Source: Streptomyces sp. NBC_00690 (GTDB taxonomy: Bacteria > Actinomycetota > Actinomycetes > Streptomycetales > Streptomycetaceae). From it: 64,000 bases of DNA. This document shows, piece by piece, positions 1 through 64,000 of the stretch (positions are counted from its first letter, which is position 1; each line of letters starts with the position of its first letter). Position numbers and translations under genes: made by a program. The stretch covers positions 7,777,501 through 7,841,500 of the forward strand of contig NZ_CP109009.1 of the NCBI RefSeq assembly GCF_036226685.1. The letters run 5' to 3'. The notes under the pieces are model-generated. The model did no database searches. It was not told where the DNA came from and worked only from the letters and a program-made list of their open reading frames with translations.

Positions 1-144
1 TTCACCGGTGAGCCGGGCTGAAATATTGCCGCAGAGCCAGGCGGCGTTGGCGGCGGGGACGGCGAGGACGAAAGAGCCGAGGAGGGCCTTGAAGGCGAGG
101 TCGGTACCGGGGCTGGTACTGGCAGAGGAGGGGGTGTTGGGCAA
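1..144 (-). CDS. Partial hypothetical protein with a membrane-like segment
   Basis: This reading frame follows the stop of the DUF317 gene to its right and runs off the left edge. It encodes a short polar start and then a hydrophobic stretch (FKALLGSFVLAVPAANAAWL) that looks like a membrane segment. The only plausible starts are TTG at 144 or CTG at 159, neither with a clear ribosome-binding site. It may be the next gene of the leftward operon, but only about 48 codons are visible and no family is recognised. Confidence 0.35.
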   Translation of the reverse strand, partial: MPNTPSSASTSPGTDLAFKALLGSFVLAVPAANAAWLCGNISARLTGE

Positions 145-180
145 GGGGAGACGATCCAGGGGCCGGGTGCGGGGGCAGGG

Positions 181-945
181 TTAGCGGCGGGGCGGCGGTG
201 GAGCCTTCGGCGGGCGCGGACCGGTGACCGGCCGGGGAGAGGCTGGCGCGGTCAGCTGCTGGATGCGGCGCTCCAGCGCGGAGGCGAGCGTGCCGGCGGG
301 GACGCTCTGGAAGGTGACCTGAGCGCGGTCCCAGGCCGCGGGGGACAGGCGCAGGAGATCTCTGGCCAGAGGTGCGGGGTCGGCCAGCGCACGGGTGAAT
401 CCGGCGATCAGGGATCGCGGGGCGGTGTCGCTGAAGCGGGCCTGCCAGAGGCGGTTCTCGGGGTCCTCGCCGACGGTTGTGGTGGCGGTCCATGTGTCGT
501 CACCGCCGCCTTCGAAGTGGGCGAAGCCGTCGGGGGAGGTCAGGCCGCCGTGGTCCCGGGCCGGGAGCCAGCCCGCGGCCAGGAGCGGTGCGTACGGGTC
601 CGGTTCCGCCGGGACGCAGTGGGGGTGGGTGAGGGCGTCGATGAAGCCCGCGATGGTCTCGACCGGGGTGCGTGCGCCGAAGTTCGCGTACCAGGCGGGC
701 CGCCCGGCATCCGCGGCGTGGTGGACGTTCCACCACTGGCTGTCGGAGGCGGGCTCCAACCGCAGGAGTGCCTTCTGGCCCGGGCTGGAGAGGATGACGC
801 GTGGCATCAGAGGGTCGTGTCCGTGACTCCATCCGGCCGCGCGGTGAAGCGGGACGGTGATCCAGGCGGGGTCACCGCTGCCGGCCAGGTGGCGTGGTGC
901 GATGAAGTCGACCTCGATCGACCCGGGAGCGCTGGGCACGGTCAT
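181..945 (-). CDS. DUF317 domain protein
   Basis: A 254-residue protein with the two-part DUF317 layout seen repeatedly in this window. An N-terminal half contains APRHLAGSGDPAWITVPLHR and a GW motif, followed by a conserved ARTPVETIAGFIDALTHP block. A second half repeats the pattern, ending APRSLIAGFTRALADP. DUF317 proteins are common on actinobacterial mobile elements and have no established biochemical role. The ATG at 945 overlaps the upstream stop as ATGA, so translation is probably coupled. The C-terminus is a proline- and arginine-rich tail, which is typical here. Confidence 0.8.
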   Translation of the reverse strand: MTVPSAPGSIEVDFIAPRHLAGSGDPAWITVPLHRAAGWSHGHDPLMPRVILSSPGQKALLRLEPASDSQWWNVHHAADAGRPAWYANFGARTPVETIAGFIDALTHPHCVPAEPDPYAPLLAAGWLPARDHGGLTSPDGFAHFEGGGDDTWTATTTVGEDPENRLWQARFSDTAPRSLIAGFTRALADPAPLARDLLRLSPAAWDRAQVTFQSVPAGTLASALERRIQQLTAPASPRPVTGPRPPKAPPPPRR

Positions 946-1541
946 CGCCGGACCACCGGTGCGCAGGCCGTGGCCGGGCTCGGCGCGGGAGCGGTGGTGA
1001 ACAGTCGCGGGGGCGTGTGCTGGGCGGCTTCGTGGATCTCCAGGACCGCCTGGCCGTGGTGCGACCACTCATGGAGGTAGTGCGACGCCTCCGCGTTGCG
1101 TTCGGCGAGCGGCTCGTCGTACTCCTCGGTGCCCGGACCGGCGAACGGCGGCAGAGCGTCGCGGACGTCGATCCACGCGCGCTGGAGGTCGGAGAGGTGG
1201 TCCAGCGCGGAGCCGAGGGTGGAGACCTGCCACCCCCACCGGTGCTGCATGCCCCACCGTTTCGGCTGGAGTGCGGACGAGATGTTCTGCATCTGCGTGT
1301 TGGCGGTGGCGATCAGGTCCTTGGCGCCGTAGCGGACGCCGGTGAAGGCATGCCACAGTTCCGCGTCACGCCGCCGCTCGCGCTGCCGGTAGGCGATGGG
1401 GTCGTGGGGGTGGTGGTCGGGGTCGGTGTGGGTCTCGGCATAGGACTCCCAGGCAGTGGTGATCTGTGCGCTTTCACGGATGAACCGGGCGAGGTGCTGG
1501 AGCCGAAGCCGGTGAATGTCCTGCGGGAGGGGAACGGTCAA
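942..1541 (-). CDS. Hypothetical helical protein, paralogue of the 4.2 kb gene
   Basis: A 199-residue protein that I do not recognise. It is predicted mostly helical and has no signal peptide or membrane segment. It resembles the protein at 4209-4724: both share an RFIR-x-SA motif near the N-terminus and an ATAN-x-Q motif after a W-x-AF segment. The start is TTG at 1541, with a GAAGGA Shine-Dalgarno lying inside the end of the preceding gene. The stop overlaps the following DUF317 ATG by four bases, so it sits within a coupled leftward operon. Confidence 0.7.
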   Translation of the reverse strand: MTVPLPQDIHRLRLQHLARFIRESAQITTAWESYAETHTDPDHHPHDPIAYRQRERRRDAELWHAFTGVRYGAKDLIATANTQMQNISSALQPKRWGMQHRWGWQVSTLGSALDHLSDLQRAWIDVRDALPPFAGPGTEEYDEPLAERNAEASHYLHEWSHHGQAVLEIHEAAQHTPPRLFTTAPAPSPATACAPVVRR

Positions 1542-1546
1542 GAGGC

Positions 1547-2397
1547 TTATTTCCTTCGGTTGTTCGGGTCATCGGCGCCGTGCCGGGGCTCGGCGGCGGG
1601 ACGGGCGGGGGCCGGTGCGGTGCGGTGGCCGAGAGGCGCAGGCGGGTTGCACGAGGACCAGGCGGCTGTGAGGCGGGCGTGGTGGGCGCCGATGACGTCC
1701 ATGGACGACAGGCGGCCGGGGGCCCGGACGGCGCTGGGGTGGCCGAGCGGGTCGGCCCGCCGGCGCTGGACCGGTTCGCTGCTGACGAGCGCGCGGGCGA
1801 ATCCCGCGAGCACATGCGCCGGGGCGCTCTCGTAGATCCGGGCGTCCCAGACCTTCTCGCTGTCTCCCGGGCGGCCGGCGGCGGAGAACTCCCAGACGAA
1901 GGAGTCGCAGTATCCGGGGTCGAACGGCCGCCGGTGCGCGGTCAGGAGCCGGTCGGGGGAGCTGGCCCGGGCGGTGCCATCCCCGTGCAGGGTGCAGGTC
2001 CAGCCCGCAGAGGCGAGCACCTGCCAGACGTCGGAGTCCGCCGCACCCGACGGGGCGGGGTGGTGAGGGCGTCGGTAAGACCGGCGGCGATCTCCACCGG
2101 GACCATGCGTCCGAGCTCCGCGAACCACGCCGGTCCCCCGGGCGGCGCGGCGAGGACGCGCCAGCAGATATCGGTGTGGGAGAGCGGGGCGAGGAACAGA
2201 TCGTTCTGCCGGTCGGGGCTGGTGAGGAGTACCGACGGCGCGAGCGGATCGGCATGGCTCGTCCACCCGGCAGCGGCCAGGGCATGGGTGACGTGCCGGG
2301 CGTCGCCCGGACCCACGAGCGCCCGGGGCCGGACGTCGTACTCGGGCCGCCCGTGATCATCGGCGAAGACGGCCAGCTGCTGATCGCTCACCTGCAT
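1547..2397 (-). pseudogene. DUF317 domain gene with a one-base frameshift
   Basis: The first half reads as a normal DUF317 domain from ATG at 2397 (PRALVGPGDARHVTHALAAA, then VPVEIAAGLTDALTTPP). It then leaves frame. The expected continuation, SGAADSDVWQVLASAGW through APAHVLAGFARALVSSEP, lies in another frame and ends at 1547. Adding one C to the CCCC run opposite 2052-2055 restores a DALTTPPPSGA junction, close to the DALLNPPPGEA junction of a paralogue. It is therefore a one-base deletion, an assembly error, or less likely a programmed shift. As sequenced it would make a truncated protein. Confidence 0.75.
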
Positions 2398-2404
2398 GTC
2401 ACGT

Positions 2405-3226
2405 TCACCGGGCCCTTCCCGCATGAGCGACCGCTGCCACGGGCCGGGACGGAAGGCAGGTCTGCGCGGTGGCCGGGGGGCCGGTCCGGCGCTGGGCAGC
2501 ACGGGCGGCCTTGAGCCGCCCCTGGTGGGCTTCGACCACCGCTTCGCCGGTGACGCCGGAGGTTTCCTGCCGGACGCTGTAGTGCCCGGTCAGGTCGTAC
2601 ATGCCCCGCAGGACCGGGTCCGGGCTGACGAGCGCGGCCATGAACCCGGCCACAAGATGCGGCGGGGCGGATTCCGGGAGCCAGCCATGCCAGATCCGCT
2701 TGTACGAGCCGTCCCTGCGGCGCTCGCCGGCCTCGGCCCGCCAGCAGGCAAGTTCCTCGGAACGGCTCACGCGCATCAGCTCATCGGGAGAGGCGGCGAA
2801 CTCCTCGCCGTGGTCGTCTGTCCCCTGTGTCCAGCCGGCCGCGGTGAGGACGGGCCACACGTCCGGCACGTCGTCCGGCACCGGGTGGATGAGCGCGTCG
2901 GTGAGCCCGCCCAGGATCTCCGCCGGGATCAGCGCGCTGAACTCCGCGTACCTGTAACCCGGAGTGAAGGGATGGCCGCGGATACGCCACCAGGCTCCGG
3001 TAGCGCTCGGCGCGTGGTCCAGGCCCAACCGCAGCCGCTGGTCGGGGCTGACGAGCAGCACCCCGGGGGACAGGGAGTCGGAGTGGTCCGCCCACCCGGC
3101 GGCGTGCAGGGCGTGCGTGACGTGCCGGGGGTCACCGGGCCCGGCCAGATGGCGTGGCACCGTATCGAACTGGACACGGTTCTTATGGGTATCGGCGAAG
3201 GCGGCCAGCCGCCGCTCCCGGTTCAT
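2405..3226 (-). CDS. DUF317 domain protein
   Basis: A 273-residue intact DUF317 protein with both halves. The first has VPRHLAGPGDPRHVTHALHA and IPAEILGGLTDALIHP; the second has APPHLVAGFMAALVSPDP. The length matches its neighbours at about 255-290 residues. The start at 3226 is the first codon of an MNRERR N-terminus. The stop lies 7 bases from the next start. The tail after residue 245 is low-complexity and basic. It belongs to the leftward DUF317 cluster; function unknown. Confidence 0.82.
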   Translation of the reverse strand: MNRERRLAAFADTHKNRVQFDTVPRHLAGPGDPRHVTHALHAAGWADHSDSLSPGVLLVSPDQRLRLGLDHAPSATGAWWRIRGHPFTPGYRYAEFSALIPAEILGGLTDALIHPVPDDVPDVWPVLTAAGWTQGTDDHGEEFAASPDELMRVSRSEELACWRAEAGERRRDGSYKRIWHGWLPESAPPHLVAGFMAALVSPDPVLRGMYDLTGHYSVRQETSGVTGEAVVEAHQGRLKAARAAQRRTGPPATAQTCLPSRPVAAVAHAGRAR

Positions 3227-3349
3227 ACAGTCCCCGGGCCGCTGGCGGGGGACGGGGACTGCCCCGTGCTCCGGAGCCGGTGCGAGCGTGCGGGGAGGAC
3301 GGTCGGCGAATCGCAGGGACGGGGGTCGTGCGGGGAGGGGATGGCGGTG

Positions 3350-4153
3350 TCACCTTGCCTGTCGTAGTGGTGCGGATTTGAGTGGAGGCGTGCTTTCGGA
3401 GGGGGAGGCGTTGCGGCGGGTGGCGCGGACCCGGGCGCCGACGGTGTCGAGGCGGGTGCGGTGGGCCGCGACGTATGCCTCCGGGGTCATCCGGCTTTCC
3501 GTTCGCAGGGCGCTGTAATGCGCCTCTGTCTGTGACCAGTCGCGCTGCACAGGGGCGGTGTCGGTGAGCGCGGCGATCAGACCGGATACCAGGTGCGGCG
3601 GGGGCTCGTGAGCGATCCACGCGCTCCAGATCAACGGCCCTTCACCCGCGTCGGGCCGGACCGTGATCCGCCACGCGCGGGCCGGGTCGTCCCGGACGAT
3701 CTGCAGGTGCTCGGTGCTGACCATGCTGTCGGGCGAGTGCGCCGCGTCCCCGCGCGGGGTGCGGGACCAGCCTGCATCCGCCAGCAGTTCCCACACCCCG
3801 GGCGGCTCCACGGCGGGTGAAGGAAGCAGGCGGTCCGTCAGACCGGCGAGGATCTCCACCGGGATCGCGGTGAACTGCGCGTACCAGTGCTCGAAGGGGC
3901 CTTCGCTGCGCAGATACCATGCCGCGTCGTCGGCTGTGGTCTGCGGCTCGTGCCGCAGCCGGTGGAGACGGTCGGGGCTGACCAGGTCGACCACCGGCGC
4001 GAGCGGGTCGGAGCGGACCTTCCAACCGGCGGCGGCCAGGGCATGGGTGGTGTGCCGCGCGTCCCCGGGGCCGGCCAGATACCGCGGCGACACATCACTG
4101 AGGAAACCGGTGTGCTCGGACGCGAACAGATCCAGCTGCTCCCGCCTCAGCAC
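3350..4153 (-). CDS. DUF317 domain protein
   Basis: A 267-residue DUF317 protein. The GTG at 4153 is chosen because GGGAGG lies eight bases upstream and the upstream codons show no domain similarity. Conserved blocks are SPRYLAGPGDARHTTHALAA, IPVEILAGLTDRLLP, and in the second half PPHLVSGLIAALTDTAP. A conserved ESRMTPEAYVAAHRTRLD helix near the C-terminus resembles helices in the other copies. Cytoplasmic and of unknown role. A gap of 55 bases separates it from the next gene upstream. Confidence 0.82.
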   Translation of the reverse strand: MLRREQLDLFASEHTGFLSDVSPRYLAGPGDARHTTHALAAAGWKVRSDPLAPVVDLVSPDRLHRLRHEPQTTADDAAWYLRSEGPFEHWYAQFTAIPVEILAGLTDRLLPSPAVEPPGVWELLADAGWSRTPRGDAAHSPDSMVSTEHLQIVRDDPARAWRITVRPDAGEGPLIWSAWIAHEPPPHLVSGLIAALTDTAPVQRDWSQTEAHYSALRTESRMTPEAYVAAHRTRLDTVGARVRATRRNASPSESTPPLKSAPLRQAR

Positions 4154-4208
4154 GACCAGAACCTCCCGCCCGCGGGGCCGACCACCAGCTGGGTGGTCAC
4201 CGGCCGCC

Positions 4209-4724
4209 TCACCGCCGGGTCCGATGCGGCCCGGCGACGCGAGCGGCCGGACCGCGAAGGGCGGGCGAGGTGTCGGTCCGGCACTGGGCGGAGCCCTGCT
4301 GAGCGCGGACCGCGGTGTCGAGTCCGGCCAGAGCGTCCGCGCCGTTCGCCCACACATCGAGCGCGGGCCAGGCTTCGTCGAAGAACGCCGTCACGACCGC
4401 ATCGACGCTGTCCACCGTCGGGTCGGGCACGGACAGAAGGGTGTGCAGCCGGGCGACGGTTTGCTTGTGCTCGGCGTCGATGGTCTCCGCCGCGTGGACC
4501 AGGGCCTCGATCTTGGACCGCCACTCAGGCTGTGAGGCGGCGGGCAGCATGTCCAGCTGCGCGTTGGCGGTGGCGAGCAGGACGTCCAGGCACTCCTCCA
4601 GGGGCTGGAACGCTTCCCACATGCGCCGGTCGCGGCGGTGGGCGGCCCAGCCGTATGCCAGTTCGTCACACGGCCGGCCGTCTCTGGTCTGCTCCTGGGC
4701 TGGATCGCCGTCGAAGGCCAGCAC
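4209..4724 (-). CDS. Hypothetical helical protein, paralogue of the 0.9 kb gene
   Basis: A paralogue of the protein at 942-1541, sharing the W-x-AF...ATANAQLDMLPAA region. The GTG at 4724 has no Shine-Dalgarno. Homology continues upstream in frame (HLNRLDRFIRTSADI aligns with the RFIRESAQI of the paralogue) to an ATC at 4796 that sits five bases after a good AAGGAG. The real start may therefore be ATC, or an ATG altered in this sequence. Helical, no membrane segment, function unknown. It is the gene just upstream of the DUF317 gene at 3350-4153. Confidence 0.65.
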   Translation of the reverse strand: MLAFDGDPAQEQTRDGRPCDELAYGWAAHRRDRRMWEAFQPLEECLDVLLATANAQLDMLPAASQPEWRSKIEALVHAAETIDAEHKQTVARLHTLLSVPDPTVDSVDAVVTAFFDEAWPALDVWANGADALAGLDTAVRAQQGSAQCRTDTSPALRGPAARVAGPHRTRR

Positions 4725-4810
4725 GATGTCCGCGGATGTGCGGATGAAGCGGTCGAGGCGGTTCAGATGGGTGTCTGACTGGATGATCGGGGCGATGGTG
4801 ACTCCTTCGA

Positions 4811-5130
4811 GGGGCGCGATGGCGCTGCCCTGGGGTGGTTCAGCGGAGTGCCGTGTTTCGGCTTCGCACGGGGCGGGGCTGGTGTGTCAGGAGTTCTGGC
4901 GTCGTTGCGTTTCGAAGAGCGGCCCCCAGTACGTCGGGATGGCGGGCGGATCGCTTCGGTCACGGTCGGCACGGGGGCTGGGGCGTGGTGAGCGGTTGGT
5001 GAGGAATCCGGCCAGGCGGCGCAAGAGGCGCGGTCGGGACGGCGCGGTCGGGGTGCGGTCAGGGATGAGAGAGCTCCGGGCGAGGGCGCGGACAGGGAAA
5101 GAGAGGCCACCGTTCTGGCCGACCGGGGTT
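4811..5130. other. Gap without a convincing gene
   Basis: About 320 bases between two leftward genes. Open frames exist on both strands, but they are low-complexity, overlap their neighbours and carry no recognisable motif. I see no strong terminator. It may hold the promoter of the 4.2 kb gene. Confidence 0.4.
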
Positions 5131-5132
5131 GG

Positions 5133-6014
5133 TCAGCGCTTGTGCCGGGGCGGGGCGGTGGGCCGGGGCAGGGACGGCGGGGGCGCGGCGCGATGGAGGG
5201 CCTGTGACCTGGGGCCGGCCGCGGCGCGCAGCCGGGCTTGGTGCGCTTCCCGGTGCTGGGCCGGGGAGACGGAGGAGACAGTGCCGACCGCGTGGCGGTG
5301 GGCGATGTTCGGTGCGCTCTGCTCCCGCAGGAGCGGCGCGGGGTCCGACAGTGCCGTCATGAACGCGGCGAGGGCATGTGCCGGGGCACCGTCGGTGATC
5401 TTGGCGCCCCACATGTATGCGAAGCCGCCGCGCGGGTGCGGAGGGCTGGTCTCGACGCGCCAGTCGTACAGCGGCGGGCCGGAGTAGGTGGCCATGGTGT
5501 GCCGGACGACGTGGGCGGTCGAGTCTGGGGACACGGCGTAGGCGTCCCGGTCCTGCGCCAGGGTCCAGCCGCGGCCGGTGAGAACCGCCCAGATGTCGGG
5601 TGCTTCACCGGGCGGCGGGTTCAGGAGTGCGTCGGTGAAGGCGGCGACGATCTCGGCGGGGGTGTAGCCGCCGAAGTGGGCAACCCAGTCCGGGTCGGGA
5701 TTGGACGGAGAGTGGGAGGAGACACGCCACCAGGTGTCGCGGGGGTCCGGGCCGCTCGGTTCCAGGACGAGCTGGAGCATGCGGTCGGGGCTGCGCAGGA
5801 GGACATGGGGGTATCCGGGGACCGAGTGGTCGCTCCAGCCGGAGGCCAGGAGGACCTCTGTCACGTGGCGCGGGTCCCCGCCGCCCGCGAGATGGCGCGG
5901 AGCGATTTCGTACAGCTGGTCCGCCCGGTTGACACGGCCCCGGTCGGTGGGTCCGTTGGCGCGGGAGAAGAAGGGCCGGCCGGGCGGTGGGTCCTGATCG
6001 GGGCTGTGACTCAT
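5133..6014 (-). CDS. DUF317 domain protein
   Basis: A 293-residue DUF317 protein starting at the ATG at 6014, which has GAGGA five bases upstream. Key blocks are APRHLAGGGDPRHVTEVLLA, TPAEIVAAFTDALLNPPPGE and APAHALAAFMTALSDPAP. An acidic or polar extension of about 35 residues precedes the first domain and a proline-rich basic tail follows the second. It lies just downstream of another DUF317 gene. Its DALLNPPPGEAPD junction is useful for reconstructing the frameshifted copy at 2.05 kb. Confidence 0.82.
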   Translation of the reverse strand: MSHSPDQDPPPGRPFFSRANGPTDRGRVNRADQLYEIAPRHLAGGGDPRHVTEVLLASGWSDHSVPGYPHVLLRSPDRMLQLVLEPSGPDPRDTWWRVSSHSPSNPDPDWVAHFGGYTPAEIVAAFTDALLNPPPGEAPDIWAVLTGRGWTLAQDRDAYAVSPDSTAHVVRHTMATYSGPPLYDWRVETSPPHPRGGFAYMWGAKITDGAPAHALAAFMTALSDPAPLLREQSAPNIAHRHAVGTVSSVSPAQHREAHQARLRAAAGPRSQALHRAAPPPSLPRPTAPPRHKR

Positions 6015-6036
6015 CAAGTTCCTCAGCGGACGGGGG

Positions 6037-6840
6037 TCAGCGGCGGGCGGGTGCCTGCCCGGCGTTGGCGTACGGGGACGGGGCGGGTGTGGTCTTGCGG
6101 GGACGGGCACCGGCCCAGTTGCTGCGGGCCCAGGCGGCGGCACGGGCGGCGGTGATCCTCGCCTGCTGCCAGGCGGAGAGTTCCTCGGGCCGCACGGACA
6201 CCGAGGTGGTGCGGATCCGGTTGCTGGGCGGGAACATCCCGCGGGGCCGCATCACCGGCTTCGGGTCGGCCAGCGCCGCGCTGAACGACTCGATCAGATG
6301 CATCGGCGTGGTGGGGGTGAAGACCGCGTGCCACGCGGTGCCGTGCTCGGTGCGGGCTGACGCCCACCAGTGCGCCTGCCCTGGGGTTGACTCGTGCCAC
6401 TGGAGCCAGGTGTTCTTGTCGGGGCTGACGGCGGTGACATGCCGGCCGGGCTGGGCCTCCCACCCCTGGCGCTCCAGCGGTGCCCACGGGTTGGGGGCGT
6501 GGGCGGAGCGCGGTCGGGTGAGGGCGTCGGTGAACCCGGCGACGATCTCCGCCGGGGTCTGCAGACCAAGGGTGGCGTGCCATTCCTCCTGGTGCCCGTC
6601 GGACCTGCCCCGGATGGTCCAGCCGCCCGGCTGGACCAGCGGGTCGAACCCGATCCGGACGTTTCTGTCAGGACTGTCGAAGACGATCGGTCCGCCGGTC
6701 CTGGACAGGTCCTTCCAGCCAGAGGCCCGCAGGAACTCGGTCACATGCCGCAGGTCGCCGCCGCCGGCCAGGTAGCGGGGCTCGATGAGGTAGTGCTGCT
6801 GCGGCCGGGCGTTCCACTCATCCCAGAACTGCTTGCTCAC
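6037..6840 (-). CDS. DUF317 domain protein
   Basis: A 267-residue DUF317 protein starting at GTG 6840, which overlaps the upstream stop as GTGA and is preceded by GGGGAGGAG. Conserved blocks are EPRYLAGGGDLRHVTEFLRA, TPAEIVAGFTDALTRP and, in the second half, MHLIESFSAALADPKPV. Tryptophan-rich strands are typical of the family. It is the first DUF317 gene of this coupled run; function unknown. Confidence 0.82.
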   Translation of the reverse strand: MSKQFWDEWNARPQQHYLIEPRYLAGGGDLRHVTEFLRASGWKDLSRTGGPIVFDSPDRNVRIGFDPLVQPGGWTIRGRSDGHQEEWHATLGLQTPAEIVAGFTDALTRPRSAHAPNPWAPLERQGWEAQPGRHVTAVSPDKNTWLQWHESTPGQAHWWASARTEHGTAWHAVFTPTTPMHLIESFSAALADPKPVMRPRGMFPPSNRIRTTSVSVRPEELSAWQQARITAARAAAWARSNWAGARPRKTTPAPSPYANAGQAPARR

Positions 6841-7229
6841 CGGCTCCTCCCCGAAGGCTTGGGCGAGGACGGCTTCGCGGCAACGGGCGGGCTGCCGGGA
6901 GCCGGTGGCCGGGCGAGCTGCCGGAAGGTGTCCGCGTGCTCGTCGAGGTCCAGCCCTACGTCATGGAGTTCGTTCGCCGCGCGGCCGAGAGCCAGCCACA
7001 CTTCGGCCGGGAACGGCCCGCCGTTTTCGCGCTGCTCCTTGGCGTAGTGGGAGCCGGTGGCCAGCAGGGTGGTGAACCGGGCGAGGGCGCCGTCGTCGGG
7101 GTCGAGGACGGCGCTCAGGATCTGGACGGCTTCGTGGGGCGGGGCCTGGGAGAGGTGGGCGGCGAGCCGGTCGATCTGCCGGGCGATCTCCCCGGCGAGA
7201 CGGACAGGGGAGGGAGTCGTGTCGGTCAT
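6837..7229 (-). CDS. Hypothetical helical protein
   Basis: A 130-residue protein with helical segments (RLAGEIARQIDRLAAHLSQA and EVWLALGRAANELHDVGL) and a proline-rich tail; not recognised. The ATG at 7229 follows GGAGG closely. An alternative GTG at 7265 would overlap the upstream frame as GTGA. The stop overlaps the next GTG, so it is coupled to the DUF317 gene downstream. No membrane segment or signal peptide. Confidence 0.65.
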   Translation of the reverse strand: MTDTTPSPVRLAGEIARQIDRLAAHLSQAPPHEAVQILSAVLDPDDGALARFTTLLATGSHYAKEQRENGGPFPAEVWLALGRAANELHDVGLDLDEHADTFRQLARPPAPGSPPVAAKPSSPKPSGRSR

Positions 7230-7261
7230 GGTCCTCCGGGACAGAAGAGCGCGGTGGATGG

Positions 7262-7438
7262 TCACAGGTGCCGCCCGCGGCGGGATTCGTACAGGGCCGC
7301 CCAGTCGGCGGGGTCGAGCGGGCTCGTCCGCCCGGGGCTGCCCAGGGCGCGGGCGCGCAGACAGCGGCGGGCGAGGAAGACGGCAAGCCGGGGCGGCTTG
7401 GATGCGCTGATGCGGGATGGGGGCGTGCGGTCTGGGAT
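7262..7438 (-). CDS. Possible small basic protein, start unclear
   Basis: The last 50 residues of this frame (SKPPRLAVFLARRCLRARAL then DPADWAALYESRRGRHL) look coding. They end in a TGA that overlaps a GTG of the next gene, as is usual in this operon. No ATG, GTG or TTG lies close upstream. A GTG at 7585 would overlap the previous gene by 74 bases. An ATC at 7438 follows TGGAG by eight bases. It is either a real small gene with an odd start or a decayed one. Confidence 0.35.
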   Translation of the reverse strand: MPDRTPPSRISASKPPRLAVFLARRCLRARALGSPGRTSPLDPADWAALYESRRGRHL

Positions 7439-7511
7439 TGCCGGGACTCCAGAAGGAACGGGGTGTGGGGTGCGGTGGCCGGCCCCGCCGTGAGGCGGGG
7501 GCGGACCTGGT

Positions 7512-7928
7512 TCAGGTACTGCGGCTGGTGCGCGTCGCCCCCGTGGCCGGGGCCCTGGGCGGCAGGGGAGCGGGCTCCGTGGCACCCGGGGGCCTGGCGC
7601 GGCTCATGTATTCCGCTACGGCTTCCTGGTAGGCGACTGGGTCGAAGACGTCCGACGTGATGTTGACGATGTATCCGGCCATGAGGAGCGTGGGGACGGC
7701 CCGGGTGGCGAGACGTTTCTGCTCGGGTTCGGGCAGTTCCGCGGGAGTCTCGTGCCATACGTAGGCGGGGCCTGCCGTGACCAGGGTCTGACGCTGCAGG
7801 CCGAGTTCGTCGAGGAGCGCGAGGAGCTGTTCCGGGGCACCGGTGGGCGTGTCGGCGTGGATCGTGGTGCTCAGGGCCTTGCGGTAGATCTCGACGTCGG
7901 TGCCCTCGTCGTCGGCTCGATTGCCCAT
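7512..7928 (-). CDS. Small hypothetical protein of the AG-x-x-V family
   Basis: A 138-residue protein starting at ATG 7928. Its middle region, LATRAVPTLLMAGYIVNITS followed by DVFDPVAYQEAV, matches a motif found in the proteins at 7961, 9399 and 21665: an alanine-rich helix, then AG-hydrophobic-x-V, then an aspartate-rich strand. It looks like a small alpha/beta fold of unknown role. The C-terminus is proline-rich. It lies 32 bases from the next gene upstream. Confidence 0.65.
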   Translation of the reverse strand: MGNRADDEGTDVEIYRKALSTTIHADTPTGAPEQLLALLDELGLQRQTLVTAGPAYVWHETPAELPEPEQKRLATRAVPTLLMAGYIVNITSDVFDPVAYQEAVAEYMSRARPPGATEPAPLPPRAPATGATRTSRST

Positions 7929-7960
7929 GGGGAAGGGGGGTCTCCTTCACTGATGCGGAA

Positions 7961-8596
7961 TCACCGGCGGCGGGCCGGCGGTACGGCGGGCGGTTGGGGA
8001 GGGGACGTCACCGGCCGGGTGGCGGCGGTGTTGCGGAGCTGTTCGATCTGCCGGGTGTGCTGGGCAAGGCTGGTGGTGATCTGCATGAGCCGTTCGGCGG
8101 GGGCGGGGTCCTGCCCGCTGTCCCGCAGACGCTCGCCCCAGCTGAACCAGGTCGAACGCAGTGCCCTGTCGATACCGGGCAGCAGTCCGGACGGAGCACA
8201 CAGCTCGGTCAGAATGTCCGCGACACTCCGGTCCTTGTCGGCTGCATCGGCACGCTCCATGAGGTGTTCGAGGTAGCGGTGGGCTGCCTGCTGGTCGCCG
8301 CCGGGGGTGGTGAGGATGTTGAGCGTGGGGTCGAGGTGGACGCTGAATCCGGCGAGGAGCAGGGCGTGGGCCGCCGCGGTGGCGCCTTGGCGCTGCTGCT
8401 CGACCGGGAGGGCGTGCGGCTGGCGGTGGTACGGGCCGCGCGGCCCGGGATGGGAGATGAACTGCCCGGTGGTCTGCAGGATTCCGGCGGCCCGCTCGTC
8501 GCCGCCGATCGCGACGACGAGCTGGGTTCGCGGGTCCCGGGCGATCGAGATGTACTCCAGGACCGCGAACTGCGGCTTCCCGTCGTCCGGCGTCAT
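7961..8596 (-). CDS. Hypothetical protein of the AG-x-x-V family
   Basis: A 211-residue protein starting at ATG 8596, which overlaps the preceding stop as ATGA. The N-terminal 110 residues contain ATAAAHALLLAGFSVHLDP, the motif shared with neighbouring small proteins. The C-terminal half is helical (SLAQHTRQIEQLRNTAA) and could be a coiled coil. No catalytic motif, membrane segment or signal peptide. Unknown function. Confidence 0.68.
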   Translation of the reverse strand: MTPDDGKPQFAVLEYISIARDPRTQLVVAIGGDERAAGILQTTGQFISHPGPRGPYHRQPHALPVEQQRQGATAAAHALLLAGFSVHLDPTLNILTTPGGDQQAAHRYLEHLMERADAADKDRSVADILTELCAPSGLLPGIDRALRSTWFSWGERLRDSGQDPAPAERLMQITTSLAQHTRQIEQLRNTAATRPVTSPPQPPAVPPARRR

Positions 8597-9369
8597 CGGG
8601 TGCGTGCGGCGGGCCTGGCCCGCTGGGCGACGGGGGCGGCGCCGCTGGTGTCGAGGGCGGGACGGTTGTGCGGGTGGCGCAGCACGACGCCGATTCCCAG
8701 CTCCTCCAGCCGCGCACCGGCCGTCCGGACGGCCTGCGCCTGGCGGGCGGTGTCGTCTCCGGACAGGACGAACGCCTTCTCCGCCGGGTCCCAGGCGAAG
8801 CCGTTCTCGTGCAGGACGGCGGCGGCCTTCTGGCTCCCGGGCTTCGCGGCGAGCAGCCCGTCACCGAACCAGGTCATGGTCACCGCCTCCCGGGCCGGTG
8901 CCGGTGCCATGGCGGGCGGCGGGTGCACGGCGTTGTGTTGGACCTGGGCGAGGGCCTTGTCGTAGCGGGGGAGCAGATCGCCGGTAATGGCGTCCGCCGC
9001 ACGGAACGGGTCGGCGGGGACAGCGATGCCGTCGGGCTCGCGCACTGCCTGGAACGCTCTCGCAGGGATGCCGGGCGGGGCCATGGCGGCGACGAGGAAC
9101 TCCTCCTCGGCGCCGGGGCGGCCGATGAGGTACAGGCGGGTGCCGTCGTCGCGGGTCAGCACGGCGTCCTGCCCGAGTACGCGATGGGCCAGGGCGTCGG
9201 CGATGAGGTTCATGTCCCACACGTCCTCGGCGCGGGCGTACTGGTCGGCCTGTTCGGTGTGCTGCTGGTGGGTACTGACCCAGGCGCCGGGCAGTTCGTC
9301 GGCGAGGACAGCGGCGAACGACTCAAGGTCATGGGCTTCGATGTCATGGGTGTCGTGCAGGTCGGGCAT
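8593..9369 (-). CDS. Hypothetical protein, two-part alpha/beta
   Basis: A 258-residue protein starting at ATG 9369 with GAGGAGA upstream. The middle shows a strand-rich region (DGTRLYLIGRPGAEEEFLVA). The C-terminal 90 residues carry FAWDPAEKAFVLSG and an alanine-rich helix ending in a variant of the AG-x-x-V motif (LEELGIGVVLRHPHNRP). Not a recognised family. Its stop overlaps the next ATG, so it belongs to the leftward coupled operon. Confidence 0.65.
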   Translation of the reverse strand: MPDLHDTHDIEAHDLESFAAVLADELPGAWVSTHQQHTEQADQYARAEDVWDMNLIADALAHRVLGQDAVLTRDDGTRLYLIGRPGAEEEFLVAAMAPPGIPARAFQAVREPDGIAVPADPFRAADAITGDLLPRYDKALAQVQHNAVHPPPAMAPAPAREAVTMTWFGDGLLAAKPGSQKAAAVLHENGFAWDPAEKAFVLSGDDTARQAQAVRTAGARLEELGIGVVLRHPHNRPALDTSGAAPVAQRARPAARTR

Positions 9370-9398
9370 GGTCTCCTCAGTGAGTGGGGGAGGGCGGG

Positions 9399-10097
9399 TC
9401 AGCGGCGGCGGACGGTCGCCGCGGGGGCCTGTGGCGGCGGGATGGCCGGCGGCGCAGGGCAGGCGCAGACCGCGGAGGCTTCTCGCTCGGTGACCGGGAC
9501 TCCGCTGCCGCATACCGACCGCCTCGGGTGGAGTGTTCGGCGGTCGGCGAGATCGGTACGGATACCGCGCAGGTCGGCGGCGACGGAGCCGAGGCCGTGG
9601 ACGGTGAGGTACCGCAAATGCTCCGCCATCGCCCCGTCCACGGGGCCGCCGAGGCCCTGGTGGAAGTCGGCGGTGGCACTCAGGACGTCGGCGAGTCCGG
9701 CGAGGACGCCGTCGTATGCGGCGGTGACCTCCGCGAGCACCTCGGCGACCTCGTCGCTGGTGGTCGCCGACCGGATGCTGTCGGCGAGGTTCGCGACCTC
9801 GGCACCGAGCGGAAGATAGCGAGCCTCGCGGGCTTCGGTGTCGAACGCCGCGTCTCACCGGAGGGGGCAGCCCGCGGTACGGAGCCGGGCGACGGCCCGG
9901 GTGGCGAGCCGCGTCTCCCCGACAGGGTCGAGGCCGATGGGCAGCCGGTGGTAGACCTCGTGGACGCGGACAACGGGCACGAAACCCGAGCGCTCCAGGA
10001 TGCCGTGGGCTTCCGGATCACCTCCCCGCGCGAGGACCTCACCGGGGCCCTCGTCCCGCTCCAGGGTCAGGAATCGGTTGGCCAGGGACAAGATCAT
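9399..10097 (-). pseudogene. AG-x-x-V family gene interrupted by an in-frame TGA
   Basis: An 80-codon frame from 10097 (RLATRAVARLRTAGCPLR) ends at TGA 9855-9857. The same frame then continues for about 150 codons with strongly coding sequence (DTEAREARYLPLGAEVANLA and TEREASAVCACPAPP). No start codon lies near the break. The protein at 21665 runs straight through the equivalent position (AVHDLRAQGFAVYTDYSLDP), so this should be one gene of about 230 codons split by a nonsense change. An assembly error is possible. Function unknown. Confidence 0.7.
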
Positions 10098-10118
10098 GGG
10101 CTCTCTGTTCGTGGGGGA

Positions 10119-10988
10119 TCAGCGGGAGCGGTACGCCGGGGCTGCGGGCGGACCGGCGGCGACGCCAGGGGATTGTGGGGTGGTCCGGCCTGTGCGGCAC
10201 AGCGCGGTGGCGGTGGCGTCGAGATCCCGCTGGAGGGCGTCCAGACGCCGAGCGGACCATTCCAGACGCTGCCCGGCCTCGGACCCGTACGCCCCGGGCA
10301 GCTGGGCGAGGCGATGTGCGGAGTGTTCGACAACCCCGCGCACGGTGGCCAGCGGGCCGCTCGTCCCGTCGGCGAGATGACGGAGCAACAGACCGATCTC
10401 GGCCTCTACGCCCGCAACGGGTGCCGGTGTACCCGGATCCGGTGCCGACTCGTCACTGGCCCGGGGGGAGCGGAGCCCGAGGTCGGCCTCGATGCGGCGG
10501 GCCTCCGCCGCGAGGCGCTGGGGGAGCTGGGCGGACTGTGGCTGCCAGGTGCCGTCGAGGCGGATGAGGTTGGCCACCAGATCCAGGCGGCCCGGCTGGG
10601 CCTGGACGGCGATCCAGCGGCACGCCAGTTGGTCACCGGGCGGCGCGATGCCGGTGGCACGGGCGAGACGGTGGGCGATCTCCGACCACTCGGCCGACGC
10701 CGGCTCCCGGTCCTGCGGGTGGAGTTCGACGGTGAGATGGAAGAGCGGTTCGCGGATTCCCTGCTCGTCCGCTGCGAAGGGAAACTCCAGGGTGGGATCG
10801 TCGAGATGCTCGGCCCAGCCGGCGGACGTCCACGTCTCCTCCTCACCCTCGATGAAGTGGCCCAGGAGGTTCCAGTGCGCGACGACGATGTGATCGGTCA
10901 GGCCCTCCCTCGTGGTGACGGGCCGACCCAGCGCCTCTTCCAGCGGCCCGGCGGCGTCGATGCCCCGCTGCCACAGATGGGGGATCAC
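10119..10988 (-). CDS. Relaxase-like protein lacking the HxH metal site
   Basis: A 289-residue protein starting at GTG 10988, overlapping the upstream stop as GTGA. Its N-terminal 150 residues align with the true relaxase at 56 kb. Shared blocks are FHLTVELHPQDRE, EWSEIAHRLARATGI and CRWIAVQAQPGRLDLVANLI. In the relaxase the last block holds the HIH that binds metal; here it is LDL. The C-terminal half is helical (LLLRHLADGTSGPLATVRGV). It probably cannot nick DNA, so it may bind the origin, act as an accessory or repressor, or be a decoy. That role is inferred. Confidence 0.65.
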   Translation of the reverse strand: MIPHLWQRGIDAAGPLEEALGRPVTTREGLTDHIVVAHWNLLGHFIEGEEETWTSAGWAEHLDDPTLEFPFAADEQGIREPLFHLTVELHPQDREPASAEWSEIAHRLARATGIAPPGDQLACRWIAVQAQPGRLDLVANLIRLDGTWQPQSAQLPQRLAAEARRIEADLGLRSPRASDESAPDPGTPAPVAGVEAEIGLLLRHLADGTSGPLATVRGVVEHSAHRLAQLPGAYGSEAGQRLEWSARRLDALQRDLDATATALCRTGRTTPQSPGVAAGPPAAPAYRSR

Positions 10989-11404
10989 CGCCCGCCCCGG
11001 GCGTCGTCGATGTGGACGAGCTGGTTCAGCAGGGTGACCGTGTACCAGCCGCAGTCGACCGGTTCGCCCACAGTGATCAGTTTCGGCAGGAGATAGCCCT
11101 CCATCGCCCGCAGATGGATTAGGCAGTCCGGGCACCGACGGGACAGATGCACCATGTACCGCGGATGGGCGGTGACGTAGGTCTGGCTCCCGCCGGACGG
11201 GTTGCGCAGCCGCCACCCGTCCTCGTCCGTCGGCGTGTGCCACGACGGCGTGACCACCGACATCGACTCCCCCCACAACTCCCCGCCCGCCGCACCCTTG
11301 AGGACCACGATCTGGTCGCCGGGACGGAAGTGCTGATGGGTGATGTCCCGGTGGGGGGTGAGGACGTCGTCGGGAACATACGGCGGGCGGGGACTTTCGG
11401 ACAC
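10985..11404 (-). CDS. Hypothetical protein, first gene after the conserved motif
   Basis: A 139-residue protein starting at GTG 11404, seven bases after GGAAGGA. It has a strand-rich region (GDQIVVLKGAAGGELWG), a CPDC pair (RRCPDCLIHLRAMEG) that may bind metal, and a tryptophan-containing C-terminus. Not recognised. The conserved upstream motif at 11445-11496 makes this the likely first gene of the leftward operon. Its stop overlaps the next GTG. Confidence 0.65.
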   Translation of the reverse strand: MSESPRPPYVPDDVLTPHRDITHQHFRPGDQIVVLKGAAGGELWGESMSVVTPSWHTPTDEDGWRLRNPSGGSQTYVTAHPRYMVHLSRRCPDCLIHLRAMEGYLLPKLITVGEPVDCGWYTVTLLNQLVHIDDARGGR

Positions 11405-11444
11405 AGGGAGTCCTTCCACGGGGCGCGGGTGGCGGTGGGGAGGA

Positions 11445-11496
11445 TTCAAGAGTCCGCAGAATCCCCGGTTTCGCGAACCGAGCATCGTCGTCTATA
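11445..11496 (-). promoter_or_regulatory. Conserved operator/promoter motif, copy A
   Basis: On the minus strand this stretch reads CGGTT-CGCGA-AACCG, an inverted repeat, followed by GGGGATTCTGCGGACTCTTGAA with minor variation. A nearly identical stretch lies before the gene at 37701 (copy B), and related ones lie at 34214 (C) and 33160 (D). A TATA-containing segment sits about 15 bases before the repeat in copies A, B and C. It ends about 40 bases upstream of the 11404 start, as an element-wide regulatory site would. Confidence 0.65.
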
Positions 11497-11507
11497 AAGC
11501 CCCGCGC

Positions 11508-11612
11508 CTACCGGTACGGGTTCTCCGTACCGCGGTCCGTATCGGTGGCGGCGTCGAGGAGTTCGGGCAGGTCAGTGCCGTTGGCGTCGCGGTGAGGTCG
11601 GCCTGGGGCGCG
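11508..11612 (-). pseudogene. 3' exon of the gene split by the group II intron
   Basis: After the intron's terminal CTAC the frame continues RAPGRPHRDANGTDLPELL and on to the stop at 11508. Joined to the 5' exon at 13764 it stays in frame (WWIDQ then RAPGR). The host gene is small and unrecognised. It could be functional if the intron splices, but the 5' side looks truncated. Confidence 0.6.
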
Positions 11613-11653
11613 GTAGTGGCCTTTCGGCCAGCCCGTTTCCCCAGGCCGCCTCC

Positions 11654-11690
11654 CGAACCGGACGTGCCTGTTGCCGAGCATCCGGCTCTC
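11654..11690 (-). ncRNA. Group II intron domain V
   Basis: A 37-base hairpin on the minus strand: GAGAGCCGGATGC pairs through GCACGTCCGGTTC with a bulge. This is the catalytic domain V pattern of bacterial group II introns. It lies just downstream of the maturase stop and is followed by a domain VI-like stem ending at the splice site. Confidence 0.75.
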
Positions 11691-11705
11691 CACTGTTTCG
11701 TGGCG

Positions 11706-13154
11706 CTAGGCGAGTTGGCGTGCCGCGTACTCGGCCCACGGGGTGGGGATTCTCTCGCCGCGGAACCGGTAGCGAGTGACTTCCCTGGATGCGGCCAGAT
11801 AGAGCCGCACGTTCTCCGTGGGGTCTGCCCACAGCCATCGGTCGACTTGATACCGACGCCGTAGTTGCTTCCTGTTGGCACGGCGGTGCTTCTTCCGTAG
11901 CCACCTTCCGACCAGCCACCACACATAGTGGCTGAGGTAGTGGAAGGTGTGCGACGAGACGCCGTGCTGGAAGTACGCAGTCCATCCCCGTAGCACCTGA
12001 TTGATCCGGCGCAGCAGGGTGCCGAGCGTGACGTTCGTGGTCTGTCGCGCGATGGTCTTCACCTTGTGCTTGACCGACGTCAACGCTTTGTCGGACGGCC
12101 AGGTGTAGACGTATCGCTTGCTGCTTCCCTTCTGCTGCTGCCGCTGGATGCGGAAGCCGAGGAAGGTGAAGCCCTCGTCGAGATGGACGACGCTCGTCTT
12201 CTCCTCCGACAGGCGCAGGCCCATCGGGGAGAGCACCTCTGAGACCTGGCCCCGGATCGCTTCAGCGTGCGCTTTCGTCCCGGCCACCATCACCACGAAG
12301 TCGTCGGCATACCGCACGAGGCGGTAGGTCGCTCCTCCGCGACGACGGAGCCGGGTCCGCGCGTTGCTGTCGTGTCCGGCGGCCTGCCATTGCTCGGCGA
12401 AGAACTCGTCGAGCACGGACAGGGCGATGTTGGCCAGCAGAGGCGAGAGAATGCCGCCCTGCGGGGTGCCGGTGTCGGTGCGCCTGACCATCTGGCCCTC
12501 GGAGAGGATGCCAGCCTTCAGGAACGCCTTCACCAGTCCCAGAACGCGTTTGTCTCCGACGCGGTCTCGCACCCGGCCCATGAGGGCCGTGTGGTCGATC
12601 TCGTCGAAGCACGCCGTGATGTCCGCCTCCAGGACCCAGTGATAGATGCTGGTTCCGTAGTGGTGGATCTCGGCGATGGCGTCCTGAGCGCGCCGGTTCG
12701 GGCGGAAGCCGTAGGAGCACGGTTTGAAATCCGCCTCGAAGATCGGCTCCAAGACCAGCTTGAGAGCCGCCTGCACCACCCGGTCCCGCACCGTCGGAAT
12801 CCCCAGCCGGCGCAGCTTGCCACCGGCCTTCGGGATCATCCGCTCTCGTACGGGCATCGGGCGGAACGCCCCGGTCTTCAGGTCGACCCGCAACATGGCC
12901 AGGAACTCCTCCAGGCCATAACGGACTTCGACACCGGTGGCGGTCAAGCCGTCCACCCCTGCCGAACGGGCTCCCCTGTTGCTCCGCACCCGGCTCCACG
13001 CGATCAGCAGGAACGCCGGGTCACAGACGAGGTTGAACAGATCATCAAACGTTTGTGACGGATCATCCGTCGCCCAACGATGCAGCTTGGCCTGGATCCC
13101 CAGTACCCGGCGTTCGGCCTTCATCAAGGCCCACTCCAGCTCGTCGGTATTCAC
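11706..13154 (-). CDS. ltrA: Group II intron reverse transcriptase/maturase
   Basis: A 482-residue intron-encoded protein that reverse-transcribes and helps splice the intron. The RT core is clear: GGKLRRLGIPTVRDRVVQAA (RT2/3), FEADFKPCSYGFRPNRRAQD, TGTPQGGILSPLLANI (RT4) and the catalytic RYADDFVV (RT5). A maturase (X) domain follows (LRRINQVLRGWTAYFQHGVS). No HNH zinc-type endonuclease motif is visible at the C-terminus, so mobility would be endonuclease-independent. The ATG at 13154 gives a normal family length. Confidence 0.95.
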   Translation of the reverse strand: MNTDELEWALMKAERRVLGIQAKLHRWATDDPSQTFDDLFNLVCDPAFLLIAWSRVRSNRGARSAGVDGLTATGVEVRYGLEEFLAMLRVDLKTGAFRPMPVRERMIPKAGGKLRRLGIPTVRDRVVQAALKLVLEPIFEADFKPCSYGFRPNRRAQDAIAEIHHYGTSIYHWVLEADITACFDEIDHTALMGRVRDRVGDKRVLGLVKAFLKAGILSEGQMVRRTDTGTPQGGILSPLLANIALSVLDEFFAEQWQAAGHDSNARTRLRRRGGATYRLVRYADDFVVMVAGTKAHAEAIRGQVSEVLSPMGLRLSEEKTSVVHLDEGFTFLGFRIQRQQQKGSSKRYVYTWPSDKALTSVKHKVKTIARQTTNVTLGTLLRRINQVLRGWTAYFQHGVSSHTFHYLSHYVWWLVGRWLRKKHRRANRKQLRRRYQVDRWLWADPTENVRLYLAASREVTRYRFRGERIPTPWAEYAARQLA

Positions 13155-13763
13155 CCACGACCTCCTGGCATTTCAGTACCTGCACTGCGAAACAGCTGCC
13201 GCCCTTCGCCATGTGGACGGCTTTCCCGTCCTCGGACTACTACGGCGGCTCCGTCCCACTGCGCGACTCCCGGTCGACGACGGACCTGGCCGCTTCCGCA
13301 CTGGAGGTGCGGACAGACGGCAGGCCGCGCAGCGGTTCCCACGTTCACCACACAAACCGATCGGCGGGGGTGGTGCCCAGCTCTTCCCCGGCAGCATGGC
13401 CACGCCTACGCCGCAGACCTTCGGCGTGACTCCCGACAACAGCAACCAAAACCGCCGCCGGGCGCGCTTCGTCAACCAGAAACTCAGCGCCTACTGCAAT
13501 CCAGCCCATATCCACCAGATTTGAGCTGGCGGTGGAGTTACGGGGGTTCAACCACTGGTTCACTCTCGTTACACCTCTCCGCCTTGCTTGCCGCACCCGG
13601 GCCGTCTGGTAGTTCCGGCCCGTCACGGCGTTGTCAGGGCTGCTTTCCGCCCTCCCCGGCGTCTCCCGGGTCAGGCTGCCCTCAGCTTCGCCACCCACGC
13701 TGCGACGTGGCGGCGGTGGAGTCCTTCCACCTCCACTCGGTTATGTGGCGCCTCGTGGCGCAC

Positions 13764-13856
13764 CTGGTCGATCCACCACCCGGCTCGTGAGACGGTGCGG
13801 GTCTTCTCCTCCAGGGCGGCCCAGTCGGCCTCGTCCCAGGTGTCGCCTTCCCTGTT
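13764..13856 (-). pseudogene. 5' exon of the intron-split gene, apparently truncated
   Basis: Upstream of the intron the frame reads DTWDEADWAALEEKTRTVSR, then AGWWIDQ, ending at the splice junction. Going further upstream it meets a TGA with no start codon between. The 5' part of the host gene therefore seems to be missing or frameshifted, and unrelated sequence begins to the right. Only about 30 codons remain. Confidence 0.5.
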
Positions 13857-14077
13857 GAATCAGCTTGTTGAAGCTGACCAAGAGGGGTTCTGTGCGGGTG
13901 AGCTGGCGAGTGCTTCTGGGTGCCCCGGAACGTGGAACGTCTCGGGGCACCCAGGTCTTTGCTGGAGGCCTGGGATCCCGTTTCCCGCTCAGGAGCCACC
14001 CGCACCGGACAGGTGAAAGGGTCTTGGCAGAGCAGCCTCGGCGCGGAGCTTGAGGATGTTGCCTCGGCGCTCCGCGG
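13857..14077. other. Gap between the broken exon and the membrane gene
   Basis: This 220-base stretch holds a perfect 12-bp hairpin and fragments of open frames without recognisable domains. It may mark a junction between two pieces of DNA of different origin. Confidence 0.4.
13916..13954. terminator. Strong hairpin, terminator-like or element end
   Basis: CTGGGTGCCCCG at 13916-13927 pairs perfectly with CGGGGCACCCAG at 13943-13954 around a 15-base loop. No T-run follows, as is common in high-GC actinobacteria. It could end transcription on either strand or be the terminal repeat of a small element. Confidence 0.5.
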
Positions 14078-14344
14078 CTACCGGGGCAACAGCCAGGCCA
14101 GGATGGCCACCACCACACCCACAACAGCGGCGACCGTAGCCGTGTACGTCCAGCCGGAACGCGGCGCAGGAGCAGACGCGGGCGTCGGGGGCGTGCTGGT
14201 CTGCGGAGGAGTGTGCCGGTTGACCAGCGCCACGATGACGAAGCCCGAGAACATCAGCGCGGCCAGCCCCCCGATCACACCGAGCGTCACGAGCGGGACG
14301 GTCTCAGAGGCGGCCTCGGAAGCCATGACGATCCATGTGTTCAT
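14078..14344 (-). CDS. Small two-helix membrane protein
   Basis: An 88-residue protein starting at ATG 14344. Two hydrophobic segments (TLGVIGGLAALMFSGFVIVA and ATVAAVVGVVVAILAWLL) flank a short proline/threonine-rich loop, so both ends probably face the same side. Not recognised. It is transcribed away from the winged-helix gene at 14419, sharing a 75-base divergent promoter region. It differs from the DUF317-rich operon genes on its left. Confidence 0.6.
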   Translation of the reverse strand: MNTWIVMASEAASETVPLVTLGVIGGLAALMFSGFVIVALVNRHTPPQTSTPPTPASAPAPRSGWTYTATVAAVVGVVVAILAWLLPR

Positions 14345-14418
14345 GCCGACCAGCGTCCCGACGCCCAAGTAAGCGATGTATCGGGAGAGTCAATTACTAC
14401 CCGTGCAACGCTTATCTC

Positions 14419-15150
14419 ATGAGCAGAGGCCACGGGCGCGTACAACGACAGCTTCTTGAGTCCCTTCGCGCCTTGAACAGCAAGCGCCCCGACGCATGGG
14501 TTCAGATGCGGGACCTTGCCGGAGGAGACGCCGCCACCCGATCCGACATGGAGAAGACTCGCCGTGCCCTCCTCGCCCTGGAACGAGAAGACCTGGTCCA
14601 GATAGGGCACATCGAGTGGCGGAACTCGGAGGTGGTCGTCGCCCGGCTCAACGGGCCGGACAAGGAGATGCCCCTGGGCCCGCCGGAGAACCTGCCCCTC
14701 GTCGAGATCGAGGGAGGACTCGCCGCCCTCGCCGAGATCTACAACGACGCCCTCCATGAAGCAGGCTCGCTCGCCTACCTGAAAGTCCACTGGCACCCGG
14801 AACCAGTCCTCAAGGTCCCCATTCTCTCCCTGGAGGGACACCGCCGAACCGTCGTCGACTACGACCCCAGGACACGCCTGGCCATCAGGGCCGCCCAGCT
14901 GGAAGACTGGCTCACCGCCCAACGCCGCGAAAGGCAACGGGGAAAGGCCGAAGCCGCCACTGCCCGACAGGCCCTCCACGCCGCAGGCGAGCGGGTGGAG
15001 GATGCGTTCCTGGCCGCGCTTCTACGGTTCATCGAGGCCCCCCACGACACCGAGGACCGCGAGCGTCGCGGTCACCAGGTGATGACTCTCCTGAGGCTTA
15101 TCAACCTCAGTAACTCGGCGAACAACGACACCTCGCCCGATCCTGGCTGA
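14419..15150 (+). CDS. Winged-helix-like DNA-binding protein, uncharacterised
   Basis: A 243-residue protein starting at ATG 14419. Residues 5-85 look like a winged helix (RVQRQLLESLRALNSKRPDA, then MEKTRRALLALEREDLVQIG). Residues 100-190 form a second mixed region, and the C-terminal 70 residues are helical, possibly coiled-coil. No Shine-Dalgarno precedes the ATG, so the mRNA may be leaderless. It could be a regulator, but no known family is certain. Convergent with the gene at 15290. Confidence 0.6.
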   Translation: MSRGHGRVQRQLLESLRALNSKRPDAWVQMRDLAGGDAATRSDMEKTRRALLALEREDLVQIGHIEWRNSEVVVARLNGPDKEMPLGPPENLPLVEIEGGLAALAEIYNDALHEAGSLAYLKVHWHPEPVLKVPILSLEGHRRTVVDYDPRTRLAIRAAQLEDWLTAQRRERQRGKAEAATARQALHAAGERVEDAFLAALLRFIEAPHDTEDRERRGHQVMTLLRLINLSNSANNDTSPDPG

Positions 15151-15289
15151 CCGGTCGCTTGCACAGACCAAAGGCCAAGCCGCTCCGCTAGCTGGTTCTC
15201 CATTCGGCCGGCGGCGCCGACATTCAGTCTGGCTTCGAGCGGGCCCGGCCGGGCCTCCACACTCTCGGCTGATGTGTCCGAGCAGCCGC

Positions 15290-16075
15290 CTAGGCATGGT
15301 CGGCCAAGGCCTGGCTTGCTTCGGTGACGAACCGGTCCCGGATCTCGGCGAGCACGGACTCCATGCGCTGCGCAGTCCTTCCGGGAGCGACGGCTTCACG
15401 GGTGACGCGTTCCAGCGCAAACCTGTGTGTAATGTCGAGGAACGAGCACTCCATCAGGGTGCTTCTTGCCTGCTCTGCGAGACGTTCTCGGTCGTCCGGG
15501 GCAGATCCGCGAGCGCGGAAGAACGCTGTGAGAGCAGAGTTGGCTGCTTGAGCGGCAGCCACGTGCTCAGAGGATGCTGTGCGGCTTCTCGTCGGCAGCA
15601 TCAGGGCCCTTCGCGCCTTGCTGAAACCGTCCCGTCCACTGCGGGTGTAGACGATGTTCTGGGCCGCTTCGTTGATCTCGCGGGCTATCTCCAAGATGTT
15701 TGCCGGACCTGCCAGCTCCAGCAGCGCGAAGTGCCGCAGCAGTTCATTCATTTGCTGGCGAGTGGGAGGCAGGTGTTCATCGTGCCGCGTGCCGCCGGGC
15801 GTACGACGGATCTCGTCAACGGCAAGGAGGTAGGCGGCCCATATCTCCCGGCGGACATCCCACTGCCGGTGCGCGCGGGCCTCGCGGGACTGGGCCTGGA
15901 TGCCGTCGAGGGCTGCCTGATAGACGGCCTCGGCGTTTCGTCGTCCAGCTTCGGCGGTGGCATCTGCGGTTGCCTGTGCCGCCTTGACCTGCCGCCATCC
16001 GATGACCATGGAGGCGGGTATCGCGAGGAGGGCTGCTGTGCCCGCGACGAGGGCGGCGATGTCGCTGGGGCTCAC
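15290..16075 (-). CDS. Membrane-anchored helical protein
   Basis: A 261-residue protein starting at GTG 16075, after GAAGGGA. One N-terminal membrane helix (IAALVAGTAALLAIPASMVI) is followed by a long soluble helical domain (ATADATAEAGRRNAEAVYQA onward) that probably faces the cytoplasm. No enzyme motif is seen. Similar single-pass proteins are common on actinobacterial chromosomes. Its neighbours do not reveal a role. Confidence 0.6.
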   Translation of the reverse strand: MSPSDIAALVAGTAALLAIPASMVIGWRQVKAAQATADATAEAGRRNAEAVYQAALDGIQAQSREARAHRQWDVRREIWAAYLLAVDEIRRTPGGTRHDEHLPPTRQQMNELLRHFALLELAGPANILEIAREINEAAQNIVYTRSGRDGFSKARRALMLPTRSRTASSEHVAAAQAANSALTAFFRARGSAPDDRERLAEQARSTLMECSFLDITHRFALERVTREAVAPGRTAQRMESVLAEIRDRFVTEASQALADHA

Positions 16076-16285
16076 GGGGTGGTCCCTTCGGTGCTAAGTC
16101 GGCTGGCGGTGCCGTGCATGGCCCCTTCTCCTGGATCGGTAACGCTAAGCGGCGTCTGAGCTTCCAGCCGTTCCTGGTTCTGACCGACATCTCCAAGCAA
16201 CTCAGGCTGAAACGTTGCCAGCACTGGCCGACACTCGCTCGTCGTTTCCGCATATGCAGCCACCTACCCACCCAGGCAGCAGATC

Positions 16286-16702
16286 TCAACACGCTGACTT
16301 GACAGGGAACCCTTCGGCGACCAGGGCGGTATGGGCGGCGGTCATCAGCTGGTGGCGCGACCGCTCGCCCCACGCCAGTGCCTTCTCCGGGCCCTCCAGC
16401 GGCGGCATGTCGAACTGTCGGGCCCATGTGGCAGCTGATTCCTGTTCTTCGGCGCGCTTGGCGGCGAGCCATTCCTCCCGGCTGGCTGTGTCACTGTCGC
16501 GGTCGGCTTTCCAGCAGTCGGTGCAGTCCCGGCCGGCGAGCCAGCGGGCGAATCCCGCGCGCTTGTCGGCGGGCCGGCCGGATAGGTCGTGCGTGATCTC
16601 GTGTCCACAGGTGTGGGCAACCGTCCAGCTTTTCCGGACCCCCGGTGAATTCCGTTTGATGGGCGTTGCGTTCGAGGTCGGGGTGCTGGTCTGGGGCTTC
16701 AA
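16286..16702 (-). CDS. Hypothetical protein with a CxxH/CxxC-type zinc site
   Basis: A 138-residue protein starting at TTG 16702 with AAAGG nine bases upstream. Residues 30-65 hold HTCGHEITHDLSGRP and DCTDCWKAD, which could form a zinc ribbon. A charged helix (SREEWLAAKRAEEQE) and a C-terminal helix follow. Not recognised. It is the last gene of the leftward block that includes the VWA and MoxR genes. Confidence 0.6.
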   Translation of the reverse strand: MKPQTSTPTSNATPIKRNSPGVRKSWTVAHTCGHEITHDLSGRPADKRAGFARWLAGRDCTDCWKADRDSDTASREEWLAAKRAEEQESAATWARQFDMPPLEGPEKALAWGERSRHQLMTAAHTALVAEGFPVKSAC

Positions 16703-16847
16703 ATCGAGTGCCTTTCGTTGGCGGTTGGGGTGGTGGCCTGCGTTGTTGCGGAGGGTCGTGCATCAGATGCACGAGTCATGCGGCGGACGGAGGTGGTCTG
16801 GAGTGCTTGGCGGTGGTCTCGGGGACGCTTCCGCCTTCTGCGTCGTC

Positions 16848-18647
16848 TCAGCGTGTCCTGCGGATGGCGTCTGTGGCCGCCGTGGCGATGGCGGCGGGAG
16901 CGCTGGAGGGCTGGGGCAGGTGCAGCAAGGTGGTCCCCGGCAGGTGGAGGGACTGCGCGGTGAGGGTGAGCTGGAGTACGGCGCAGCCGGCGGTGGTGAG
17001 TTGCTTGACGCGGGTGGCGGCTTGAGTGGTTTCGTCGCTGTTGTACCGGGCGTCGGTGACGATCACGAGGAGGCGGCCGGCGCCGGGGCGGCTGAGTTCG
17101 AGGCCGTGGTCGAGTGCGTCGATGGCGTCGCCGAGGTTGTGGTGGCCGCCGTTGGCGTCGAACGTCGTCACGCGTTCTGGTGCTCGGTGGGTGGGTCGGG
17201 TCAGTGCGGTGAGGTGCTGGTCGTAGGCGATGGTGGCGGTAAGGGAGTCGGGGTCGGTCAGGGCTGCTGCGCGTGCCACGATCCAGGCGGCGGACGCGAC
17301 GGGTGCGCAGGCGGCACGCATGGAGCCGGAGACGTCGACGGCGATGCCCACACGCAGCGGTGGGGTGGGGGAGTTGCGGCGGCGGGTGTGGGTGAACGGT
17401 TCCGCGGTGGGGACGGACCCGGCCGCGCGCTGAGCGTCGCGGGCGAGGGCCGCGCGCATGTTGAGGCGGCCGGGCGGGGTGGGGCTGGTGGTCCGCTCCT
17501 CGGTCCGCTCGCGGTAGGCGGCGGCGCGCAGGGCGCGGCTCAGGCGTGCGGCGGCACGCTGTTCGGCGGCGGTGGGCCTGCGGGTGCCGGTGACCGGGTT
17601 GCCGTGGGGCGCTGGTGTGCCGTCGGGGGTGACGGTGGTGCCACGGGCGTTGAAGACCGACTTGGCGGTGGCGGCGGCTTTGCGTCGTTGGCCGGCCCGC
17701 TGGGCGCGGTCCTGTGCCTGCGCCTTGGACTGCGCGGCCATGGCGTTGGTCGCTGCGGCCTGTGCCGCGAGGTCGGCGGCGTCGGTGGCGGCCGCGCTGT
17801 CCATGACGGCCACCACGGCGCCGGACAGCAGATCGGTGAGGTTCTCCGGCACGGGCAGGGCGGGGGTCGCGGTGTCCAGAGCGTCGCACCATTTTTGAGC
17901 GTGCGCGAGCATGGTCGTGGCGTCGTGGTCGGCGCACTGGTGGGCTGCGGTCCAGATGCGGGTGAGGGTGGCCAGCAGGTCTGCGCCCAGCACCTTTTCG
18001 CACAGATCGGCGACGGCCCGGGTCTCGCCGGGGTCCAGGATGCCGACGTCACGGCGGCCGAGGATCAGGGCCGCCACGGCGGCGGCGTGCTCGATGCCCT
18101 TAAGGGTGGGGTGGGCGATGTCGGGCATGACCAGGGTCCGGGCACTGGTGCGCAGGTACGTGCGGTCCGTGGGCCGCGTGATCAGGTGTGCGCCTTCGAC
18201 GCGGCTCTCCTCCAGCAGGAGCGCGGCCTCGACGACACGGGGGTCCGCTCCGGCAGGCTGTGTCCAGAGGGAGTGGGCCGCGTGCGCGGCCTCGTGGACG
18301 AACACTCCCCAGGCGGCGGGATACCGCTCCTCGTCGCCAACGATCCGCGGATGGATCTCGTGGGGCTTAAGCGGGGCGAACAGGCGGGCGTCGAACTCGA
18401 CCTCGCCCAGCGTGGGGAAATAGGCGGCCGGTGCGCCGCTGCGCGTGCCGGGGCGGCAGGTGACGAGGAGGTCCTGGCGGCCGGAGAGGGCGACCAGCCG
18501 GTCGCCGAGTTCGGCTCCCACGCGCAGCCACGCGTCCGGGGAGGAACGGGGTTGCGCGGGCGGGGCGCCGTCGTCGTCCCATCGCGCGAGGTCGGCGTCG
18601 TTGTCCCGGGTGGTGGCGGGGGACTGGACGTGGTGGTGGGCGCTCAT
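16848..18647 (-). CDS. VWA domain protein with an N-terminal zincin-like region
   Basis: A 599-residue protein. Residues 110-180 contain HEAAH (118-122) and a downstream ESRVEGAHL, which look like a zincin metallopeptidase centre. The C-terminal 170 residues are a von Willebrand A domain with an intact MIDAS motif (VDVSGSM near 439-444) and a later VTDARYNSD. The linker is alanine/arginine-rich. Its ATG overlaps the stop of a MoxR-type ATPase gene as ATGA. MoxR-VWA pairs usually act as chaperone-like machines that activate or remodel targets. The substrate here is unknown. Confidence 0.8.
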   Translation of the reverse strand: MSAHHHVQSPATTRDNDADLARWDDDGAPPAQPRSSPDAWLRVGAELGDRLVALSGRQDLLVTCRPGTRSGAPAAYFPTLGEVEFDARLFAPLKPHEIHPRIVGDEERYPAAWGVFVHEAAHAAHSLWTQPAGADPRVVEAALLLEESRVEGAHLITRPTDRTYLRTSARTLVMPDIAHPTLKGIEHAAAVAALILGRRDVGILDPGETRAVADLCEKVLGADLLATLTRIWTAAHQCADHDATTMLAHAQKWCDALDTATPALPVPENLTDLLSGAVVAVMDSAAATDAADLAAQAAATNAMAAQSKAQAQDRAQRAGQRRKAAATAKSVFNARGTTVTPDGTPAPHGNPVTGTRRPTAAEQRAAARLSRALRAAAYRERTEERTTSPTPPGRLNMRAALARDAQRAAGSVPTAEPFTHTRRRNSPTPPLRVGIAVDVSGSMRAACAPVASAAWIVARAAALTDPDSLTATIAYDQHLTALTRPTHRAPERVTTFDANGGHHNLGDAIDALDHGLELSRPGAGRLLVIVTDARYNSDETTQAATRVKQLTTAGCAVLQLTLTAQSLHLPGTTLLHLPQPSSAPAAIATAATDAIRRTR

Positions 18648-19846
18648 CGCGAGCGGCCCCGGTGTGCGGAGCCGATGCTCGGGGGCTGCCGGGCGGCTGA
18701 GGCGGGGAGCTGTTTGCCGAGGGTGAGGGGAGCGACCTGTTTGACGCCGGCAGCCTTGATGACGGCGGCGGCGACGGCGTCGCGATCCTCCACAGGAGCG
18801 ATGCCGACGAGGTTCGCGAGCGCGGCTTTGGTGCCGAGGACGGCCTCGGTCTTCTGGTAGCTGAGCAGTTCCCGCAGTTGGGGGGCCCAGCCCAGTTCGC
18901 CGAGTTCGACTTGGCGAGCGAGGTGTCGGGCGACCCGGACCACCCGGGCATCGATCCTCAGCGCCAGGGCGAGGTCGTAGTCCGTGCCGATCTGGATCTG
19001 CACGCTGAACCGGGACGACAGCGCCTCCGTCAACACCGCCCCGTGGACGCCGGGATTGTGGCCCGCCACCACGTAGAAGCCCGGCTCGGCCTTGATGGTC
19101 TCGCCCTTGTGGGCCTTGACCTGGATCTGCCTGCGCCCGTCCATCGCGGGATACAGCGCCGCCAGGACCTTCGGTGAGATCAAGGTGGCATCGTCGATCA
19201 GCAGGGCGCGGCCCTCGGTCATCGCGGTGACCAGGGGACCGTACTGGAAGACGTAGGCTCCCGCGTCGGCCTGTGTGTACTCGCCGACCAAGTCGCCGAC
19301 CGTGGTGTCGCCGTCACCGGCGACGGTGAGCAGGTCCGGGAACGCCGCCTCGACCAGACTCGTCTTGCCGGTGCCCGGAGGGCCGTAGAGCAGCACCGGC
19401 ACGTCGGCGTCGCGCAAGCGATTCAGCGCCTCGACGTCGGGCAGATCGGCCAGCTCCCGGGGGTGGTAGACCTGGCCCCCCGCGCGGCGGATCGGGCCGG
19501 TCTGCCTGGGCGTGGCTGCTGCGGGGATGGTCGTGCGGGCCGTGGCCGCCTGGGCGCGGGGAGAGTGAGTGCCCGGTGGGCTGATCACAGCGGACTGCGC
19601 GGCAGCGGCGGTCTTCGCGTTCGCGCGGAACTCCGGTTGCCCGGATCCGCTCTGGTCGGCCTCGCCGCGCCGCACCAGGGTAAGGGCGGCGTTGCGGACG
19701 GCGCCGTGGGAGTGGCCCAGCTGCCGGGCCATGTCCCCGATCGTGAGCCTGTCCGCCGGCCGGTCGGCCAGCAGCCGAGCCACCTTGGCCCGTAGCTCGC
19801 CGCCCTTGGTACGCGCTGGACTGGCAGGCGTTCCGGGTGTGGTCAC
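18644..19846 (-). CDS. MoxR-type AAA+ ATPase with an N-terminal helix-turn-helix
   Basis: A 400-residue protein starting at GTG 19846. Residues 15-65 look like a winged helix (RLTIGDMARQLGHSHGAVRN). After a flexible linker the AAA+ domain has Walker A GPPGTGKT (155-162), Walker B ALLIDDA and an arginine-finger region (TEALSSRFSVQIQIG). It is most like the MoxR/CbbQ group, which works with VWA partners; the VWA gene follows at once with a 4-base overlap. The added DNA-binding-like domain is unusual and could tie the machine to DNA or to autoregulation (inferred). Confidence 0.82.
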   Translation of the reverse strand: MTTPGTPASPARTKGGELRAKVARLLADRPADRLTIGDMARQLGHSHGAVRNAALTLVRRGEADQSGSGQPEFRANAKTAAAAQSAVISPPGTHSPRAQAATARTTIPAAATPRQTGPIRRAGGQVYHPRELADLPDVEALNRLRDADVPVLLYGPPGTGKTSLVEAAFPDLLTVAGDGDTTVGDLVGEYTQADAGAYVFQYGPLVTAMTEGRALLIDDATLISPKVLAALYPAMDGRRQIQVKAHKGETIKAEPGFYVVAGHNPGVHGAVLTEALSSRFSVQIQIGTDYDLALALRIDARVVRVARHLARQVELGELGWAPQLRELLSYQKTEAVLGTKAALANLVGIAPVEDRDAVAAAVIKAAGVKQVAPLTLGKQLPASAARQPPSIGSAHRGRSR

Positions 19847-19970
19847 AACGAGACCCCTTCAACAGGTGCGGGTGGGTTGGCGATGCGCTGGAGAGGCTGG
19901 CCGCCCTCGGAGCGGATCACGGACTGTGCCCACATCGGCGACCGGGCCAACCGGGGCGTACTGCCGGCGC

Positions 19971-20219
19971 TCATCGGTCGACTGAGGGCTCGATGCAGGT
20001 GCAGGGGACGGCCGGCGGCGAGCAGTTCGCTGGCTGCCGAGCAGGCCCGTGCGTCCGCTCCGTACCGGGTTCCGACGCTCGGCAGGCGCAGCCTGGCGCC
20101 TCTTCGAAGCCGGCCTGCAGCAGGATCCGCCGCGCGGCGCCGTTGTAGCCGGTAGTGGTGATCTCGCCGGTGATGCTGTGCCGGATCGGGATGAACGGCT
20201 CTGCTGGTGCGTCGGGCAA
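19971..20219 (-). CDS. Small hypothetical protein
   Basis: An 82-residue protein starting at TTG 20219 after a good AGGAG. The N-terminal half (ITTTGYNGAARRILLQAGFE) looks coding and echoes the AG-hydrophobic motif of the small proteins near 8-10 kb. The C-terminal half has several cysteines and may be shifted or disordered. It sits just upstream of the MoxR gene. Function unknown. Confidence 0.5.
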   Translation of the reverse strand: MPDAPAEPFIPIRHSITGEITTTGYNGAARRILLQAGFEEAPGCACRASEPGTERTHGPARQPANCSPPAVPCTCIEPSVDR

Positions 20220-20447
20220 GGCGGATCTCCTAATCGGTGGTGGAGGTGGGGTGTTGGGCGAAGGCGAGGCGGGCCCGGAGCTTCCAGCACATCAACGGTG
20301 CGTGGCTGGACCACGAACGATGGGCAACTGCCGGCATGCCCCAGGGCGGGCCACACCGGCCCCGCAGCTACCTGACTCGCCTTTCCACACGTTCTGATAG
20401 CCGGGTGTACCAACAACAGCCACACGGGACCCTCTTTGGTAATGCGA

Positions 20448-21668
20448 TCAGCGGTGCTGAACAGCAGCGGGCGCGATGGGCACCGTCGGCGGGAGGGCGG
20501 TGCGTGGCGGGGGTGTGGGGGGTAGGTGCCGGGGTGCTGGGGTGCGGTGCGGGGGCAGGACGGCGACTGCGTTCCCCATGTCCTCTTGGATGCTGATGAG
20601 CTCGGAGGTGAGGTGGTCGACCTGGGTGGTGAGTATCCGCAGGCGGGTGGCCATGGTCTGGCCGGCTCGGGTGTCCATGGCGGTGGCCCACGCCGCGCAG
20701 GTGTTGAGGAAGGGCGTGAGTTGGGCGAGGTGGCCTGCGGGGTGGGGTGGCCGGTCGGTGAGGTAGGAGATGGCCTTGGCCACGCTGGCGCTGTGCTGGG
20801 CGTCGATCACTTCCCGGGTCAGTGCGCCGAGGAAGGGGAGCGCGGGGTCGGGCACCGCACGGGCATCCGGCTGGGTGGGGCGCAGGACGCCGGGCGGGAC
20901 CTGGGGTGGTAGTTCGGCCAGGGCGTCTTCGTGCCGGGTGTAGTGGCCGATGGCTCGCATGGTGGGGCTGTCGATGTCCCCGGCGAGGGCGACAACGATG
21001 TCTTCCTCGTCTTCGCCCGCGGTGTCTGTGGTTGGGGGGAGGTAGACGAGGGTGATGAGCTGCCCGCCCGCTTCGTACCAGGACTCGATCGGGTCCAGCA
21101 GGCCCCGGCTACGGGCCGTGCGGGCACGGCCCGTCCACAGGTCCTCCTCTGCTCCGAGTGTGGGGAGCGGGACGTGTGGCCTCTGGGCCTGCGCTGTGAG
21201 GTCCCGTAGCAGGGTTGCCTGCTCGCTCCAGGTGCGGAGGAACGGCCACAACTGGGCGTCGCGCCCGCCCTGGTCGGCGGGGTCGGGGTGGGTGTTGAGG
21301 ATGGCGCGGAGCTGGGCGGCGGCGTGGTCGAGGTCGTTGAGGAGCAGGCGCCAGCCGGTGTGGTGGCGGGCGGGCGGCATCCGGTCGATTCCCTGGCGGG
21401 CGGCGGCGGTCAGGGTCTGGGTGTGGGGCAGGAGCCAGGTGGTGGCGATGGCCGCGAGATCGCGGGTGCGCTCGGCGAGCGCTGCCTCGGCGGCGCACGG
21501 GTCGCTGATCTGTCCGTGTGCGGTCCGCACCTGGTCCAACGCGGTTTCGCAGCCCAGGGTGATGACCGCGTATCGGACGGCGTAGCCGGTCAAGGCTGAC
21601 ACCGCCGCACTCACCTCCCCGGGCGTGGGGCCGACATCGTGGACAGGGCGGGTGTTGTGATCGGTCAT
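20448..21668 (-). CDS. Hypothetical protein, helical with a central strand region
   Basis: A 406-residue protein starting at ATG 21668, overlapping the preceding stop as ATGA. It is mostly helical (residues 1-165 and 270-370). A strand-rich centre (GQLITLVYLPPTT and EEDIVVALAGDID) resembles the small nucleotide- or ligand-binding folds seen in DUF317-rich regions, though without recognisable motifs. Proline-rich C-terminus, no membrane segment. It belongs to a coupled leftward set with the genes at 21665 and 22116. Confidence 0.6.
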   Translation of the reverse strand: MTDHNTRPVHDVGPTPGEVSAAVSALTGYAVRYAVITLGCETALDQVRTAHGQISDPCAAEAALAERTRDLAAIATTWLLPHTQTLTAAARQGIDRMPPARHHTGWRLLLNDLDHAAAQLRAILNTHPDPADQGGRDAQLWPFLRTWSEQATLLRDLTAQAQRPHVPLPTLGAEEDLWTGRARTARSRGLLDPIESWYEAGGQLITLVYLPPTTDTAGEDEEDIVVALAGDIDSPTMRAIGHYTRHEDALAELPPQVPPGVLRPTQPDARAVPDPALPFLGALTREVIDAQHSASVAKAISYLTDRPPHPAGHLAQLTPFLNTCAAWATAMDTRAGQTMATRLRILTTQVDHLTSELISIQEDMGNAVAVLPPHRTPAPRHLPPTPPPRTALPPTVPIAPAAVQHR

Positions 21669-22090
21669 TGGGTTCTTCCCTGGTGGACGGCCGCAACCGT
21701 TGCCGGGATGGTGGTTGCGGGAGGGGCCGGGCTGGTGGTCGGGGTAGTGCGCAGTTGGGGGGAGCGGGTGGTGGCGGCCCGCGCGAGCCGGGTTTGCCGG
21801 GCGTTGACGAGCCGCTGCGATGGACTGGGCTCGGATACCGGGTCGAGGGAGTAGTCGGTGTAGACGGCGAAGCCCTGGGCGCGCAGGTCGTGGACCGCTT
21901 GGCGGGTGCGCCGGATACCGTCCTGCTCGGGGCGGGTCAGCCGGTACAGCCCTGGTGTGCCGGGGACTTGCTCGAACTGCTCGCGGGCGAGGTACCAGTC
22001 GGCGAGGTGGATCGGGGTGTGCGCGGTGGCGGTGGCCACGACGCCGTGGTCGGGGTGGGTACCGAACACGAAGTGCGAGGAAGGATCCAT
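21665..22090 (-). CDS. AG-x-x-V family hypothetical protein
   Basis: A 141-residue protein starting at ATG 22090. It contains a strand-rich N-terminus (HGVVATATAHTPIHLADWYL) and the helix-strand motif RQAVHDLRAQGFAVYTDYSL. It matches both sides of the TGA in the broken gene at 9399-10097, so it serves as an intact reference copy. Proline/threonine tail. Function unknown; coupled to the gene downstream by ATGA. Confidence 0.62.
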   Translation of the reverse strand: MDPSSHFVFGTHPDHGVVATATAHTPIHLADWYLAREQFEQVPGTPGLYRLTRPEQDGIRRTRQAVHDLRAQGFAVYTDYSLDPVSEPSPSQRLVNARQTRLARAATTRSPQLRTTPTTSPAPPATTIPATVAAVHQGRTQ

Positions 22091-22115
22091 AGGCTGGGGA
22101 TTCCTTTCGATCGGG

Positions 22116-22922
22116 TCAGCGGGTGCGTGGCTGGTGCGGGGAGCCGGGCATCTGCGGGGGGAGCCCGGGGCCGCTGCGCGGCGGTTGACCGGCGGCCGGG
22201 GTGATCGGGTGGGCGGTGACCAGGTGGGCGAGGTCGGGATGGCGCGCGAGGGCGGCGGGCCGCACCAGCGGCTCGGGGGACAGGACCTGGTTCAGGACGG
22301 CGTTGACGACGAATGGCGGTGTCTCGTACGTGAAGGAGATCCCCCACATCGGTCCGAGGGCCGGGGTGACGGCGAACGCGTGCCAGACGATGTTCTCGTC
22401 GCCCTGGAGGGGCGGTCCGCCGGAGCCGGGAGGGCGTCCCATCAGGGCGGCGAGCCCGTCCACGGACTGGAAACCCACCAGCCCCAGCCCGTCGGTCATC
22501 TCCCACCGCTCGTCAAGGTGCAGCTCGAAAAGGTCAGGCTCACCTCCGTCTCCGATTCCGTAGATCAGGTGGTCCGCGTCGGCTTGCAGACCGTGGGCGA
22601 TGGTGGCGGTGAGGGAGGTGAGGAACTCCACCGGCGTGGCCCCGGCGACATCGGCCCGCCACCGGTCGGGGGCACCCGGGCCGGTGCGGGCGGAGATCGT
22701 CAGATGCGGGCCGAGGCCCTCTGCCGCACGGTCGTGGCGGATGGTGATCTTCTCGCACGGGCTGGTGGCGGTGGAGGTGTACGGGCCGGTGTCGAGGGAC
22801 CAGCCGTGGGCCTGGGCGAGGTCCACCACGTGCTGACGGTGCTCGGCAGGTGGGCTCGCCGCGAGGTAGCGGGGAGAGAGGTGTACTGGCTCACTGGGGT
22901 CGAGGGGCTTCTGGACGGACAT
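22116..22922 (-). CDS. Divergent DUF317-like protein
   Basis: A 268-residue protein starting at ATG 22922 with AAAGG six bases upstream. The N-terminal SPRYLAASPPAEHRQHVVDL is the diverged form of the DUF317 RYLAG-x-GD-x-RHV block. ATPVEFLTSLTATIAHGLQA matches the PVE-x-L-x-LT-x-x-L block, and a second half follows (FVVNAVLNQVLSPEP). It keeps the fold but has lost several consensus residues. Function unknown. Confidence 0.7.
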   Translation of the reverse strand: MSVQKPLDPSEPVHLSPRYLAASPPAEHRQHVVDLAQAHGWSLDTGPYTSTATSPCEKITIRHDRAAEGLGPHLTISARTGPGAPDRWRADVAGATPVEFLTSLTATIAHGLQADADHLIYGIGDGGEPDLFELHLDERWEMTDGLGLVGFQSVDGLAALMGRPPGSGGPPLQGDENIVWHAFAVTPALGPMWGISFTYETPPFVVNAVLNQVLSPEPLVRPAALARHPDLAHLVTAHPITPAAGQPPRSGPGLPPQMPGSPHQPRTR

Positions 22923-23025
22923 GCAGGGCCTTTCGAGCCAAGGGCGGGTGGCTGCCCATCGCAGGCGTCTGGGCGAGCGTCGGGCGCACGGGTGGTGTCG
23001 GTGTATGTCCAGGCCGGCTCGCAGG

Positions 23026-23547
23026 TCAGCGTGTTGGGCCGGCCTCGCCGGGCCGGGGCGTGGTAGCAGGTGGCAAGCCTGGGGTCTTCGCTGGTTGGTG
23101 TGGGGCTGCGGGACGTGACACGGGGCGGTCATAGGCGGCGGCGAGGTGTTCGGTGCCCAGACCGGAGAGGCTCCATGCGAGGTTGAAGACCCGGTCTGCG
23201 TGGACGCGGTAGCGGTGCGCTTGCTCGGGCCAGTTGTGCTTCTCGCACCAGGCGGCTGCGGCCTTCAGAGTGTTGTGGATCTCGTCGAGGGCGCCGTTCT
23301 CGCCGGTGAGGGCCTGGTCGAGGACGGCGTTGAACTGGTCGGTGTCCTTTGCTTGGGTCAGGCGTTCGCGTGAGGCGGCTATGACCGGGGCGGGGGAAGG
23401 GAGAGGGACTTCGTTGAGGAACGGCCGGGCATAGTGGTGGGCCCGGCGGTGCAGGTCGTCGATGGTGGGAGTGTTCGTGTTGTAGGCGTGGATCTGCTCG
23501 GTGGTGCGGCCGACGTTGTCGTACAGCTCGAAATCGGGATGGGACAA
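23026..23547 (-). CDS. Hypothetical helical protein
   Basis: A 173-residue protein starting at TTG 23547, six bases after GGAGG. Predicted wholly helical (IDDLHRRAHHYARPFLNEVP and AAAWCEKHNWPEQAHRYRVH), with a disordered tail. No recognised family or membrane segment. It is the first leftward gene to the left of a divergent intergenic region shared with the membrane protein gene at 23671. Confidence 0.6.
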   Translation of the reverse strand: MSHPDFELYDNVGRTTEQIHAYNTNTPTIDDLHRRAHHYARPFLNEVPLPSPAPVIAASRERLTQAKDTDQFNAVLDQALTGENGALDEIHNTLKAAAAWCEKHNWPEQAHRYRVHADRVFNLAWSLSGLGTEHLAAAYDRPVSRPAAPHQPAKTPGLPPATTPRPGEAGPTR

Positions 23548-23584
23548 GCAAGCCCTCCAAGGGGTGCTGGTGCTGTGAACCGGA

Positions 23585-23602
23585 GAGGTTCGCCGGAACC
23601 TC
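23585..23602. promoter_or_regulatory. Inverted repeat in a divergent promoter region
   Basis: GAGGTTC and GAACCTC form a perfect 7-bp inverted repeat with a 4-base spacer, between the leftward gene at 23547 and the rightward gene at 23671. It could be an operator. It resembles, but is not the same as, the CGGTT/AACCG repeats upstream of other operons. Confidence 0.35.
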
Positions 23603-23670
23603 GCGGTGCTCGGTATGGATGTGTCTCGCCGCCCTCCGCAGGTTGGTGATCGCCTACGGAGGGGGGCGGA

Positions 23671-23973
23671 GTGAATGGCGATCCGCTGTACCACTGGATA
23701 GCGCTGGGAGTGTCCACGGTGGTGCCGGTGCCGGTGCCGGTGCCGGTGGCGATCTTGGCGGAGTGGACACCGCCGTGGATGCGCAAGCGTCGGGCCGGGA
23801 TGCGGTTTCGTGCCTACGGCGTTCTGTGCACCTACGGCCTCATGCTCGTCAACGGCATCCCCCGGATCGCCGACGCTGCGGTCCCATTCCTCCTAGCGGA
23901 ACGCAAGGATTCAGGCGCCCGGGTAGCTGCCCAGCCGTATTTCGGCGCCGGAGGAAACACCGGTGATGTGTGA
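23671..23973 (+). CDS. Small membrane protein
   Basis: A 100-residue protein starting at GTG 23671 after a strong GGAGG. It has an N-terminal hydrophobic helix (WIALGVSTVVPVPVPVPVAI) with an unusual VP repeat, and a second helix near residue 55 (YGVLCTYGLMLVNGIPRI). Not recognised. It is the only rightward gene in a long leftward stretch, so it is probably separately regulated from the shared upstream region. Confidence 0.6.
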   Translation: MNGDPLYHWIALGVSTVVPVPVPVPVAILAEWTPPWMRKRRAGMRFRAYGVLCTYGLMLVNGIPRIADAAVPFLLAERKDSGARVAAQPYFGAGGNTGDV

Positions 23974-24152
23974 CCACGGGTGCCACCCGAAGAGGTAGTC
24001 GCCCAGCGCGCAGCCCGAAGTCCTCAGCGGTGAGGTGGGGCATGGGCCCTCGCTCGTCTCGTATCCGGGGAGCGAGTGCCCCGTCGCCCTGGCTGCGGTT
24101 TCCGCACAAGGACGATCAGGGCGAGGGGGGGTTCACTCACGACGTGCGGCCC

Positions 24153-24665
24153 CTACGGTTGCACCGAGGGTTCTGGAAGGGTGTCGGTGGGGTCTGCGGT
24201 CCAGCCGAAGGCCAAGCGTTCCAACTCTCCGAGGTGGGTGACGTCGGCGTGGGCGCGGAAGGCGTCGATGCGCTGGTCGACGTACTCCTGGATTTCGGTG
24301 TCCGCCAGGCCCACGCGTGCCCGGTTCCGCCGGGACAGGCGGCTCCATTCCAGCAGGTCGGAGTCGGTGGCCCGATCCATCCACACCCACACACCCGTGC
24401 CCAGCTTCACCAGGTCACGGGGGTGGAAGAGCGCACCGGTGCGTCGGCGACGGGGGTTGCGCTGCTCACCGAAACCTGTGACAAGGCTGTCGGCGAGCCG
24501 GTCGAGGGCGGCGGCCTGGATGTGTGGGTCGAGGTCCCCACGGGTGAGCTGCTCCCGTACCGCCTCCGTGAGAGCGGCCTTGTGGAAGCGGCCGTCGGCG
24601 TCGGTGAGATGCAGTGCGGTCTGTTCGACGATGCGCTGGAGGCGAAGGGTTGCGGTGGAGGTCAC
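24153..24665 (-). CDS. Hypothetical protein coupled to parB
   Basis: A 170-residue protein starting at ATG 24665, overlapping the ParB-like gene's stop as ATGA. The N-terminal 70 residues are helical. The rest has WSRLSRRNRARVGLADTEIQ and EYVDQRIDAFRAHADVTHL, and no metal or catalytic motif. It could assist or modulate the ParB-like protein, since it is directly co-translated. That is inference from position only. Confidence 0.62.
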   Translation of the reverse strand: MTSTATLRLQRIVEQTALHLTDADGRFHKAALTEAVREQLTRGDLDPHIQAAALDRLADSLVTGFGEQRNPRRRRTGALFHPRDLVKLGTGVWVWMDRATDSDLLEWSRLSRRNRARVGLADTEIQEYVDQRIDAFRAHADVTHLGELERLAFGWTADPTDTLPEPSVQP

Positions 24666-25474
24666 GGCAGGTCACGCTCCTGCCAGACCTGGTCCATCTC
24701 CCCCAGCGCGGTCATGGCGTGCGCGATGGTCTCCCGGGTGATGGGCGCACCGCTGGCGTAGAGGGGGTCGTACCGGCTGAACGTGCGGGTTCCGCGGGCT
24801 TGGGCGAGCAGCGGGACCACCTCGTCCAGCAGGCGTGTGGCGACGCGGCGCTCGCGCTTGTCCTCTTCGACGCGGGCGGTGCGTTCGGCCCACGCGCCGG
24901 CGAGGGTGAGGTCGCCTTCGACGACTCGGTCGGCGAGTTCGGGGTCGGCTTCGCGCAGGCGGGCGAGTTGGACTTCGGCGCTGTTGGCCTTGGCCTTGTT
25001 CTCCTGGGCGGTGGCGTATGCCTCGTTCAGCCCGGTGGCACCGCTGATGACCGGGTCCACGAGGTCGGGGGCGTGTTGAAGAACGATGCTGGCCTTTCCT
25101 ACGGTGCCGAGCGAGACTCCCAGTTGTTCACTCAGTGAACGGGAGGAGCGTCCACTGAGTGGACGTTCGCTCTGTCCACTGAGTGAACAGGCTTTGGCTG
25201 TGATCATCGCGATTTGGCCCTTGGTGAGGTTGCGTCGGTGGACGTTCGCGGACAGGGCGTAGGCGCTGGGGTCGTCACCGTCGTAGGTGGTGTATGCGGG
25301 TTCGACGCCGGCGATCTCGCATGCCTTGAGGCGGTTGCGTCCGTCGATGATCCGGCCGTCGGTGTCGAGGACGATGGGATGCAGGAGACCCTTTGCCCTG
25401 ATGTCGTCGGCGAGGGCGTGGAGGTCCTCCTCGTCGAGGTCGGGGAAGAGAAGGATGGTCGGGTGGAAGTCGAT
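24662..25474 (-). CDS. parB: ParB-like DNA-binding protein, ATC or lost start codon
   Basis: A 270-residue ParB/Srx-fold protein. Near the N-terminus lie DLHALADDIRAKGLLHPIVL and GRIIDGRNRLKAC, the ParB box pattern. A helix-turn-helix follows (RRNLTKGQIAMITAKA, then EQLGVSLGTVGKASIVLQHA). No ATG, GTG or TTG is available upstream; an ATC at 25474 sits six bases after AGGAG. No ParA gene lies beside it, so it may regulate transcription or transfer rather than partition. Three in-frame 24-bp repeats encode LSG-type octapeptides just before the helix-turn-helix. Confidence 0.78.
   Translation of the reverse strand: MDFHPTILLFPDLDEEDLHALADDIRAKGLLHPIVLDTDGRIIDGRNRLKACEIAGVEPAYTTYDGDDPSAYALSANVHRRNLTKGQIAMITAKACSLSGQSERPLSGRSSRSLSEQLGVSLGTVGKASIVLQHAPDLVDPVISGATGLNEAYATAQENKAKANSAEVQLARLREADPELADRVVEGDLTLAGAWAERTARVEEDKRERRVATRLLDEVVPLLAQARGTRTFSRYDPLYASGAPITRETIAHAMTALGEMDQVWQERDLP
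25126..25188. repeat. Three 15-bp palindromes at 24-bp spacing inside parB
   Basis: GTTCACTCAGTGAAC (25126-25140), GTCCACTGAGTGGAC (25150-25164) and GTCCACTGAGTGAAC (25174-25188) start exactly 24 bases apart. The first two are perfect palindromes with one central base; the third has one mismatch. They code for an 8-residue repeat around LSG/LSE. The DNA symmetry is stronger than the peptide needs, so they may be binding sites, possibly for ParB itself. Confidence 0.6.
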
Positions 25475-25575
25475 CTGAAACTCCTGGGAATGGCGGGAAG
25501 GGGGGATGTGGTCCGAGTCCGGCAGGCAGGACAGAGGTCCGTACGTCGGGATTCGTGAACCTGCGAGCCGTGGAT

Positions 25576-27090
25576 CTAGTGCATGCGGGCGTCGGTGTCG
25601 AAGAGTTGTGCTTCGTGCGGGTGCAGAAGATGTTGAACGATGAAGGATCGTCCGGCGACCCGCCATAGGCCACGTCCCCGGTTGAGGTGGGCGATGGCCT
25701 GCGTTTCGACGCTGGTGAGGCCGAGGAGGGTGGCGGCTGCCTGGAGTTGGTCGTTTTCCTGGCGGTAGATGATGCGGGTGGAGCAGTCGGCGAGGAGTCC
25801 TTCGGCCAGCGCTCGTCCGCGGGACCCGGCATCGCCGGCGGTCAGGAGGTCGGACGGTCGGTGGATGACCATGAGGTTGGCGATGCCGAGGCCGCGGGAG
25901 AGTTTCCATTGGGCTTGCATGCGTTGCAGGAGTCCGGGGTGGCGCATGAGGCGCCAGGCTTCGTCGTAGACGATCCAGCGCCGTCCGCCGTTCGGGTCGG
26001 TGAGCGCGCTTTCCATCCAGGCGGAGGCGCAGGTCATGGCGAGGACGAGGGCGGTGTCGTCGCCGGATCCGCCGAGGCGGGACAGGTCGATGCTCAGCAT
26101 CGGCGAGCTGGGGTCGAAGGCGACGGTGGAGGGGGCGTCGAACATGCCGGCGAGGTCTCCGTGGACCATGCGGCGCAGTGCGTGGGCGAGGTCGCGGGCG
26201 GCGTCGCCGAGCCGCCCCGACAGGGCGCCGCCCGCGATATCCAGCAGGCCCGGGTTGTTGAGGGTGGTGGCGATGTCGCCGAGGAGCGGGGCCCGGCCTG
26301 CGCTTTCGGCTTGGCTCACGATGGTGTCGAGGGCGACATCCAGGGCGGTGTGCTCCATCGGCGCGAGGTCGCGGCCCAGCACGGTCCTCGCCAGTGACCC
26401 GAGGAGCAGGAGCCGGCGCTTGCGGATCTCGGTCGCCCATTCCTCTTCCGACACGCTGTTCGGCCGGGGGGCCGCGTCGAGGGGGTTGAGTTTGCCGGGC
26501 AGTCCGGGCCCGAGGGCGATGGTGGTGCCGCCGAGGACTTGCGCGACGGGCGTCCACTCGCCCTTTGGGTCGCAGGGGACGTAGACGCGGTAGCCGAAAG
26601 CGATGGATCGCAGCGCGAAGGACTTGGCGAGCGCGGACTTGCCCTGCCCGATCACCCCCGCGAGCAGGACGTTGGGGTTGGTGAAGCCCTCGATCTTCCC
26701 GTAGAGGGTGAAGGGATCGAAGCTGAAAGCAGCCTCCGCGTGGACGTCGCGGCCGATGTAGATGCCATCCGCGCCGAGCCCGCCCTCCGCCAAGAACGGA
26801 TACGCACCGGACGCGGTGGCGGTGGTCATACGGTGCGCGGGGAGCCTGAGCTTCGAGCCTCGGGCGGACGCGGGGCCCGGTCGTCCGCCTGCCCCATACA
26901 ACGGCGGTGGCATTTCTTCCTCGGCCGGTGTCGAACCGTCCGGGTGGGCGGTGGCGGCGGCGCGGGCTTGGGCGGTGGCTTCGGCGAGCTGGCGGCGGGC
27001 CTGTCTGCGGCCGGCGCGGTCCGTGCCGTGCGGGGTGAACAGCGGTGAAGCGGAGGCGCGGCGGGCGCGGCAAGAGGGCCGGTGGGACAT
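25576..27090 (-). CDS. virB4: VirB4/TraC-like conjugation ATPase
   Basis: A 504-residue ATPase of a type IV secretion-like system, acting at the inner face of the membrane to power mating-pair formation. Walker A is GVIGQGKS (145-152). Walker B is WIVYDEAW (about 375-382), followed by a RIIYRQENDQLQ segment typical of VirB4-type proteins. The first 85 residues are charged and disordered. An internal ATG at residue 88 is a possible alternative start. The next genes upstream are the SCO6880-like, TrbL-like and VirB8-like components. Confidence 0.88.
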   Translation of the reverse strand: MSHRPSCRARRASASPLFTPHGTDRAGRRQARRQLAEATAQARAAATAHPDGSTPAEEEMPPPLYGAGGRPGPASARGSKLRLPAHRMTTATASGAYPFLAEGGLGADGIYIGRDVHAEAAFSFDPFTLYGKIEGFTNPNVLLAGVIGQGKSALAKSFALRSIAFGYRVYVPCDPKGEWTPVAQVLGGTTIALGPGLPGKLNPLDAAPRPNSVSEEEWATEIRKRRLLLLGSLARTVLGRDLAPMEHTALDVALDTIVSQAESAGRAPLLGDIATTLNNPGLLDIAGGALSGRLGDAARDLAHALRRMVHGDLAGMFDAPSTVAFDPSSPMLSIDLSRLGGSGDDTALVLAMTCASAWMESALTDPNGGRRWIVYDEAWRLMRHPGLLQRMQAQWKLSRGLGIANLMVIHRPSDLLTAGDAGSRGRALAEGLLADCSTRIIYRQENDQLQAAATLLGLTSVETQAIAHLNRGRGLWRVAGRSFIVQHLLHPHEAQLFDTDARMH

Positions 27091-27116
27091 CTGGGGCTCG
27101 TTTCGGCGGGGTCTGC

Positions 27117-27548
27117 TCACGACGCACGGGTGAGGTCGGTGGGGGTGGTCCTGCGGCGGATCCTGTGTCCGGCGGCGAGGTGGCGCTGGCAGATGGTCAA
27201 CACCGGCGGGCCTTCCGGCAACGCCTGCGGATCGCAGTCCGTACTGCTGGCTTCCGGGCTGGTGGGGAGGGTGTGGAAGGCGTCGTGGACCTCTGCGGTG
27301 GCCTGCCATATCCGGGTGTGCGCGGCGGCGAGATGCCGTCCAGCGGTCGGGTGCGGGGGCCTGGTCTGCTCGGCGCACTGGTCGAGGAGCTGGTGCAGCG
27401 CGGTGAGATGAGCGTGCAAGGCGTCCAGATGGGACCGGCCGGGAGCCTGGCGTGCGGTGGGGCTCCCTGTGGTGAGGGCGCGGGCGTGGTGGCGAAGACC
27501 GGCGGTCGCGGCCCGCAAATAGGGGGATGCGTCGGGAGGAGAGCTCAT
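27117..27548 (-). CDS. Hypothetical protein in the transfer operon
   Basis: A 143-residue histidine-rich helical protein starting at ATG 27548, overlapping the SCO6880-like gene's stop as ATGA. Two helices are rich in H, A and L (HLDALHAHLTALHQLLDQCA). No signal peptide. It lies between the SCO6880-like and VirB4 genes, so it is probably a small accessory of the transfer apparatus, but I do not recognise the family. Confidence 0.6.
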   Translation of the reverse strand: MSSPPDASPYLRAATAGLRHHARALTTGSPTARQAPGRSHLDALHAHLTALHQLLDQCAEQTRPPHPTAGRHLAAAHTRIWQATAEVHDAFHTLPTSPEASSTDCDPQALPEGPPVLTICQRHLAAGHRIRRRTTPTDLTRAS

Positions 27549-28999
27549 AGGGCGATCCGGGCGAGAGGGAGGGCTGCGGTGGTGAAGGCGTCCGGCTGTT
27601 GAAAGTCCAACCGGCGGAGGTCGACTTGAGCGGACCCGGCGGCGGTCTCGATGGTCGCGCACGCGGCGTCCAGCGCGGCGTCGGTCGGGGCGCTCACGGT
27701 GAGCAGGCCGGTGAGGTCGACATCTGCATGCCCGGCGATCAACTGGCGTTCACGGGTTTTGGCGTCGGCGTACTCGATGGTGTCGGCCTCGGAGTCGACC
27801 ATGCCCCGGCGTCGGCGCTCGTTGGCGTCGGCGATGATCGTCGCCTTCGTGCGCTGGACGTCGCGTAGCGCTGCTTCCAGTGTTTTGGGCACATAGATGA
27901 GGGAGAGGCTGCGGCGCACTCCGGCGGTGAACATCAGCCCGTGCAAGAACCCGGCCGAGGTTTCGGTGCGAGGCCAGTTCTCGACCCAGTAGGTGGCGTG
28001 CCGCGCACTGTCGGTGATCACCCGATCCGCTTCTTCGACCTGAACGACCGGGCCCGCGGCTTCGGGGTGTGCTTCGGCTCGGCCGGTCTCGGACCACTGC
28101 TGCAGCCGGGACAGGGATTGCGGGTCGTAGGCGGTGCGGATGACGGCGGCGATCTCCGGCGCGGTGAGCCACCCGGCCACGGTCAGCCCCGCACCCCGTG
28201 CGGCCTGCGTCACGGAGGAGGTGGTCTGCTCCATCACCGTGAACGCGCCCGGCAACCCTCCACCCGCTTGGGAGACCAGCCGTTTGGCGGCTTTGAGGTC
28301 GAGGGAGATCACGAGGTAGGACTCGTGGGGGGCGGCGGCCGGTCCGGCGGATTCGACCAAGTCGCCATAGATCTGTCCGGCGACCGGGGTGTCGGGATGC
28401 CCCTGCTGGACCCAGTGTCGGGTGAGGGTGTCGCCGGAGTCGGGGACGGTGCGTTCCAGGACCTGGATGGCGGCGATGTGCCCGGTACGGGAAACACTGG
28501 CCAAGGCTCGGCCCCAGCCGCTGACGTTGGCGTTCTGCGTGGCGGGGTCGAGGAGCGCGAACGCTCTGCTGGAGATGCGGGCGACAGCGGTCAGCGTCTG
28601 GCGGTGCGGGTCGTGCACCGCGGCGGCCTCCGATCCATGCGGGGTGACGACCCGGAGCGATGCGGCGGTGCCGGGCAGGTGAAGAATGCCGTCCTGCCGA
28701 GGCCGGGACACCGGACGCGCGAGCCATCTCGTCTGCCCGGAGCGCCGCCGGAACAGGTAGCGCAGGACGATCGGGGCCCAGTCGATCAGAGAGCGGCCGG
28801 CGCGACGGATGAAGGTTAGACCGGCGACCGCCGCCCACACCGGGGTCAACAGCACCGCGCCGACCAGGCCGGTGGACACGACGGTCACCATCAACAGGGC
28901 GAGCGCGGCCGAGACCAAAGACAACTGCGGTAGCGACAGACCGAGGAGGATGCCGCGGCGCGAGCGGTGCGGAAACTTCACCGTCACCGGCGCTTGCAT
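27545..28999 (-). CDS. SCO6880/PrgI-like conjugation membrane protein
   Basis: A 484-residue protein with two N-terminal membrane helices after a basic start (LSLPQLSLVSAALALLMVTV). A long soluble domain follows with DPATQNANVSGWGRALASVS and VPKTLEAALRDVQRTKATII. This is the SCO6880-type protein of Streptomyces type IV-like systems; its N-terminus is PrgI-like. It probably works with VirB4 at the inner membrane. The ATG at 28999 lacks a clear ribosome-binding site, and TTG 29026 is an alternative. Confidence 0.82.
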   Translation of the reverse strand: MQAPVTVKFPHRSRRGILLGLSLPQLSLVSAALALLMVTVVSTGLVGAVLLTPVWAAVAGLTFIRRAGRSLIDWAPIVLRYLFRRRSGQTRWLARPVSRPRQDGILHLPGTAASLRVVTPHGSEAAAVHDPHRQTLTAVARISSRAFALLDPATQNANVSGWGRALASVSRTGHIAAIQVLERTVPDSGDTLTRHWVQQGHPDTPVAGQIYGDLVESAGPAAAPHESYLVISLDLKAAKRLVSQAGGGLPGAFTVMEQTTSSVTQAARGAGLTVAGWLTAPEIAAVIRTAYDPQSLSRLQQWSETGRAEAHPEAAGPVVQVEEADRVITDSARHATYWVENWPRTETSAGFLHGLMFTAGVRRSLSLIYVPKTLEAALRDVQRTKATIIADANERRRRGMVDSEADTIEYADAKTRERQLIAGHADVDLTGLLTVSAPTDAALDAACATIETAAGSAQVDLRRLDFQQPDAFTTAALPLARIAL

Positions 29000-29112
29000 T
29001 GTGGAAAGTTCAGACAAGACGGACAACCATTCCAGGACATGCGAGGGAGGAGCCGGGTGGAGCACGACAGGCTGTTCTGCCGTGCCCCACCCGACCGTTT
29101 CGGAGGAGCCGG

Positions 29113-30588
29113 TCAGGTGCCGGTGGGCGAAGGCGGCGGGCTCGCCGGCCCACTGGACGTACCCGGACCGGTACGAGGCGCGGTGTCCGGTGCGGGCGGT
29201 GCGCCCTGCGGGGGCGGCGGCGCGGTACTGGTCGGAGCACTCCGCGGCACGTACCCGGCGGGCGGCACCCCGGGAACGACAGACGCAGGCTGGCTGCTGC
29301 TGTCCTGGTCGGCGACCACTGGCGCGGGCGCGTCCTGCTGCCCGCCCGAGCCAGAACCAGTGCCAGAGTTGGGGCTGGAACTGTTACCTGGTCCCGGGCT
29401 CACGGGCGCTTCCTGGACGGCCTGCTCCACACCCTTGGCCATCGCGTCAGCGGCGGGCGATACACCGCCCAGCTGGCCGCTGCTCTGACCAGTCTGCTCA
29501 CCACCACTGCCACCACCTGCGGTGCTGGAGGAGGCGATATCGCCGGGGAAGGAGCCGTCGGCGAAGTCCGGGCCCTGCGGCGCGGCACTCCCAGCGCCCT
29601 CTGCGGCACCGGCTGCTCCGCCGGTACCGGCGGTCGCCGCCATCGAGGCGGCCTTCCGTCCCGCGCGTTCGGCGTGCTGCCGCGCCAGTTGGGCGCCGGC
29701 GCCGCCGGCGCGGTGGATGTCCTCACCGTTGGTGCCCTCGGCGGCCCAGTGCACGAACTTGAACGTGGCGTACGGGCAGAGCAGGACGAGCATCATGATG
29801 ACGATGCCTGCCATGACGTCGGAGAGCGCGGCGATCCCACCGTCGGCTTCGGTCTTGCCCATGGCGGACATGCCGAGGAGGAACACCACGGTCATCAGCA
29901 GTTTGGAGACGATGAGGGTGGCGGTGGCTTCGATCCAGCCGCGGCGCCACCGGCGGGTGGCCTCCCAGCCTCCGCCCGCCGCGGCGAACACCGCGAGGGT
30001 GACGAGGACGAGGATGCCGATCTTGCGGACCATCATCACGCACCAGTACAGGAACGCGCCGATCGCGGCGGCGAGAGCGGCGAACACCATCACCAGCCAA
30101 CCCAACCCGGTCAGGGCACCGATCTGATGCACCTTGACCATGCGCCGCACAGCGTCCTCGACACTGGTGTTCGCCGCTCGGAACAACCCGTCCGACAACG
30201 CGTCGGTGACCTCAATCGCAACAGTGGTCAGGGCGATGGCGGCGAACGCGAACAGCACACCACTGGCGGTGCCGGTGAACGCCTGGGCCAGCGCTTGCCC
30301 GTCCCGTTTCATCGCGGCCCGAATCAACTGGGCACAGAACGTGGCGACCAGGACGATCAACCCGATGGGCAGCAGCGTCTCGTAGTTGTCGCGAAACCAC
30401 GCGGCGTTCAAGTCGATGTTCGTGGTGGCGTTGACGGCGTCCGCCGCCAAATCAGTCGCCGCAGCGGCCAGTTCACCGGCGCTCTTGGCCATCCAGTTCC
30501 CGATCGCCGCGCCCGGGTCGGACACGAACTTCGCCGCGTCGATGACGCCGCACACCTTGTCCGCCAGGGGGAGTTCACAGAAATTCAT
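29113..30588 (-). CDS. TrbL/VirB6-like conjugation membrane protein
   Basis: A 491-residue polytopic protein starting at ATG 30588 after GAGGAGG. At least six hydrophobic segments lie between residues 70 and 285 (for example LLPIGLIVLVATFCAQLIRA and MTVVFLLGMSAM). A long Gly/Ser/Pro-rich cytoplasmic tail follows. This is the TrbL/VirB6 layout, forming the inner-membrane channel. The low-complexity tail of about 190 residues is longer than in classical TrbL. It sits between the SCO6880-like and VirB8-like genes. Confidence 0.82.
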   Translation of the reverse strand: MNFCELPLADKVCGVIDAAKFVSDPGAAIGNWMAKSAGELAAAATDLAADAVNATTNIDLNAAWFRDNYETLLPIGLIVLVATFCAQLIRAAMKRDGQALAQAFTGTASGVLFAFAAIALTTVAIEVTDALSDGLFRAANTSVEDAVRRMVKVHQIGALTGLGWLVMVFAALAAAIGAFLYWCVMMVRKIGILVLVTLAVFAAAGGGWEATRRWRRGWIEATATLIVSKLLMTVVFLLGMSAMGKTEADGGIAALSDVMAGIVIMMLVLLCPYATFKFVHWAAEGTNGEDIHRAGGAGAQLARQHAERAGRKAASMAATAGTGGAAGAAEGAGSAAPQGPDFADGSFPGDIASSSTAGGGSGGEQTGQSSGQLGGVSPAADAMAKGVEQAVQEAPVSPGPGNSSSPNSGTGSGSGGQQDAPAPVVADQDSSSQPASVVPGVPPAGYVPRSAPTSTAPPPPQGAPPAPDTAPRTGPGTSSGPASPPPSPTGT

Positions 30589-30612
30589 GGGGTAACGAAC
30601 CTCCTCTCAGGG

Positions 30613-31299
30613 TTATGGGGCGACGAGCGGCGCGATGGACACGAGCGCACAGTCCGTGGACGGGCGGCACTGGACGGCGAGGGTGACCGAACGGTCCTCC
30701 GCCCCGCCCCCACCGTCCTTCCAAGAGATCGTCTGCTTCCCGGTGACGGTGACGGCGTAGATGTACGCCTCACTCAGGGCGGTCGGGTTGTCGGCGAGGG
30801 CCTGCTTGAACGCCGACGGGAATCGGGCATCGCCGATCGTCGCGGTGGCGTGCTGCGCGTTGTCCCGCATCCGCGACCACAACACCGGAGCCGGCACCTG
30901 CGCCTGAACCTCGGCCCAGTCGCTGTACTGCACCTCGTCCGTCATCCACGCCCGCATCCCGGCCAGTTGCTGGTCACGGCTGGTGGTGCGGGTGTCGTAG
31001 GACCACAACATCGCGGCGGCAGACTTGCCGAAGGCCAGCGGGTCGGCGATCTGCGGCGGCAAGGCCACCGAGCCGCCGTCCGGGCCTGGCGACGGTTTGC
31101 CCTCCTTGGACGGGGCGGGGCTTGCCGGTGCCGTGGGTGAGGAAGCGATGCTGGATTGCTCGCTGCGGCCCAAGAGGTAGGCGGCGAGGCCAGCTGCGGC
31201 GACCAGGACGGCGAGTACGGCGGCCATGGTGGAGATGCGGCGGTTGGCCGACCAGCCGGCGGTGCGCTGGTGCAGGGCCGTGGTGCGGGATCGTCTCAT
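30613..31299 (-). CDS. VirB8-like conjugal transfer protein
   Basis: A 228-residue single-pass protein starting at ATG 31299. A basic N-terminus precedes one membrane helix (MAAVLAVLVAAAGLAAYLLG), a Ser/Pro linker and an extracytoplasmic domain. That domain has AMLWSYDTRTTSRDQQLAGM and a strand-rich end (SVTLAVQCRPSTDCALVSIA). Placement and topology match VirB8/TcpC-type bridging components of Gram-positive conjugation. The two C-terminal cysteines could form a disulphide. Its start is a few bases from the pilin-like gene's stop. Confidence 0.72.
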   Translation of the reverse strand: MRRSRTTALHQRTAGWSANRRISTMAAVLAVLVAAAGLAAYLLGRSEQSSIASSPTAPASPAPSKEGKPSPGPDGGSVALPPQIADPLAFGKSAAAMLWSYDTRTTSRDQQLAGMRAWMTDEVQYSDWAEVQAQVPAPVLWSRMRDNAQHATATIGDARFPSAFKQALADNPTALSEAYIYAVTVTGKQTISWKDGGGGAEDRSVTLAVQCRPSTDCALVSIAPLVAP

Positions 31300-31300
31300 G

Positions 31301-31609
31301 TCAGTCGACCTGCGTCCCCAGTGCGGAGAAGAAGGCGACGATGCCGTTCGCGGCGCCGAGGCCGAGCGCGGCTCCGGCACTCACCAACGCGCCCTTCTTG
31401 CCGTTGGCCTCGGCCTGGTGACCGCCGGAGTGGTGGCCCCAGGCCCACACCCCCAGCGAGACAGCCAGCGCGCCGACCACGGCGATGATGCCGAACATGT
31501 TGATGCTGCTGACGACGTTGCGGAGCACGTCGAGACCGGGCAACCCGCCTCCCTTCGGGGTGATGCCCGGGTCGAAGGCGAGATAGGTGACGCGGTCGGC
31601 GAGAGACAT
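31301..31609 (-). CDS. DUF6112-type pilin-like membrane protein
   Basis: A 102-residue protein starting at ATG 31609. Two hydrophobic helices (MFGIIAVVGALAVSLGVWAW and ALVSAGAALGLGAANGIVAF) flank a short charged loop (GHHSGGHQAEANGKKG). This is the VirB2-like two-helix pattern annotated as DUF6112 in Streptomyces. It probably forms part of the conjugative pore or pilus. AGGAG lies 13 bases upstream, which is long. Confidence 0.75.
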   Translation of the reverse strand: MSLADRVTYLAFDPGITPKGGGLPGLDVLRNVVSSINMFGIIAVVGALAVSLGVWAWGHHSGGHQAEANGKKGALVSAGAALGLGAANGIVAFFSALGTQVD

Positions 31610-31680
31610 GGCTATGGCGAAGCTCCTTGCATGACACAGACCACCCGGGTCTGCGGGAATCAGTGAAAGAGGGGAGGGAA

Positions 31681-31721
31681 GTGGGTTCGGCTGGACGCCG
31701 ACATCTGAAATCGGAACCCAC
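31681..31721. terminator. Hairpin between the NlpC gene and the pilin-like gene
   Basis: GTGGGTTC (31681-31688) and GAACCCAC (31714-31721) form a perfect stem around a 25-base loop, just downstream of the NlpC/P60 stop and upstream of the pilin-like gene. It could attenuate transcription inside the operon or stabilise the mRNA. Confidence 0.45.
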
Positions 31722-31737
31722 AAGGGGAGAAGGGGCG

Positions 31738-32859
31738 TCAGAGGACGCGGCGCACGCTGAGGATCTTGGTGTTTTTCACGGGCTCGATGCGGACGACGGT
31801 CCCGGTGCGGGGGGCGTTGATCAGGAGTCCTGAGCCCATGTAGAGGCTGACGTGCTCAGGGCGGGTGGCGGTGCCGCGGGAGAAGATCAGGTCACCCGGT
31901 TTCATGGCCTTGGGGGAGACGGCTGTGCCTTCGTTGACCTGGGTGTATGTGGTGCGGGTGAGGGTGACCCCGGCTGCCCGGTATGCCTGCTGGGTCAGGC
32001 TGGAGCAGTCGCAGCGGCCCATCGGGTCGGGTCCGCGGGGGTCGGTGCAGGTCCCGCCCCACTGGTAGGGGGTGCCGAGCTGCCCCATCGCCCAGGTGAT
32101 CGCCGTGCGCGCCCTCGGATCAGCGTCCTTGGGGATCGCGTATCCGACGGGTACGGCTCCGTCGGGGATCGGGCCGAAGCCGGAGCCGTCCTCGCCGGGC
32201 GCACACCCGGAACTACCGCCCCCGGCAGCCTCATCCGGCGTCTCCCCGGTGCCGTCGCCCTGGTCGGGCAGGATGGCGGTGATGGCCTTCTGCAGTGCAC
32301 GGGACAGTGGTTCCCACTGCGCGTACGCGTCCGGGTACCCGGATTTCTGGACGGCTTGGGCGGCTTGGGTGATGGTCATCTGCTGCCACCCGGCTGTGCC
32401 TAGCAGCCCTTCGTAGAACTTGGTGGAGGAGTAGACGGGGTCGCGGATCTGGTCGGGGGTGCCCCAGCCCATGCTCGGCCGCTGCTGGAACAACCCCAGG
32501 CTGTCTCGGTCGCCGTAGTCGAGGTTCCGCAGCCGGGATTCCTGCAAGGCGGTGGCCAGGGCCACGACCTGCCCGCGCTCTGGCACGTTCAGGGAGATGC
32601 CGGTGGCGACGATCGTCTTGGCGTGCGGGATCTGCTCGGCCGGGAGGTCGAGGCCCTCGACCGTGATGTCCTGGTCGGCGCCTGCGCCGCCGAGGATGGC
32701 CGCGACCTGCGCCGCGACCGCCTCGGCGTCGACATCCGTGGTGGTGCAGGAGGTGTTGTCGAGGGCGGCGCTGCTGCCGGACGCGACGACGACGGCGGTC
32801 CCGGCGAGGAGGAGGGGGGAGAGGCAGAAGACGCCGATGGCGGCGGCTGCGGCCTTCAA
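31738..32859 (-). CDS. NlpC/P60 peptidoglycan hydrolase with a transglycosylase-like domain
   Basis: A 373-residue exported protein that opens cell wall for the transfer channel, the VirB1-like role. It has a signal peptide (LKAAAAAIGVFCLSPLLLAG). A lysozyme-like region follows (VVALATALQESRLRNLDYGD, with LGLFQQRP). The C-terminal C40 domain has the catalytic cysteine in GRCDCSSLTQQAYRAAG and a histidine in RPEHVSLYMG. The TTG at 32859 is chosen because GGGAGG precedes it by nine bases and it overlaps the stop of a short upstream frame as TTGA. It is first in the transfer operon. Confidence 0.85.
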   Translation of the reverse strand: MKAAAAAIGVFCLSPLLLAGTAVVVASGSSAALDNTSCTTTDVDAEAVAAQVAAILGGAGADQDITVEGLDLPAEQIPHAKTIVATGISLNVPERGQVVALATALQESRLRNLDYGDRDSLGLFQQRPSMGWGTPDQIRDPVYSSTKFYEGLLGTAGWQQMTITQAAQAVQKSGYPDAYAQWEPLSRALQKAITAILPDQGDGTGETPDEAAGGGSSGCAPGEDGSGFGPIPDGAVPVGYAIPKDADPRARTAITWAMGQLGTPYQWGGTCTDPRGPDPMGRCDCSSLTQQAYRAAGVTLTRTTYTQVNEGTAVSPKAMKPGDLIFSRGTATRPEHVSLYMGSGLLINAPRTGTVVRIEPVKNTKILSVRRVL

Positions 32860-32927
32860 CCGGTGCCGCCTCCCGGAGCGTGCGGTTCGGCCGGTAGGCG
32901 GTGTTCGGACAGATTGGAGCGTGCCAC
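32856..32927 (-). CDS. Possible 23-residue leader peptide before the NlpC gene
   Basis: A GTG at 32927 follows GGGAG at good spacing. It opens a 23-codon frame (VARSNLSEHRLPAEPHAPGG, then GTG) whose TGA overlaps the TTG of the hydrolase gene as TTGA. It may be a coupling leader for the whole transfer operon. Alternatively it is the shifted true N-terminus of the hydrolase if one base is missing. Confidence 0.4.
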   Translation of the reverse strand: MARSNLSEHRLPAEPHAPGGGTG

Positions 32928-33159
32928 AGAGGTACTCCCTTGAAGTGAGGCCCGGTCGCGTGGTGTCCGGTGTGAGAGGCGCGAGCCGTGGCGGGGTGGG
33001 ACGGGGTGCGTCGTTGGGGTGGCTCTCCGGCGTACGAGTTGCCGCTCGTGCCTGGAGGGCGCCGGTCAGGTGGAACAGGGCATGGGAATAGCCAAGAGGG
33101 TGGGGAGGGGGATGGGCCTGCGGCGGTGTTCGCCGGGCACTTCCAAAACAGTAAGCCCA

Positions 33160-33243
33160 GATCCCCGGTTGGCGAAATAGTTCAGGAATCTGGGTCGCCG
33201 CTCGCGTATCGCATTCGGCGGCGATAGCGGTCAACCGGGGATC
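33160..33243. promoter_or_regulatory. Conserved operator/promoter motif, copy D (two inverted half-sites)
   Basis: GATCCCCGGTT at 33160-33170 is followed by GGCGAAAT as in copies B and C. Its exact reverse complement, AACCGGGGATC, lies at 33233-33243. A further imperfect stem (CCCAGATCC with GGAATCTGGG) surrounds the first half-site. It lies between the leftward transfer operon and the rightward methyltransferase gene, so it could control both. Confidence 0.58.
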
Positions 33244-33388
33244 GTGCCCTAGAGTTTTGGTATCTCCCCCTCGCTACCCGCCTCACACGCGGCCGTCCGC
33301 CCTGCCCGCATTCACCGAGCAAGGGCAGGCGGCGAGCAGGGTGCACCTCTCCCACCCTCATTCCCGACCCGAATCCTGGGGTATCCCT

Positions 33389-34144
33389 TTGCCTTTTTCC
33401 CTTCACCAGGGCGACGCCCTGACTGTCCTCGCCGGTCTGCCGGACGACTGTGTCGACTCCGTGATCACCGACCCGCCATACAACTCGGGCGGTCGGACCG
33501 CGAAGGAACGCACCTCCCGTAGCGCCCGCCAGAAGTACACCTCCGCCGATGCCGGCCATGATCTGCCGGACTTTACGGGCGAGAACATGGATCAGAGGTC
33601 TTACGGGTTCTGGTTGACGCAGATCATGACCGAGGCCCACCGCCTCACCAAGGTGGGCGGCACGGCACTTTTGTTCACGGACTGGCGGCAGTTGCCGGTC
33701 ACCACGGATGCGATCCAGGCTGCGGGCTGGCTGTGGCGCGGTGTCCTCGTGTGGCATAAGCCGCAGGCTAGGCCCCAGAAGGGCCGCTTCACCCAGAACT
33801 GCGAGTTCATCGTCTGGGCCAGTAATGGGCCGATCGACGCCGCCCGGAACCCGGTCTACCTACCGGGGCAGTACTCGGCTTCGCAGCCGTCGGGGAAGGG
33901 CAGGCAGCACATCACGCAGAAGCCGGTCTCGGTGATGCGTGACCTGGTGCAGATCGCTCCGCCGGGCGGTACGGTCCTGGACTTCTGCGCCGGTTCCGGT
34001 TCGACGGGGGTGGCGGCCTTGCTGGAGGGCCGCGACTTCATCGGCGTCGAGAAGACGAAGCATTACGCCGCCGTCGCTTCGGACCGGCTTACCGAGACCC
34101 TGCAGCAGACCCGTACGCAGGACGACTTCGGCCTCACCGCATAG
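33389..34144 (+). CDS. Beta-class DNA methyltransferase
   Basis: A site-specific DNA methyltransferase that modifies the exocyclic amino group of adenine or cytosine. The catalytic TDPPY motif (about residue 27) comes before the SAM-binding motif LDFCAGSGSTG (about residue 195), the permuted order of the beta class. No restriction endonuclease gene is adjacent, so it may be an orphan that protects the element. The start is uncertain: TTG 33389 fits the domain edge, while GTG 33341 or 33257 would be longer. It is the first rightward gene after copy D. Confidence 0.85.
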   Translation: MPFSLHQGDALTVLAGLPDDCVDSVITDPPYNSGGRTAKERTSRSARQKYTSADAGHDLPDFTGENMDQRSYGFWLTQIMTEAHRLTKVGGTALLFTDWRQLPVTTDAIQAAGWLWRGVLVWHKPQARPQKGRFTQNCEFIVWASNGPIDAARNPVYLPGQYSASQPSGKGRQHITQKPVSVMRDLVQIAPPGGTVLDFCAGSGSTGVAALLEGRDFIGVEKTKHYAAVASDRLTETLQQTRTQDDFGLTA

Positions 34145-34156
34145 CCACGGGCTGTT

Positions 34157-34200
34157 CGGTCCGGACGGGCGAATTGGCTCTGGTTGGCCCGTCCGGACCG
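34157..34200 (+). terminator. Terminator after the methyltransferase
   Basis: CGGTCCGGACGGGC (34157-34170) pairs perfectly with GCCCGTCCGGACCG (34187-34200), a 14-bp stem with a 16-base loop, 13 bases after the methyltransferase stop. It separates that gene from the next operon. Confidence 0.7.
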
Positions 34201-34213
34201 TGCGCGGGGCAGA

Positions 34214-34265
34214 TATAGCAGCCGATTCCCGGTTCGTGAAATCGGGAATCGTTCGGATCCTTGCC
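34214..34265 (+). promoter_or_regulatory. Conserved operator/promoter motif, copy C
   Basis: This is the best inverted repeat of the set: GATTCCCGGTT (34224-34234) and AATCGGGAATC (34240-34250) match at 10 of 11 pairs around CGTGA. TATAGCAGC precedes it, as in copy B. It lies about 45 bases before the DUF4913 start and directly after a terminator, which fits an operator within the promoter. Confidence 0.65.
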
Positions 34266-34309
34266 GCTATACCGATTCACTGGCCGCGGCTTCAAGGAGA
34301 CCCCATTTC

Positions 34310-34993
34310 GTGCCCGAATCCACACAACCCCAAGGTGGCGGGGAAATGCCACCGGTGCGGCTGCCTGATTCCGGTCTGGAATCCATCGAGGCGAGCGTTC
34401 GTAAATTGCTGGATCAGACGGCGGAGCAGGCACGGCAGCTCGACAGCCTCGCCGCCGACCCTGGCCCCGCTCCCCGACCAGCAGCCCCGTTCCCCGGCTT
34501 CGGCATGCCAGGCATGACCGGCTTCGCGGGGATGCCCGGCATGCCCGCGCCGGCTCCCGCACCACCCGAGCCGAAGCCGATCCTGGAGCTGGACGGCGAG
34601 GAGTACGAGAACGAACTCGACGCGCTCTCGGACTGGGTGGACGACTTCCTCATGCCCGCCTACGGCGCGGAGGTCACCACCGGTGCTCCGTGGTGCGAGC
34701 GGTGGCAGGAGCACCAGGACGTCGTCGCCTGGCTCCACGCCCTGTGGATGGCCTACCAGCAGCACAAGGACCCCGAAGCGGGGCTCGCCGGACTGTTCGT
34801 GTGGCACCGGGACTTCCTCACCCACGCCATGGCAGCCATCCGCGCCGCGGGCGGTCCCCTGTCCGCGTGCATGACCGACCCCGGCAGGCCCTCCCACCGC
34901 CTCTTGGCCGGACCGAACCCCTCCGCCCGCACCCAGGCTCCGGCCGCCGGAACGGCGGAATCCGGCGCACGGGCAGGCGGGGCTGGTTCATGA
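34310..34993 (+). CDS. DUF4913 protein
   Basis: A 227-residue protein starting at GTG 34310 after AAGGAG. Residues 90-190 match the DUF4913 pattern seen on actinobacterial conjugative plasmids (EYENELDALSDWVDDFLMPA, W-x-ERWQEHQDVVAWLHALW, LFVWHRDFLTHAMAAI). Before it lies a helical segment and a Met/Gly/Pro-rich linker. Cytoplasmic; exact role unknown, but strongly tied to conjugative elements. First gene of a coupled rightward operon. Confidence 0.8.
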   Translation: MPESTQPQGGGEMPPVRLPDSGLESIEASVRKLLDQTAEQARQLDSLAADPGPAPRPAAPFPGFGMPGMTGFAGMPGMPAPAPAPPEPKPILELDGEEYENELDALSDWVDDFLMPAYGAEVTTGAPWCERWQEHQDVVAWLHALWMAYQQHKDPEAGLAGLFVWHRDFLTHAMAAIRAAGGPLSACMTDPGRPSHRLLAGPNPSARTQAPAAGTAESGARAGGAGS

Positions 34994-35514
34994 CTGGGCA
35001 CCCGGCACCGGCGTTCGGCCTCAGCTTCGACCCACGCGCTCTGACCGATCTCCTGGCCGCGCCGGGCGACATCCGCGACTTGGCGCTCGCCCAGCTCCAG
35101 GACGTGGTCACGGCACAGGTGTTCGGCGGGAAGCTAGTCGGTGATCTCGCCGGGTTCCGCAAGCTCTACGTGGATCACCGCGCGGCGTGGCGGGTCGTCT
35201 ACGCGCAGCGCCCCGCCCCACCGGGGTCGGCGCACCGGGCCGAGATCCATGTGGTGGCGGTGCGGCCCCGCGCCCGGCAGGACGCCTACGACACGGCCCG
35301 CGCCCGCCTGGGCGTCACCCGCCGGCCGATGAGCGCTCTGGCCCATGCCGCCCGCACCCGGTCCCCCCAACTGCCCTCCCCACAGGGCCGCAGGCCCAGG
35401 CCAGGACCGCACACCTCCGCGGGGACGAAAGCGTCGGCGAACATGCCGCGGCTGCGGATGCCCGACCCACCCCGCCCCGCACCGACACCGACTTCGAAGG
35501 GCCCTGCCCGTTGA
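34990..35514 (+). CDS. RelE/ParE-like protein
   Basis: A 174-residue protein starting at ATG 34990, overlapping the previous stop as ATGA. Residues 40-105 look like the RelE/ParE fold (GDLAGFRKLYVDHRAAWRVV, HRAEIHVVAVRPRARQDAYD). The C-terminal 60 residues are basic and proline-rich. Classical RelE toxins are about 90 residues and have an adjacent antitoxin; none is recognisable here. It may be a toxin relative with another job. The fold assignment is moderate. Confidence 0.6.
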   Translation: MTGHPAPAFGLSFDPRALTDLLAAPGDIRDLALAQLQDVVTAQVFGGKLVGDLAGFRKLYVDHRAAWRVVYAQRPAPPGSAHRAEIHVVAVRPRARQDAYDTARARLGVTRRPMSALAHAARTRSPQLPSPQGRRPRPGPHTSAGTKASANMPRLRMPDPPRPAPTPTSKGPAR

Positions 35515-36002
35515 CCTGCTTCACGATCCTCGACCAGCTGCTGAACAAGACCGAGGTGCGGCCCGAGGAGATCCGCCACCAAGCGATCCTCGACACCTCC
35601 CGCGCCTCTCAGCAGGCCAACGCGCGCCTCCTCGAAGCACTCGCCGAGCACCTCGATCGCGCGGACCGCGAGCTCGCGGTCCTGTTCGCCTCACATCACT
35701 GCTGCTGCCCGGAGAACGAAGAAGACCCCCTTCAAGAGGGCTTCGACGACTCCGGGTCCCACCACGGTGAGGTCGCGTACGGGGATCCGGGCACGCGCGA
35801 CGCCCCCGACCTGCTGGCCGGGCTGCGGCTCCTGCCGGGGACCGTGGAAGGACGAGGGCGATACGCCGACCTCACCCCAGCACGCCTCGCCCAACTGCTC
35901 TCTACCTACGGAATAGCCACCCGTGACGTCACGCTGCCCGATGGCCGGCGCCGCGCGTCCTACCGCCGTGCCGCGCTCACCGAAGTGCTGGGGTGCTGCT
36001 GA
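35511..36002 (+). CDS. Hypothetical protein with a C-terminal helix-turn-helix-like segment
   Basis: A 163-residue protein starting at TTG 35511, overlapping the preceding stop as TTGA. The N-terminal 60 residues form helices with a CCC run (FASHHCCCPENEED) that could bind metal. The C-terminal 45 residues (TPARLAQLLSTYGIATRDVT) resemble the small DNA-binding or adaptor segment at the end of DUF3631-type proteins. Function unknown. The stop overlaps the next ATG. Confidence 0.6.
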   Translation: MTCFTILDQLLNKTEVRPEEIRHQAILDTSRASQQANARLLEALAEHLDRADRELAVLFASHHCCCPENEEDPLQEGFDDSGSHHGEVAYGDPGTRDAPDLLAGLRLLPGTVEGRGRYADLTPARLAQLLSTYGIATRDVTLPDGRRRASYRRAALTEVLGCC

Positions 36003-36727
36003 TGCGGTCCGGTTCGGAAGGATCTCCAGCCACGCCCGCAAGCCCTGCGTCCAAGCCGGTGCCGAGGGCGCTGACCAGCTTGGACCACCGCGTCGAGGCC
36101 GCCGTGGGCAACAGCATCGACGCCCTGTGGGACCAGCGCGATTCCGGTCTCCTCGACGAGTCTCACGCCCGTCTGGTGGACGCTTACCGAACGCTCGCGG
36201 CGGCCGAATTCAAGGTGACCTTCTACCGGGTCCTGGTCCACCGCCTGGTCTCGGGCGAGTACCCGGTCGACGACGCACTGCTCGACCGGATCAACCGCAC
36301 GGTCGACCAGCTGGGGGAAGCGGTCGACGTCCGCGACGAGCAGCACACGACCGTACTGGACTCGCTGGAACCCTTCGAGGAAGCGGCCCGCACGGCTGCT
36401 CCGGCCAGCACCATGGATCTCCCTGCCCGGGAAGTCGGCGCGCTCCTGGCCATCGCGCAGGGCGCCAAACTCCACGAACACCTCCTCACCCAGCGGCTCT
36501 CCGTGGTCACCGCATCCGGGACCCGCGTCGGATACGAACAGCTCCAGCGACTGGAACAGGCCGGACTCGTCGAACGGGACACCACCCACCCGGTCCACGC
36601 CGGACAGCCGGTCACCCTCACTGACACCGGCCGCAGCGCCCTCGTCGGAACACGCCGTCCGCCTACGGCCAGTGGACCCGTTCCGCAGGCGGGAGCCTGG
36701 CCCCCAGCCACCCGCTCCCGCCACTGA
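36002..36727 (+). CDS. Winged-helix protein with a helical N-terminal domain
   Basis: A 241-residue protein starting at ATG 36002, overlapping the previous stop as TGATG. Residues 30-125 are helical and contain a VDVRDEQHTTVLDSL motif that also appears in the tandem genes at 38-39.5 kb. Residues 140-210 look like a winged helix (TASGTRVGYEQLQRLEQAGL, VTLTDTGRSAL). It may be a regulator of this rightward block. Confidence 0.65.
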   Translation: MRSGSEGSPATPASPASKPVPRALTSLDHRVEAAVGNSIDALWDQRDSGLLDESHARLVDAYRTLAAAEFKVTFYRVLVHRLVSGEYPVDDALLDRINRTVDQLGEAVDVRDEQHTTVLDSLEPFEEAARTAAPASTMDLPAREVGALLAIAQGAKLHEHLLTQRLSVVTASGTRVGYEQLQRLEQAGLVERDTTHPVHAGQPVTLTDTGRSALVGTRRPPTASGPVPQAGAWPPATRSRH

Positions 36728-36774
36728 CCCCGCACTGGGAACCCTGGCCCGTACCGCCCATTCCGAAAGCCAGC

Positions 36775-37500
36775 ATGCCCTCACCCACGCCGGATTTCCG
36801 ACTCGACGGCTACAAGGCCGTCAACCCGCATGTCGACAGAGCCTTCTGGCTGCACATCGCCAGCAACGAGTACGACCTGACGCTGCTCGCGAAACACCAC
36901 CGCGACGACGGACGCCACAGCCACTACGTCCTCCACGACAGAACCGCCACCTGGGGCATCCCAGGAGAGCCCCAGCTCATCGCCCTCCACCTGCAACGCG
37001 ACCCCGCAGCACGGACGTTTCGCTTCGAGCACGCCACGCTGCCGCTGCCGGCCATGGCCCAGTCCTGGCTCATCGCCCGCGGCTGCCCAACCGACAGCAT
37101 CCGCCGCCTCCCCGACGGCATGGGCACCACACCGGCCGATGACACCACCCGCGCCCTGGAAGAACGCCTGATGGGTGACGGCGACCACTTCGCCCTCCTG
37201 AGCAGCTACACCGACGACACCTCGGCCTCACCGCAGATCACGGTGCTGCTGCGCGCCGTGGACGAGGCGGGACCACTGCCGTTTCGGGTGCTGCTGGAGG
37301 AAATCGACCTCACCGACTTCACACACACCCTGCGCGAAGGAGGCTTCGCCACCTTCGGTGAGGCCACCAGCTGGTGGGAGAACCACTGGCAGGGCCAGGC
37401 CGTCCCCCTGCCGCCCGCCCCACCATCCGCGGTCCGAACCGCTGCGCCGGGGCTGCCGCCCCAACCGCCCACCGCGCCCCTGCCCGGCCGCGCACGCTGA
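36775..37500 (+). CDS. Hypothetical protein
   Basis: A 241-residue protein starting at ATG 36775. The N-terminal 130 residues are strand-rich with many aromatic residues (FWLHIASNEYDLTLLAKHHR). The rest mixes strands and helices and ends in a proline tail. The GGFATFGEATSWWENHW segment recalls DUF317-like proteins in style, but the key blocks are missing. Not assigned. Last gene before copy B. Confidence 0.58.
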   Translation: MPSPTPDFRLDGYKAVNPHVDRAFWLHIASNEYDLTLLAKHHRDDGRHSHYVLHDRTATWGIPGEPQLIALHLQRDPAARTFRFEHATLPLPAMAQSWLIARGCPTDSIRRLPDGMGTTPADDTTRALEERLMGDGDHFALLSSYTDDTSASPQITVLLRAVDEAGPLPFRVLLEEIDLTDFTHTLREGGFATFGEATSWWENHWQGQAVPLPPAPPSAVRTAAPGLPPQPPTAPLPGRAR

Positions 37501-37580
37501 ACCCTCATCTCAGACCCCCGACCCGCCTAAAGGGGTCTGCAGGGCGTCAATTCAGTTGTCTGTGGGTGTAGTCGGCGGAA

Positions 37581-37632
37581 TATAGCAGCGGTCTCCCGGT
37601 TCGGGAAATCGGGGATTCTGCGGACTCTTGAA
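37581..37632 (+). promoter_or_regulatory. Conserved operator/promoter motif, copy B
   Basis: TATAGCAGC is followed by CCCGGTT, CGGGA and AATCGGGG, then ATTCTGCGGACTCTTGAA. It is nearly identical to copy A read on the opposite strand. It ends about 70 bases before the secreted SH3-like gene. The long identity with A beyond the inverted repeat suggests a shared promoter as well as an operator. Confidence 0.65.
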
Positions 37633-37700
37633 ATGCCCCGCCCGGCACTACGCCCGGCGTGTTATTCCGTTTCCCCATTCCTGTTTGGAGCCGATTTCCT

Positions 37701-38048
37701 ATGCGCTCATCCCGTTTCGCCGTCAGCGCCGCTGTCCTCGGCGCGCTCACTCTGCCTCTCGCCGCTGCGCCGAGCGCGACCGCAGCCGTTCCGGCTGCCG
37801 CGGTTGAGCACGGCCACCGGCCGTGTGACCGGCCCGGACCGTGGGTGATCGGCACGAAGGCCGTCACTATGCGCTCGAAGGCGACCACCAAGTCCACGGC
37901 CGTCGGCATCCTCTACAAGGGACAGAGGTTCACCGTCCATAAGACCAGCGGCAATTGGCACCACATCACCAACAAGACCACGAAGGTCAAGGGCTGGGTT
38001 TCCGGCACGTACGTGTATCGCGAGGTCCGGATGTGCCTCAGCTACTAG
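37701..38048 (+). CDS. Secreted SH3-like protein
   Basis: A 115-residue exported protein starting at ATG 37701. A signal peptide (FAVSAAVLGALTLPLAAAPS, cleaved near AVPA) is followed by an SH3b-type fold (VTMRSKATTKSTAVGILYKG, GWVSGTYV). Two cysteines could form a disulphide. SH3b domains usually bind cell wall. On a conjugative element it might act at the surface during mating or exclusion (inferred). It is directly controlled by motif copy B. Confidence 0.75.
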   Translation: MRSSRFAVSAAVLGALTLPLAAAPSATAAVPAAAVEHGHRPCDRPGPWVIGTKAVTMRSKATTKSTAVGILYKGQRFTVHKTSGNWHHITNKTTKVKGWVSGTYVYREVRMCLSY

Positions 38049-38161
38049 CCACAGCATCTCCTGGCCCCGGGTGCGGCACTCGCTGAAATTCTTCGTTGAA
38101 GTGATGCAATTCTCTCCGCAGCCCGCCCCGCCATACCCGAACGAGAAGAGGAGAGTGTCCG

Positions 38162-38593
38162 GTGTCCGAGGATTCCGGTGAGGTGATGGGCGTGCTTGAG
38201 GCCCGGATCGAGGAACGGTTCCAGATGAGCCTGCCCCTGCTTCGGCGCGCGGTGATGGTCGCGCCGCACGCCAGCCCGACTGCGACGGAGGCCGTGCGCT
38301 GGTACGGCCTTCTCGCCACGGCGCAGGAAGCGGTGGAACGGGCCGAGGACGCCCTCGTCACCGTCCTCATGAGCGAGGCACCTGGTGAACTCAACGACTC
38401 AGCCATGGAGTTGGCACATCGGGTGAACTCGGCGGTCGGCATCCGGGACGGCCGTGCCATGGTCGTGCGCCTCCTTCTCGACCCGCAGGTCCCCGGCAAC
38501 CGCAGCCCGGCTGCCCGTCGGGGCCCGGCCCCTACGACCACGGCTCCGGCGCGTCCCGCAACCCCAGCGGAGGCACGGGTGGTCTCCCGGTGA
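38162..38593 (+). CDS. Hypothetical helical protein, first of three related genes
   Basis: A 143-residue protein starting at GTG 38162 after GAGGAG. It is helical with the family motif VNSAVGIRDGRAMVVRLLL, comparable to VGEAVAVRD-type motifs in the next two genes and at 36002. Disordered Pro/Ala tail. No catalytic residue is evident. Its stop overlaps the next start as GTGA. These three genes look like tandem duplicates that have diverged strongly. Confidence 0.6.
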   Translation: MSEDSGEVMGVLEARIEERFQMSLPLLRRAVMVAPHASPTATEAVRWYGLLATAQEAVERAEDALVTVLMSEAPGELNDSAMELAHRVNSAVGIRDGRAMVVRLLLDPQVPGNRSPAARRGPAPTTTAPARPATPAEARVVSR

Positions 38594-39045
38594 CCGTCAC
38601 GAAGCGTCCCTCCAGCCAGGACGCCCTGTTGGAGGAGGCGTTCGGAGCCCCCGTCCACCAGCTGTATGTGGCCGCCACCATGCCTGGGGCGTCCGCCGCT
38701 CTCCGCCGGGCGCTGGAGCTGCGGTCCTTCCTGGTCCTGGCCGAGGAGCAGGTGGTCCTGGTGCGCGACCGCGTGCACCAGGCCACCGGCCCTGGCCGCG
38801 ACCTGGGCGAACTGTCGGCGGATGCTCTGCGGTCCGACGCGCAGTGGATGGACGCCGCGCTCAGCGCCCGCGACGGATACCTCACCGCACTGACGGGCCT
38901 CATCCGTTCCATGCCACCACCCGCACCAGCAGCAGGCCGGCCAGTGGAGTTCACCCAGGCGAGGATCACCACCACCTTGCCCCCGGTCGCCCCGGCCCCG
39001 ATACGGGCCGGGGCGACCGGGCACCCCGCGGGGAAGGTCCGCTGA
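38590..39045 (+). CDS. Hypothetical helical protein, second of three related genes
   Basis: A 151-residue protein starting at GTG 38590. It shares a helix (SFLVLAEEQVVLVRDRVHQA) followed by an ARDGYLTALTGLI motif with its neighbours. C-terminal proline-rich tail. Soluble, unknown role. Next to the third copy with no gap. Confidence 0.6.
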   Translation: MTVTKRPSSQDALLEEAFGAPVHQLYVAATMPGASAALRRALELRSFLVLAEEQVVLVRDRVHQATGPGRDLGELSADALRSDAQWMDAALSARDGYLTALTGLIRSMPPPAPAAGRPVEFTQARITTTLPPVAPAPIRAGATGHPAGKVR

Positions 39046-39456
39046 TTGACCGCACCCCATCCCACGGCCCGAACACTGGCCGAGCGGATCGCGACCCTGT
39101 ACGGACAGCCGCTCGCCGCACTCGAAGCCCACGCCGACTCCGCCCCGCACGACAGCATGCTGACCGCCCTCCTCGGCAGCCTGGCCGATCTCCAGCTCGC
39201 CGAGCGGAGCATCGCCTTCCACCGCGACCGGATGCTGCAACTCGCCCACCCCGAGCGGTCGATCGAAGCCTTCGACGCAGGTCACCTCCTCGACAACGCC
39301 CGCCGCATCGGCGAGGCGGTCGCCGTCCGCGACGCACACGCCAAGACGCTGAGCGCCGTCCTGCAGAGCCTGCACCGCATCCCCACCCCGCCAGCGCCCG
39401 AGCCTGCCCCGGCACCCCTGGCCGCCCCTGCCCCCGCTGCGGCTCGTACGCGCTGA
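39046..39456 (+). CDS. Hypothetical helical protein, third of three related genes
   Basis: A 136-residue protein starting at TTG 39046, immediately after the previous stop. It has the same helical layout (LADLQLAERSIAFHRDRMLQ) and the motif RRIGEAVAVRDAHAKTLSAV. Ends in an Ala/Pro tail. Function unknown. The shared VRD-centred helix suggests all three bind a similar partner or each other. Confidence 0.6.
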   Translation: MTAPHPTARTLAERIATLYGQPLAALEAHADSAPHDSMLTALLGSLADLQLAERSIAFHRDRMLQLAHPERSIEAFDAGHLLDNARRIGEAVAVRDAHAKTLSAVLQSLHRIPTPPAPEPAPAPLAAPAPAAARTR

Positions 39457-39472
39457 ACCGGCCCTCACCTCG

Positions 39473-40369
39473 ATGGAGTTCCCTCTTTTGATCCCCACCG
39501 GTCTGCCTCATCCTGTCCATGCCGACCTGACGCGGGTCATCGAAGCCCTTGGCATGCTCACCCCGCGCTGGAACGTCCAGATCCTCATCACCGTCGCCGA
39601 ACGGCCCCTGCGCTACATGGAGATCAGGGCTCGGTTGCCGTGGTTGCAGGACGGCCAGCTCCACCCCAAGCTCCGCTGGCTGGTTCACGCGGGGCTGGTC
39701 GAACGCACCGAACAAGGCGCCCGCCACGTCAGCTACGGCCTCTCCCCTCGCGGCACCGAGCTGGTACCCGTCCTCACAGCGATCGCCGCCTGGGGCAAGA
39801 CCCACCTCGAACAACCCACCCCCGCCGCGTCGGGCGCGACAAGTACGCGCTCCACCAGGGCTGTCCAGGACATCGAAGACAGTCTGGTCCTGATCGCGCA
39901 CCGGCATGCCACCCCGATCCTGTGGTCGCTCCAGTCCCGTGGGCCGTCCAGCGCCAAGGCGGTCGCCGCCGACGCCATGCCCGGCTACGGACTCAGCGCC
40001 GTCTATCCCCGTCTGCGGCAGTTGGTCGAGGACCGCCTCGTCGACACCGATGACGAGGAAGCCGACTACCGGCTCGCCCCGCCAGGCTTGGCCCTGGCCC
40101 CGGTCTACCGCGCCCTCTCCGCGTGGGCCGCCGGACGCCCCCTCACAGAACCCGCCACCCACCCCGTGTGGGGACAGCCACCAGCCCAGTTCCAGCCCGC
40201 AGATGGGATGTGGGCCTCAGCCCCGGCCCTCCCGGTCACCGCGGGGAAGGTTCCACCGTCCCTGCAGACCACTCCGTCGGCGCAGTGGCGGGCCGGTTTC
40301 TTCTCCCACCAACGCCAAATACCGGCCCGCACCTCCGCAGGGGTTTCGGCAGGAGGCCACCGCCGATGA
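39473..40369 (+). CDS. Tandem HxlR-type winged-helix regulator
   Basis: A 298-residue protein with two HxlR-like winged helices. The first (residues 20-110) has LTPRWNVQILITVAERPLRY, then MEIRARLP, a recognition region and VSYGLSPRGTELVPVL. The second (residues 125-215) has ATPILWSLQSRGPSSAKAVA and YPRLRQLVEDRLV. HxlR proteins are MarR-related transcription regulators that bind DNA as dimers; a two-domain chain could act as one. It is a candidate to read the repeated operator motif. The start may be TTG 39488, which has GGAG upstream. Confidence 0.78.
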   Translation: MEFPLLIPTGLPHPVHADLTRVIEALGMLTPRWNVQILITVAERPLRYMEIRARLPWLQDGQLHPKLRWLVHAGLVERTEQGARHVSYGLSPRGTELVPVLTAIAAWGKTHLEQPTPAASGATSTRSTRAVQDIEDSLVLIAHRHATPILWSLQSRGPSSAKAVAADAMPGYGLSAVYPRLRQLVEDRLVDTDDEEADYRLAPPGLALAPVYRALSAWAAGRPLTEPATHPVWGQPPAQFQPADGMWASAPALPVTAGKVPPSLQTTPSAQWRAGFFSHQRQIPARTSAGVSAGGHRR

Positions 40370-40857
40370 CCGCCACCACGCTCACTGCCATCCAAGTCGC
40401 CCAAGCCGTCGAGGTGCTCGCCCATCCGGGGGTGATCCGGCTGGTCACCGAGATCGACGACCACGGCCCCATCGCCCGGCACCTCCTCAGCCGTACCTTC
40501 ACCGACCTGCCACTCCCACGAGTCCGCGCCGGCTCCGCACTGGCCCGCGAGCACGGGCTCGTGCGCGCCGGACAGCAGGCGGGACGGCCCGCCTACCGGC
40601 TCACCGAACACGGCTCCGACCTAGCCGACGTGTACGACAGGCTCGCCCGCTGGGCCCGCGCGAGCGCCTACCCCGCCCTGCACGTCGACTTCACCACCCG
40701 GGTCCGGGCCACCCTTCCCCTCCTTGCCCAGGAGCCACTCCCCGCCGACGCTCAAGCGCCCGCACAGGCCCTGCGGCAGTGGATCCAGGCGAACCGAACC
40801 TTCGCTGCTGCTCACGACGCGGCAAGTCCGACTGCCTCCCGGAGCGCCAGTGGATGA
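40366..40857 (+). CDS. HxlR/MarR-like winged-helix protein
   Basis: A 163-residue protein starting at ATG 40366, overlapping the previous stop as ATGA and preceded by AGGAGG. Residues 10-100 look like one winged helix (VEVLAHPGVIRLVTEIDDHG, AYRLTEHGSDLADVY). It resembles the second half of the upstream tandem HxlR protein, so it may be a derived partner. The gene overlaps the start of the next by eight bases. Confidence 0.7.
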   Translation: MTATTLTAIQVAQAVEVLAHPGVIRLVTEIDDHGPIARHLLSRTFTDLPLPRVRAGSALAREHGLVRAGQQAGRPAYRLTEHGSDLADVYDRLARWARASAYPALHVDFTTRVRATLPLLAQEPLPADAQAPAQALRQWIQANRTFAAAHDAASPTASRSASG

Positions 40858-41794
40858 CCTCGACGGGGACGTCTACGTCGCCCCCCGCTACCTTGCCGGT
40901 TCGATACCGACCGGTGACGTGGGTTTGCAGCCCCCGCTCGACGCCGGCTGGCAGCTGACTGACGACGAGTTGGGCAACGTCTACCTTCAGGCGCCTGATC
41001 AGCGGGTTCGGATCGGCTACCTACCCGAGGACGATGACGACGCCCTGTGGAAAATCGCCGCCTACCAGCACCAGTTCGCCCGGCCCCAGTGGGCCGCCGC
41101 GTTCAGCAGCGACGCCCCCACGGAGCTCGTCGCCGCGTTCACCACCGCCCTCGTCCATTCCTACCAGCAGAACGACGACTCGTTCCTGAGGGGTGGGATC
41201 GGCCAGTACAGCGATCCGCAGCCGGTGCTGGCACCGCTGGCGGACGCCGACTGGGCGGTGACCAACGAACGGTGGCCCCAGGAGATGACCGCGCCCGACG
41301 GCCTCGCCGGAGCCTGGCACCAGCGAGGCTCCCTCGACCCTGACGCCGAACTGACCAGCAACGCCACCCGATGGGGCCTGTGGGGAGGCCCACCACGCGT
41401 GGGCTGGTACGCCGTCTTCTCCACCCACACCCCCACCGCGTTCATCACCACCACCGCGACAGCTCTGGTCGACCCCGAACCCGTTCTGCGCTGGTCCGGC
41501 GCACTCTCCCTCATGACCCGCGCCCACGCCCAGATCACACCAGTCCGCCCTCCCGCACCCACGCCGAGGGACCTCGCCCGCATCTACCAACGGAAGCCTC
41601 CCGCCCTCCACACCGTCAGCGTCCCGCGCTGGTCCACCACCAGCACCCCCTCTGCCCGACTGCCCGGCCCAGCCCGTCCCGCGGCCCTTCGCACCCACCG
41701 GGAGTTCATGTGTCCCTTCACGCAGAGCAGTTCTTCACCGAAGCGTTCCCCCACGGGCTGGATGGCGCGGTGGTGGGGAACAGCTTCTACGTAA
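40850..41794 (+). CDS. DUF317 domain protein
   Basis: A 314-residue DUF317 protein starting at GTG 40850 with GGAG five bases upstream. Blocks are APRYLAGSIPTGDVGLQPPL, APTELVAAFTTALVHS and TPTAFITTTATALVDPEP. The last 28 residues overlap the next gene in another frame and are probably non-conserved. It is the first of the rightward DUF317 genes. Confidence 0.75.
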   Translation: MDDLDGDVYVAPRYLAGSIPTGDVGLQPPLDAGWQLTDDELGNVYLQAPDQRVRIGYLPEDDDDALWKIAAYQHQFARPQWAAAFSSDAPTELVAAFTTALVHSYQQNDDSFLRGGIGQYSDPQPVLAPLADADWAVTNERWPQEMTAPDGLAGAWHQRGSLDPDAELTSNATRWGLWGGPPRVGWYAVFSTHTPTAFITTTATALVDPEPVLRWSGALSLMTRAHAQITPVRPPAPTPRDLARIYQRKPPALHTVSVPRWSTTSTPSARLPGPARPAALRTHREFMCPFTQSSSSPKRSPTGWMARWWGTAST

Positions 41795-42174
41795 CCCCGC
41801 CACCCGGATCCCATCGGCGGCTGCGGATCGACTTCTACGAGACGATCTATCAGCACAAGTACGGCGGTTTGCGGGTGAGTGTCCTCCATCCCGACCAGGG
41901 AACCGTCGACGCCGTCGCCCTGTCCTTCAAGGACCACGGCACCTTCCACACCCGTGACGCCTCTCGCAGCTATGACCGGGACGTCGTCCACGCCGGCCTC
42001 GGCGGCGCCGAACCACCCTGGAAGGGAGGCGACTTCACCGCCCTCGCCCACGCCGTCCACACCTACGCACGCATGTGGGGATTCCCCGCCCCCGAACCCA
42101 CCGGCCGCTCACCGAAGCGCCCCGCCACGCCCGTGCCCTCCCGCGTCCCCGGAACAGCCTCCCGTGCCCGATAG
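41710..42174 (+). CDS. Hypothetical protein
   Basis: A 154-residue protein starting at GTG 41710 (GGAG five bases upstream), inside the tail of the previous gene. Strand-rich (NSFYVTPPPGSHRRLRIDFY, GGLRVSVLHPDQGTVDAVAL), with a helical end. Not a recognised family. It could be a small ligand-binding fold related to the single-domain DUF317-like proteins, but I cannot show that. Confidence 0.58.
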   Translation: MSLHAEQFFTEAFPHGLDGAVVGNSFYVTPPPGSHRRLRIDFYETIYQHKYGGLRVSVLHPDQGTVDAVALSFKDHGTFHTRDASRSYDRDVVHAGLGGAEPPWKGGDFTALAHAVHTYARMWGFPAPEPTGRSPKRPATPVPSRVPGTASRAR

Positions 42175-42230
42175 CACCCCTGAGCGACCCCCACGCCCGT
42201 TCTTCCCTCTGCCACGGAAAGGACCCTTCG

Positions 42231-43010
42231 TTGATCCTCGATGATCTCGGCCCGGATACTGAGGTGCAGGTCATGCCCCGGTACCTGGCCGGGCCCGGCA
42301 GTGCGGACTTCCAGAGCGCCTGGCCCTTCCCCTTCGAGGAGGGCTGGTCCCTGCACCGGCCCGACGAAGGCCACCGGATCGCCTCCAGCCCCTGCCTGCG
42401 CGTTCAGACTGGATTCCTTCCCAACCTCGGCAGCCCTTCCAGAGGCACCTGGACCACCACCGCCCAAAAGCCCTTCGGCCAGCCGGAGTGGAGGGCCACC
42501 TTCACCGGCGCGACACCCTTGGAGGTGTTGCGCGATTTCCACACCGAGCTCCTCTCCCTCTACCTGGAGGACTACCTCCTCGACGACAGCACGCCCGCAG
42601 TTGAGGGCTACCTTTCGCTGCTCGCGGAGGGCTGGAGTCACAGCGTGTGGAGGGAAGGCAAGCAGGAGTTCTGCAGCAAGGACAACCTTGCCGTCCTCCG
42701 GCACTGGTACGCCGGAGCAGCCCAGGGGAGCTGGGCGTTCCACGCCGGATTCCCGGACCGGCCTTCCGAGCGCTTCGTGTGGAAGGCGACCTTCACCGCC
42801 GGTACGCCAGTCCCTCTCATCAGCGCCCTCACCAGCTCCCTCGTGAAGGATCAGCCGCTGACCCGCGCCGTCCGGGACCTCCCCATCCTCACCAGGGACT
42901 TCCTGTACTTCCCCCAAGGGCTGCCCGCCCGTGTCACTCCAGCGAAGCCCGAGCCCCAACCGCAACCGGCTACACCTCCGCCGGCCCCGCGCTCGGGCCG
43001 CTCCCGCTGA
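42231..43010 (+). CDS. DUF317 domain protein
   Basis: A 259-residue DUF317 protein starting at TTG 42231 after AAAGGA. Blocks are MPRYLAGPGSADFQSAWPFP, ATPLEVLRDFHTELLSL and TPVPLISALTSSLVKDQP. The halves are more diverged than in the left cluster but keep the alternating pattern. Basic proline tail. Just upstream of the surface protein gene. Confidence 0.75.
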   Translation: MILDDLGPDTEVQVMPRYLAGPGSADFQSAWPFPFEEGWSLHRPDEGHRIASSPCLRVQTGFLPNLGSPSRGTWTTTAQKPFGQPEWRATFTGATPLEVLRDFHTELLSLYLEDYLLDDSTPAVEGYLSLLAEGWSHSVWREGKQEFCSKDNLAVLRHWYAGAAQGSWAFHAGFPDRPSERFVWKATFTAGTPVPLISALTSSLVKDQPLTRAVRDLPILTRDFLYFPQGLPARVTPAKPEPQPQPATPPPAPRSGRSR

Positions 43011-43128
43011 CCGCCCGGCCCCGGGCCGACCTTCGTCCCCTGTTTCAGCATCTGGAGCACGACCGCCGTGCGCGTCTGTCGCACCCGGTCCCCCAGCTCT
43101 CGCTTTCGTCTAGGAGTCTTCTCTGCCC

Positions 43129-44199
43129 ATGCGTCTTCGTATCTCCCGCAGCCGGGCCTCGGTCGTCGCTGTCGTCACCGGTGTGATCGGTGCCCTGGCC
43201 TGGGCGCCGACCGCCTCCGCTGAAACCGTCCGCCCCTCACCCGCACCCTCCTCCTCGGAAACGGCGCCCCGGGACGCACCCGATCCGGCGCCCGAGACCG
43301 GAGGCATCCGGATCCTCAAGGAGGACCCCGACGGAGCCCTCCTCCCGGGCGCGGCCTTCACCCTCCTGGACAGCATCGGCAAGGAAGCGGGTACCGGCGC
43401 GACCGATGTCGCCGGGCAGCTCGTCTTCCGGGCCCTGGCCCCCGGTCTGTACCGGCTCAAGGAGACGTCCAGCGGCAGCCCACTGCACGACACTGTCGCC
43501 GACCAGGACGTCATCGTCCCGCCCGGCACCACGGTGCCCCTGACCATCGTCGACCCGTTCAAGCCCGCGAACCTGACGGTCAAGAAGACCGCCCGCGGCA
43601 GCGGGAAGCCCCTGGTCGGAGCCATCATCAACATCACCCCCCAGAGCGGCGGCCGAACACTCACCCTGACGACGGGCAAGGACGGCACCGCCCAAGTCGC
43701 CCTGCCCGTCAACACCCGCACCGGCACCGGGTACACCGCCATGGAGACCAGAGCCCCGGCCGGATACCACCTCAACCCGAAGCCGGTGAAGATCACCGCC
43801 AAGCCCGGTGCCCCGCTCGCTTTCACCCACACCAGCGTCAAAAGGACCGCCCCGACCACACCCCCGCAGACCACCCCGCCAGCTACCAGGCCACCCACGA
43901 CCCCCGCGCCCTCACCGAGCCCCACCGCCACAGGGGCAGCAACGCCGGAGCCCTCGCAGAAATCCAGCAGCACCACCGCCCCCGCCTCTGCCACTGCGGG
44001 CTCTACGGCGGCGGACACCAGCCACGCCGCAGGCCGGCCTATGGAGAAGGGCCAGCTCGCGCGCACTGGTTCCGCCGCGCCCTGGCTCCTCGGCGGAACC
44101 GGGCTCCTCCTCGCGACCGGCGCGGGAACGGTCATCGCCGTCCGCCGCCGCCGTCCCGACAACCAAGGCGATCACGCCGCCGAGACCGGCCAGGACTGA
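43129..44199 (+). CDS. SpaA-fold surface protein with an LAXTG sortase signal
   Basis: A 356-residue exported protein. Signal peptide at residues 1-31, then two SpaA/prealbumin-like domains (about 58-140 and 146-235; GGIRILKEDPDGALLPGAAF and LTVKKTARGSGKPLVGAIIN). A long Pro/Thr/Ser stalk follows, then LARTG (near 310), a membrane helix and RRRR. The LAXTG form suits Streptomyces class E sortases, so it should be linked to the cell wall. It may act as an adhesin or mating aid (inferred). No sortase gene lies in the window. Confidence 0.85.
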   Translation: MRLRISRSRASVVAVVTGVIGALAWAPTASAETVRPSPAPSSSETAPRDAPDPAPETGGIRILKEDPDGALLPGAAFTLLDSIGKEAGTGATDVAGQLVFRALAPGLYRLKETSSGSPLHDTVADQDVIVPPGTTVPLTIVDPFKPANLTVKKTARGSGKPLVGAIINITPQSGGRTLTLTTGKDGTAQVALPVNTRTGTGYTAMETRAPAGYHLNPKPVKITAKPGAPLAFTHTSVKRTAPTTPPQTTPPATRPPTTPAPSPSPTATGAATPEPSQKSSSTTAPASATAGSTAADTSHAAGRPMEKGQLARTGSAAPWLLGGTGLLLATGAGTVIAVRRRRPDNQGDHAAETGQD

Positions 44200-44228
44200 C
44201 CCAGGAGCGGCCACCACCAAGACCGACT

Positions 44229-44265
44229 GAGGGCCCTGAGAATCCACTGGATTCTCCGGGCCCTC
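44229..44265 (+). terminator. Terminator after the surface protein gene
   Basis: GAGGGCCC and GGGCCCTC form the outer stem, with GAGAATCC and GGATTCTC as an inner stem. The hairpin closes the rightward operon and faces the leftward NrdJ-like gene. Confidence 0.7.
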
Positions 44266-44304
44266 ACGCATACCCCGAAAGTGCCCGGACGGGCGCTCGG
44301 GCGG

Positions 44305-44763
44305 TCAGCTGTGGCGGGGGCGTGCGACCTGGGCGGGTAGGGGCCACACCCGCTGTTCTCCCGACGTGCGTTCCTCCCGGGTGAGGACGCCCAACTCCTG
44401 GCGCTGCTCGTAGGCGAGGCAGTCGAGGGCGAGACGCCGGGCGACGTAGTCGGTGACCGACGTGGCATGCGGGATCTGGGGATCGTCGGTCATCCCGGCA
44501 GGCTCGAACCGGGTGGACAGGCAGTCGCCCAGAAGATCACCCAGCGGAACCCCGGCCCCCAGCCCCCGGGACAGGGAAACGGACAGCAGATCCAACAGGC
44601 CGTTTAGGGTCGAGCCTTGCTTCGCCATCCGAATCTCCACCCGCACCGGAACCCCGCCGGAGGTCTGCGACACGGTCAGATGCCCGCTGGCCGACCCCAC
44701 CGTGAACGCCCGCGTCCGCGACCGCAGCCGCCGCTCCGCCCGCACATCCGCCTTGATCGACAT
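44305..44763 (-). CDS. Free-standing NrdJ C-terminal (TSCPD-like) domain protein
   Basis: A 152-residue protein that matches the C-terminal region of class II (B12-dependent) ribonucleotide reductase, not its catalytic barrel. Landmarks are AKQGSTLNGLLDLLSVSLSR, RFEPAGMTDDPQIPHA and DYVARRLALDCLAYEQRQEL. In NrdJ this end belongs to the full enzyme; alone it cannot reduce ribonucleotides. It may bind or modulate the host NrdJ or nucleotide pool during transfer (inferred). The ATG at 44763 has GAGGCGCAGG upstream. A LexA-type box lies 120 bases upstream. Confidence 0.78.
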   Translation of the reverse strand: MSIKADVRAERRLRSRTRAFTVGSASGHLTVSQTSGGVPVRVEIRMAKQGSTLNGLLDLLSVSLSRGLGAGVPLGDLLGDCLSTRFEPAGMTDDPQIPHATSVTDYVARRLALDCLAYEQRQELGVLTREERTSGEQRVWPLPAQVARPRHS

Positions 44764-44885
44764 ACCTGCGCCTCTTTCCCATCCACGCCCGGACCGCGCT
44801 CACGCTCCGGGCACCACACGATGCCCGAAGCCAGACCGCACCCGGCCCAGTTCCGTTCCGCTTCCCCCCGACCGCGATGATAATC

Positions 44886-44897
44886 GAACATGTGTTC
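44886..44897. promoter_or_regulatory. LexA-type (SOS) box
   Basis: GAACATGTGTTC is a perfect palindrome inside CGAACATGTGTTCACG, matching the GAAC-N4-GTTC core of the actinobacterial LexA site. It lies between the leftward NrdJ-like gene and the rightward gene at 45074. It suggests DNA-damage control of one or both. Confidence 0.6.
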
Positions 44898-45073
44898 ACG
44901 AGCTCAGGGTGGGTGGGGTTGTGCTTGGGGCGCGATGTGGGCATTCCGCCCATATTTTTGACAGTTCGCCGGGGGCAGACAGGGAAGATCGCGAAAGGGC
45001 TGGTGCGAGCGGGCAGGGGCATGTCAACGTGGACGACGCGTAGGGAAATAGCAGGTCAGGAAGGTGATCGCGT

Positions 45074-45427
45074 GTGACCGTTGATCTTTCCCCGCCCGGC
45101 TTCTCCACCAGTGTCGAGGCGCTGCGGATGCGCTCCTGGCAGCTTGGCCCCAGGCAGCCGACGCTCGTGACGGACCAGTTCACCGACGCCGACTGCAAAC
45201 TGGTCGTGGACGATCGGGCCGATGTTCACATCAACTCCCACGATGGGCGTTTCTATCTCGGCTGGTTCCCCACGGGCCGTCCTGGCACCGACCGGGAGGG
45301 CTGGAAAATCGCCGTCACCGGCACTGCCCAAGCCCCCGGCTACCACGTCAGCTTCGACACGGAGACGCCAGCGCAGGTCGTCGCTGCGGCCGTGGCCGCA
45401 GTTCTCGCCGCCTCCCGCCCTCGGTGA
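45074..45427 (+). CDS. Single-domain DUF317-like protein
   Basis: A 117-residue protein starting at GTG 45074 after GGAAGG. It holds one DUF317-like unit (DCKLVVDDRADVHINSHDGR, then GYHVSFDTETPAQVVAAAVA) instead of two. It could be the minimal building block of the family in this element. Unknown function. Confidence 0.62.
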   Translation: MTVDLSPPGFSTSVEALRMRSWQLGPRQPTLVTDQFTDADCKLVVDDRADVHINSHDGRFYLGWFPTGRPGTDREGWKIAVTGTAQAPGYHVSFDTETPAQVVAAAVAAVLAASRPR

Positions 45428-45522
45428 ACCCGTCCGCTGCTTCGCGTACTCCGCAGGGTGAGCCTGGTTCACCCTGCGCCCGTACGCCCCCCACTCCCGC
45501 TTCCGTGCCTTAAGGAGAACCG

Positions 45523-45828
45523 TTGGACCCGTTGAATCCTGAATCCCCTGAGCTGACGGTTGGGGAGCTAATCGACAAGTTGTCCGCCTTGGACCGCGAG
45601 GCGACCGTGCGGTTGGCGGTCAATCCGTTCTTTCCCATGGCCCACCGCATCGCCGGTGCGGTGGCGACCCGGGATGAGAACGGGCACCGGCTGGTCTTCC
45701 TCGCCGACGGCGACCAGCTGGGTCATCTTCCGCCCGAGGTCGCAGTCCAGCTGACGTGGCAGGAGCCGACCGCCGCGCCCCCGCGTAGTCGTCGCAGGGC
45801 GGCCCGCCCCGACGGCGGCGACCGCTGA
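45523..45828 (+). CDS. Small hypothetical protein
   Basis: A 101-residue protein starting at TTG 45523, five bases after AAGGAG. LTVGELIDKLSALDREATVR followed by a strand region (GHRLVFLADGDQLGHLPPEV) resembles small proteins seen on phages and plasmids, but I cannot name a family. Basic tail. Its downstream neighbour starts 28 bases later. Confidence 0.58.
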   Translation: MDPLNPESPELTVGELIDKLSALDREATVRLAVNPFFPMAHRIAGAVATRDENGHRLVFLADGDQLGHLPPEVAVQLTWQEPTAAPPRSRRRAARPDGGDR

Positions 45829-45856
45829 ACCACCCCCGAGCATCACGGAGGCGCCG

Positions 45857-46594
45857 CTGAACCCGCACCCCTTCCCCGGCCCATCCAACCCCGACCCCTC
45901 GGGCCCACCGCCTTGGTGGGTTTCCCCGCGGCACCTCGCCGGCGACGACGACGCCCTCGCCGACCTGGTCGGCGCCGCCCTCACCAGCGCGGGCTGGCGC
46001 ATGTGGCCGACCGCCCGCCAGACCCTGCTCTATGTCAGCCCCGACGGCCTGTGTGGCGCTGAATGGGTCCGCGCCAGCTATCCGTTCGCACTGGGCGGCC
46101 TTCCCGTGGCCTGGCAGATCGCCGCACGCTCCCACCCCACGAGTGCGCTGCGCGAATGGAACACCTACGTCACCTGCGGCACCCCGCCCGAGGCGATCGC
46201 CGACTTCCTTGGAGCGCTCGACGCCCGCGCCGAACCCCACACCCCGCTCGCCGGCCCCCAGGCGGTGCTGGAGGCGCTGACCCGGCAAGGCTGGCACCGC
46301 GACATCGACCGCCCCCACACCGCCGCCAACGACCCGAGCTTCACCGCCAACTTCTCGCTGGAGACGGTGCCGGAGCACGTCTTCGACGCCGACCCGCGCC
46401 CCGACCTGCCCGGCTGGCAGGCATGGGCCGAACCGATCCTCGGGGCACCGTTGTGGTGCGCGACCTTCAGCGCCAGCGTCCCCCACGACCTCGTCGCCGC
46501 GTTCGCCTCGTCCCTCGCCTCGTCCGTTCCCGTACGACGCCAGCGGCTACCCGAAGGGACCGAGGGACACCTCACCCTGCTGCCCCCAATCTGA
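45857..46594 (+). CDS. DUF317 domain protein with a probable CTG start
   Basis: A 245-residue DUF317 protein. The first domain begins WWVSPRHLAGDDDALADLVG, upstream of the first ATG (46001), so the real start is earlier. CTG 45857 follows GGAGG at good spacing and is the only fit. The other blocks are TPPEAIADFLGALDARAEP and VPHDLVAAFASSLASSVP. If ATG 46001 were used, half of the first domain would be lost. Confidence 0.72.
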   Translation: MNPHPFPGPSNPDPSGPPPWWVSPRHLAGDDDALADLVGAALTSAGWRMWPTARQTLLYVSPDGLCGAEWVRASYPFALGGLPVAWQIAARSHPTSALREWNTYVTCGTPPEAIADFLGALDARAEPHTPLAGPQAVLEALTRQGWHRDIDRPHTAANDPSFTANFSLETVPEHVFDADPRPDLPGWQAWAEPILGAPLWCATFSASVPHDLVAAFASSLASSVPVRRQRLPEGTEGHLTLLPPI

Positions 46595-46649
46595 CGGGCA
46601 CCGCGATGAGGTCTGACTCTCCCCGCCTGTTCCCTCTGACGGAGGTTCT

Positions 46650-47246
46650 TTGTCCCTGCCGCTGATCCGTCTCGCCATCGGCCCTACGCACGGCACCGCC
46701 CACGTCGGCGTGCTGCTGGGCGTCGAGGCGGTGACGGCATGCGCCACTCACTCGCCGGATCTGAAGCCCGTCCCGGAGGCGAGTGCGCATATCCTGTGCC
46801 AATCCTGCGTCCGCGCCCTCCTTGTCCTTGGTACCGCGCCGCATCCGGGCGAGCCAGAGGCCCGGCCCGCGACCGGGACAGGCCGGGGCACTGTCGGACA
46901 CCGCCCTATCCCCGGCCACCTACTCGCCTACTGCGGCAAGCCCCTCGACAACCGGTCGACCACGACCTGCCGTCGGTGCACGTTGTGTGTCCGTCTCGGT
47001 GACGCGCTCGACGTTCTGCATCAGCTGGCGGGTGAACTGCTACCGCCCACCATCGAGCCGTGTCACGGTGACGACACCCTGCTCTGGGCACCCCTCGGCC
47101 GAGGGAACCTCGTCACCGGACACCGGCGCAACGCCGTCACGGGCAAGGCGTTCTGCGATCGTGCGCTCGCCGGACCTAGTCCGGAGGCGTTGAACGAGTG
47201 CGCGCCGTGCAGATGGCACTGGGAGGACGCCGAGTTGGTGCGGTAG
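46650..47246 (+). CDS. Hypothetical cysteine-rich protein
   Basis: A 198-residue protein starting at TTG 46650 after GGAGG. Several cysteine pairs (ILCQSC, TTTCRRCTLC, NECAPCRWHW) suggest one or two zinc sites. Between them is a Pro/Thr-rich linker. Cytoplasmic and unassigned. It is adjacent, without a gap, to the small gene at 47247. Confidence 0.58.
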   Translation: MSLPLIRLAIGPTHGTAHVGVLLGVEAVTACATHSPDLKPVPEASAHILCQSCVRALLVLGTAPHPGEPEARPATGTGRGTVGHRPIPGHLLAYCGKPLDNRSTTTCRRCTLCVRLGDALDVLHQLAGELLPPTIEPCHGDDTLLWAPLGRGNLVTGHRRNAVTGKAFCDRALAGPSPEALNECAPCRWHWEDAELVR

Positions 47247-47513
47247 ATGTTCACCCTGCCCCACATGCAGGACATAGCCCGCACCTGGGGTCAGCAGGAT
47301 CTGGACGTCTTCGCCGACCGCGCCCGCACCCTCACCTCCGGCGACGCCTACACCCTCTCCGGCTGCGAGGAGACGCATTTCGTGGTCGCGGTCGCTGACC
47401 GCGGGGGTGAGAGCCACACCGATCTCCTCGTGTACCTCCCGGCCGAGGAACGGGTGGCCGACCTGCGGCTGCGGCGGGACCGGCTGGTCACGATCCAGCG
47501 CCCCGCTCGCTGA
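47247..47513 (+). CDS. Small hypothetical protein
   Basis: An 88-residue protein starting at ATG 47247, directly after the previous stop. A helix (MQDIARTWGQQDLDVFADRA) is followed by strands (THFVVAVADRGGESHTDLLV). Last gene of the rightward set; a terminator follows. Confidence 0.58.
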   Translation: MFTLPHMQDIARTWGQQDLDVFADRARTLTSGDAYTLSGCEETHFVVAVADRGGESHTDLLVYLPAEERVADLRLRRDRLVTIQRPAR

Positions 47514-47563
47514 AGCACACCGGAACTAGCTCTTGGGGGACGGGGGTGAACGGTACGCAAGAG

Positions 47564-47601
47564 CCCGGAGGGTCAGGCCGTCAACGGTCTGACCCTCCGG
47601 G
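47564..47601 (+). terminator. Terminator ending the rightward block
   Basis: CCCGGAGGGTCAG (47564-47576) pairs perfectly with CTGACCCTCCGGG (47589-47601) around a 12-base loop, 50 bases after the last rightward gene. TTTC follows. It could also stop leftward transcription from the cargo region. Confidence 0.72.
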
Positions 47602-47718
47602 CGTTTCACGCTGTCTTGTGTCAGGGGGCAGCTGAAGGACTACCGGAAGCGTATCGAGACTGCTCGGAGGGTCTCTATGTCCTCCGCCAAGGACGTGGTG
47701 CCTGGCTAGGGCGGTCAG

Positions 47719-47889
47719 TCAGTGAGGGCCATAGCCATGGTGGGGGTTCTTGAGCAGGTTCTCGTTGTGGGTGTTGCAGCCGTGGCTAGAGCCCAGGCCG
47801 ACGTTCCCATGGGAGAACTTGTCCCACTCGAAATCGGGGCGGCTCTCGTCGACCACTTGGAGCTGAGCCACCGCTGCGGCCTCTTGCAC
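47719..47889 (-). CDS. Possible small Gly/His/Cys-rich peptide downstream of an ABC operon
   Basis: A 56-codon frame from GTG 47889, too short to be listed by usual ORF cut-offs. The first 25 residues are acidic (VVDESRPDFEWDKFSHGN). The second half is glycine-, histidine- and asparagine-rich with one cysteine (VGLGSSHGCNTHNENLLK, ending PHHGYGPH). Third positions are strongly GC, as in real genes here. It lies downstream of an ABC exporter operon on the same strand. A leader-core peptide (RiPP) is possible but unproven; no ribosome-binding site is seen at this GTG. Confidence 0.4.
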   Translation of the reverse strand: MQEAAAVAQLQVVDESRPDFEWDKFSHGNVGLGSSHGCNTHNENLLKNPHHGYGPH

Positions 47890-48039
47890 CGTAGCCGGAG
47901 CCCGGTCAGGAGGGTACGAGCGCCCCCACTCTTCTGGAAGGAGAAATGCGGAGTGTCATGTGGCTACCAGTGGTGCGGGGGTTGAGGGCCGCAGTCGATC
48001 GGTTGAATGCGCTCACCGGTTTCGAGCCGGTGCGGTCTC

Positions 48040-48621
48040 TCAAAGCGCTTCATCGTGGTCTCCGCGAAGGGGTTTCTGGAGAGAGGTCCACAAACCGAGG
48101 GTGAAGAGGACGAACGCCATCGCGGCGGCTGAGGGTTTGCTTGCGTGGTGCAGGGGCCATGCCCACCACGCGGGGTTGCTCCGGTGGCCGCCGAGGGAGG
48201 CCACAGCGAACGGGAGGAGGCTGATGAGTGCCATCGCCACCCGCAGGGTTGATGCCCAGCGGAGTAGCAGGGCGATTCCGAGGTAGCCGGCGATGTTGCG
48301 GGCGACGGCGAGTCCGTCGGGTACCAGAGCGGAGCCCGCGAGGGCCAGGGCGACGGTGGCCGTGGCGAAGGCGGGGTCGAGCCAGCGGACGTTGCGTGCG
48401 GCGACGTGTTCCAGGGTGCGGTCAGCGCGTGCCTGCCCGTACAGGATGAGCAGGACGGGCAGGACGGGGGCGAGGAATCGCAGGGGCAGTCCGGAGGTGA
48501 GTCCTCCGATCACGGAGGGGACCGGGACTTCGGAGCTTTGGGCGAGCGTCGCAGTGGTGCCCACGGCCAGCAGGGTCGCGAGAACGGCTGGCGCGGCGCG
48601 GATATGCAGCCACCAGATCAC
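48040..48621 (-). CDS. Membrane protein of the ABC operon
   Basis: A 193-residue protein starting at GTG 48621, overlapping the permease stop as GTGA. It has five or six hydrophobic helices (VLATLLAVGTTATLAQ, ALISLLPFAVASLGG). No ABC signature. It probably forms part of the exporter or an immunity function (inferred). Third in a leftward operon with the ATPase and permease. Confidence 0.65.
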   Translation of the reverse strand: MIWWLHIRAAPAVLATLLAVGTTATLAQSSEVPVPSVIGGLTSGLPLRFLAPVLPVLLILYGQARADRTLEHVAARNVRWLDPAFATATVALALAGSALVPDGLAVARNIAGYLGIALLLRWASTLRVAMALISLLPFAVASLGGHRSNPAWWAWPLHHASKPSAAAMAFVLFTLGLWTSLQKPLRGDHDEAL

Positions 48622-49859
48622 GAGGTGCCGTCCTTAGGGGTGCCGGGCTCCAGCTGGGGCCGGCGGTCACAGTCAGTGAGGGCGGAGCGGTTCGTCTGGT
48701 ACCAGTTCAGCTGGTCCTTCGCAGGCAGGGTGCGGACCCGGTCGATGAGGGCGATGGTCTTACCGCCGTCACCCATTCGCTTGGCGACTTCCGCGCGGGG
48801 TGCGCCGGCTGTGAGTTCCAGCCAGGCTCCGACTGGGAAGTAGGCGGATCTGCCGGCCCAGTTGTCGCACCGGGGGAACGTTGCGGGCATGACCATGCTG
48901 ACCAGGGAGCGTAGTACGTCTGCCTTGCTGGGCCTGGACAGAGCCGGGGTGTAAGCGGCTGGTGGTGTGACTCCCGCTCCGCTTAGCCGGGCAGCGCCTT
49001 CCCGCGCCCAGGTCTGAATCCGTCCGGCTTGGTTGCTCTGTTCGGGCCAGAGGCAGACGCGTATGTCCCCATCAGTGCACCGCAGCGCGCTGGTGTCTCT
49101 TTTTTCGCTGGGGCTGAGGCCGAGCGGTATGGCCAGCGGTATGGCTATGGCTGCTGCGGCGGTGAGCGGCAGTATGGACATCAGACGACCGCGGCGGGAG
49201 CGGGCAGTGATCGCGAGGAGTGCGAAGCCGATGAGGCCCAGGAGGACGACTGCGGGAACGATCAGCGGACGGGAGGCCAGGTTCTGGTCGTAGGCACAGC
49301 ATTCGCTGAGATTCGTCCCGTTCAACTGCCGGAGCCACAGGGGCTCCAGGGCTGCCGGGTAGGCGAGCCAGAGGTAGGTCACCACTGCTGTCGCGGGAAC
49401 GGCGAGCAGGCCGGGGAAGAGCCAGCCGATGGCGTAGCCGGCCAGGGCGTAGGTGAAGAGCATCAGGGAAAGGAGCGCGACCACGCGGAGGTCCGGGAGG
49501 CCGGGGGCTCCTGATGCCCAGCGGGTGACGCAGATCAGCGTCCAGAGTACGAAGAGCGCGCTGACGTACCAGGTGATCCGAAGCTGTGCGAGGGCGACGG
49601 TGAGGCAGGATCGTGCGGAGGTGCCACCCCCGTTGTCGACGAGGCCCGAGCGTTTGAGCCGGATGGCCTCCCAGGTTCCCGTGGCTGCGCACAGGCTAGC
49701 TGGGATCATGCCGATCAGGGTGGTCTGGGCGATCGCGGCTTCCCAGTAGCCCTCGGTGACGTGGAAGTCGGGCTGTTGGGCGAAGTACCACATCCACGCG
49801 CACGCGGGGATCGCGCCCCAGGCAGCGGGGGACATGCGCAGCAGGGAGAGCCAGGGCAT
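48618..49859 (-). CDS. ABC-2-like permease with a large C-terminal domain
   Basis: A 413-residue membrane protein starting at ATG 49859 after GGGAGG. Helices include IAQTTLIGMIPASLCAATGT, LLSLMLFTYALAGYAIGWLF and LIVPAVVLLGLIGFALLAIT. The last 150 residues are soluble (ALRCTDGDIRVCLWPEQ), with paired cysteines and probably outside the membrane. It is the membrane partner of the ATPase next to it. The substrate is unknown; the accompanying small peptide candidate is suggestive only. Confidence 0.75.
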   Translation of the reverse strand: MPWLSLLRMSPAAWGAIPACAWMWYFAQQPDFHVTEGYWEAAIAQTTLIGMIPASLCAATGTWEAIRLKRSGLVDNGGGTSARSCLTVALAQLRITWYVSALFVLWTLICVTRWASGAPGLPDLRVVALLSLMLFTYALAGYAIGWLFPGLLAVPATAVVTYLWLAYPAALEPLWLRQLNGTNLSECCAYDQNLASRPLIVPAVVLLGLIGFALLAITARSRRGRLMSILPLTAAAAIAIPLAIPLGLSPSEKRDTSALRCTDGDIRVCLWPEQSNQAGRIQTWAREGAARLSGAGVTPPAAYTPALSRPSKADVLRSLVSMVMPATFPRCDNWAGRSAYFPVGAWLELTAGAPRAEVAKRMGDGGKTIALIDRVRTLPAKDQLNWYQTNRSALTDCDRRPQLEPGTPKDGTS

Positions 49860-49861
49860 GG

Positions 49862-50608
49862 TCACGCCTCCCTGTGGATGAAGCCGGTGTAGGCGCCTTC
49901 GGCCAGTCGTCCGGGTGCGGTGTCGGCCGGGGCGTGGGCGAGGAAGGCGGGGACCGTCCCCTGGAAGCGGATTGTGCCGCGGTCCAGTATGACGACGGTG
50001 TCGAAGACCTCCGCCAGGTCTTCGGTCTGGTGGGTGGAGACGACGAAGTTCGTGGTGGGCGACAGGTCGGTGAGCAGTTCCCGGAAGACCGCCCGCTGCT
50101 GGGGGTCGAGGCCGGCTGTGGGTTCGTCCAGGAGGACGAACTCTGCTCCGTGCACGAGGGTCTGGGCGATGCCCAGGCGCCGGAGCTGGCCGCCGGAGAG
50201 TTGGTGTCCCGTCCGGGTGGCGAGTTCGGCCAGGCCCACGCGTGCCAGAGCAGACCGGGCGGCCTTCCAGGCGGCCCGGCGGCTCAGTCCCTTGAGCCAG
50301 CCCGCGTAGGCGACTTGCTCGCGCAGCTTGAGCCCGGCGATCGGCTTCACCTGCTGGGGAAGCCACCCGACACGCCGTCGGTAGTCCTTACGGGCATCCG
50401 ACGAACGGGGTATCAGGCCATTCAGGGAAACCTGACCGGATTCAGGCGTGGTGATGGCGGTCGCCGCGATGCCGAGCAAGGTCGACTTCCCCGCGCCGTT
50501 GGGCCCGAGCAGTACCGTCCGGCCGGGTGGGAACGTGACGGAGAAGTCGCGTAAGACGCTGACACCGCGCCGGTAGCCGAACGTACACCTGTCTACTTCG
50601 AGAGTCAT
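49862..50608 (-). CDS. ABC transporter ATP-binding protein
   Basis: A 248-residue ATPase starting at ATG 50608. Walker A GPNGAGKST, Q-loop (WLPQQV), signature LSGGQLRR, Walker B FVLLDEP and H-loop (VVSTHQTED) are all intact. It resembles ATPases of peptide or antibiotic exporters (ABC-2 type). It powers the permease whose start lies three bases from its stop. Confidence 0.9.
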   Translation of the reverse strand: MTLEVDRCTFGYRRGVSVLRDFSVTFPPGRTVLLGPNGAGKSTLLGIAATAITTPESGQVSLNGLIPRSSDARKDYRRRVGWLPQQVKPIAGLKLREQVAYAGWLKGLSRRAAWKAARSALARVGLAELATRTGHQLSGGQLRRLGIAQTLVHGAEFVLLDEPTAGLDPQQRAVFRELLTDLSPTTNFVVSTHQTEDLAEVFDTVVILDRGTIRFQGTVPAFLAHAPADTAPGRLAEGAYTGFIHREA

Positions 50609-50688
50609 TCCAGCAGCCTCATTGAACGGGGCCGGCAGGTCCGCGCACAGCACGGCCCCGCCGGCCATGAAGAATCATCGATCGCCGG

Positions 50689-51096
50689 TCACCAGTAGAT
50701 GCCCACGTCGTTCACTGAGATTATCCGCGTTCCGGTATAGGCGAAGTAGTAGTCACCAGCCGTGGTCATCGTGCCCCAGTTGGAGACGTTGCAGGTGTTG
50801 ATACGCGTTCCGTGGCCGACGTCGGGCAGTGCGGGTCTGACTCGGTAGAGCACAAGGGGTGCGCTGAAGGTCGTCGTATCAGCACTGCAGGTCTCGAAGG
50901 CGACCCTGGTTGAGACAGCGTCGTTGTGGTTGTCCCGCCAGCGGCCGGACTCTTGCCCCCACTGCCAGCCGCGGATGTACGTCGCTCTACTGCCTTCGGC
51001 GTGTGCCGGTACGCTGCTGGCCAGTGTCGCAATAGCGGTTAAGCCTGCCACTGCGGCCGTTTTCAGCCGTACGCTAGTGTGAAAACTGGTCTCCAT
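50689..51096 (-). CDS. Small secreted protein
   Basis: A 135-residue exported protein starting at ATG 51096 after AAAGGA. Signal peptide (TAAVAGLTAIATLASSVPAH, cleaved near AHA), then a beta-rich mature domain with two cysteines (FETCSADTT, INTCNVSNW) and many aromatics. Not recognised. It lies just upstream of the ABC operon on the same strand and could be its companion or a cell-surface protein. Confidence 0.68.
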   Translation of the reverse strand: METSFHTSVRLKTAAVAGLTAIATLASSVPAHAEGSRATYIRGWQWGQESGRWRDNHNDAVSTRVAFETCSADTTTFSAPLVLYRVRPALPDVGHGTRINTCNVSNWGTMTTAGDYYFAYTGTRIISVNDVGIYW

Positions 51097-52041
51097 GGAT
51101 TTCCTTTCCTTGTGTGAGGGAGTGATGAGGGCCGAGGTGTTCTGAGGCACGCATCGGCTAAGTGACGTTCGGCCCGAACGTGGTGATACACAGGGCCGGG
51201 CATCACTATCGGTGAGGGTTGCACGGGTCTCAACAGGCTTTACACGGACCGGCATTGAGCCTCGCCTTCCGCTCATACGCTGGGTGAAGGCGCATGCCTG
51301 GTTTGTTGTGATCCCTCCTGCATGCGCGAGCGTGAACACTTGCGCGATTCCGTACAGTCAGTGATCAGGTAACGGTTAGGGCAAGAAAGGCTGTTGGGCG
51401 TGTCGAGCTAACGCTGTCCGTCGACCCGGGCCTACGCACTGTCCTGCGCTGCCTGGGTGTTCGGCAGTCAGGCCCCAGGACCTGCATGTGTCCCGCACGC
51501 AGGCATCGGCGGCCCCTGGGATCCCACCAGGGGACCCGGCAGTCGTCACTGTTACCGGTCCGCACACAGGTCATCTCGCACACTCGCCGCGCATTCCCCA
51601 GAGCCAGCCCGATTCGCTCCGAAGAACGTGGTTCTTCACTTGGAGCGTCCTGAGCCGCGATTCCACAGCCTCAACCACGGGGACCCACGCGAGAGCCCGG
51701 GTCCGGGGCCGCCGACAGGCCGAGGAGAATCCCCGCGGACGCGGGGACGAGATCCGGGACGCAGGGTTGAGACCACGATGACCAACACCCGGCCCTGTGG
51801 TGTGCGGGGACGGAACGTGGCCGGGCAGGCTGCAGACGCCCTTCCCCGCGTGCGGACCGTCCGGTCCCCGACACGACCCGCGACACCATCCCTAACGACC
51901 GGTCACCCAGGCAGTCGACCACAGAAACCAGCCACATAGATGCGGGACGGCGGTGAGCAGGTATCCCCCGGCCCGGCGCTGACGATCCACGGTCGGTCTG
52001 GGCCAATCCACCGCACCGTTGGTGGGTGTCATCGAAACGCG
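51097..52041. other. Gap of about 950 bases without a convincing gene
   Basis: No frame here shows a domain or a good start. Near 51730 there is one ATCCCCGCGGACGCGGGGAC palindrome that resembles a type I-E CRISPR repeat, with no regular array. The right end holds a strong terminator. I see nothing else. Confidence 0.4.
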
Positions 52042-52085
52042 AAAGGGGACCTGCACGTGCCATCAGCCTGCGGCAGGTCCCCTTT
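52042..52085. terminator. Terminator next to the lipoprotein gene
   Basis: AAAGGGGACCTGC (52042-52054) pairs perfectly with GCAGGTCCCCTTT (52073-52085). The hairpin lies just downstream of the lipoprotein gene's reconstructed stop at 52100. Confidence 0.72.
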
Positions 52086-52099
52086 GGTGAACGGGGAGG

Positions 52100-52371
52100 T
52101 CAGCTCGAAGACTCGGCCTTGGTGAGGGCCTTGTCTATGTGGGTGTCGACGAGGCCGGGGATCCGGAGATGTTCACGAGCAGGGTGCCGCTGCGGATGGC
52201 GGTTTGCTTGAGGACGCTGCTTTGTCCGCCTGCGGTGAAGGTCAGCAGCTGGGACCACTGCTCATCGCCCAGCGCCGTGGCGGGGGTAGAACTGCTGGTG
52301 GAGCAGCCCGGGAGGACAGTGAGGGCGAGTGTGGCGAGGCCGAGGACGACGGTGGTGGAGCGGCGGCGCAT
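52100..52371 (-). pseudogene. Lipoprotein gene with a one-base frameshift near its end
   Basis: From ATG 52371 the frame gives a lipoprotein signal (LATLALTVLPGCSTSSS, with the lipobox LPGC) and a short mature part (DEQWSQLLTFTAGG). It then ends early at 52135. The other frame continues PGLVDTHIDKALTKAESSS to 52100, right before the terminator. Adding one C to the run opposite 52157-52160 restores this. As sequenced the C-terminus is altered over about 5-20 residues, so it may still work, or be an assembly error. Confidence 0.62.
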
Positions 52372-52575
52372 ATGGTTCCCCTGGTTTGGTGTGGAGGGTT
52401 GTGACTGCCGAACCGCCCCTGACGGTTCGGCGGGCAGGCGGGGTTGGTGGTCGAGGTACGTGAGGCCGTCTTCGAGGGTGGCGTGGCGGTGCTCCATGGG
52501 GCCGGAGTGGCGGTTGAATCACACCGCGTCCAACGCGAGGCCGTTCTTGAGTTAGCTCTGGAGCGGTAACGAGAT

Positions 52576-52602
52576 CCCGTCCGATCGTTCAGATCGGGCG
52601 GG
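52576..52602. terminator. Terminator between lipoprotein and VOC genes
   Basis: CCCGTCCGATC (52576-52586) pairs with GATCGGGCGGG (52592-52602), with one G:T pair, around GTTCA. It lies downstream of the VOC gene on the leftward strand. Confidence 0.6.
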
Positions 52603-52792
52603 GTTTCGTCGTTTCCGGGGCTCGTTCGATGCCTGTTCGGGTTGGTGGCTGGCGGGATGCTGGGCGCGGTTCGGTCCGGGGCTTGTCGTGGTGCGGGCAT
52701 GGCTGAGGGCCCAGGGATCGGGGGTCGGTCCTGACGGTGCGGAAGGCGTTTTGCGTCGGCATGGCCGGAGCCGAGGAAGTAGATGCCCCCTT

Positions 52793-53716
52793 TCAGCTCT
52801 CCCGGAAGATCAGAGCTGCACCGAGGGCTCCTTCGGCCGGAACGAAGAGTTCCCCTCGGGCTGTCTCGCGTACGGGCAGTCCGGACTCTGCAAGCAACGC
52901 ACGCACCCGATTGATGTCAGGGACGGCAACTGTGCAGGCGACAAGTGCCGGGAGCGCGGGCGCAGCCTCACCCGGCAGCAGCTCACGGAGATCGGCCTCG
53001 GTCACGAGGGTAACCGGGCCTTCTGTGGAGATCGGCCGGCCCAGATACCGCGCGTACCGCTCGCGAACCAAGGGGAGTTGTTCGTCGGGTATGCACAGCA
53101 CCGCCTCGACGAGGTCCCGGGCGCCGTTGGGGTGGTCGAGGTGACGGGTGTCCTGGAACTCCGGGTCCAGATCGGCAACGACGCCGACCCGGCCTTCCGG
53201 CGCACCGTCGATCTCCAGGTAGCGGACGGGTTCCGTGCGCATGCCATTGGGGGTCTCGACCGGTCGGCCGACGGTGTTCACCTCTCCGTGTTCGACACCG
53301 GCGGCAGTGAGCCTGCTACCCGTGCTGTCGATGTCCGACGAGGAGAACATCAGGATGTGGAGCCCTTCGAAGCGATCACGCCATCCGGCAAGCTGAGCGC
53401 TGGTCGCTTTGATCCGCGACAGGACCAGGGGGACCTTCTCCGGAGGCACCTGGAGCGGAACGATCCGCGCGTCGGGTGGCAGGCCCGCCGTGTTCCCGGG
53501 CTGCACCGGGGTCACCAACTCGACGAAGCTCCGGGAGAGGTCGGCGTGGGTATTCGCCGCCCCGAAGGGCTCCGGCGCGGCACCCCCGCGAGGTGCCAGC
53601 GCCGGCACGCTGGGCGGCGGAACGTGAAATCCAAGCCGCCGGTAGAGCGCTATGGCCTGTGCCATGTCGCTGACGACGTGGCCGACGTGATGTAAGCGTG
53701 TGATGTCGTGAGGCAT
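52793..53716 (-). CDS. VOC (glyoxalase-like) protein with two domains
   Basis: A 307-residue protein starting at ATG 53716 after GAGGTC. A first vicinal-oxygen-chelate domain starts LHHVGHVVSDMAQAIALYRR, with a candidate metal histidine in HHVGH and an E in SFVELVTP. A second domain follows (HILMFSSSDIDSTGSRLTAA and DLVEAVLCIPDEQLPLV). VOC enzymes are metal-dependent isomerases, dioxygenases or resistance proteins; the substrate cannot be told here. Confidence 0.78.
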   Translation of the reverse strand: MPHDITRLHHVGHVVSDMAQAIALYRRLGFHVPPPSVPALAPRGGAAPEPFGAANTHADLSRSFVELVTPVQPGNTAGLPPDARIVPLQVPPEKVPLVLSRIKATSAQLAGWRDRFEGLHILMFSSSDIDSTGSRLTAAGVEHGEVNTVGRPVETPNGMRTEPVRYLEIDGAPEGRVGVVADLDPEFQDTRHLDHPNGARDLVEAVLCIPDEQLPLVRERYARYLGRPISTEGPVTLVTEADLRELLPGEAAPALPALVACTVAVPDINRVRALLAESGLPVRETARGELFVPAEGALGAALIFRES

Positions 53717-53915
53717 GACCTCACCGTAGGCCCAGATAGGCAGCTCGTAGAGCGGACCAAGGTAGGGCGATCCCCCGGTTGGGGCATGGCAACACGGGCG
53801 GTTTGTTGGCTGTGCCGTGCCACCGGAGGTTCCGTTGACGGAGGAGAGCATCTTCGCTCGTGTGCCGACGACGGAAGCTGGTCCTCATGGCCCGAGGCAA
53901 GCGAATGCGCTACAG

Positions 53916-54337
53916 CTAGTTGAAGAGCGGGATCGTGGGCGGCAGCGGGGCAAGCACTGCGCGAAGCCGGTCGAGCATGGACCGCCATGGGTTCCCGTCC
54001 CCGGATCGCCCCAGTTGGAAGTGAGCCCGGCCCCGTCCCCAGCGATGCGGGCGAGGGCTTCGTCGGCGAGTGTCCGAAGTTCGAGGGAGTAGGCGGGCAT
54101 GAGTGTTTGAGGGCCATAGCGGGTGTCGACTGGTTCGCCGTCTGTACATGGCGCCGCGATCAGCGCGGCGGCTGCCACTGCTTCCTCCGCTTCAGTGAGG
54201 TAGCCGGTGGCACTCACGGTGCGGGTGAGAACGCCTCGAACCAGAGCTTCGCGTTCCTCGGGGCTGGCGTCATCGAGAGAGTTGGCGAAGTCCGCAGCTG
54301 TGTCGTTGTCGAAGGGGCCTGAATCCCATGTGCCCAT
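53916..54337 (-). pseudogene. DUF4259 gene with a one-base frameshift
   Basis: MGTWDSGPFDNDTAADFANS and the SATGYLTEAEEAVAAAALIA block identify DUF4259, a common actinobacterial family of unknown function. After SNWGDPGTG the frame is lost. The proper end, NPWRSMLDRLRAVLAP and PPTIPLFN, is in another frame and stops at 53916. One G added to the GGGG run opposite 53999-54002 restores a normal-length protein of about 140 residues. Decay or assembly error. Confidence 0.68.
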
Positions 54338-54369
54338 GATGATCTCCTCGCGTAGCTGTGCCGGGATCC

Positions 54370-54861
54370 TCACATCAGCCACTGACAACACGGAACGGGA
54401 CCCTGGGCCCGAACCGGCCTCCCCTGGAAAATGATCATGAGCAACCTGGGAAACGATCTCCAGTCCGCCCTATCGGCCCAGTTCAACGGCCTTCGTGAAC
54501 GCCCCAACGCGGTTTCGGGGGTCTCGTGTCCGGCACGGCGGCGCAGAATGCTGAGGATCATCCAGTCGCGGTCTGTACCGTACTGCGGGCACGTACGCAC
54601 CTCACCGCCGACCGCAAGTTGCCCCCGCCAGGGCATCATCATCCCGGCCAACTCACCCGGGGAGGCCGACCTCAACTCGGGCGGCAGGAAATCGTCCATC
54701 ATCGGGGGCGGAGCAAGGTCAGTAGCGGGGACGGGGTCCTGTTGCGGGATGGAGGTGGGGTCCGGCTGGCGGTCCGCCCAGGCTTCATCTCCCGCCCTGC
54801 GCGTTGGGTTTCGCGCCATTCCCGTTGATCGCGTACGCGCTTGAACATGCTGCTCCTTCAT
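54370..54861 (-). CDS. Hypothetical protein downstream of the relaxase
   Basis: A 163-residue frame starting at ATG 54861, 67 bases downstream of the relaxase stop. The first 55 residues are disordered. Then come PPPMMDDFLPPELRSASPGE, a CPQYGTDRDWMILSILRR segment and a helix ending DWRSFPRLLMIIFQG. It looks coding but I do not recognise it; its C-terminal tail may also be shifted. Possibly a mobilisation accessory. Confidence 0.45.
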   Translation of the reverse strand: MKEQHVQARTRSTGMARNPTRRAGDEAWADRQPDPTSIPQQDPVPATDLAPPPMMDDFLPPELRSASPGELAGMMMPWRGQLAVGGEVRTCPQYGTDRDWMILSILRRRAGHETPETALGRSRRPLNWADRADWRSFPRLLMIIFQGRPVRAQGPVPCCQWLM

Positions 54862-54928
54862 GGTTCGCCCTTCGGGCCACACACCGTGCCCGCTACACCG
54901 GTTCGGCTTCAACTCTGAAAGTTGTGAA

Positions 54929-56661
54929 TCACCGGGCCTTGCGCCGCTGGTCGGAACGGTCTTCGGCCAGCTGGCCCGTCGGCTGTCGCGCGGTCTGGAC
55001 TCGTGCGCTGACGGGCGGTAGGGCGGGGAGGTCGGCCATGCGGCGCAGCCGCCACACCAGGACATCCGTGAGGGATCCTGCGGTGTCCAACTCCCGTTGG
55101 CGGACCGCTTCGGCGAGCAAAGGGCCTGGGTTGTGGCCCGCTTGCTGGGCGTCGGCGAGGGTGGCGGCCAGCGCGGGCCAACCGGGCTCGGCGAGGATCT
55201 GCTGGGCCAGCTCCGGCACCGCCACCCGTATATACGTGGCCTGTTGGAGTTGCAGCGGCCGGGGCATACGGCGGCCCCGCTCGTTCAGGACGTTCAGGGG
55301 CCCTGGGGCGGCGTGCTGGTAGGCGGCACGTAGGTGTTCGGCCGTCTGCCGGGCGGCGGCAGCCTGCTGCGCATGCCCCTTCCTCGCGTGCCAGTTGGTG
55401 GCGGCGACGACGAGGAAGAACACCATGTCGATGAGCATCGCGGTGGTGGCGCCGTCCTCCCCACGCCCCAAGGCCGGCCCACTGTGCATGAGGTCACGGG
55501 CGGCCTGCCGCAGCGCCCGGTCATGCCCGCGCACGGCCCGGATGTGGGAGCGGGACGCCCGCTCGAACGCGAAGGCTGCTTCCCTCAGCTCACGTCTGGT
55601 GTGGGCGGCGGATGTCTTCGCCAGCGCGTCCAGCACCTCACCGGCACCGACCAGCTGCGCCGCTATGGCCGGGTCGTCTCCTTGGCCGATGACCAGTACC
55701 GCCTGCCACACCGCTGCGGTCGCATGTCGACGTGCGGGCGCGGGGCCTGTGCCGCTGGGAGAGAGCTGGTGCCTGGAGGCCGATGGTGCATCCGATTCCT
55801 GCCCGGACGCACCCCCATCGGTGGTCCAGCGTTCGCGGACGCGGGGGAGCGACAGGTCGGGGGCGAGCTTCGATCCGGAGTAGAAGATGGGTTCGTTGTC
55901 CTTGTTGCGGTCGTCGGGTAGGGCTACGGTGTAGCCGAGGAGGTCCCCGGACGGGGCAACCCTGCGCCGGACGAGGAGCCCAGCGGCGGCGAGCCGGTCG
56001 AAGAACTCCGCCTCGCCCTGAGCGCCGGCAACGGCCCGCCGGACGGTTTCCCGCAGTTCCTTCCGCGGCGTCCGTTCTCGCTGTTCGCGTGCGGCTTTGT
56101 GGCGTTCGGCGCTGGTGGGGTGTTGGGCGGCGGTGCCGTCACCGGCATTCAGTTGGCGGAGGCCGTATTCGGCTTCGAGGAGGCGGGCTTCGGCCTGGGA
56201 GCGGCTGCGTCGTGGTCGAGGTCGGGTTTGTAGCCGTCCTCTTGGACGAGGGTGGCGACGATGTGGATGTGGTCGTCCGCGTGCCGTACGGCCGCCCAGC
56301 GGCACCCGGCCCCGTTCTTGTCGGGGTTGTCGATGCCGGTGGCGGCGACCATCCGGCGGGCGATCTCGCCCCATTCGACGTCGGTCATGATGCGGTCGGT
56401 GGGGGCGTTGCGGACCGAGAGGTGCCACACGTGCCTGCGGGGCCGGTCTTGTTCGTCGATGTTGTGAAGCGGCTGGTCGAGGAGCTGCTGCAGCTCCTTG
56501 ATGGTGGTGGCGAAGTCGTCGGCGCGGCCGGGGTCGGGGGCGTTGCCGTCCCAGGAGGCCACCAGGTGCGGGTCGGTGTGTTCCTCGTGGGTGCCCGGCC
56601 CGTACAGGTAGTGGAGGAGGCCGATGGTGCGTTTCCCGCGCTGGTGGATCCTGGGGATCAT
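54929..56661 (-). pseudogene. mobA: Relaxase/mobilisation nuclease with a one-base frameshift
   Basis: The N-terminal 150 residues from ATG 56661 are a MobA/VirD2-like relaxase: MIPRIHQRGKRTIGLLHYLY, EWGEIARRMVAATGI and the metal site DDHIHIVATL (HIH at 131-133). The frame then fails after about residue 153 and stops at 56149. The long helical C-terminal half (SQAEARLLEAEYGLRQLNAG through AQQILAEPGWPALAATLADA) is in another frame to 54929. One C added opposite 56197-56199 joins them. It nicks the transfer origin if intact. As sequenced, only the nuclease domain would be made. Confidence 0.8.
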
Positions 56662-56676
56662 GCCGGTGGTGGCTTT

Positions 56677-57315
56677 CTAGTGTTGGGCGATCAGTCGGTC
56701 GGTGGCGTCCTGGACGCGCTGGACTGCGCGTCGGGTGGCGGTGATGGCGGCGTCGAGTTGCGGCTCGGTGGGTTGGGCGCCGGAGTTGAGGGCGCGGGCG
56801 ATTTGGTTGAGGTTGTTGCCGACCTGGCCGAGGTGTCGGCGGGCGGCGAACAACTCGGTCACGGTCTCGCGTTGTCCGGCGATGGTGGCGGCGGTGTGGT
56901 CGAGGTCGCGGGCGGCGGCGAGGCCGGCGCGGGCGAGGAACGCGGGCAAAGTCGTACGGGTGCGCTGCGCGGCGGCGGTGAGGAGGGCCTTCTCTTCGTT
57001 GTTCAGGCGGACGCTGCACACATGCACACGCTTGCGGTCGGGCGGTTTCGGCGAGCGCTTACGCGAAGGGTTCTTCGCGTCTCGGCGCTGACGGCGCGGG
57101 GTTTGCTTCTCCGGCTGCGGTCCGCCCTCGGTCGCTGCCTCCCGGACCAGTGCCCCCCGGCGCTGGTCCACACCCGCCAACCCCGGGGCGGGCTTGGCCA
57201 AGACGCGCTTCCCCGACGGGGAAGAGTGTCTTGGCCGATAACTTGCTCGCGTTGGGGTCGAGTTGGAGCCCGGCGAACCCTCGTCGGTGAACCCGGTCGT
57301 GTTCGGGTGCGTCAT
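56677..57315 (-). CDS. mobC: MobC-like relaxosome protein
   Basis: A 212-residue protein starting at ATG 57315, overlapping the preceding stop as ATGA. The C-terminal 110 residues match MobC-type plasmid mobilisation proteins (VRLNNEEKALLTAAAQRTRT, HLGQVGNNLNQIARALNSG). The N-terminal half is basic and disordered. MobC helps the relaxase open and bind the origin of transfer. Directly upstream of the relaxase. Confidence 0.82.
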   Translation of the reverse strand: MTHPNTTGFTDEGSPGSNSTPTRASYRPRHSSPSGKRVLAKPAPGLAGVDQRRGALVREAATEGGPQPEKQTPRRQRRDAKNPSRKRSPKPPDRKRVHVCSVRLNNEEKALLTAAAQRTRTTLPAFLARAGLAAARDLDHTAATIAGQRETVTELFAARRHLGQVGNNLNQIARALNSGAQPTEPQLDAAITATRRAVQRVQDATDRLIAQH

Positions 57316-57545
57316 CGGATGCGGGCCTTGCTGGTGCGTGCGTGGAGCTGGATCCTGGCGGCCAGTTCGACCACGGCCGGTCCGTCGAGGACCCGGACGG
57401 GGGAGGCGGGGGTCGCCTGGACGAGCCACTGCCCTGTGGGGACGGGCAGGGCGGTGTGCAGGAGGCGGCGGCGGACCAGGACCTCGGCCCAGGCGTCGGC
57501 CTCGGCTGCTGTAGGTGCCGTGGTGCGGGTTTTTCGGGGAAGCAT
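57312..57545 (-). CDS. Small hypothetical protein before mobC
   Basis: A 77-residue protein starting at ATG 57545 and coupled to mobC by ATGA. It is an alpha/beta mix (ADAWAEVLVRRRLLHTALPV, VLDGPAVVELAARIQLHA). Not recognised. First gene after a strong terminator, so probably the start of the mobilisation operon. Confidence 0.6.
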   Translation of the reverse strand: MLPRKTRTTAPTAAEADAWAEVLVRRRLLHTALPVPTGQWLVQATPASPVRVLDGPAVVELAARIQLHARTSKARIR

Positions 57546-57570
57546 CGGGGTGTGACCTCCGGGTGGGGGG

Positions 57571-57600
57571 CGGTGCTCCGGCGTTGTCGCCGGAGCACCG
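57571..57600 (-). terminator. Terminator separating replication and mobilisation operons
   Basis: CGGTGCTCCGGCG (57571-57583) pairs perfectly with CGCCGGAGCACCG (57588-57600) around TTGT. It lies just after the stop of the gene at 57628. Confidence 0.75.
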
Positions 57601-57627
57601 CTTCAGAGCACGGGAGTTAGGCGGGTT

Positions 57628-57819
57628 TCAGCCGCATTCGGGGCAGCGCTCGTAGTGTCGGTTCAGGGCCCGGGCCATGGCGCGCTTCGCGCCGGCGGAG
57701 TGCTTGGCGCTGACCTTCCCCGAGGGTGTGCCGTGGTGGCGTTCGGAGTGGTTGCGCAGGTAGGTGATGTCCTGCTCGTAGCCGGTGCGGATGCGGGTGA
57801 ACCGTTGGCAGGTCTTCAT
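57628..57819 (-). CDS. Small basic protein with a C-terminal CxxC
   Basis: A 63-residue protein starting at ATG 57819, overlapping the DUF2637 stop as ATGA and preceded by GAGGAG. Basic throughout (QRFTRIRTGYEQDITYLRNH), ending HYERCPECG, which may bind zinc with a partner. Last gene of the WhiB-DUF2637 group. Confidence 0.65.
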   Translation of the reverse strand: MKTCQRFTRIRTGYEQDITYLRNHSERHHGTPSGKVSAKHSAGAKRAMARALNRHYERCPECG

Positions 57820-59159
57820 CGGATGCTCCTCGTGGCGGTGGTGCCGGTTGTGCCGCGCAGTCGCTGCAGGACCGGGGAGAGGTTCTCGTTGCGGATGGAG
57901 ATGCGCTGGTCGCGCATGATCTCCCTGAGCTGGACGCGGGTGATGGCTTCGTTGCCGTCGCGTTCCAGCACCGTGGGGACGTGGGGGTGGATCAGGGCGA
58001 CGATGTCGTCCTCGGAGAAGCGGGACCGTGAACCCCGGCCTTTGCGGGACCGTCCCCCGGTCCCCTTCCGCTGTGCTTTCGTCGCGGTCCCCGGGACCGC
58101 GCGGGGACGGACGCTGCTCCGGCCGTCGGCTACGGGGGCGTCGCCCCGGTCCTGTTCGGTTCCGGGGACCGGACGGGTCGGTGCCTGTGCCTGCTCCTGG
58201 GGGACCGTGAGGGGACGGACGTCCTTCCCGTCGGTTGCGGCTGTCCTGTCCGTGCGGTCCCGGGGACGCTCCTCGTCGCTGGGTGCCGGTCCCGACGGCG
58301 TCACGGCGTGCAGGTCCCCTTCCCCGGTCTCCAGTTCTTCGAGCGGGACTGGGCCGTCTGCCAGCGGCTTTATGTCGGGGACCGTGGTCCGGTCCCCGGC
58401 GGGGTGGTGTTCCGGCCTGGTCCCGTGAGACGGGCGGCCAGCACGGTCCCGGATTCCGGTCCTCGGTGTCCCCGGTGTCCCCGGTGCCAGTGTCCGGTCC
58501 CGGGGACAGGACGGCATCGTCCCGGATTCGGGTCCCGTTCCGGTCCCCGCGGGACGGTCCCCGTCGGGTGGGGTATCCGTTCGGTCCCGGGGACCGGTCC
58601 CGGACCGGGGCGCGGGGACCGGCTGGAGTTCCCGGTCCCCGGTGCGGTGGGTGGGGACGGTTCCCGTCTGTGGTCCCCGGTCCCGTTCGGTCCCCGTGGC
58701 GGTGCTGGTGGTGTGGGGGTGGTGGCGGGTGATGAGGATGTAGAGGTGGACGGCGCCGGCGAGGGCGAGTGGGGCGAGGGTGGACAGGATGGCGACGACG
58801 GTGTCGCCCAGGCGCAGTCCACTGCCGGGCGCCAGCTGTTGGTTGAGGCGGACCGCGTGGAGGGCGTTGGCCCAGATGCTCGCCGTGGTGGCGGTGCCGA
58901 ACAGGGTCCACACGTAAAGGCGGGCGCCGAAGGGCGCGGTGCGCAGGACGAGCAGGGCGCGGACCCCGTAGGCGATGAACCCGTCGATCACCAGGGGGAA
59001 GAGGTAGGTCAGGAATCCGCGGACGTGGATGGCGACGGCCATCTGCTGCAGCGCGTCGTACGACAGGGCGCAGCCGGCGGTGCCGAGGGCGAGGATGGCG
59101 AGGCGGTCCCAGGGTCCGACGGGGGCGACATCGTGCGACGCGGTGGTGCGGGGGGTCAT
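57816..59159 (-). CDS. DUF2637 membrane protein with a C-terminal DNA-binding-like domain
   Basis: A 447-residue protein starting at ATG 59159. Residues 15-140 form four membrane helices of the DUF2637 family (ALQQMAVAIHVRGFLTYLFP, APLALAGAVHLYILITRHH), known from Streptomyces transfer regions (Spd-like). A linker of about 240 residues is built from repeated GTG/GDR/RDR words encoded by dense GGGGACC repeats. The last 60 residues look like a winged helix (EAITRVQLREIMRDQRISIR). It may tether DNA to the membrane during transfer or spread (inferred). Confidence 0.8.
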   Translation of the reverse strand: MTPRTTASHDVAPVGPWDRLAILALGTAGCALSYDALQQMAVAIHVRGFLTYLFPLVIDGFIAYGVRALLVLRTAPFGARLYVWTLFGTATTASIWANALHAVRLNQQLAPGSGLRLGDTVVAILSTLAPLALAGAVHLYILITRHHPHTTSTATGTERDRGPQTGTVPTHRTGDRELQPVPAPRSGTGPRDRTDTPPDGDRPAGTGTGPESGTMPSCPRDRTLAPGTPGTPRTGIRDRAGRPSHGTRPEHHPAGDRTTVPDIKPLADGPVPLEELETGEGDLHAVTPSGPAPSDEERPRDRTDRTAATDGKDVRPLTVPQEQAQAPTRPVPGTEQDRGDAPVADGRSSVRPRAVPGTATKAQRKGTGGRSRKGRGSRSRFSEDDIVALIHPHVPTVLERDGNEAITRVQLREIMRDQRISIRNENLSPVLQRLRGTTGTTATRSIR

Positions 59160-59856
59160 GCTCCTTTCCGAGCGCGTCGATCAGCGCATGGGTGTGGATG
59201 TGGCCGGGGACCGGTGAGGACACCGGCGGCGTGTCCTGCGCGTCGCCCGATTCCTCGTCGTCGTCCGCCTCAATGTCGGTGCCGTCCTGGTCCTGGGTGT
59301 TGTCCGCCGGTTCCGCGTCTTCGGCCTGGTCCTGGTCCTGGGTGTTGGTGTAGAGGTCCCAGTACCGGTCGCGGTCCTCGACGGCGTGGGCGGCTTCGCG
59401 CATGAGGTCGCGGGCGTAGTCGAGGTCGAGTTGGAGGGTGTAGGCGAGGCGCTCGGGGGTCCAGCCGCGGACGTGGGCGTGGCGGGTGACGGCCTCGCGT
59501 TCGGCGGTGGAGAGGTGTACGTCCCGACCGATGAAGGCCGCGCGGACCCGGGCGTAGTCGAGGCGCTTGCTGATCTTCGCTTGCCAGGCGCGGCGTTCGG
59601 TTTCGGTCAGGCCGCCCCAGACGCCTTCCTTGGTGCCGTTGTCGAGGGCGTGGTTGAAGCAGTCCCGTTTGACCGGGCACCGGCCGCACAGGGCTTTGGC
59701 CTGGGCGATGGCCTGGTGGTCGCGGGGCAGGGGGAAGAACAGCCGGTCGGCCTGAGCAGGTGCCAGGTTGCGGCAGTGGGCGCGGGCGTGCCAGCTGTGG
59801 TCGGCGATCCCGCGCAGCGCGGGCCGGGCGGCGTCGATGGTGGTGATGTAGCGCAT
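59156..59856 (-). CDS. WhiB-family regulator with an acidic tail, stop apparently lost
   Basis: WhiB-like [4Fe-4S] regulator starting at ATG 59856 after GGAG. Cysteines at 28, 57, 60 and 66 and the GVWGG turn (78-82) are intact. A helical region and an acidic tail follow (IEADDDEESGDAQD). In frame there is no stop before the DUF2637 gene; one base added in the GGAG region near 59162 would give a TGA overlapping the next ATG, as elsewhere here. The right end of the protein is therefore approximate. Confidence 0.82.
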
Positions 59857-60001
59857 GGGGAGTCTCCGGAGTACGCCTCATGAGGCCGTCGGCCGACATG
59901 CGTCACCTGTGGGTTGGGGTGCGCGTGTTCGGGAGGCGGGGCGGGCAAGGGGCGTCGGCGTGGGCCGTCGCGCCGGCGGAATCGGTGGGGCAGGGTGCGG
60001 G

Positions 60002-60757
60002 TCAGCGGTGGCTGTAGCGGCGGTCCAAGCCGGCAAGTTGCACCGGTGTGCACATGCCGGACAGGCGCGAGACGTTCCGATCGCCGACCGCGCTCCGCAG
60101 ATACCGGGGGCCTGCCCCGGCGGGGTCCGGGGAGAGGTTGGTGGTGACGACAGTCGGCAGATGGTTCTCGCCACGCCACGCCAGCAGCCGGAAGGTGACC
60201 TCTTCCTTCCATTCGCTCCACTTGGCCGCGCCGAGGTCGTCGAGGACCAGCAGCGGCACCCGCATCGCGTGCCGGAGAACCGCCTCGGTGTCCGTGTCCT
60301 GGGCGCGTAGTTGGCCGTAGAGGTCGGCGGCTTTGACGGCGTGCCAGCGGACCGCGCACCCGGCGGCGGTCAGGGACCGGATCGCCCCGAATGCCTGCCG
60401 GGTTTTCCCGGTGCCGGTCGGGCCCCACAGCAGCAGCGACGGGCCGGTCCGGATCTCCCGACGCCCCGTCCGCCCGTACTGGGCGTGCCGGTCCCCGGCG
60501 TAGGGGGCGGTCGCCGACTCGGCGATGGTCCGCACCCAGGCGGCGACGGCCGGATGGTCGGCGACCGCGTCCCGGTAGTCGGCGGGGATCCGCAGCTGGG
60601 CCGTCTCCAGGGCCGGAAGCGGCTGGGGAGCGGGATCGGCGGACAGGCACCGGGCGGGGTCGATGCGGCGGGCGGCGAGCTGGGCGTCGAGGCGGGCGCG
60701 TAGCCGCTCGCCGATCGCGGTCTGGGGGTCGGCGGACCGGGTGAGGGTGCGGGTCAC
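60002..60757 (-). CDS. DnaC/IstB-like ATPase, probable helicase loader
   Basis: A 251-residue protein starting at GTG 60757, overlapping the preceding stop as GTGA. Walker A GPTGTGKT (112-119), Walker B LLVLDDLG and a sensor-like TNLSPDPAG region mark an AAA+ ATPase of the DnaC/IstB group. Paired with the DnaD-like initiator upstream it is likely to load the host helicase at the element's origin. Cytoplasmic. Confidence 0.82.
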   Translation of the reverse strand: MTRTLTRSADPQTAIGERLRARLDAQLAARRIDPARCLSADPAPQPLPALETAQLRIPADYRDAVADHPAVAAWVRTIAESATAPYAGDRHAQYGRTGRREIRTGPSLLLWGPTGTGKTRQAFGAIRSLTAAGCAVRWHAVKAADLYGQLRAQDTDTEAVLRHAMRVPLLVLDDLGAAKWSEWKEEVTFRLLAWRGENHLPTVVTTNLSPDPAGAGPRYLRSAVGDRNVSRLSGMCTPVQLAGLDRRYSHR

Positions 60758-61830
60758 AGCGGCCTCCCGAACACGGCGTTGGCGGGCGGAGGGGTCGGGT
60801 TGAAGTACGGCTGATAGGCGTTGTCGGGGCTGGCCCAAGGGGCCCCGCCGGAGGCGCTCGAAGCCCCCGCCGCGACGAGGGCGGGTGGGTTGACGACCTC
60901 GTTCACCAGGCTCGGCAGCACGCTCGGATGCAGCGCCTTGGCCCGCAACCGGTCCAGTGCGGTGCGAATGTGGTCCGGTTCGAAGCCCTCGTCCAGCAGG
61001 GCCTTGAGGTTGCGCCCTAGCTGCCCGATGAAGTTCCCTGGCGGACGCTGGTGGCAGCCGCTGACGTACTCGGCCACCAGTTCCTTCGCCGAGACCCGCT
61101 CCAGAGCGGCGTCGGGTGCGGGCGCGGCGCGCCCCCTACGGGAAGATCCAGGATCCAAGATCCTAGATCCAGACGTCGCATCCTCGCGAGGGTGCGACGA
61201 ATCCTCCACGAATACCGTCTGACCTGCGGTTTCACCAGAAGGCCCCGTGGGGGTCTCCTGATGGTTGATTTCAGAGCCCTCAGCGGCCGGGGACGTTCCG
61301 CGGGCGGCCTCAGCGAAAGACCCCGCGAGAGTCGAATCGGGTGAAACCGGTTGATCGAGCCCTCGTGGAAGGTCCGGCGAATCGGCGCCGGACAAGTTGC
61401 GGGAGGGCGTTGCCGGCGCGGCGGTGGCGCTCGGATGGGGGGCGGGGCAGGGGCTGGTCGCGTGGTCCGCGCACTTGCGGCTCATCTGATGCTGCGGGCA
61501 GCGGGGCAGCCGCGATGCGGACGGACGGTCGATCCGCTGGTGCTTCTCCCAGGTGACGATGTGGAGATAGGTGCGGCCGTCGCAGCCGGTGTACCGGCAG
61601 ATCAGCCCGGCCCCGGCCAGCTCCTCTAGGTCCCGGGCGACGTGCGCGGGGGTGTGTTCCTGCCGCAGGGCCCACAGGCGCCCTGCGATGATCGCTGCAT
61701 GGTCGCGGTGGCGACCCTCGTCGTCGGCTTGGGTGAGAAGGCCGATGAAGGTCAGCGTCGCGGTCACCGAGACCGAAGCGATGTCTTCCGACTCCCACAG
61801 CTCCGGCTTGATCGTGCGGATCCGTGCCAT
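60754..61830 (-). CDS. DnaD-like replication initiator
   Basis: A 358-residue protein starting at ATG 61830. The N-terminal 115 residues match phage/plasmid replisome organisers (IRTIKPELWESEDIASVSVT, IVTWEKHQRIDRPS), a winged-helix domain. After a long disordered middle, a C-terminal DnaD-like helical domain follows (PGNFIGQLGRNLKALLDEGF, IRTALDRLRAKALHPSVLPS). It should bind the origin. A short frame with AAGGAG before ATG 61927 lies upstream and may be a leader. Confidence 0.8.
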   Translation of the reverse strand: MARIRTIKPELWESEDIASVSVTATLTFIGLLTQADDEGRHRDHAAIIAGRLWALRQEHTPAHVARDLEELAGAGLICRYTGCDGRTYLHIVTWEKHQRIDRPSASRLPRCPQHQMSRKCADHATSPCPAPHPSATAAPATPSRNLSGADSPDLPRGLDQPVSPDSTLAGSFAEAARGTSPAAEGSEINHQETPTGPSGETAGQTVFVEDSSHPREDATSGSRILDPGSSRRGRAAPAPDAALERVSAKELVAEYVSGCHQRPPGNFIGQLGRNLKALLDEGFEPDHIRTALDRLRAKALHPSVLPSLVNEVVNPPALVAAGASSASGGAPWASPDNAYQPYFNPTPPPANAVFGRPL

Positions 61831-62017
61831 CAGACCACACTCTCGTCGTGGGTCTCCGACCGCTGGCCGAACGAGCCGGGTATTGGGCAAGCCGGGACGT
61901 TCGCCCTTTTGCGCGAAGGGTGGCCATGTAACACTCTCCTTGAAGTGATGCAAGCGACTCGGGGGCCGCCCCCACGGCAGGCCATGGTGGCGAGCGGTCC
62001 CCGGTGGCGGAGTCGTA

Positions 62018-62047
62018 GTGGTGGGCGATGCTTCGCTCGCCCACCAC
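62018..62047. repeat. Perfect 11-bp inverted repeat upstream of the initiator gene
   Basis: GTGGTGGGCGA and TCGCCCACCAC with an 8-base loop (TGCTTCGC). It lies 190 bases before the initiator start. Candidate origin or nick-region hairpin; it could equally be a terminator. Confidence 0.45.
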
Positions 62048-62258
62048 GGCCAGACGGCCGACCGGGCTCGCCCCTGACCTTGGACAGCGAGACGTCACCC
62101 ATCGGCAGCGTCTGGGGCGCCGTCGCGTCGAGTCGGCGTCCGCCTGCTCACGCACGGCGGCACGTGTATCTCGACCGCGCGAGCGGGAAGTCAAGTCGTT
62201 GCCCCGCCTCCCGGTGAACAGCAGGGTCGTGTGTCTCTCGTCCTGTGTGTGGTGCAGA

Positions 62259-62300
62259 ACCGCCCCGCTCTGGCCTTCACATGGGCCCTGGCGGGGCGGT
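62259..62300. terminator. Terminator-like hairpin
   Basis: ACCGCCCCGC (62259-62268) pairs with GCGGGGCGGT (62291-62300). It may separate the element's replication region from the decayed genes to the right. Confidence 0.5.
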
Positions 62301-62440
62301 GAGGCGGGGTTTCAGAGGAGTCTCAGCCCGGATCCACCGGCTGGCGTCTGTGGACAACTTCTCCGGGAACGAGGAAGAGCCTAGTGAGCTGCGATGGTGG
62401 GAGTTCTTGAGGCTTCCAGCACGCACGATGACAAGGCTCT

Positions 62441-62647
62441 TCCGAGATGCAATCTTCCCATGCCGCCGTCCATGTCATGGAACGCCTCGGCGAGATCGAC
62501 GCCGTCGCCCTGGACAAGACCGGAACCTCACCGAGGGGACACCCCGCGTCACCGCGATCCACCCCGTGAACGGCAGCGGACTGGACGAGACCGCGCTCCT
62601 TGCCCTCACCGCGGCGGCCGAACACCCCAGCGAGCACCCACTGGCTG
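62441..62647 (+). pseudogene. Remnant of a P-type (heavy-metal) ATPase
   Basis: ERLGEIDAVALDKTGT contains the DKTGT phosphorylation motif of P-type ATPases. One missing base at 62526-62527 breaks the frame; the other frame continues TEGTPRVTAIHP and ALTAAAEHPSEHPLA, the usual next blocks. Both ends are lost. It is a fragment of about 70 codons of a roughly 700-residue protein, so it has no function. Confidence 0.72.
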
Positions 62648-62820
62648 TCCAAACCCCGCCACGATCTGCGCTCGTACGCACGCCACCGCGCAGGGCCACG
62701 GCGGTTGGCTCGCCTTGGGCCGCACAGGGACTCGGAGTGAAGTGCCCTGCACAGAGACGGCCCTACGGTGTCGTGACACGAACCCTGGTCCATATCCCTG
62801 GACCGGGAAGAAGGGGGGCA

Positions 62821-63084
62821 GGGCGTGTCGATCTCCCAGTCCCATTTCAGCGGTTCCCCGGGGCGGGGTCGGTACAACGCCCGCCCGCCGACGAACCGCC
62901 CCAGCTAGGTAGACAGAGCTGCGCCGGTAGCAAGCTCGCCCGACGTCCACCCGGAGACATCGAGGAGTGGTCCGTCCAGCGGTCCGCCGGTCAACTCGAC
63001 GTAGTCGCGTCCTGGCACCGGGCCCGGGTCTGGGTCGTCATGATCCCTCCCGTAGACCCGCCTTCGCATGATCTGTTCGTCCAT
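62821..63084 (-). pseudogene. Hypothetical gene with an in-frame TAG
   Basis: From ATG 63084 (GGGAG upstream) the frame reads DYVELTGGPLDGPLLDVSGW and GELATGAALST, then TAG at 62905. The same frame resumes LGRFVGGRALYRPRPGEPLK and WDWEIDTP. A GAG-to-TAG change would explain it (ALSTELGRF). The 3' end is also unclear. Not a recognised family. Confidence 0.55.
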
Positions 63085-63250
63085 GTCCGCAGTCTCCCAA
63101 CCGCCACCGACACTGCCGGTGAGCCCTCTTTGCCCGCCGGTAGGTTGACGGGATGACTGAGACATGGGGTGGATGGGTGAGCACAGCTACCCTGAGCGTG
63201 CTCGAAACGTGTGCGCGGTGCTCCGGAGTGGGAGGTTCTTCGTCCTGAGG

Positions 63251-64000
63251 CTACGGTTCAAGCCGCGCGACCCCTCCCGTTTCAAGGGCCGCCCACAGAG
63301 CGCCGTCGGGACCCAGGGTGATGCCGTGCGGCTCGGACGACGGTGACGGCAGGGTGTACTCGGCGATCTTGCCGCTACCGGTGATGTGGCCAATGCTGTT
63401 GGCTCCCCATTCGGTGAACCAGCAGTCACCGGTGGAGGCCGCGACGATGGCGTGGGGTTTGGCCGTGCGGTCAGGCAGCGGGAACTCCTTGACCGCGCCG
63501 TCCACCGAGATCCTGCCGACCTGGCCCGCCGCGATCTCGACGAACCACAAGGCGGCGCCGTCGCTGGTGATGCCCACGGGTGCAGCGCTCGGGGTGGGGA
63601 GCGGATGGATAGCGATGTCTCCGTGGACAGTGATGCGGCCGATCGCGTTCGCCTGGTTGAGGGTGAACCACAGGGCGCCATCAGGGCCTGCGGTGATCGC
63701 CGCGGGATAGGCGCCTGTACAGGGAAGGGCGAACTCGGTGATCTCTCCCGTGCTGGTGATGCGGCCGATCCGGTCGGTGTTCATCTCCGTGAACCACATC
63801 GCATCGTCCGGACCGGCGGTGATCCCGAAGGGCCCACTGTCGGGCGTCGGCACGGGAAAGGACTTCGTTTCACCGTCGGTGGTGATGCGGCCGATCCGGT
63901 GGTCCTGGGACCGGGTGAACCACAGTGCTCCGTCGGGCCCGGGGGTGATGACCGTAGGGCGACACTCGGGCGAGTCCAGGGGGTATTCGTTGAGTTCGCC
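63251..64000 (-). CDS. Vgb-like beta-propeller protein, partial
   Basis: About 249 residues running off the right edge. At least five repeats of about 42 residues carry GITAGPDGALWFTE-type motifs and IGRI-T strands. This is the virginiamycin B lyase (Vgb) propeller fold. True Vgb lyases inactivate streptogramin B with metal-coordinated histidines; I cannot confirm those here, and many homologues are not resistance enzymes. Probably outside the mobile element. Confidence 0.8.
   Translation of the reverse strand, partial: GELNEYPLDSPECRPTVITPGPDGALWFTRSQDHRIGRITTDGETKSFPVPTPDSGPFGITAGPDDAMWFTEMNTDRIGRITSTGEITEFALPCTGAYPAAITAGPDGALWFTLNQANAIGRITVHGDIAIHPLPTPSAAPVGITSDGAALWFVEIAAGQVGRISVDGAVKEFPLPDRTAKPHAIVAASTGDCWFTEWGANSIGHITGSGKIAEYTLPSPSSEPHGITLGPDGALWAALETGGVARLEP

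Follow-up and report, generated by a model that had tools for sequence, protein, structure and literature searches.

The stretch of DNA analyzed here (the window, 64,000 nucleotides) is part of a Streptomyces chromosome and contains a T4SS-type ICE, recognized by the presence of a VirB4-like ATPase together with SCO6880/6881-type transfer proteins (Table 1). Genes were called with a custom-built tool based on GC position, which misplaced some starts; the ORF of the NlpC/P60 protein, the first of the leftward transfer genes, was taken from its longest start and hence overlaps site B. In relatives, the first gene behind site A has orthologs behind the same site. The second gene belongs to a single-linkage cluster shared with relaxases, such clusters being loose, and the ORF 10119-11276 gave no Pfam or NCBIfam match of its own. 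The small protein encoded directly behind site D has a signal-peptide-like start, SH3 being only its label in the initial annotation. Farther behind site D, in the same direction, lies the gene for a tandem HxlR-type winged-helix protein, the proposed reader of the sites.

Table 1. Sites and genes of the ICE region, in positions of the window
Feature	Position	Strand	Remarks
Second gene behind site A	10119..10988	-	
First gene behind site A, 139 aa	10985..11404	-	
Site A	11447..11496	-	TATAGA-CGAC-GATGCTCGGTTCGCGAAACCGGGGATT-CTGC-GGACTCTTG; 42 bp before GTG of 10985-11404
VirB4-like transfer ATPase	25576..27378	-	NF045971 2.7e-20, 72.2 bits, under its cut-off of 325
SCO6880-family transfer protein	27545..29065	-	3e-126
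SCO6881-family transfer protein	29113..30588	-	3.6e-173
NlpC/P60 protein ORF	31738..33234	-	
Site B	33143..33260	.	Mirror-image divergent promoter pair, two inward half-sites
Site B outward -10-like hexamer	33153-33148	minus	TACTGT
Site B left half-site	33160-33171		GATCCCCGGTTG
Site B right half-site	33232-33243		CAACCGGGGATC
Site B outward -10-like hexamer	33250-33255	plus	TAGAGT
N6_N4 DNA methylase gene, right of site B	33389..34144	+	Pfam 9.5e-30
Site C	34214..34263	+	TATAGC-AGCC-GATTCCCGGTTCGTGAAATCGGGAATC-GTTC-GGATCCTTG; 46 bp before GTG of DUF4913 gene
DUF4913 gene, 227 aa, first behind site C	34310..34993	+	GTG start
Site D	37581..37630	+	TATAGC-AGCG-GTCTCCCGGTTCGGGAAATCGGGGATT-CTGC-GGACTCTTG; 70 bp before ATG of SH3-like gene
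Small protein, 115 aa, first behind site D	37701..38048	+	
ORFs between site D and tandem HxlR gene	37701-38048, 38162-38593, 38590-39045, 39157-39456	+	
Tandem HxlR-type winged-helix protein	39473..40369	+	

Direct alignment of sites A, C, and D showed one ungapped 50-bp module, with the family consensus TATAGC-N4-GATCCCCGGTT-N5-AACCGGGGATC-N4-GGANNNTTG. The motif had been described as four copies of one inverted repeat, which holds for these three and fails at 33160-33243, where GGCGAAATAGTT, in place of AA(T/C)CGGG, comes after the left arm GATCCCCGGTT. Site B instead has two half-sites 60 bp apart, each adjoining one outward -10-like hexamer, with CCAAAA and TTTGG at the flanks. The near-identical 3′ stretch that had been assigned to the copies at 11445 and 33160 is in fact common to those at 11445 and 37581, an inverted pair of 52 nt (83%) with the 3′ extension GATTCTGCGGACTCTTGAA. 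Among 86 non-redundant sites (alignment A1 without L045 and L123, and excluding loci L061-L084, which had been chosen on the 3′ motif), the dyad comprises 27 bp, with 11-bp arms and a 5-bp center, the TATAGC box lies 4 bp to its left and GGANNNTTG 4 bp to its right, and the core CGGTT-N5-AACCG is the best conserved part. Across the family, the module is found ~30-80 bp upstream of orthologous gene starts. The rightward promoter has neither a good -35 nor a T at -12. TATAGC was rejected as a rightward -10, the upstream -35 not being conserved in the 86-site anatomy, and this left box can be read as a leftward -10 too. For the right half, an ECF-type reading (CGAAAC-N16-CATTGA, resembling the BldN consensus) found no support in the records searched.

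With a matrix built from 79 sites in other genomes, A, C, and D scored 59.8, 51.9, and 50.5, and the rest of the 64 kb scored below 5 throughout; the full matrix, own-genome sites included, scored at most -2.1 across 40 first-order Markov resamples of the window. In the organism's own 9.17-Mb genome, the TATA-plus-palindrome pattern with up to three mismatches had four matches, namely A, C, and D plus a single one at 4.73 Mb; the pattern reversed as a control had none. On its own, the 18-base core of the palindrome with up to three mismatches is unspecific, with 150 and 149 matches on the two strands versus 52 and 53 for the control. The class I palindrome pattern, one spelling of the palindrome, was found in 95 of 392 Streptomyces genomes (reversed control 0), and a class-wide sample had the site in 13 of 296 genomes, all Streptomyces (1 of 114 genera). 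Only 3 of 72,556 records of a plasmid collection contained the site, a phage collection gave no match, the window's own site D region matched no plasmid, and a scan of viral contigs returned 11 palindrome-only stretches.

The initial annotation had placed the copies before the leftward operon at 11.4 kb, the DUF4913 gene, and the SH3-like gene, which agrees with the distances in Table 1, and had read them as a single regulon. Positions of the sites are not random: relatives carry them before the same operons, orthologous ICE operons, as a single regulon requires; sites also precede integrase-like genes of IME-like elements and, in some relatives, xis-like genes. The regulon is nevertheless not uniform, because all 19 class I relatives have the copy that precedes the DUF4913 gene and all 30 class II ICEs lack it, which makes site C specific to one spelling class, class I.

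Palindrome spelling is near-uniform within one ICE, and between ICEs both arms switch symmetrically, with arm classes CCCC/GGGG and CGCC/GGCG and the centers ACCGA, AGCGA, AGCCA, TCCGA, and CGNGA. Over 103 within-element site pairs from 17 ICEs, the center was identical in 0.73 of pairs (shuffled mean 0.21, maximum 0.40) and the 14/32 pair in 0.94 (shuffled mean 0.53, maximum 0.75). Genome G057 contains one class I ICE with five sites and one class II ICE with two, each uniform, and G162 also has one ICE of each class, whereas the D sites of the two ICEs in G295 are of the same class; these co-resident pairs are too few to judge. Between an ICE and distant sites of the same genome there is no steady match: in a comparison of individual genomes rather than a systematic count, spelling differed in G000, G057, G109, G288, G093, and G389 and agreed in G012 as well as, for sites on other contigs, in G352 and G115. 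This coherence per element, together with the differences between elements, including two ICEs that share a genome, makes it most likely that the reader is encoded by the element itself.

The tandem HxlR protein, suggested as a possible reader from the outset, matches Pfam HxlR (PF01638) over residues 29-114 (2.2e-19, 69.5 bits versus a curated cut-off of 20.8). Its AF2 model (mean pLDDT 80.4) has two winged-helix units and a low-confidence tail. The second unit, a modeled winged helix at ~123-219, gave only a weak HTH_20 match (18.1 bits, cut-off 27), and the best PDB matches were HxlR-family or MarR-labeled chains (E 1.2e-3 to 1e-2, ~90 columns aligned). In 17 ICEs, HxlR divergence ranked first of 37 backbone proteins in correlation with operator divergence (Spearman 0.73), with a partial correlation of 0.65 when T4SS distance is controlled for (0 of 500 permutations); T4SS proteins had raw Spearman values of 0.30-0.56. 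In a second ICE set (630 pairs from 36 elements) it again ranked first, of 14 (Spearman 0.85, partial 0.83), and the gene adjoining site D reached just 0.38. HxlR-linked genes correlate too, up to 0.70 in the first set and 0.76 in the second. These correlations in two ICE sets make the tandem HxlR the best tracker of operator divergence and suggest a connection beyond mere linkage. Of 40 ICEs picked by their HxlR gene, 39 had a site within the 12 kb extracted; HxlR loci of 3-9 kb from a set of 77 HxlR-bearing genomes, which mostly stop before site D, were not used in counts. We infer the HxlR role rather than regard it as settled, because 56 of the 95 class I-pattern genomes are without a tandem HxlR at E 1e-40 and the residue-level test was not supportive: HxlR residues tracking arm class were not clearly enriched in the recognition helices (4 of the top 30, p 0.42) and were enriched in the linker 112-135 (7 of 30, p 0.0005), and center-tracking residues fell in the recognition helices in 7 of 30 cases (p 0.027). 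A ParB-like protein at ~24665-25567, also named earlier for a binding test, has a weak NCBIfam match and is a weaker candidate than HxlR; homologs occur in 2 of 16 relatives, so a conserved ParB, as a ParB/parS system would need, is not a feature of site-bearing elements.

We consider it probable, from comparison of sequences, that the module serves as combined operator and promoter for a regulon spanning the whole element in a large family of Streptomyces ICEs and that its reader is the tandem HxlR of each ICE, encoded in the operon behind site D and, by that position, presumably autoregulated. The dyad would be gripped by the two winged helices of one HxlR, or by a pair of molecules, and the bound protein would influence RNA polymerase at the promoter alongside. 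It would thereby switch the site A genes, its own operon, the DUF4913 operon in class I only, and, through the half-sites, the tra/methylase pair at B; on other such elements, it would switch xis-like or int genes. That HxlR may be an activator is a weaker proposal, suggested by the rightward promoter having no good -35 and no T at -12.

Forty single-site loci elsewhere have an integrase family (29), a relaxase cluster (18), either (33), or both (14), so the same box is found on helper and mobilizable elements. Within the 20 kb seen per locus, the mobilizable loci have no regulator copy of their own: none of 719 predicted proteins matched either HxlR unit at E 0.1. Nor was a common transcription-factor family found among the 40, the largest being XRE-like, in five. 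Another of the weaker proposals is that IMEs that carry a relaxase and the site and no reader respond to an ICE's reader. The broadest form of this proposal is tentative and in our view rather unlikely: the palindrome would be a conjugation barcode of Streptomyces, each ICE having a tandem-HxlR activator with its own spelling, at least five spellings coexisting in the genus, and reader-less IMEs following the matching helper, whose activation would lead to their excision and mobilization. With operator, candidate reader, and natural specificity classes all named, the proposal is directly testable, and the site offers a sequence signature for detecting and sorting related ICEs and IMEs.

The same operator and reader could instead act as a central Kor- or CI-like repression system across the -35, silencing the ICE, conferring immunity, and allowing joint derepression, which is a possible reading, though less probable than the regulon in its general form. 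If the right -10 is taken at GANNNT, the dyad center lies ~20 bp upstream, over the -35; the reader gene itself is within the regulated operon, and the two ICEs of G057 and of G162 differ in class. However, the D sites in the two ICEs of G295 share one class, the elements of the rightward promoter seem weak, and reader-less IMEs with the site would be constitutively on.

A host chromosomal reader of the core CGGTT-N5-AACCG, with the classes arising by neutral drift and uniform per element by common descent, is decidedly unlikely. The conservation of the core would suit it, as would the many site-bearing genomes without the HxlR gene and the single-site loci that share no transcription-factor family, but both arms switch together, uniformly per element and differently in two ICEs of one host, and sites occur in just about a quarter of genomes, mostly beside mobile-element genes. 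We give still less credit to a hairpin heading transcripts that begin at TATAGC, an RNA element serving as leader or in stability or attenuation. The outer arms do covary (65 both-side changes versus 31.9 ± 4.1 in shuffles, 84 sites), site C folds with a z of -2.41, and the long repeat at B has a z of -3.3 on either strand. Yet G.T pairs number 49 against 66.3 ± 3.3 expected (86 sites) and Watson-Crick pairs exceed expectation, which fits a DNA dyad and speaks against an RNA structure; the folds of A and D are no stronger than those of shuffled sequences (z 0.41 and 0.46), and no Rfam family was found at the sites. A promoter of the single-stranded-DNA type, like Frpo, formed when the transferred strand folds and allowing early expression in the recipient, would suit a hairpin-forming site with -10-like boxes on its flanks, many relaxase-bearing carriers, and a methylase gene nearby but is hardly credible, because sites are oriented with their genes, in both directions on one element (minus for A, plus for C and D, and likewise in relatives), and transfer uses one strand.

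Our literature search found no description of control of a T4SS-type ICE in Streptomyces by such a site. The candidate reader shares fold and Pfam family with the HxlR/DUF24 regulators HxlR, YodB, and HypR of B. subtilis and differs from them in having two winged-helix units per chain and a low-confidence tail and in being element-borne. KorA and KorB of RK2 are global regulators that act on operators in multiple positions of a mobile element. For Streptomyces, the regulator KorSA of pSAM2 has been described, as has the GntR-like SCO3932 with the motif AC[TC]T[AG]TT[GC][TG][GT]ACG (PMC8584621). The regulon proposed here would resemble these Kor systems in a global regulator whose operators are spread over a mobile element, with KorSA likewise from Streptomyces; it is unlike KorSA in that the motif given for GntR-like SCO3932 differs from our site, and the window proteins scanned gave no match to the GntR family. 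The sps palindrome of SpdA2 from pIJ101, conserved on Streptomyces plasmids, is located within spdA2, is the target of a plasmid protein, and has an effect on stability (PMC4170104). It too is a short palindrome of Streptomyces mobile DNA, set apart from our module by its published location and effect. A further parallel is AcaCD, a FlhDC-type activator that one element encodes as its master regulator and that switches on a mobilizable island as well, with boxes before several helper and island operons. AcaCD boxes are documented for IncA/C plasmids and SGI1 (PMC4605294, PMC5058578, PMC4207636). Both cases would have one element-encoded master regulator and a box on helper and mobilizable elements; ours differs in a single tandem HxlR as proposed reader, in 27-bp dyads of several spelling classes, in Streptomyces hosts, and in activation being only inferred. 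If IMEs do follow the reader of an ICE, this would be an actinobacterial counterpart to SGI1 and its helper.

The initial annotation described four copies of one operator motif in the window; three of them, sites A, C, and D, are copies of a single ungapped 50-bp module, whereas the fourth, at 33160-33243, is an inward half-site pair, and the near-identical 3′ tail GATTCTGCGGACTCTTGAA ascribed to the 11445 and 33160 copies is actually common to those at 11445 and 37581. With a scoring matrix built from 79 sites, none from the same genome, A, C, and D score 59.8, 51.9, and 50.5, no position in the rest of the window scores 5 or more, and the best score in 40 window resamples (full matrix) was −2.1. 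Start codons lie 42, 46, and 70 bp downstream, respectively. The window occupies 7777501-7841500 of contig C1 in a two-contig genome of 9.17 Mb; outside it, an extra, weaker site (L145:3117, score 50) lies at ~7,760,617 on the minus strand, and the gene adjoining it also neighbors such a site in relatives. Copies of this recurrent kind, facing the 3′ end of a convergent gene, were also seen at loci L044, L058, L119, L166, L110, and L140; their outer arms are often extended and fully complementary (GGCG/CGCC), no obvious gene of their own lies downstream, and they possibly mark the start of a small RNA or antisense transcript.

Features of the window and their positions
Feature	Position	Strand	Description
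Site A	11496-11447	minus	50-bp ungapped module
Site C	34214-34263		50-bp ungapped module
Site D	37581-37630		50-bp ungapped module
3′ piece of gene upstream of site A	11508-11693		
Group II intron	11592-13154	minus	Rfam RF00029 at 11592-11690; RT and maturase ORF at 11706-13154
VWA-like and MoxR-like AAA proteins	16848-19846	minus	
ParB-like gene	~24665-25567		
Inverted repeat	25125-25189		32-bp arms (TGTTCACTCAGTGAACGG...), 81% complementary
Second mobilization module	~54929-61953	minus	MobB-like protein, DnaC-like ATPase
SCO6880- and SCO6881-family proteins	in window		
VirB4-like ATPase	in window		
DUF6112 protein	in window		
NlpC/P60 protein	in window		
N6_N4 methylase	in window		
DUF317 proteins	in window		many

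The last six entries of the table identify the window element as a T4SS-type ICE. The group II intron sits directly behind the 3′ piece, for which tblastn gave matches at 75-82% in 10 of the 16 relatives. The second mobilization module is related to an IME-like element elsewhere in this genome (4.72-4.74 Mb) and has no operator copy; the inverted repeat lies inside or beside the ParB-like gene, common to only 2 of 16 relatives. The VWA- and MoxR-like proteins are 92-97% identical among the ICEs having them, across operator classes and far in excess of most of the backbone, and represent a recently exchanged module.

In the consensus of 86 nonredundant sites, a weak G-rich stretch is followed by AATATAGC (T at position 2 in 100%, A at position 3 in 98%), four variable bases, the arm GATCCCCGGTT, the palindrome center (A)(C/G)C(G/C)A, the right arm AACCGGGGAT(C/T), four bases (CTCC and GTCC commonest), and GGA-N-N-N-TTG, whose A43 and T47 each reach 98%. 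The positions 17-18 bp upstream of TATAGC show no conservation in these sites. The right part may be read as a rightward −10 element (GANNNT) and the left part, reversed, as a leftward one (TATATT). A symmetric variant (L148:10460 on the plus strand, L216, L112:1107, and L050:1104) carries the same outward box at both ends, as a TATAGC/CATAGC-like sequence at the left and as GCTACA at the right. Across a 15-pair stem in 84 aligned sites, both sides had changed in 65 cases against 31.9 ± 4.1 in shuffles that leave the shared ancestry of the sites in place, and sliding the stem partner reduced all covariation measures. Among the 86 sites, G·T pairs are in deficit (49 versus 66.3 ± 3.3 by chance, shared ancestry again retained), A·C pairs slightly so (60 versus 67.4 ± 3.3), and Watson-Crick pairs in excess (1036 versus 971.6 ± 7.4), in keeping with selection acting on a DNA palindrome and not on an RNA stem; the RNAalifold covariation term is about zero (−0.04, 6 pairs).

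By position and tblastn, site A precedes the 139-aa gene and site C the DUF4913 gene in all seven class I ICEs (CCCC/GGGG arms). The SH3-like gene follows site D in six of the seven; G187 lacks it, and there site D is followed by the HxlR-operon gene that comes next. Nine ICEs without the CCCC-class palindrome have the module at the places of A and D, spelled GATCGCCGGTTAGCCAAACCGGCGATC or close to it in eight (class II, CGCC/GGCG arms) and deviating in the ninth, G015. Site C lies behind the methylase gene in 19 of 19 CCCC-arm relatives versus 0 of 30 CGCC-arm relatives; it is a class I trait, and regulon membership thus changed with operator class. The largest family among site neighbors is integrase-like and on the right side (34 of 35 members), and one member of the corresponding cluster matches PF00589.

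Site B, the tra/methylase gap, is mirror-like in all 16 relatives having the methylase gene, with TACAGT on the right and TACTGT, TACAGT, or TAGTGT as reversed counterpart on the left. Among the seven class I ICEs, five show the window-type GATCCCCGGTTG and CAACCGGGGATC there, the exceptions being G093 and G190. In class II, all eight ICEs carry an altered left half-site (e.g., GATCGGCGGTTGACC), and seven have TTGGTC-N17-TACAGT on the right. The mirror-like gap, outward boxes, and half-sites in relatives identify B as a putative divergent promoter pair with half-operators, on which the same protein presumably acts as at A, C, and D.

When 103 pairs of sites, each pair from a single element, were compared in 17 ICEs, a fraction of 0.73 had identical centers (0.21 after shuffling, with a maximum of 0.40 over 5000 shuffles) and 0.94 had identical arm pairs (0.53 after shuffling, maximum 0.75), and genome G057 holds one class I and one class II ICE, each uniformly spelled. 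Such coherence points to a reader encoded by the element itself. Of 37 backbone proteins in these ICEs, the tandem HxlR protein encoded behind site D (39473-40369) best tracks operator distance (Spearman 0.73; partial 0.65 given T4SS distance; 0 of 500 permutations); partial values were computed for 31 proteins. T4SS proteins gave 0.30-0.56 raw and −0.13 to 0.28 partial, the control distance being four of these proteins themselves. A further 40 ICEs were selected for carrying HxlR; a site scoring at least 30 is present in 39 of them, and HxlR again ranked first, here of 14 proteins (0.85; partial 0.83 over 630 pairs from 36 elements). Most other genes at 33.4-39.5 kb gave 0.57-0.76; the value for the SH3-like gene adjoining site D was 0.38. 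HxlR is the sole clear transcription-factor family among the scanned backbone proteins, and its AF2 model (mean pLDDT 80.4) has two winged-helix units; HxlR-family chains are among the closest matches of known structure, with E-values of borderline significance. Against HxlR as reader stand the class-tracking residues, enriched in the linker and not in the recognition helices, the one HxlR-chosen ICE of 40 without a site, and the many sites in genomes without the gene.

The CCCC-class palindrome alone (at most two mismatches, which admits a few CGCC-class sites) occurs in 95 of 392 genus genomes, 39 with an HxlR gene and 56 without (E 1e-40); 38 further genomes have the gene and no class I-pattern site, at least partly owing to class II ICEs. 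TATA box plus palindrome (at most three mismatches) matched 22 of 150 genus genomes, and a reversed control pattern matched none in either search. Of 296 genomes sampled across the class, 13 matched, from 1 of 114 genera; these, like the 3 matches in 72,556 plasmid records, were all Streptomyces, and the phage records scanned gave none. Exact matches to the module pattern lie in 24 named genome stretches, 21 of them titled Streptomyces. Forty single-site loci of 20 kb each encode the integrase family (29), the relaxase cluster (18), either (33), or neither (7), and the MobC/NikA family in 13; representatives match PF00589, PF03432, and PF21983. The 719 proteins predicted at these loci include no HxlR-like one, and the loci look like IMEs carrying an ICE's operator. 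A nonsystematic comparison of ICE sites with distant sites of one genome gave different spellings in the present genome (G000), G057, G109, G288, G389, and G093 (center only); the spellings agreed in G012 and also, for sites on other contigs, in G352 and G115.

We lean toward the proposed reader being an activator, since the rightward promoter is poor and a repressor's operator on repressor-less elements would keep integrase genes on; repression is nearly as likely. Six spellings of the core palindrome were absent from the literature text searched, and no description of the regulon appeared among the papers listed on Streptomyces ICE regulation or on HxlR with Streptomyces and conjugative elements, nor in the parts consulted of PMC4170104, PMC8584621, and PMC9513070. 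The nearest precedent for IMEs sharing an ICE's operator is AcaCD/SGI1.
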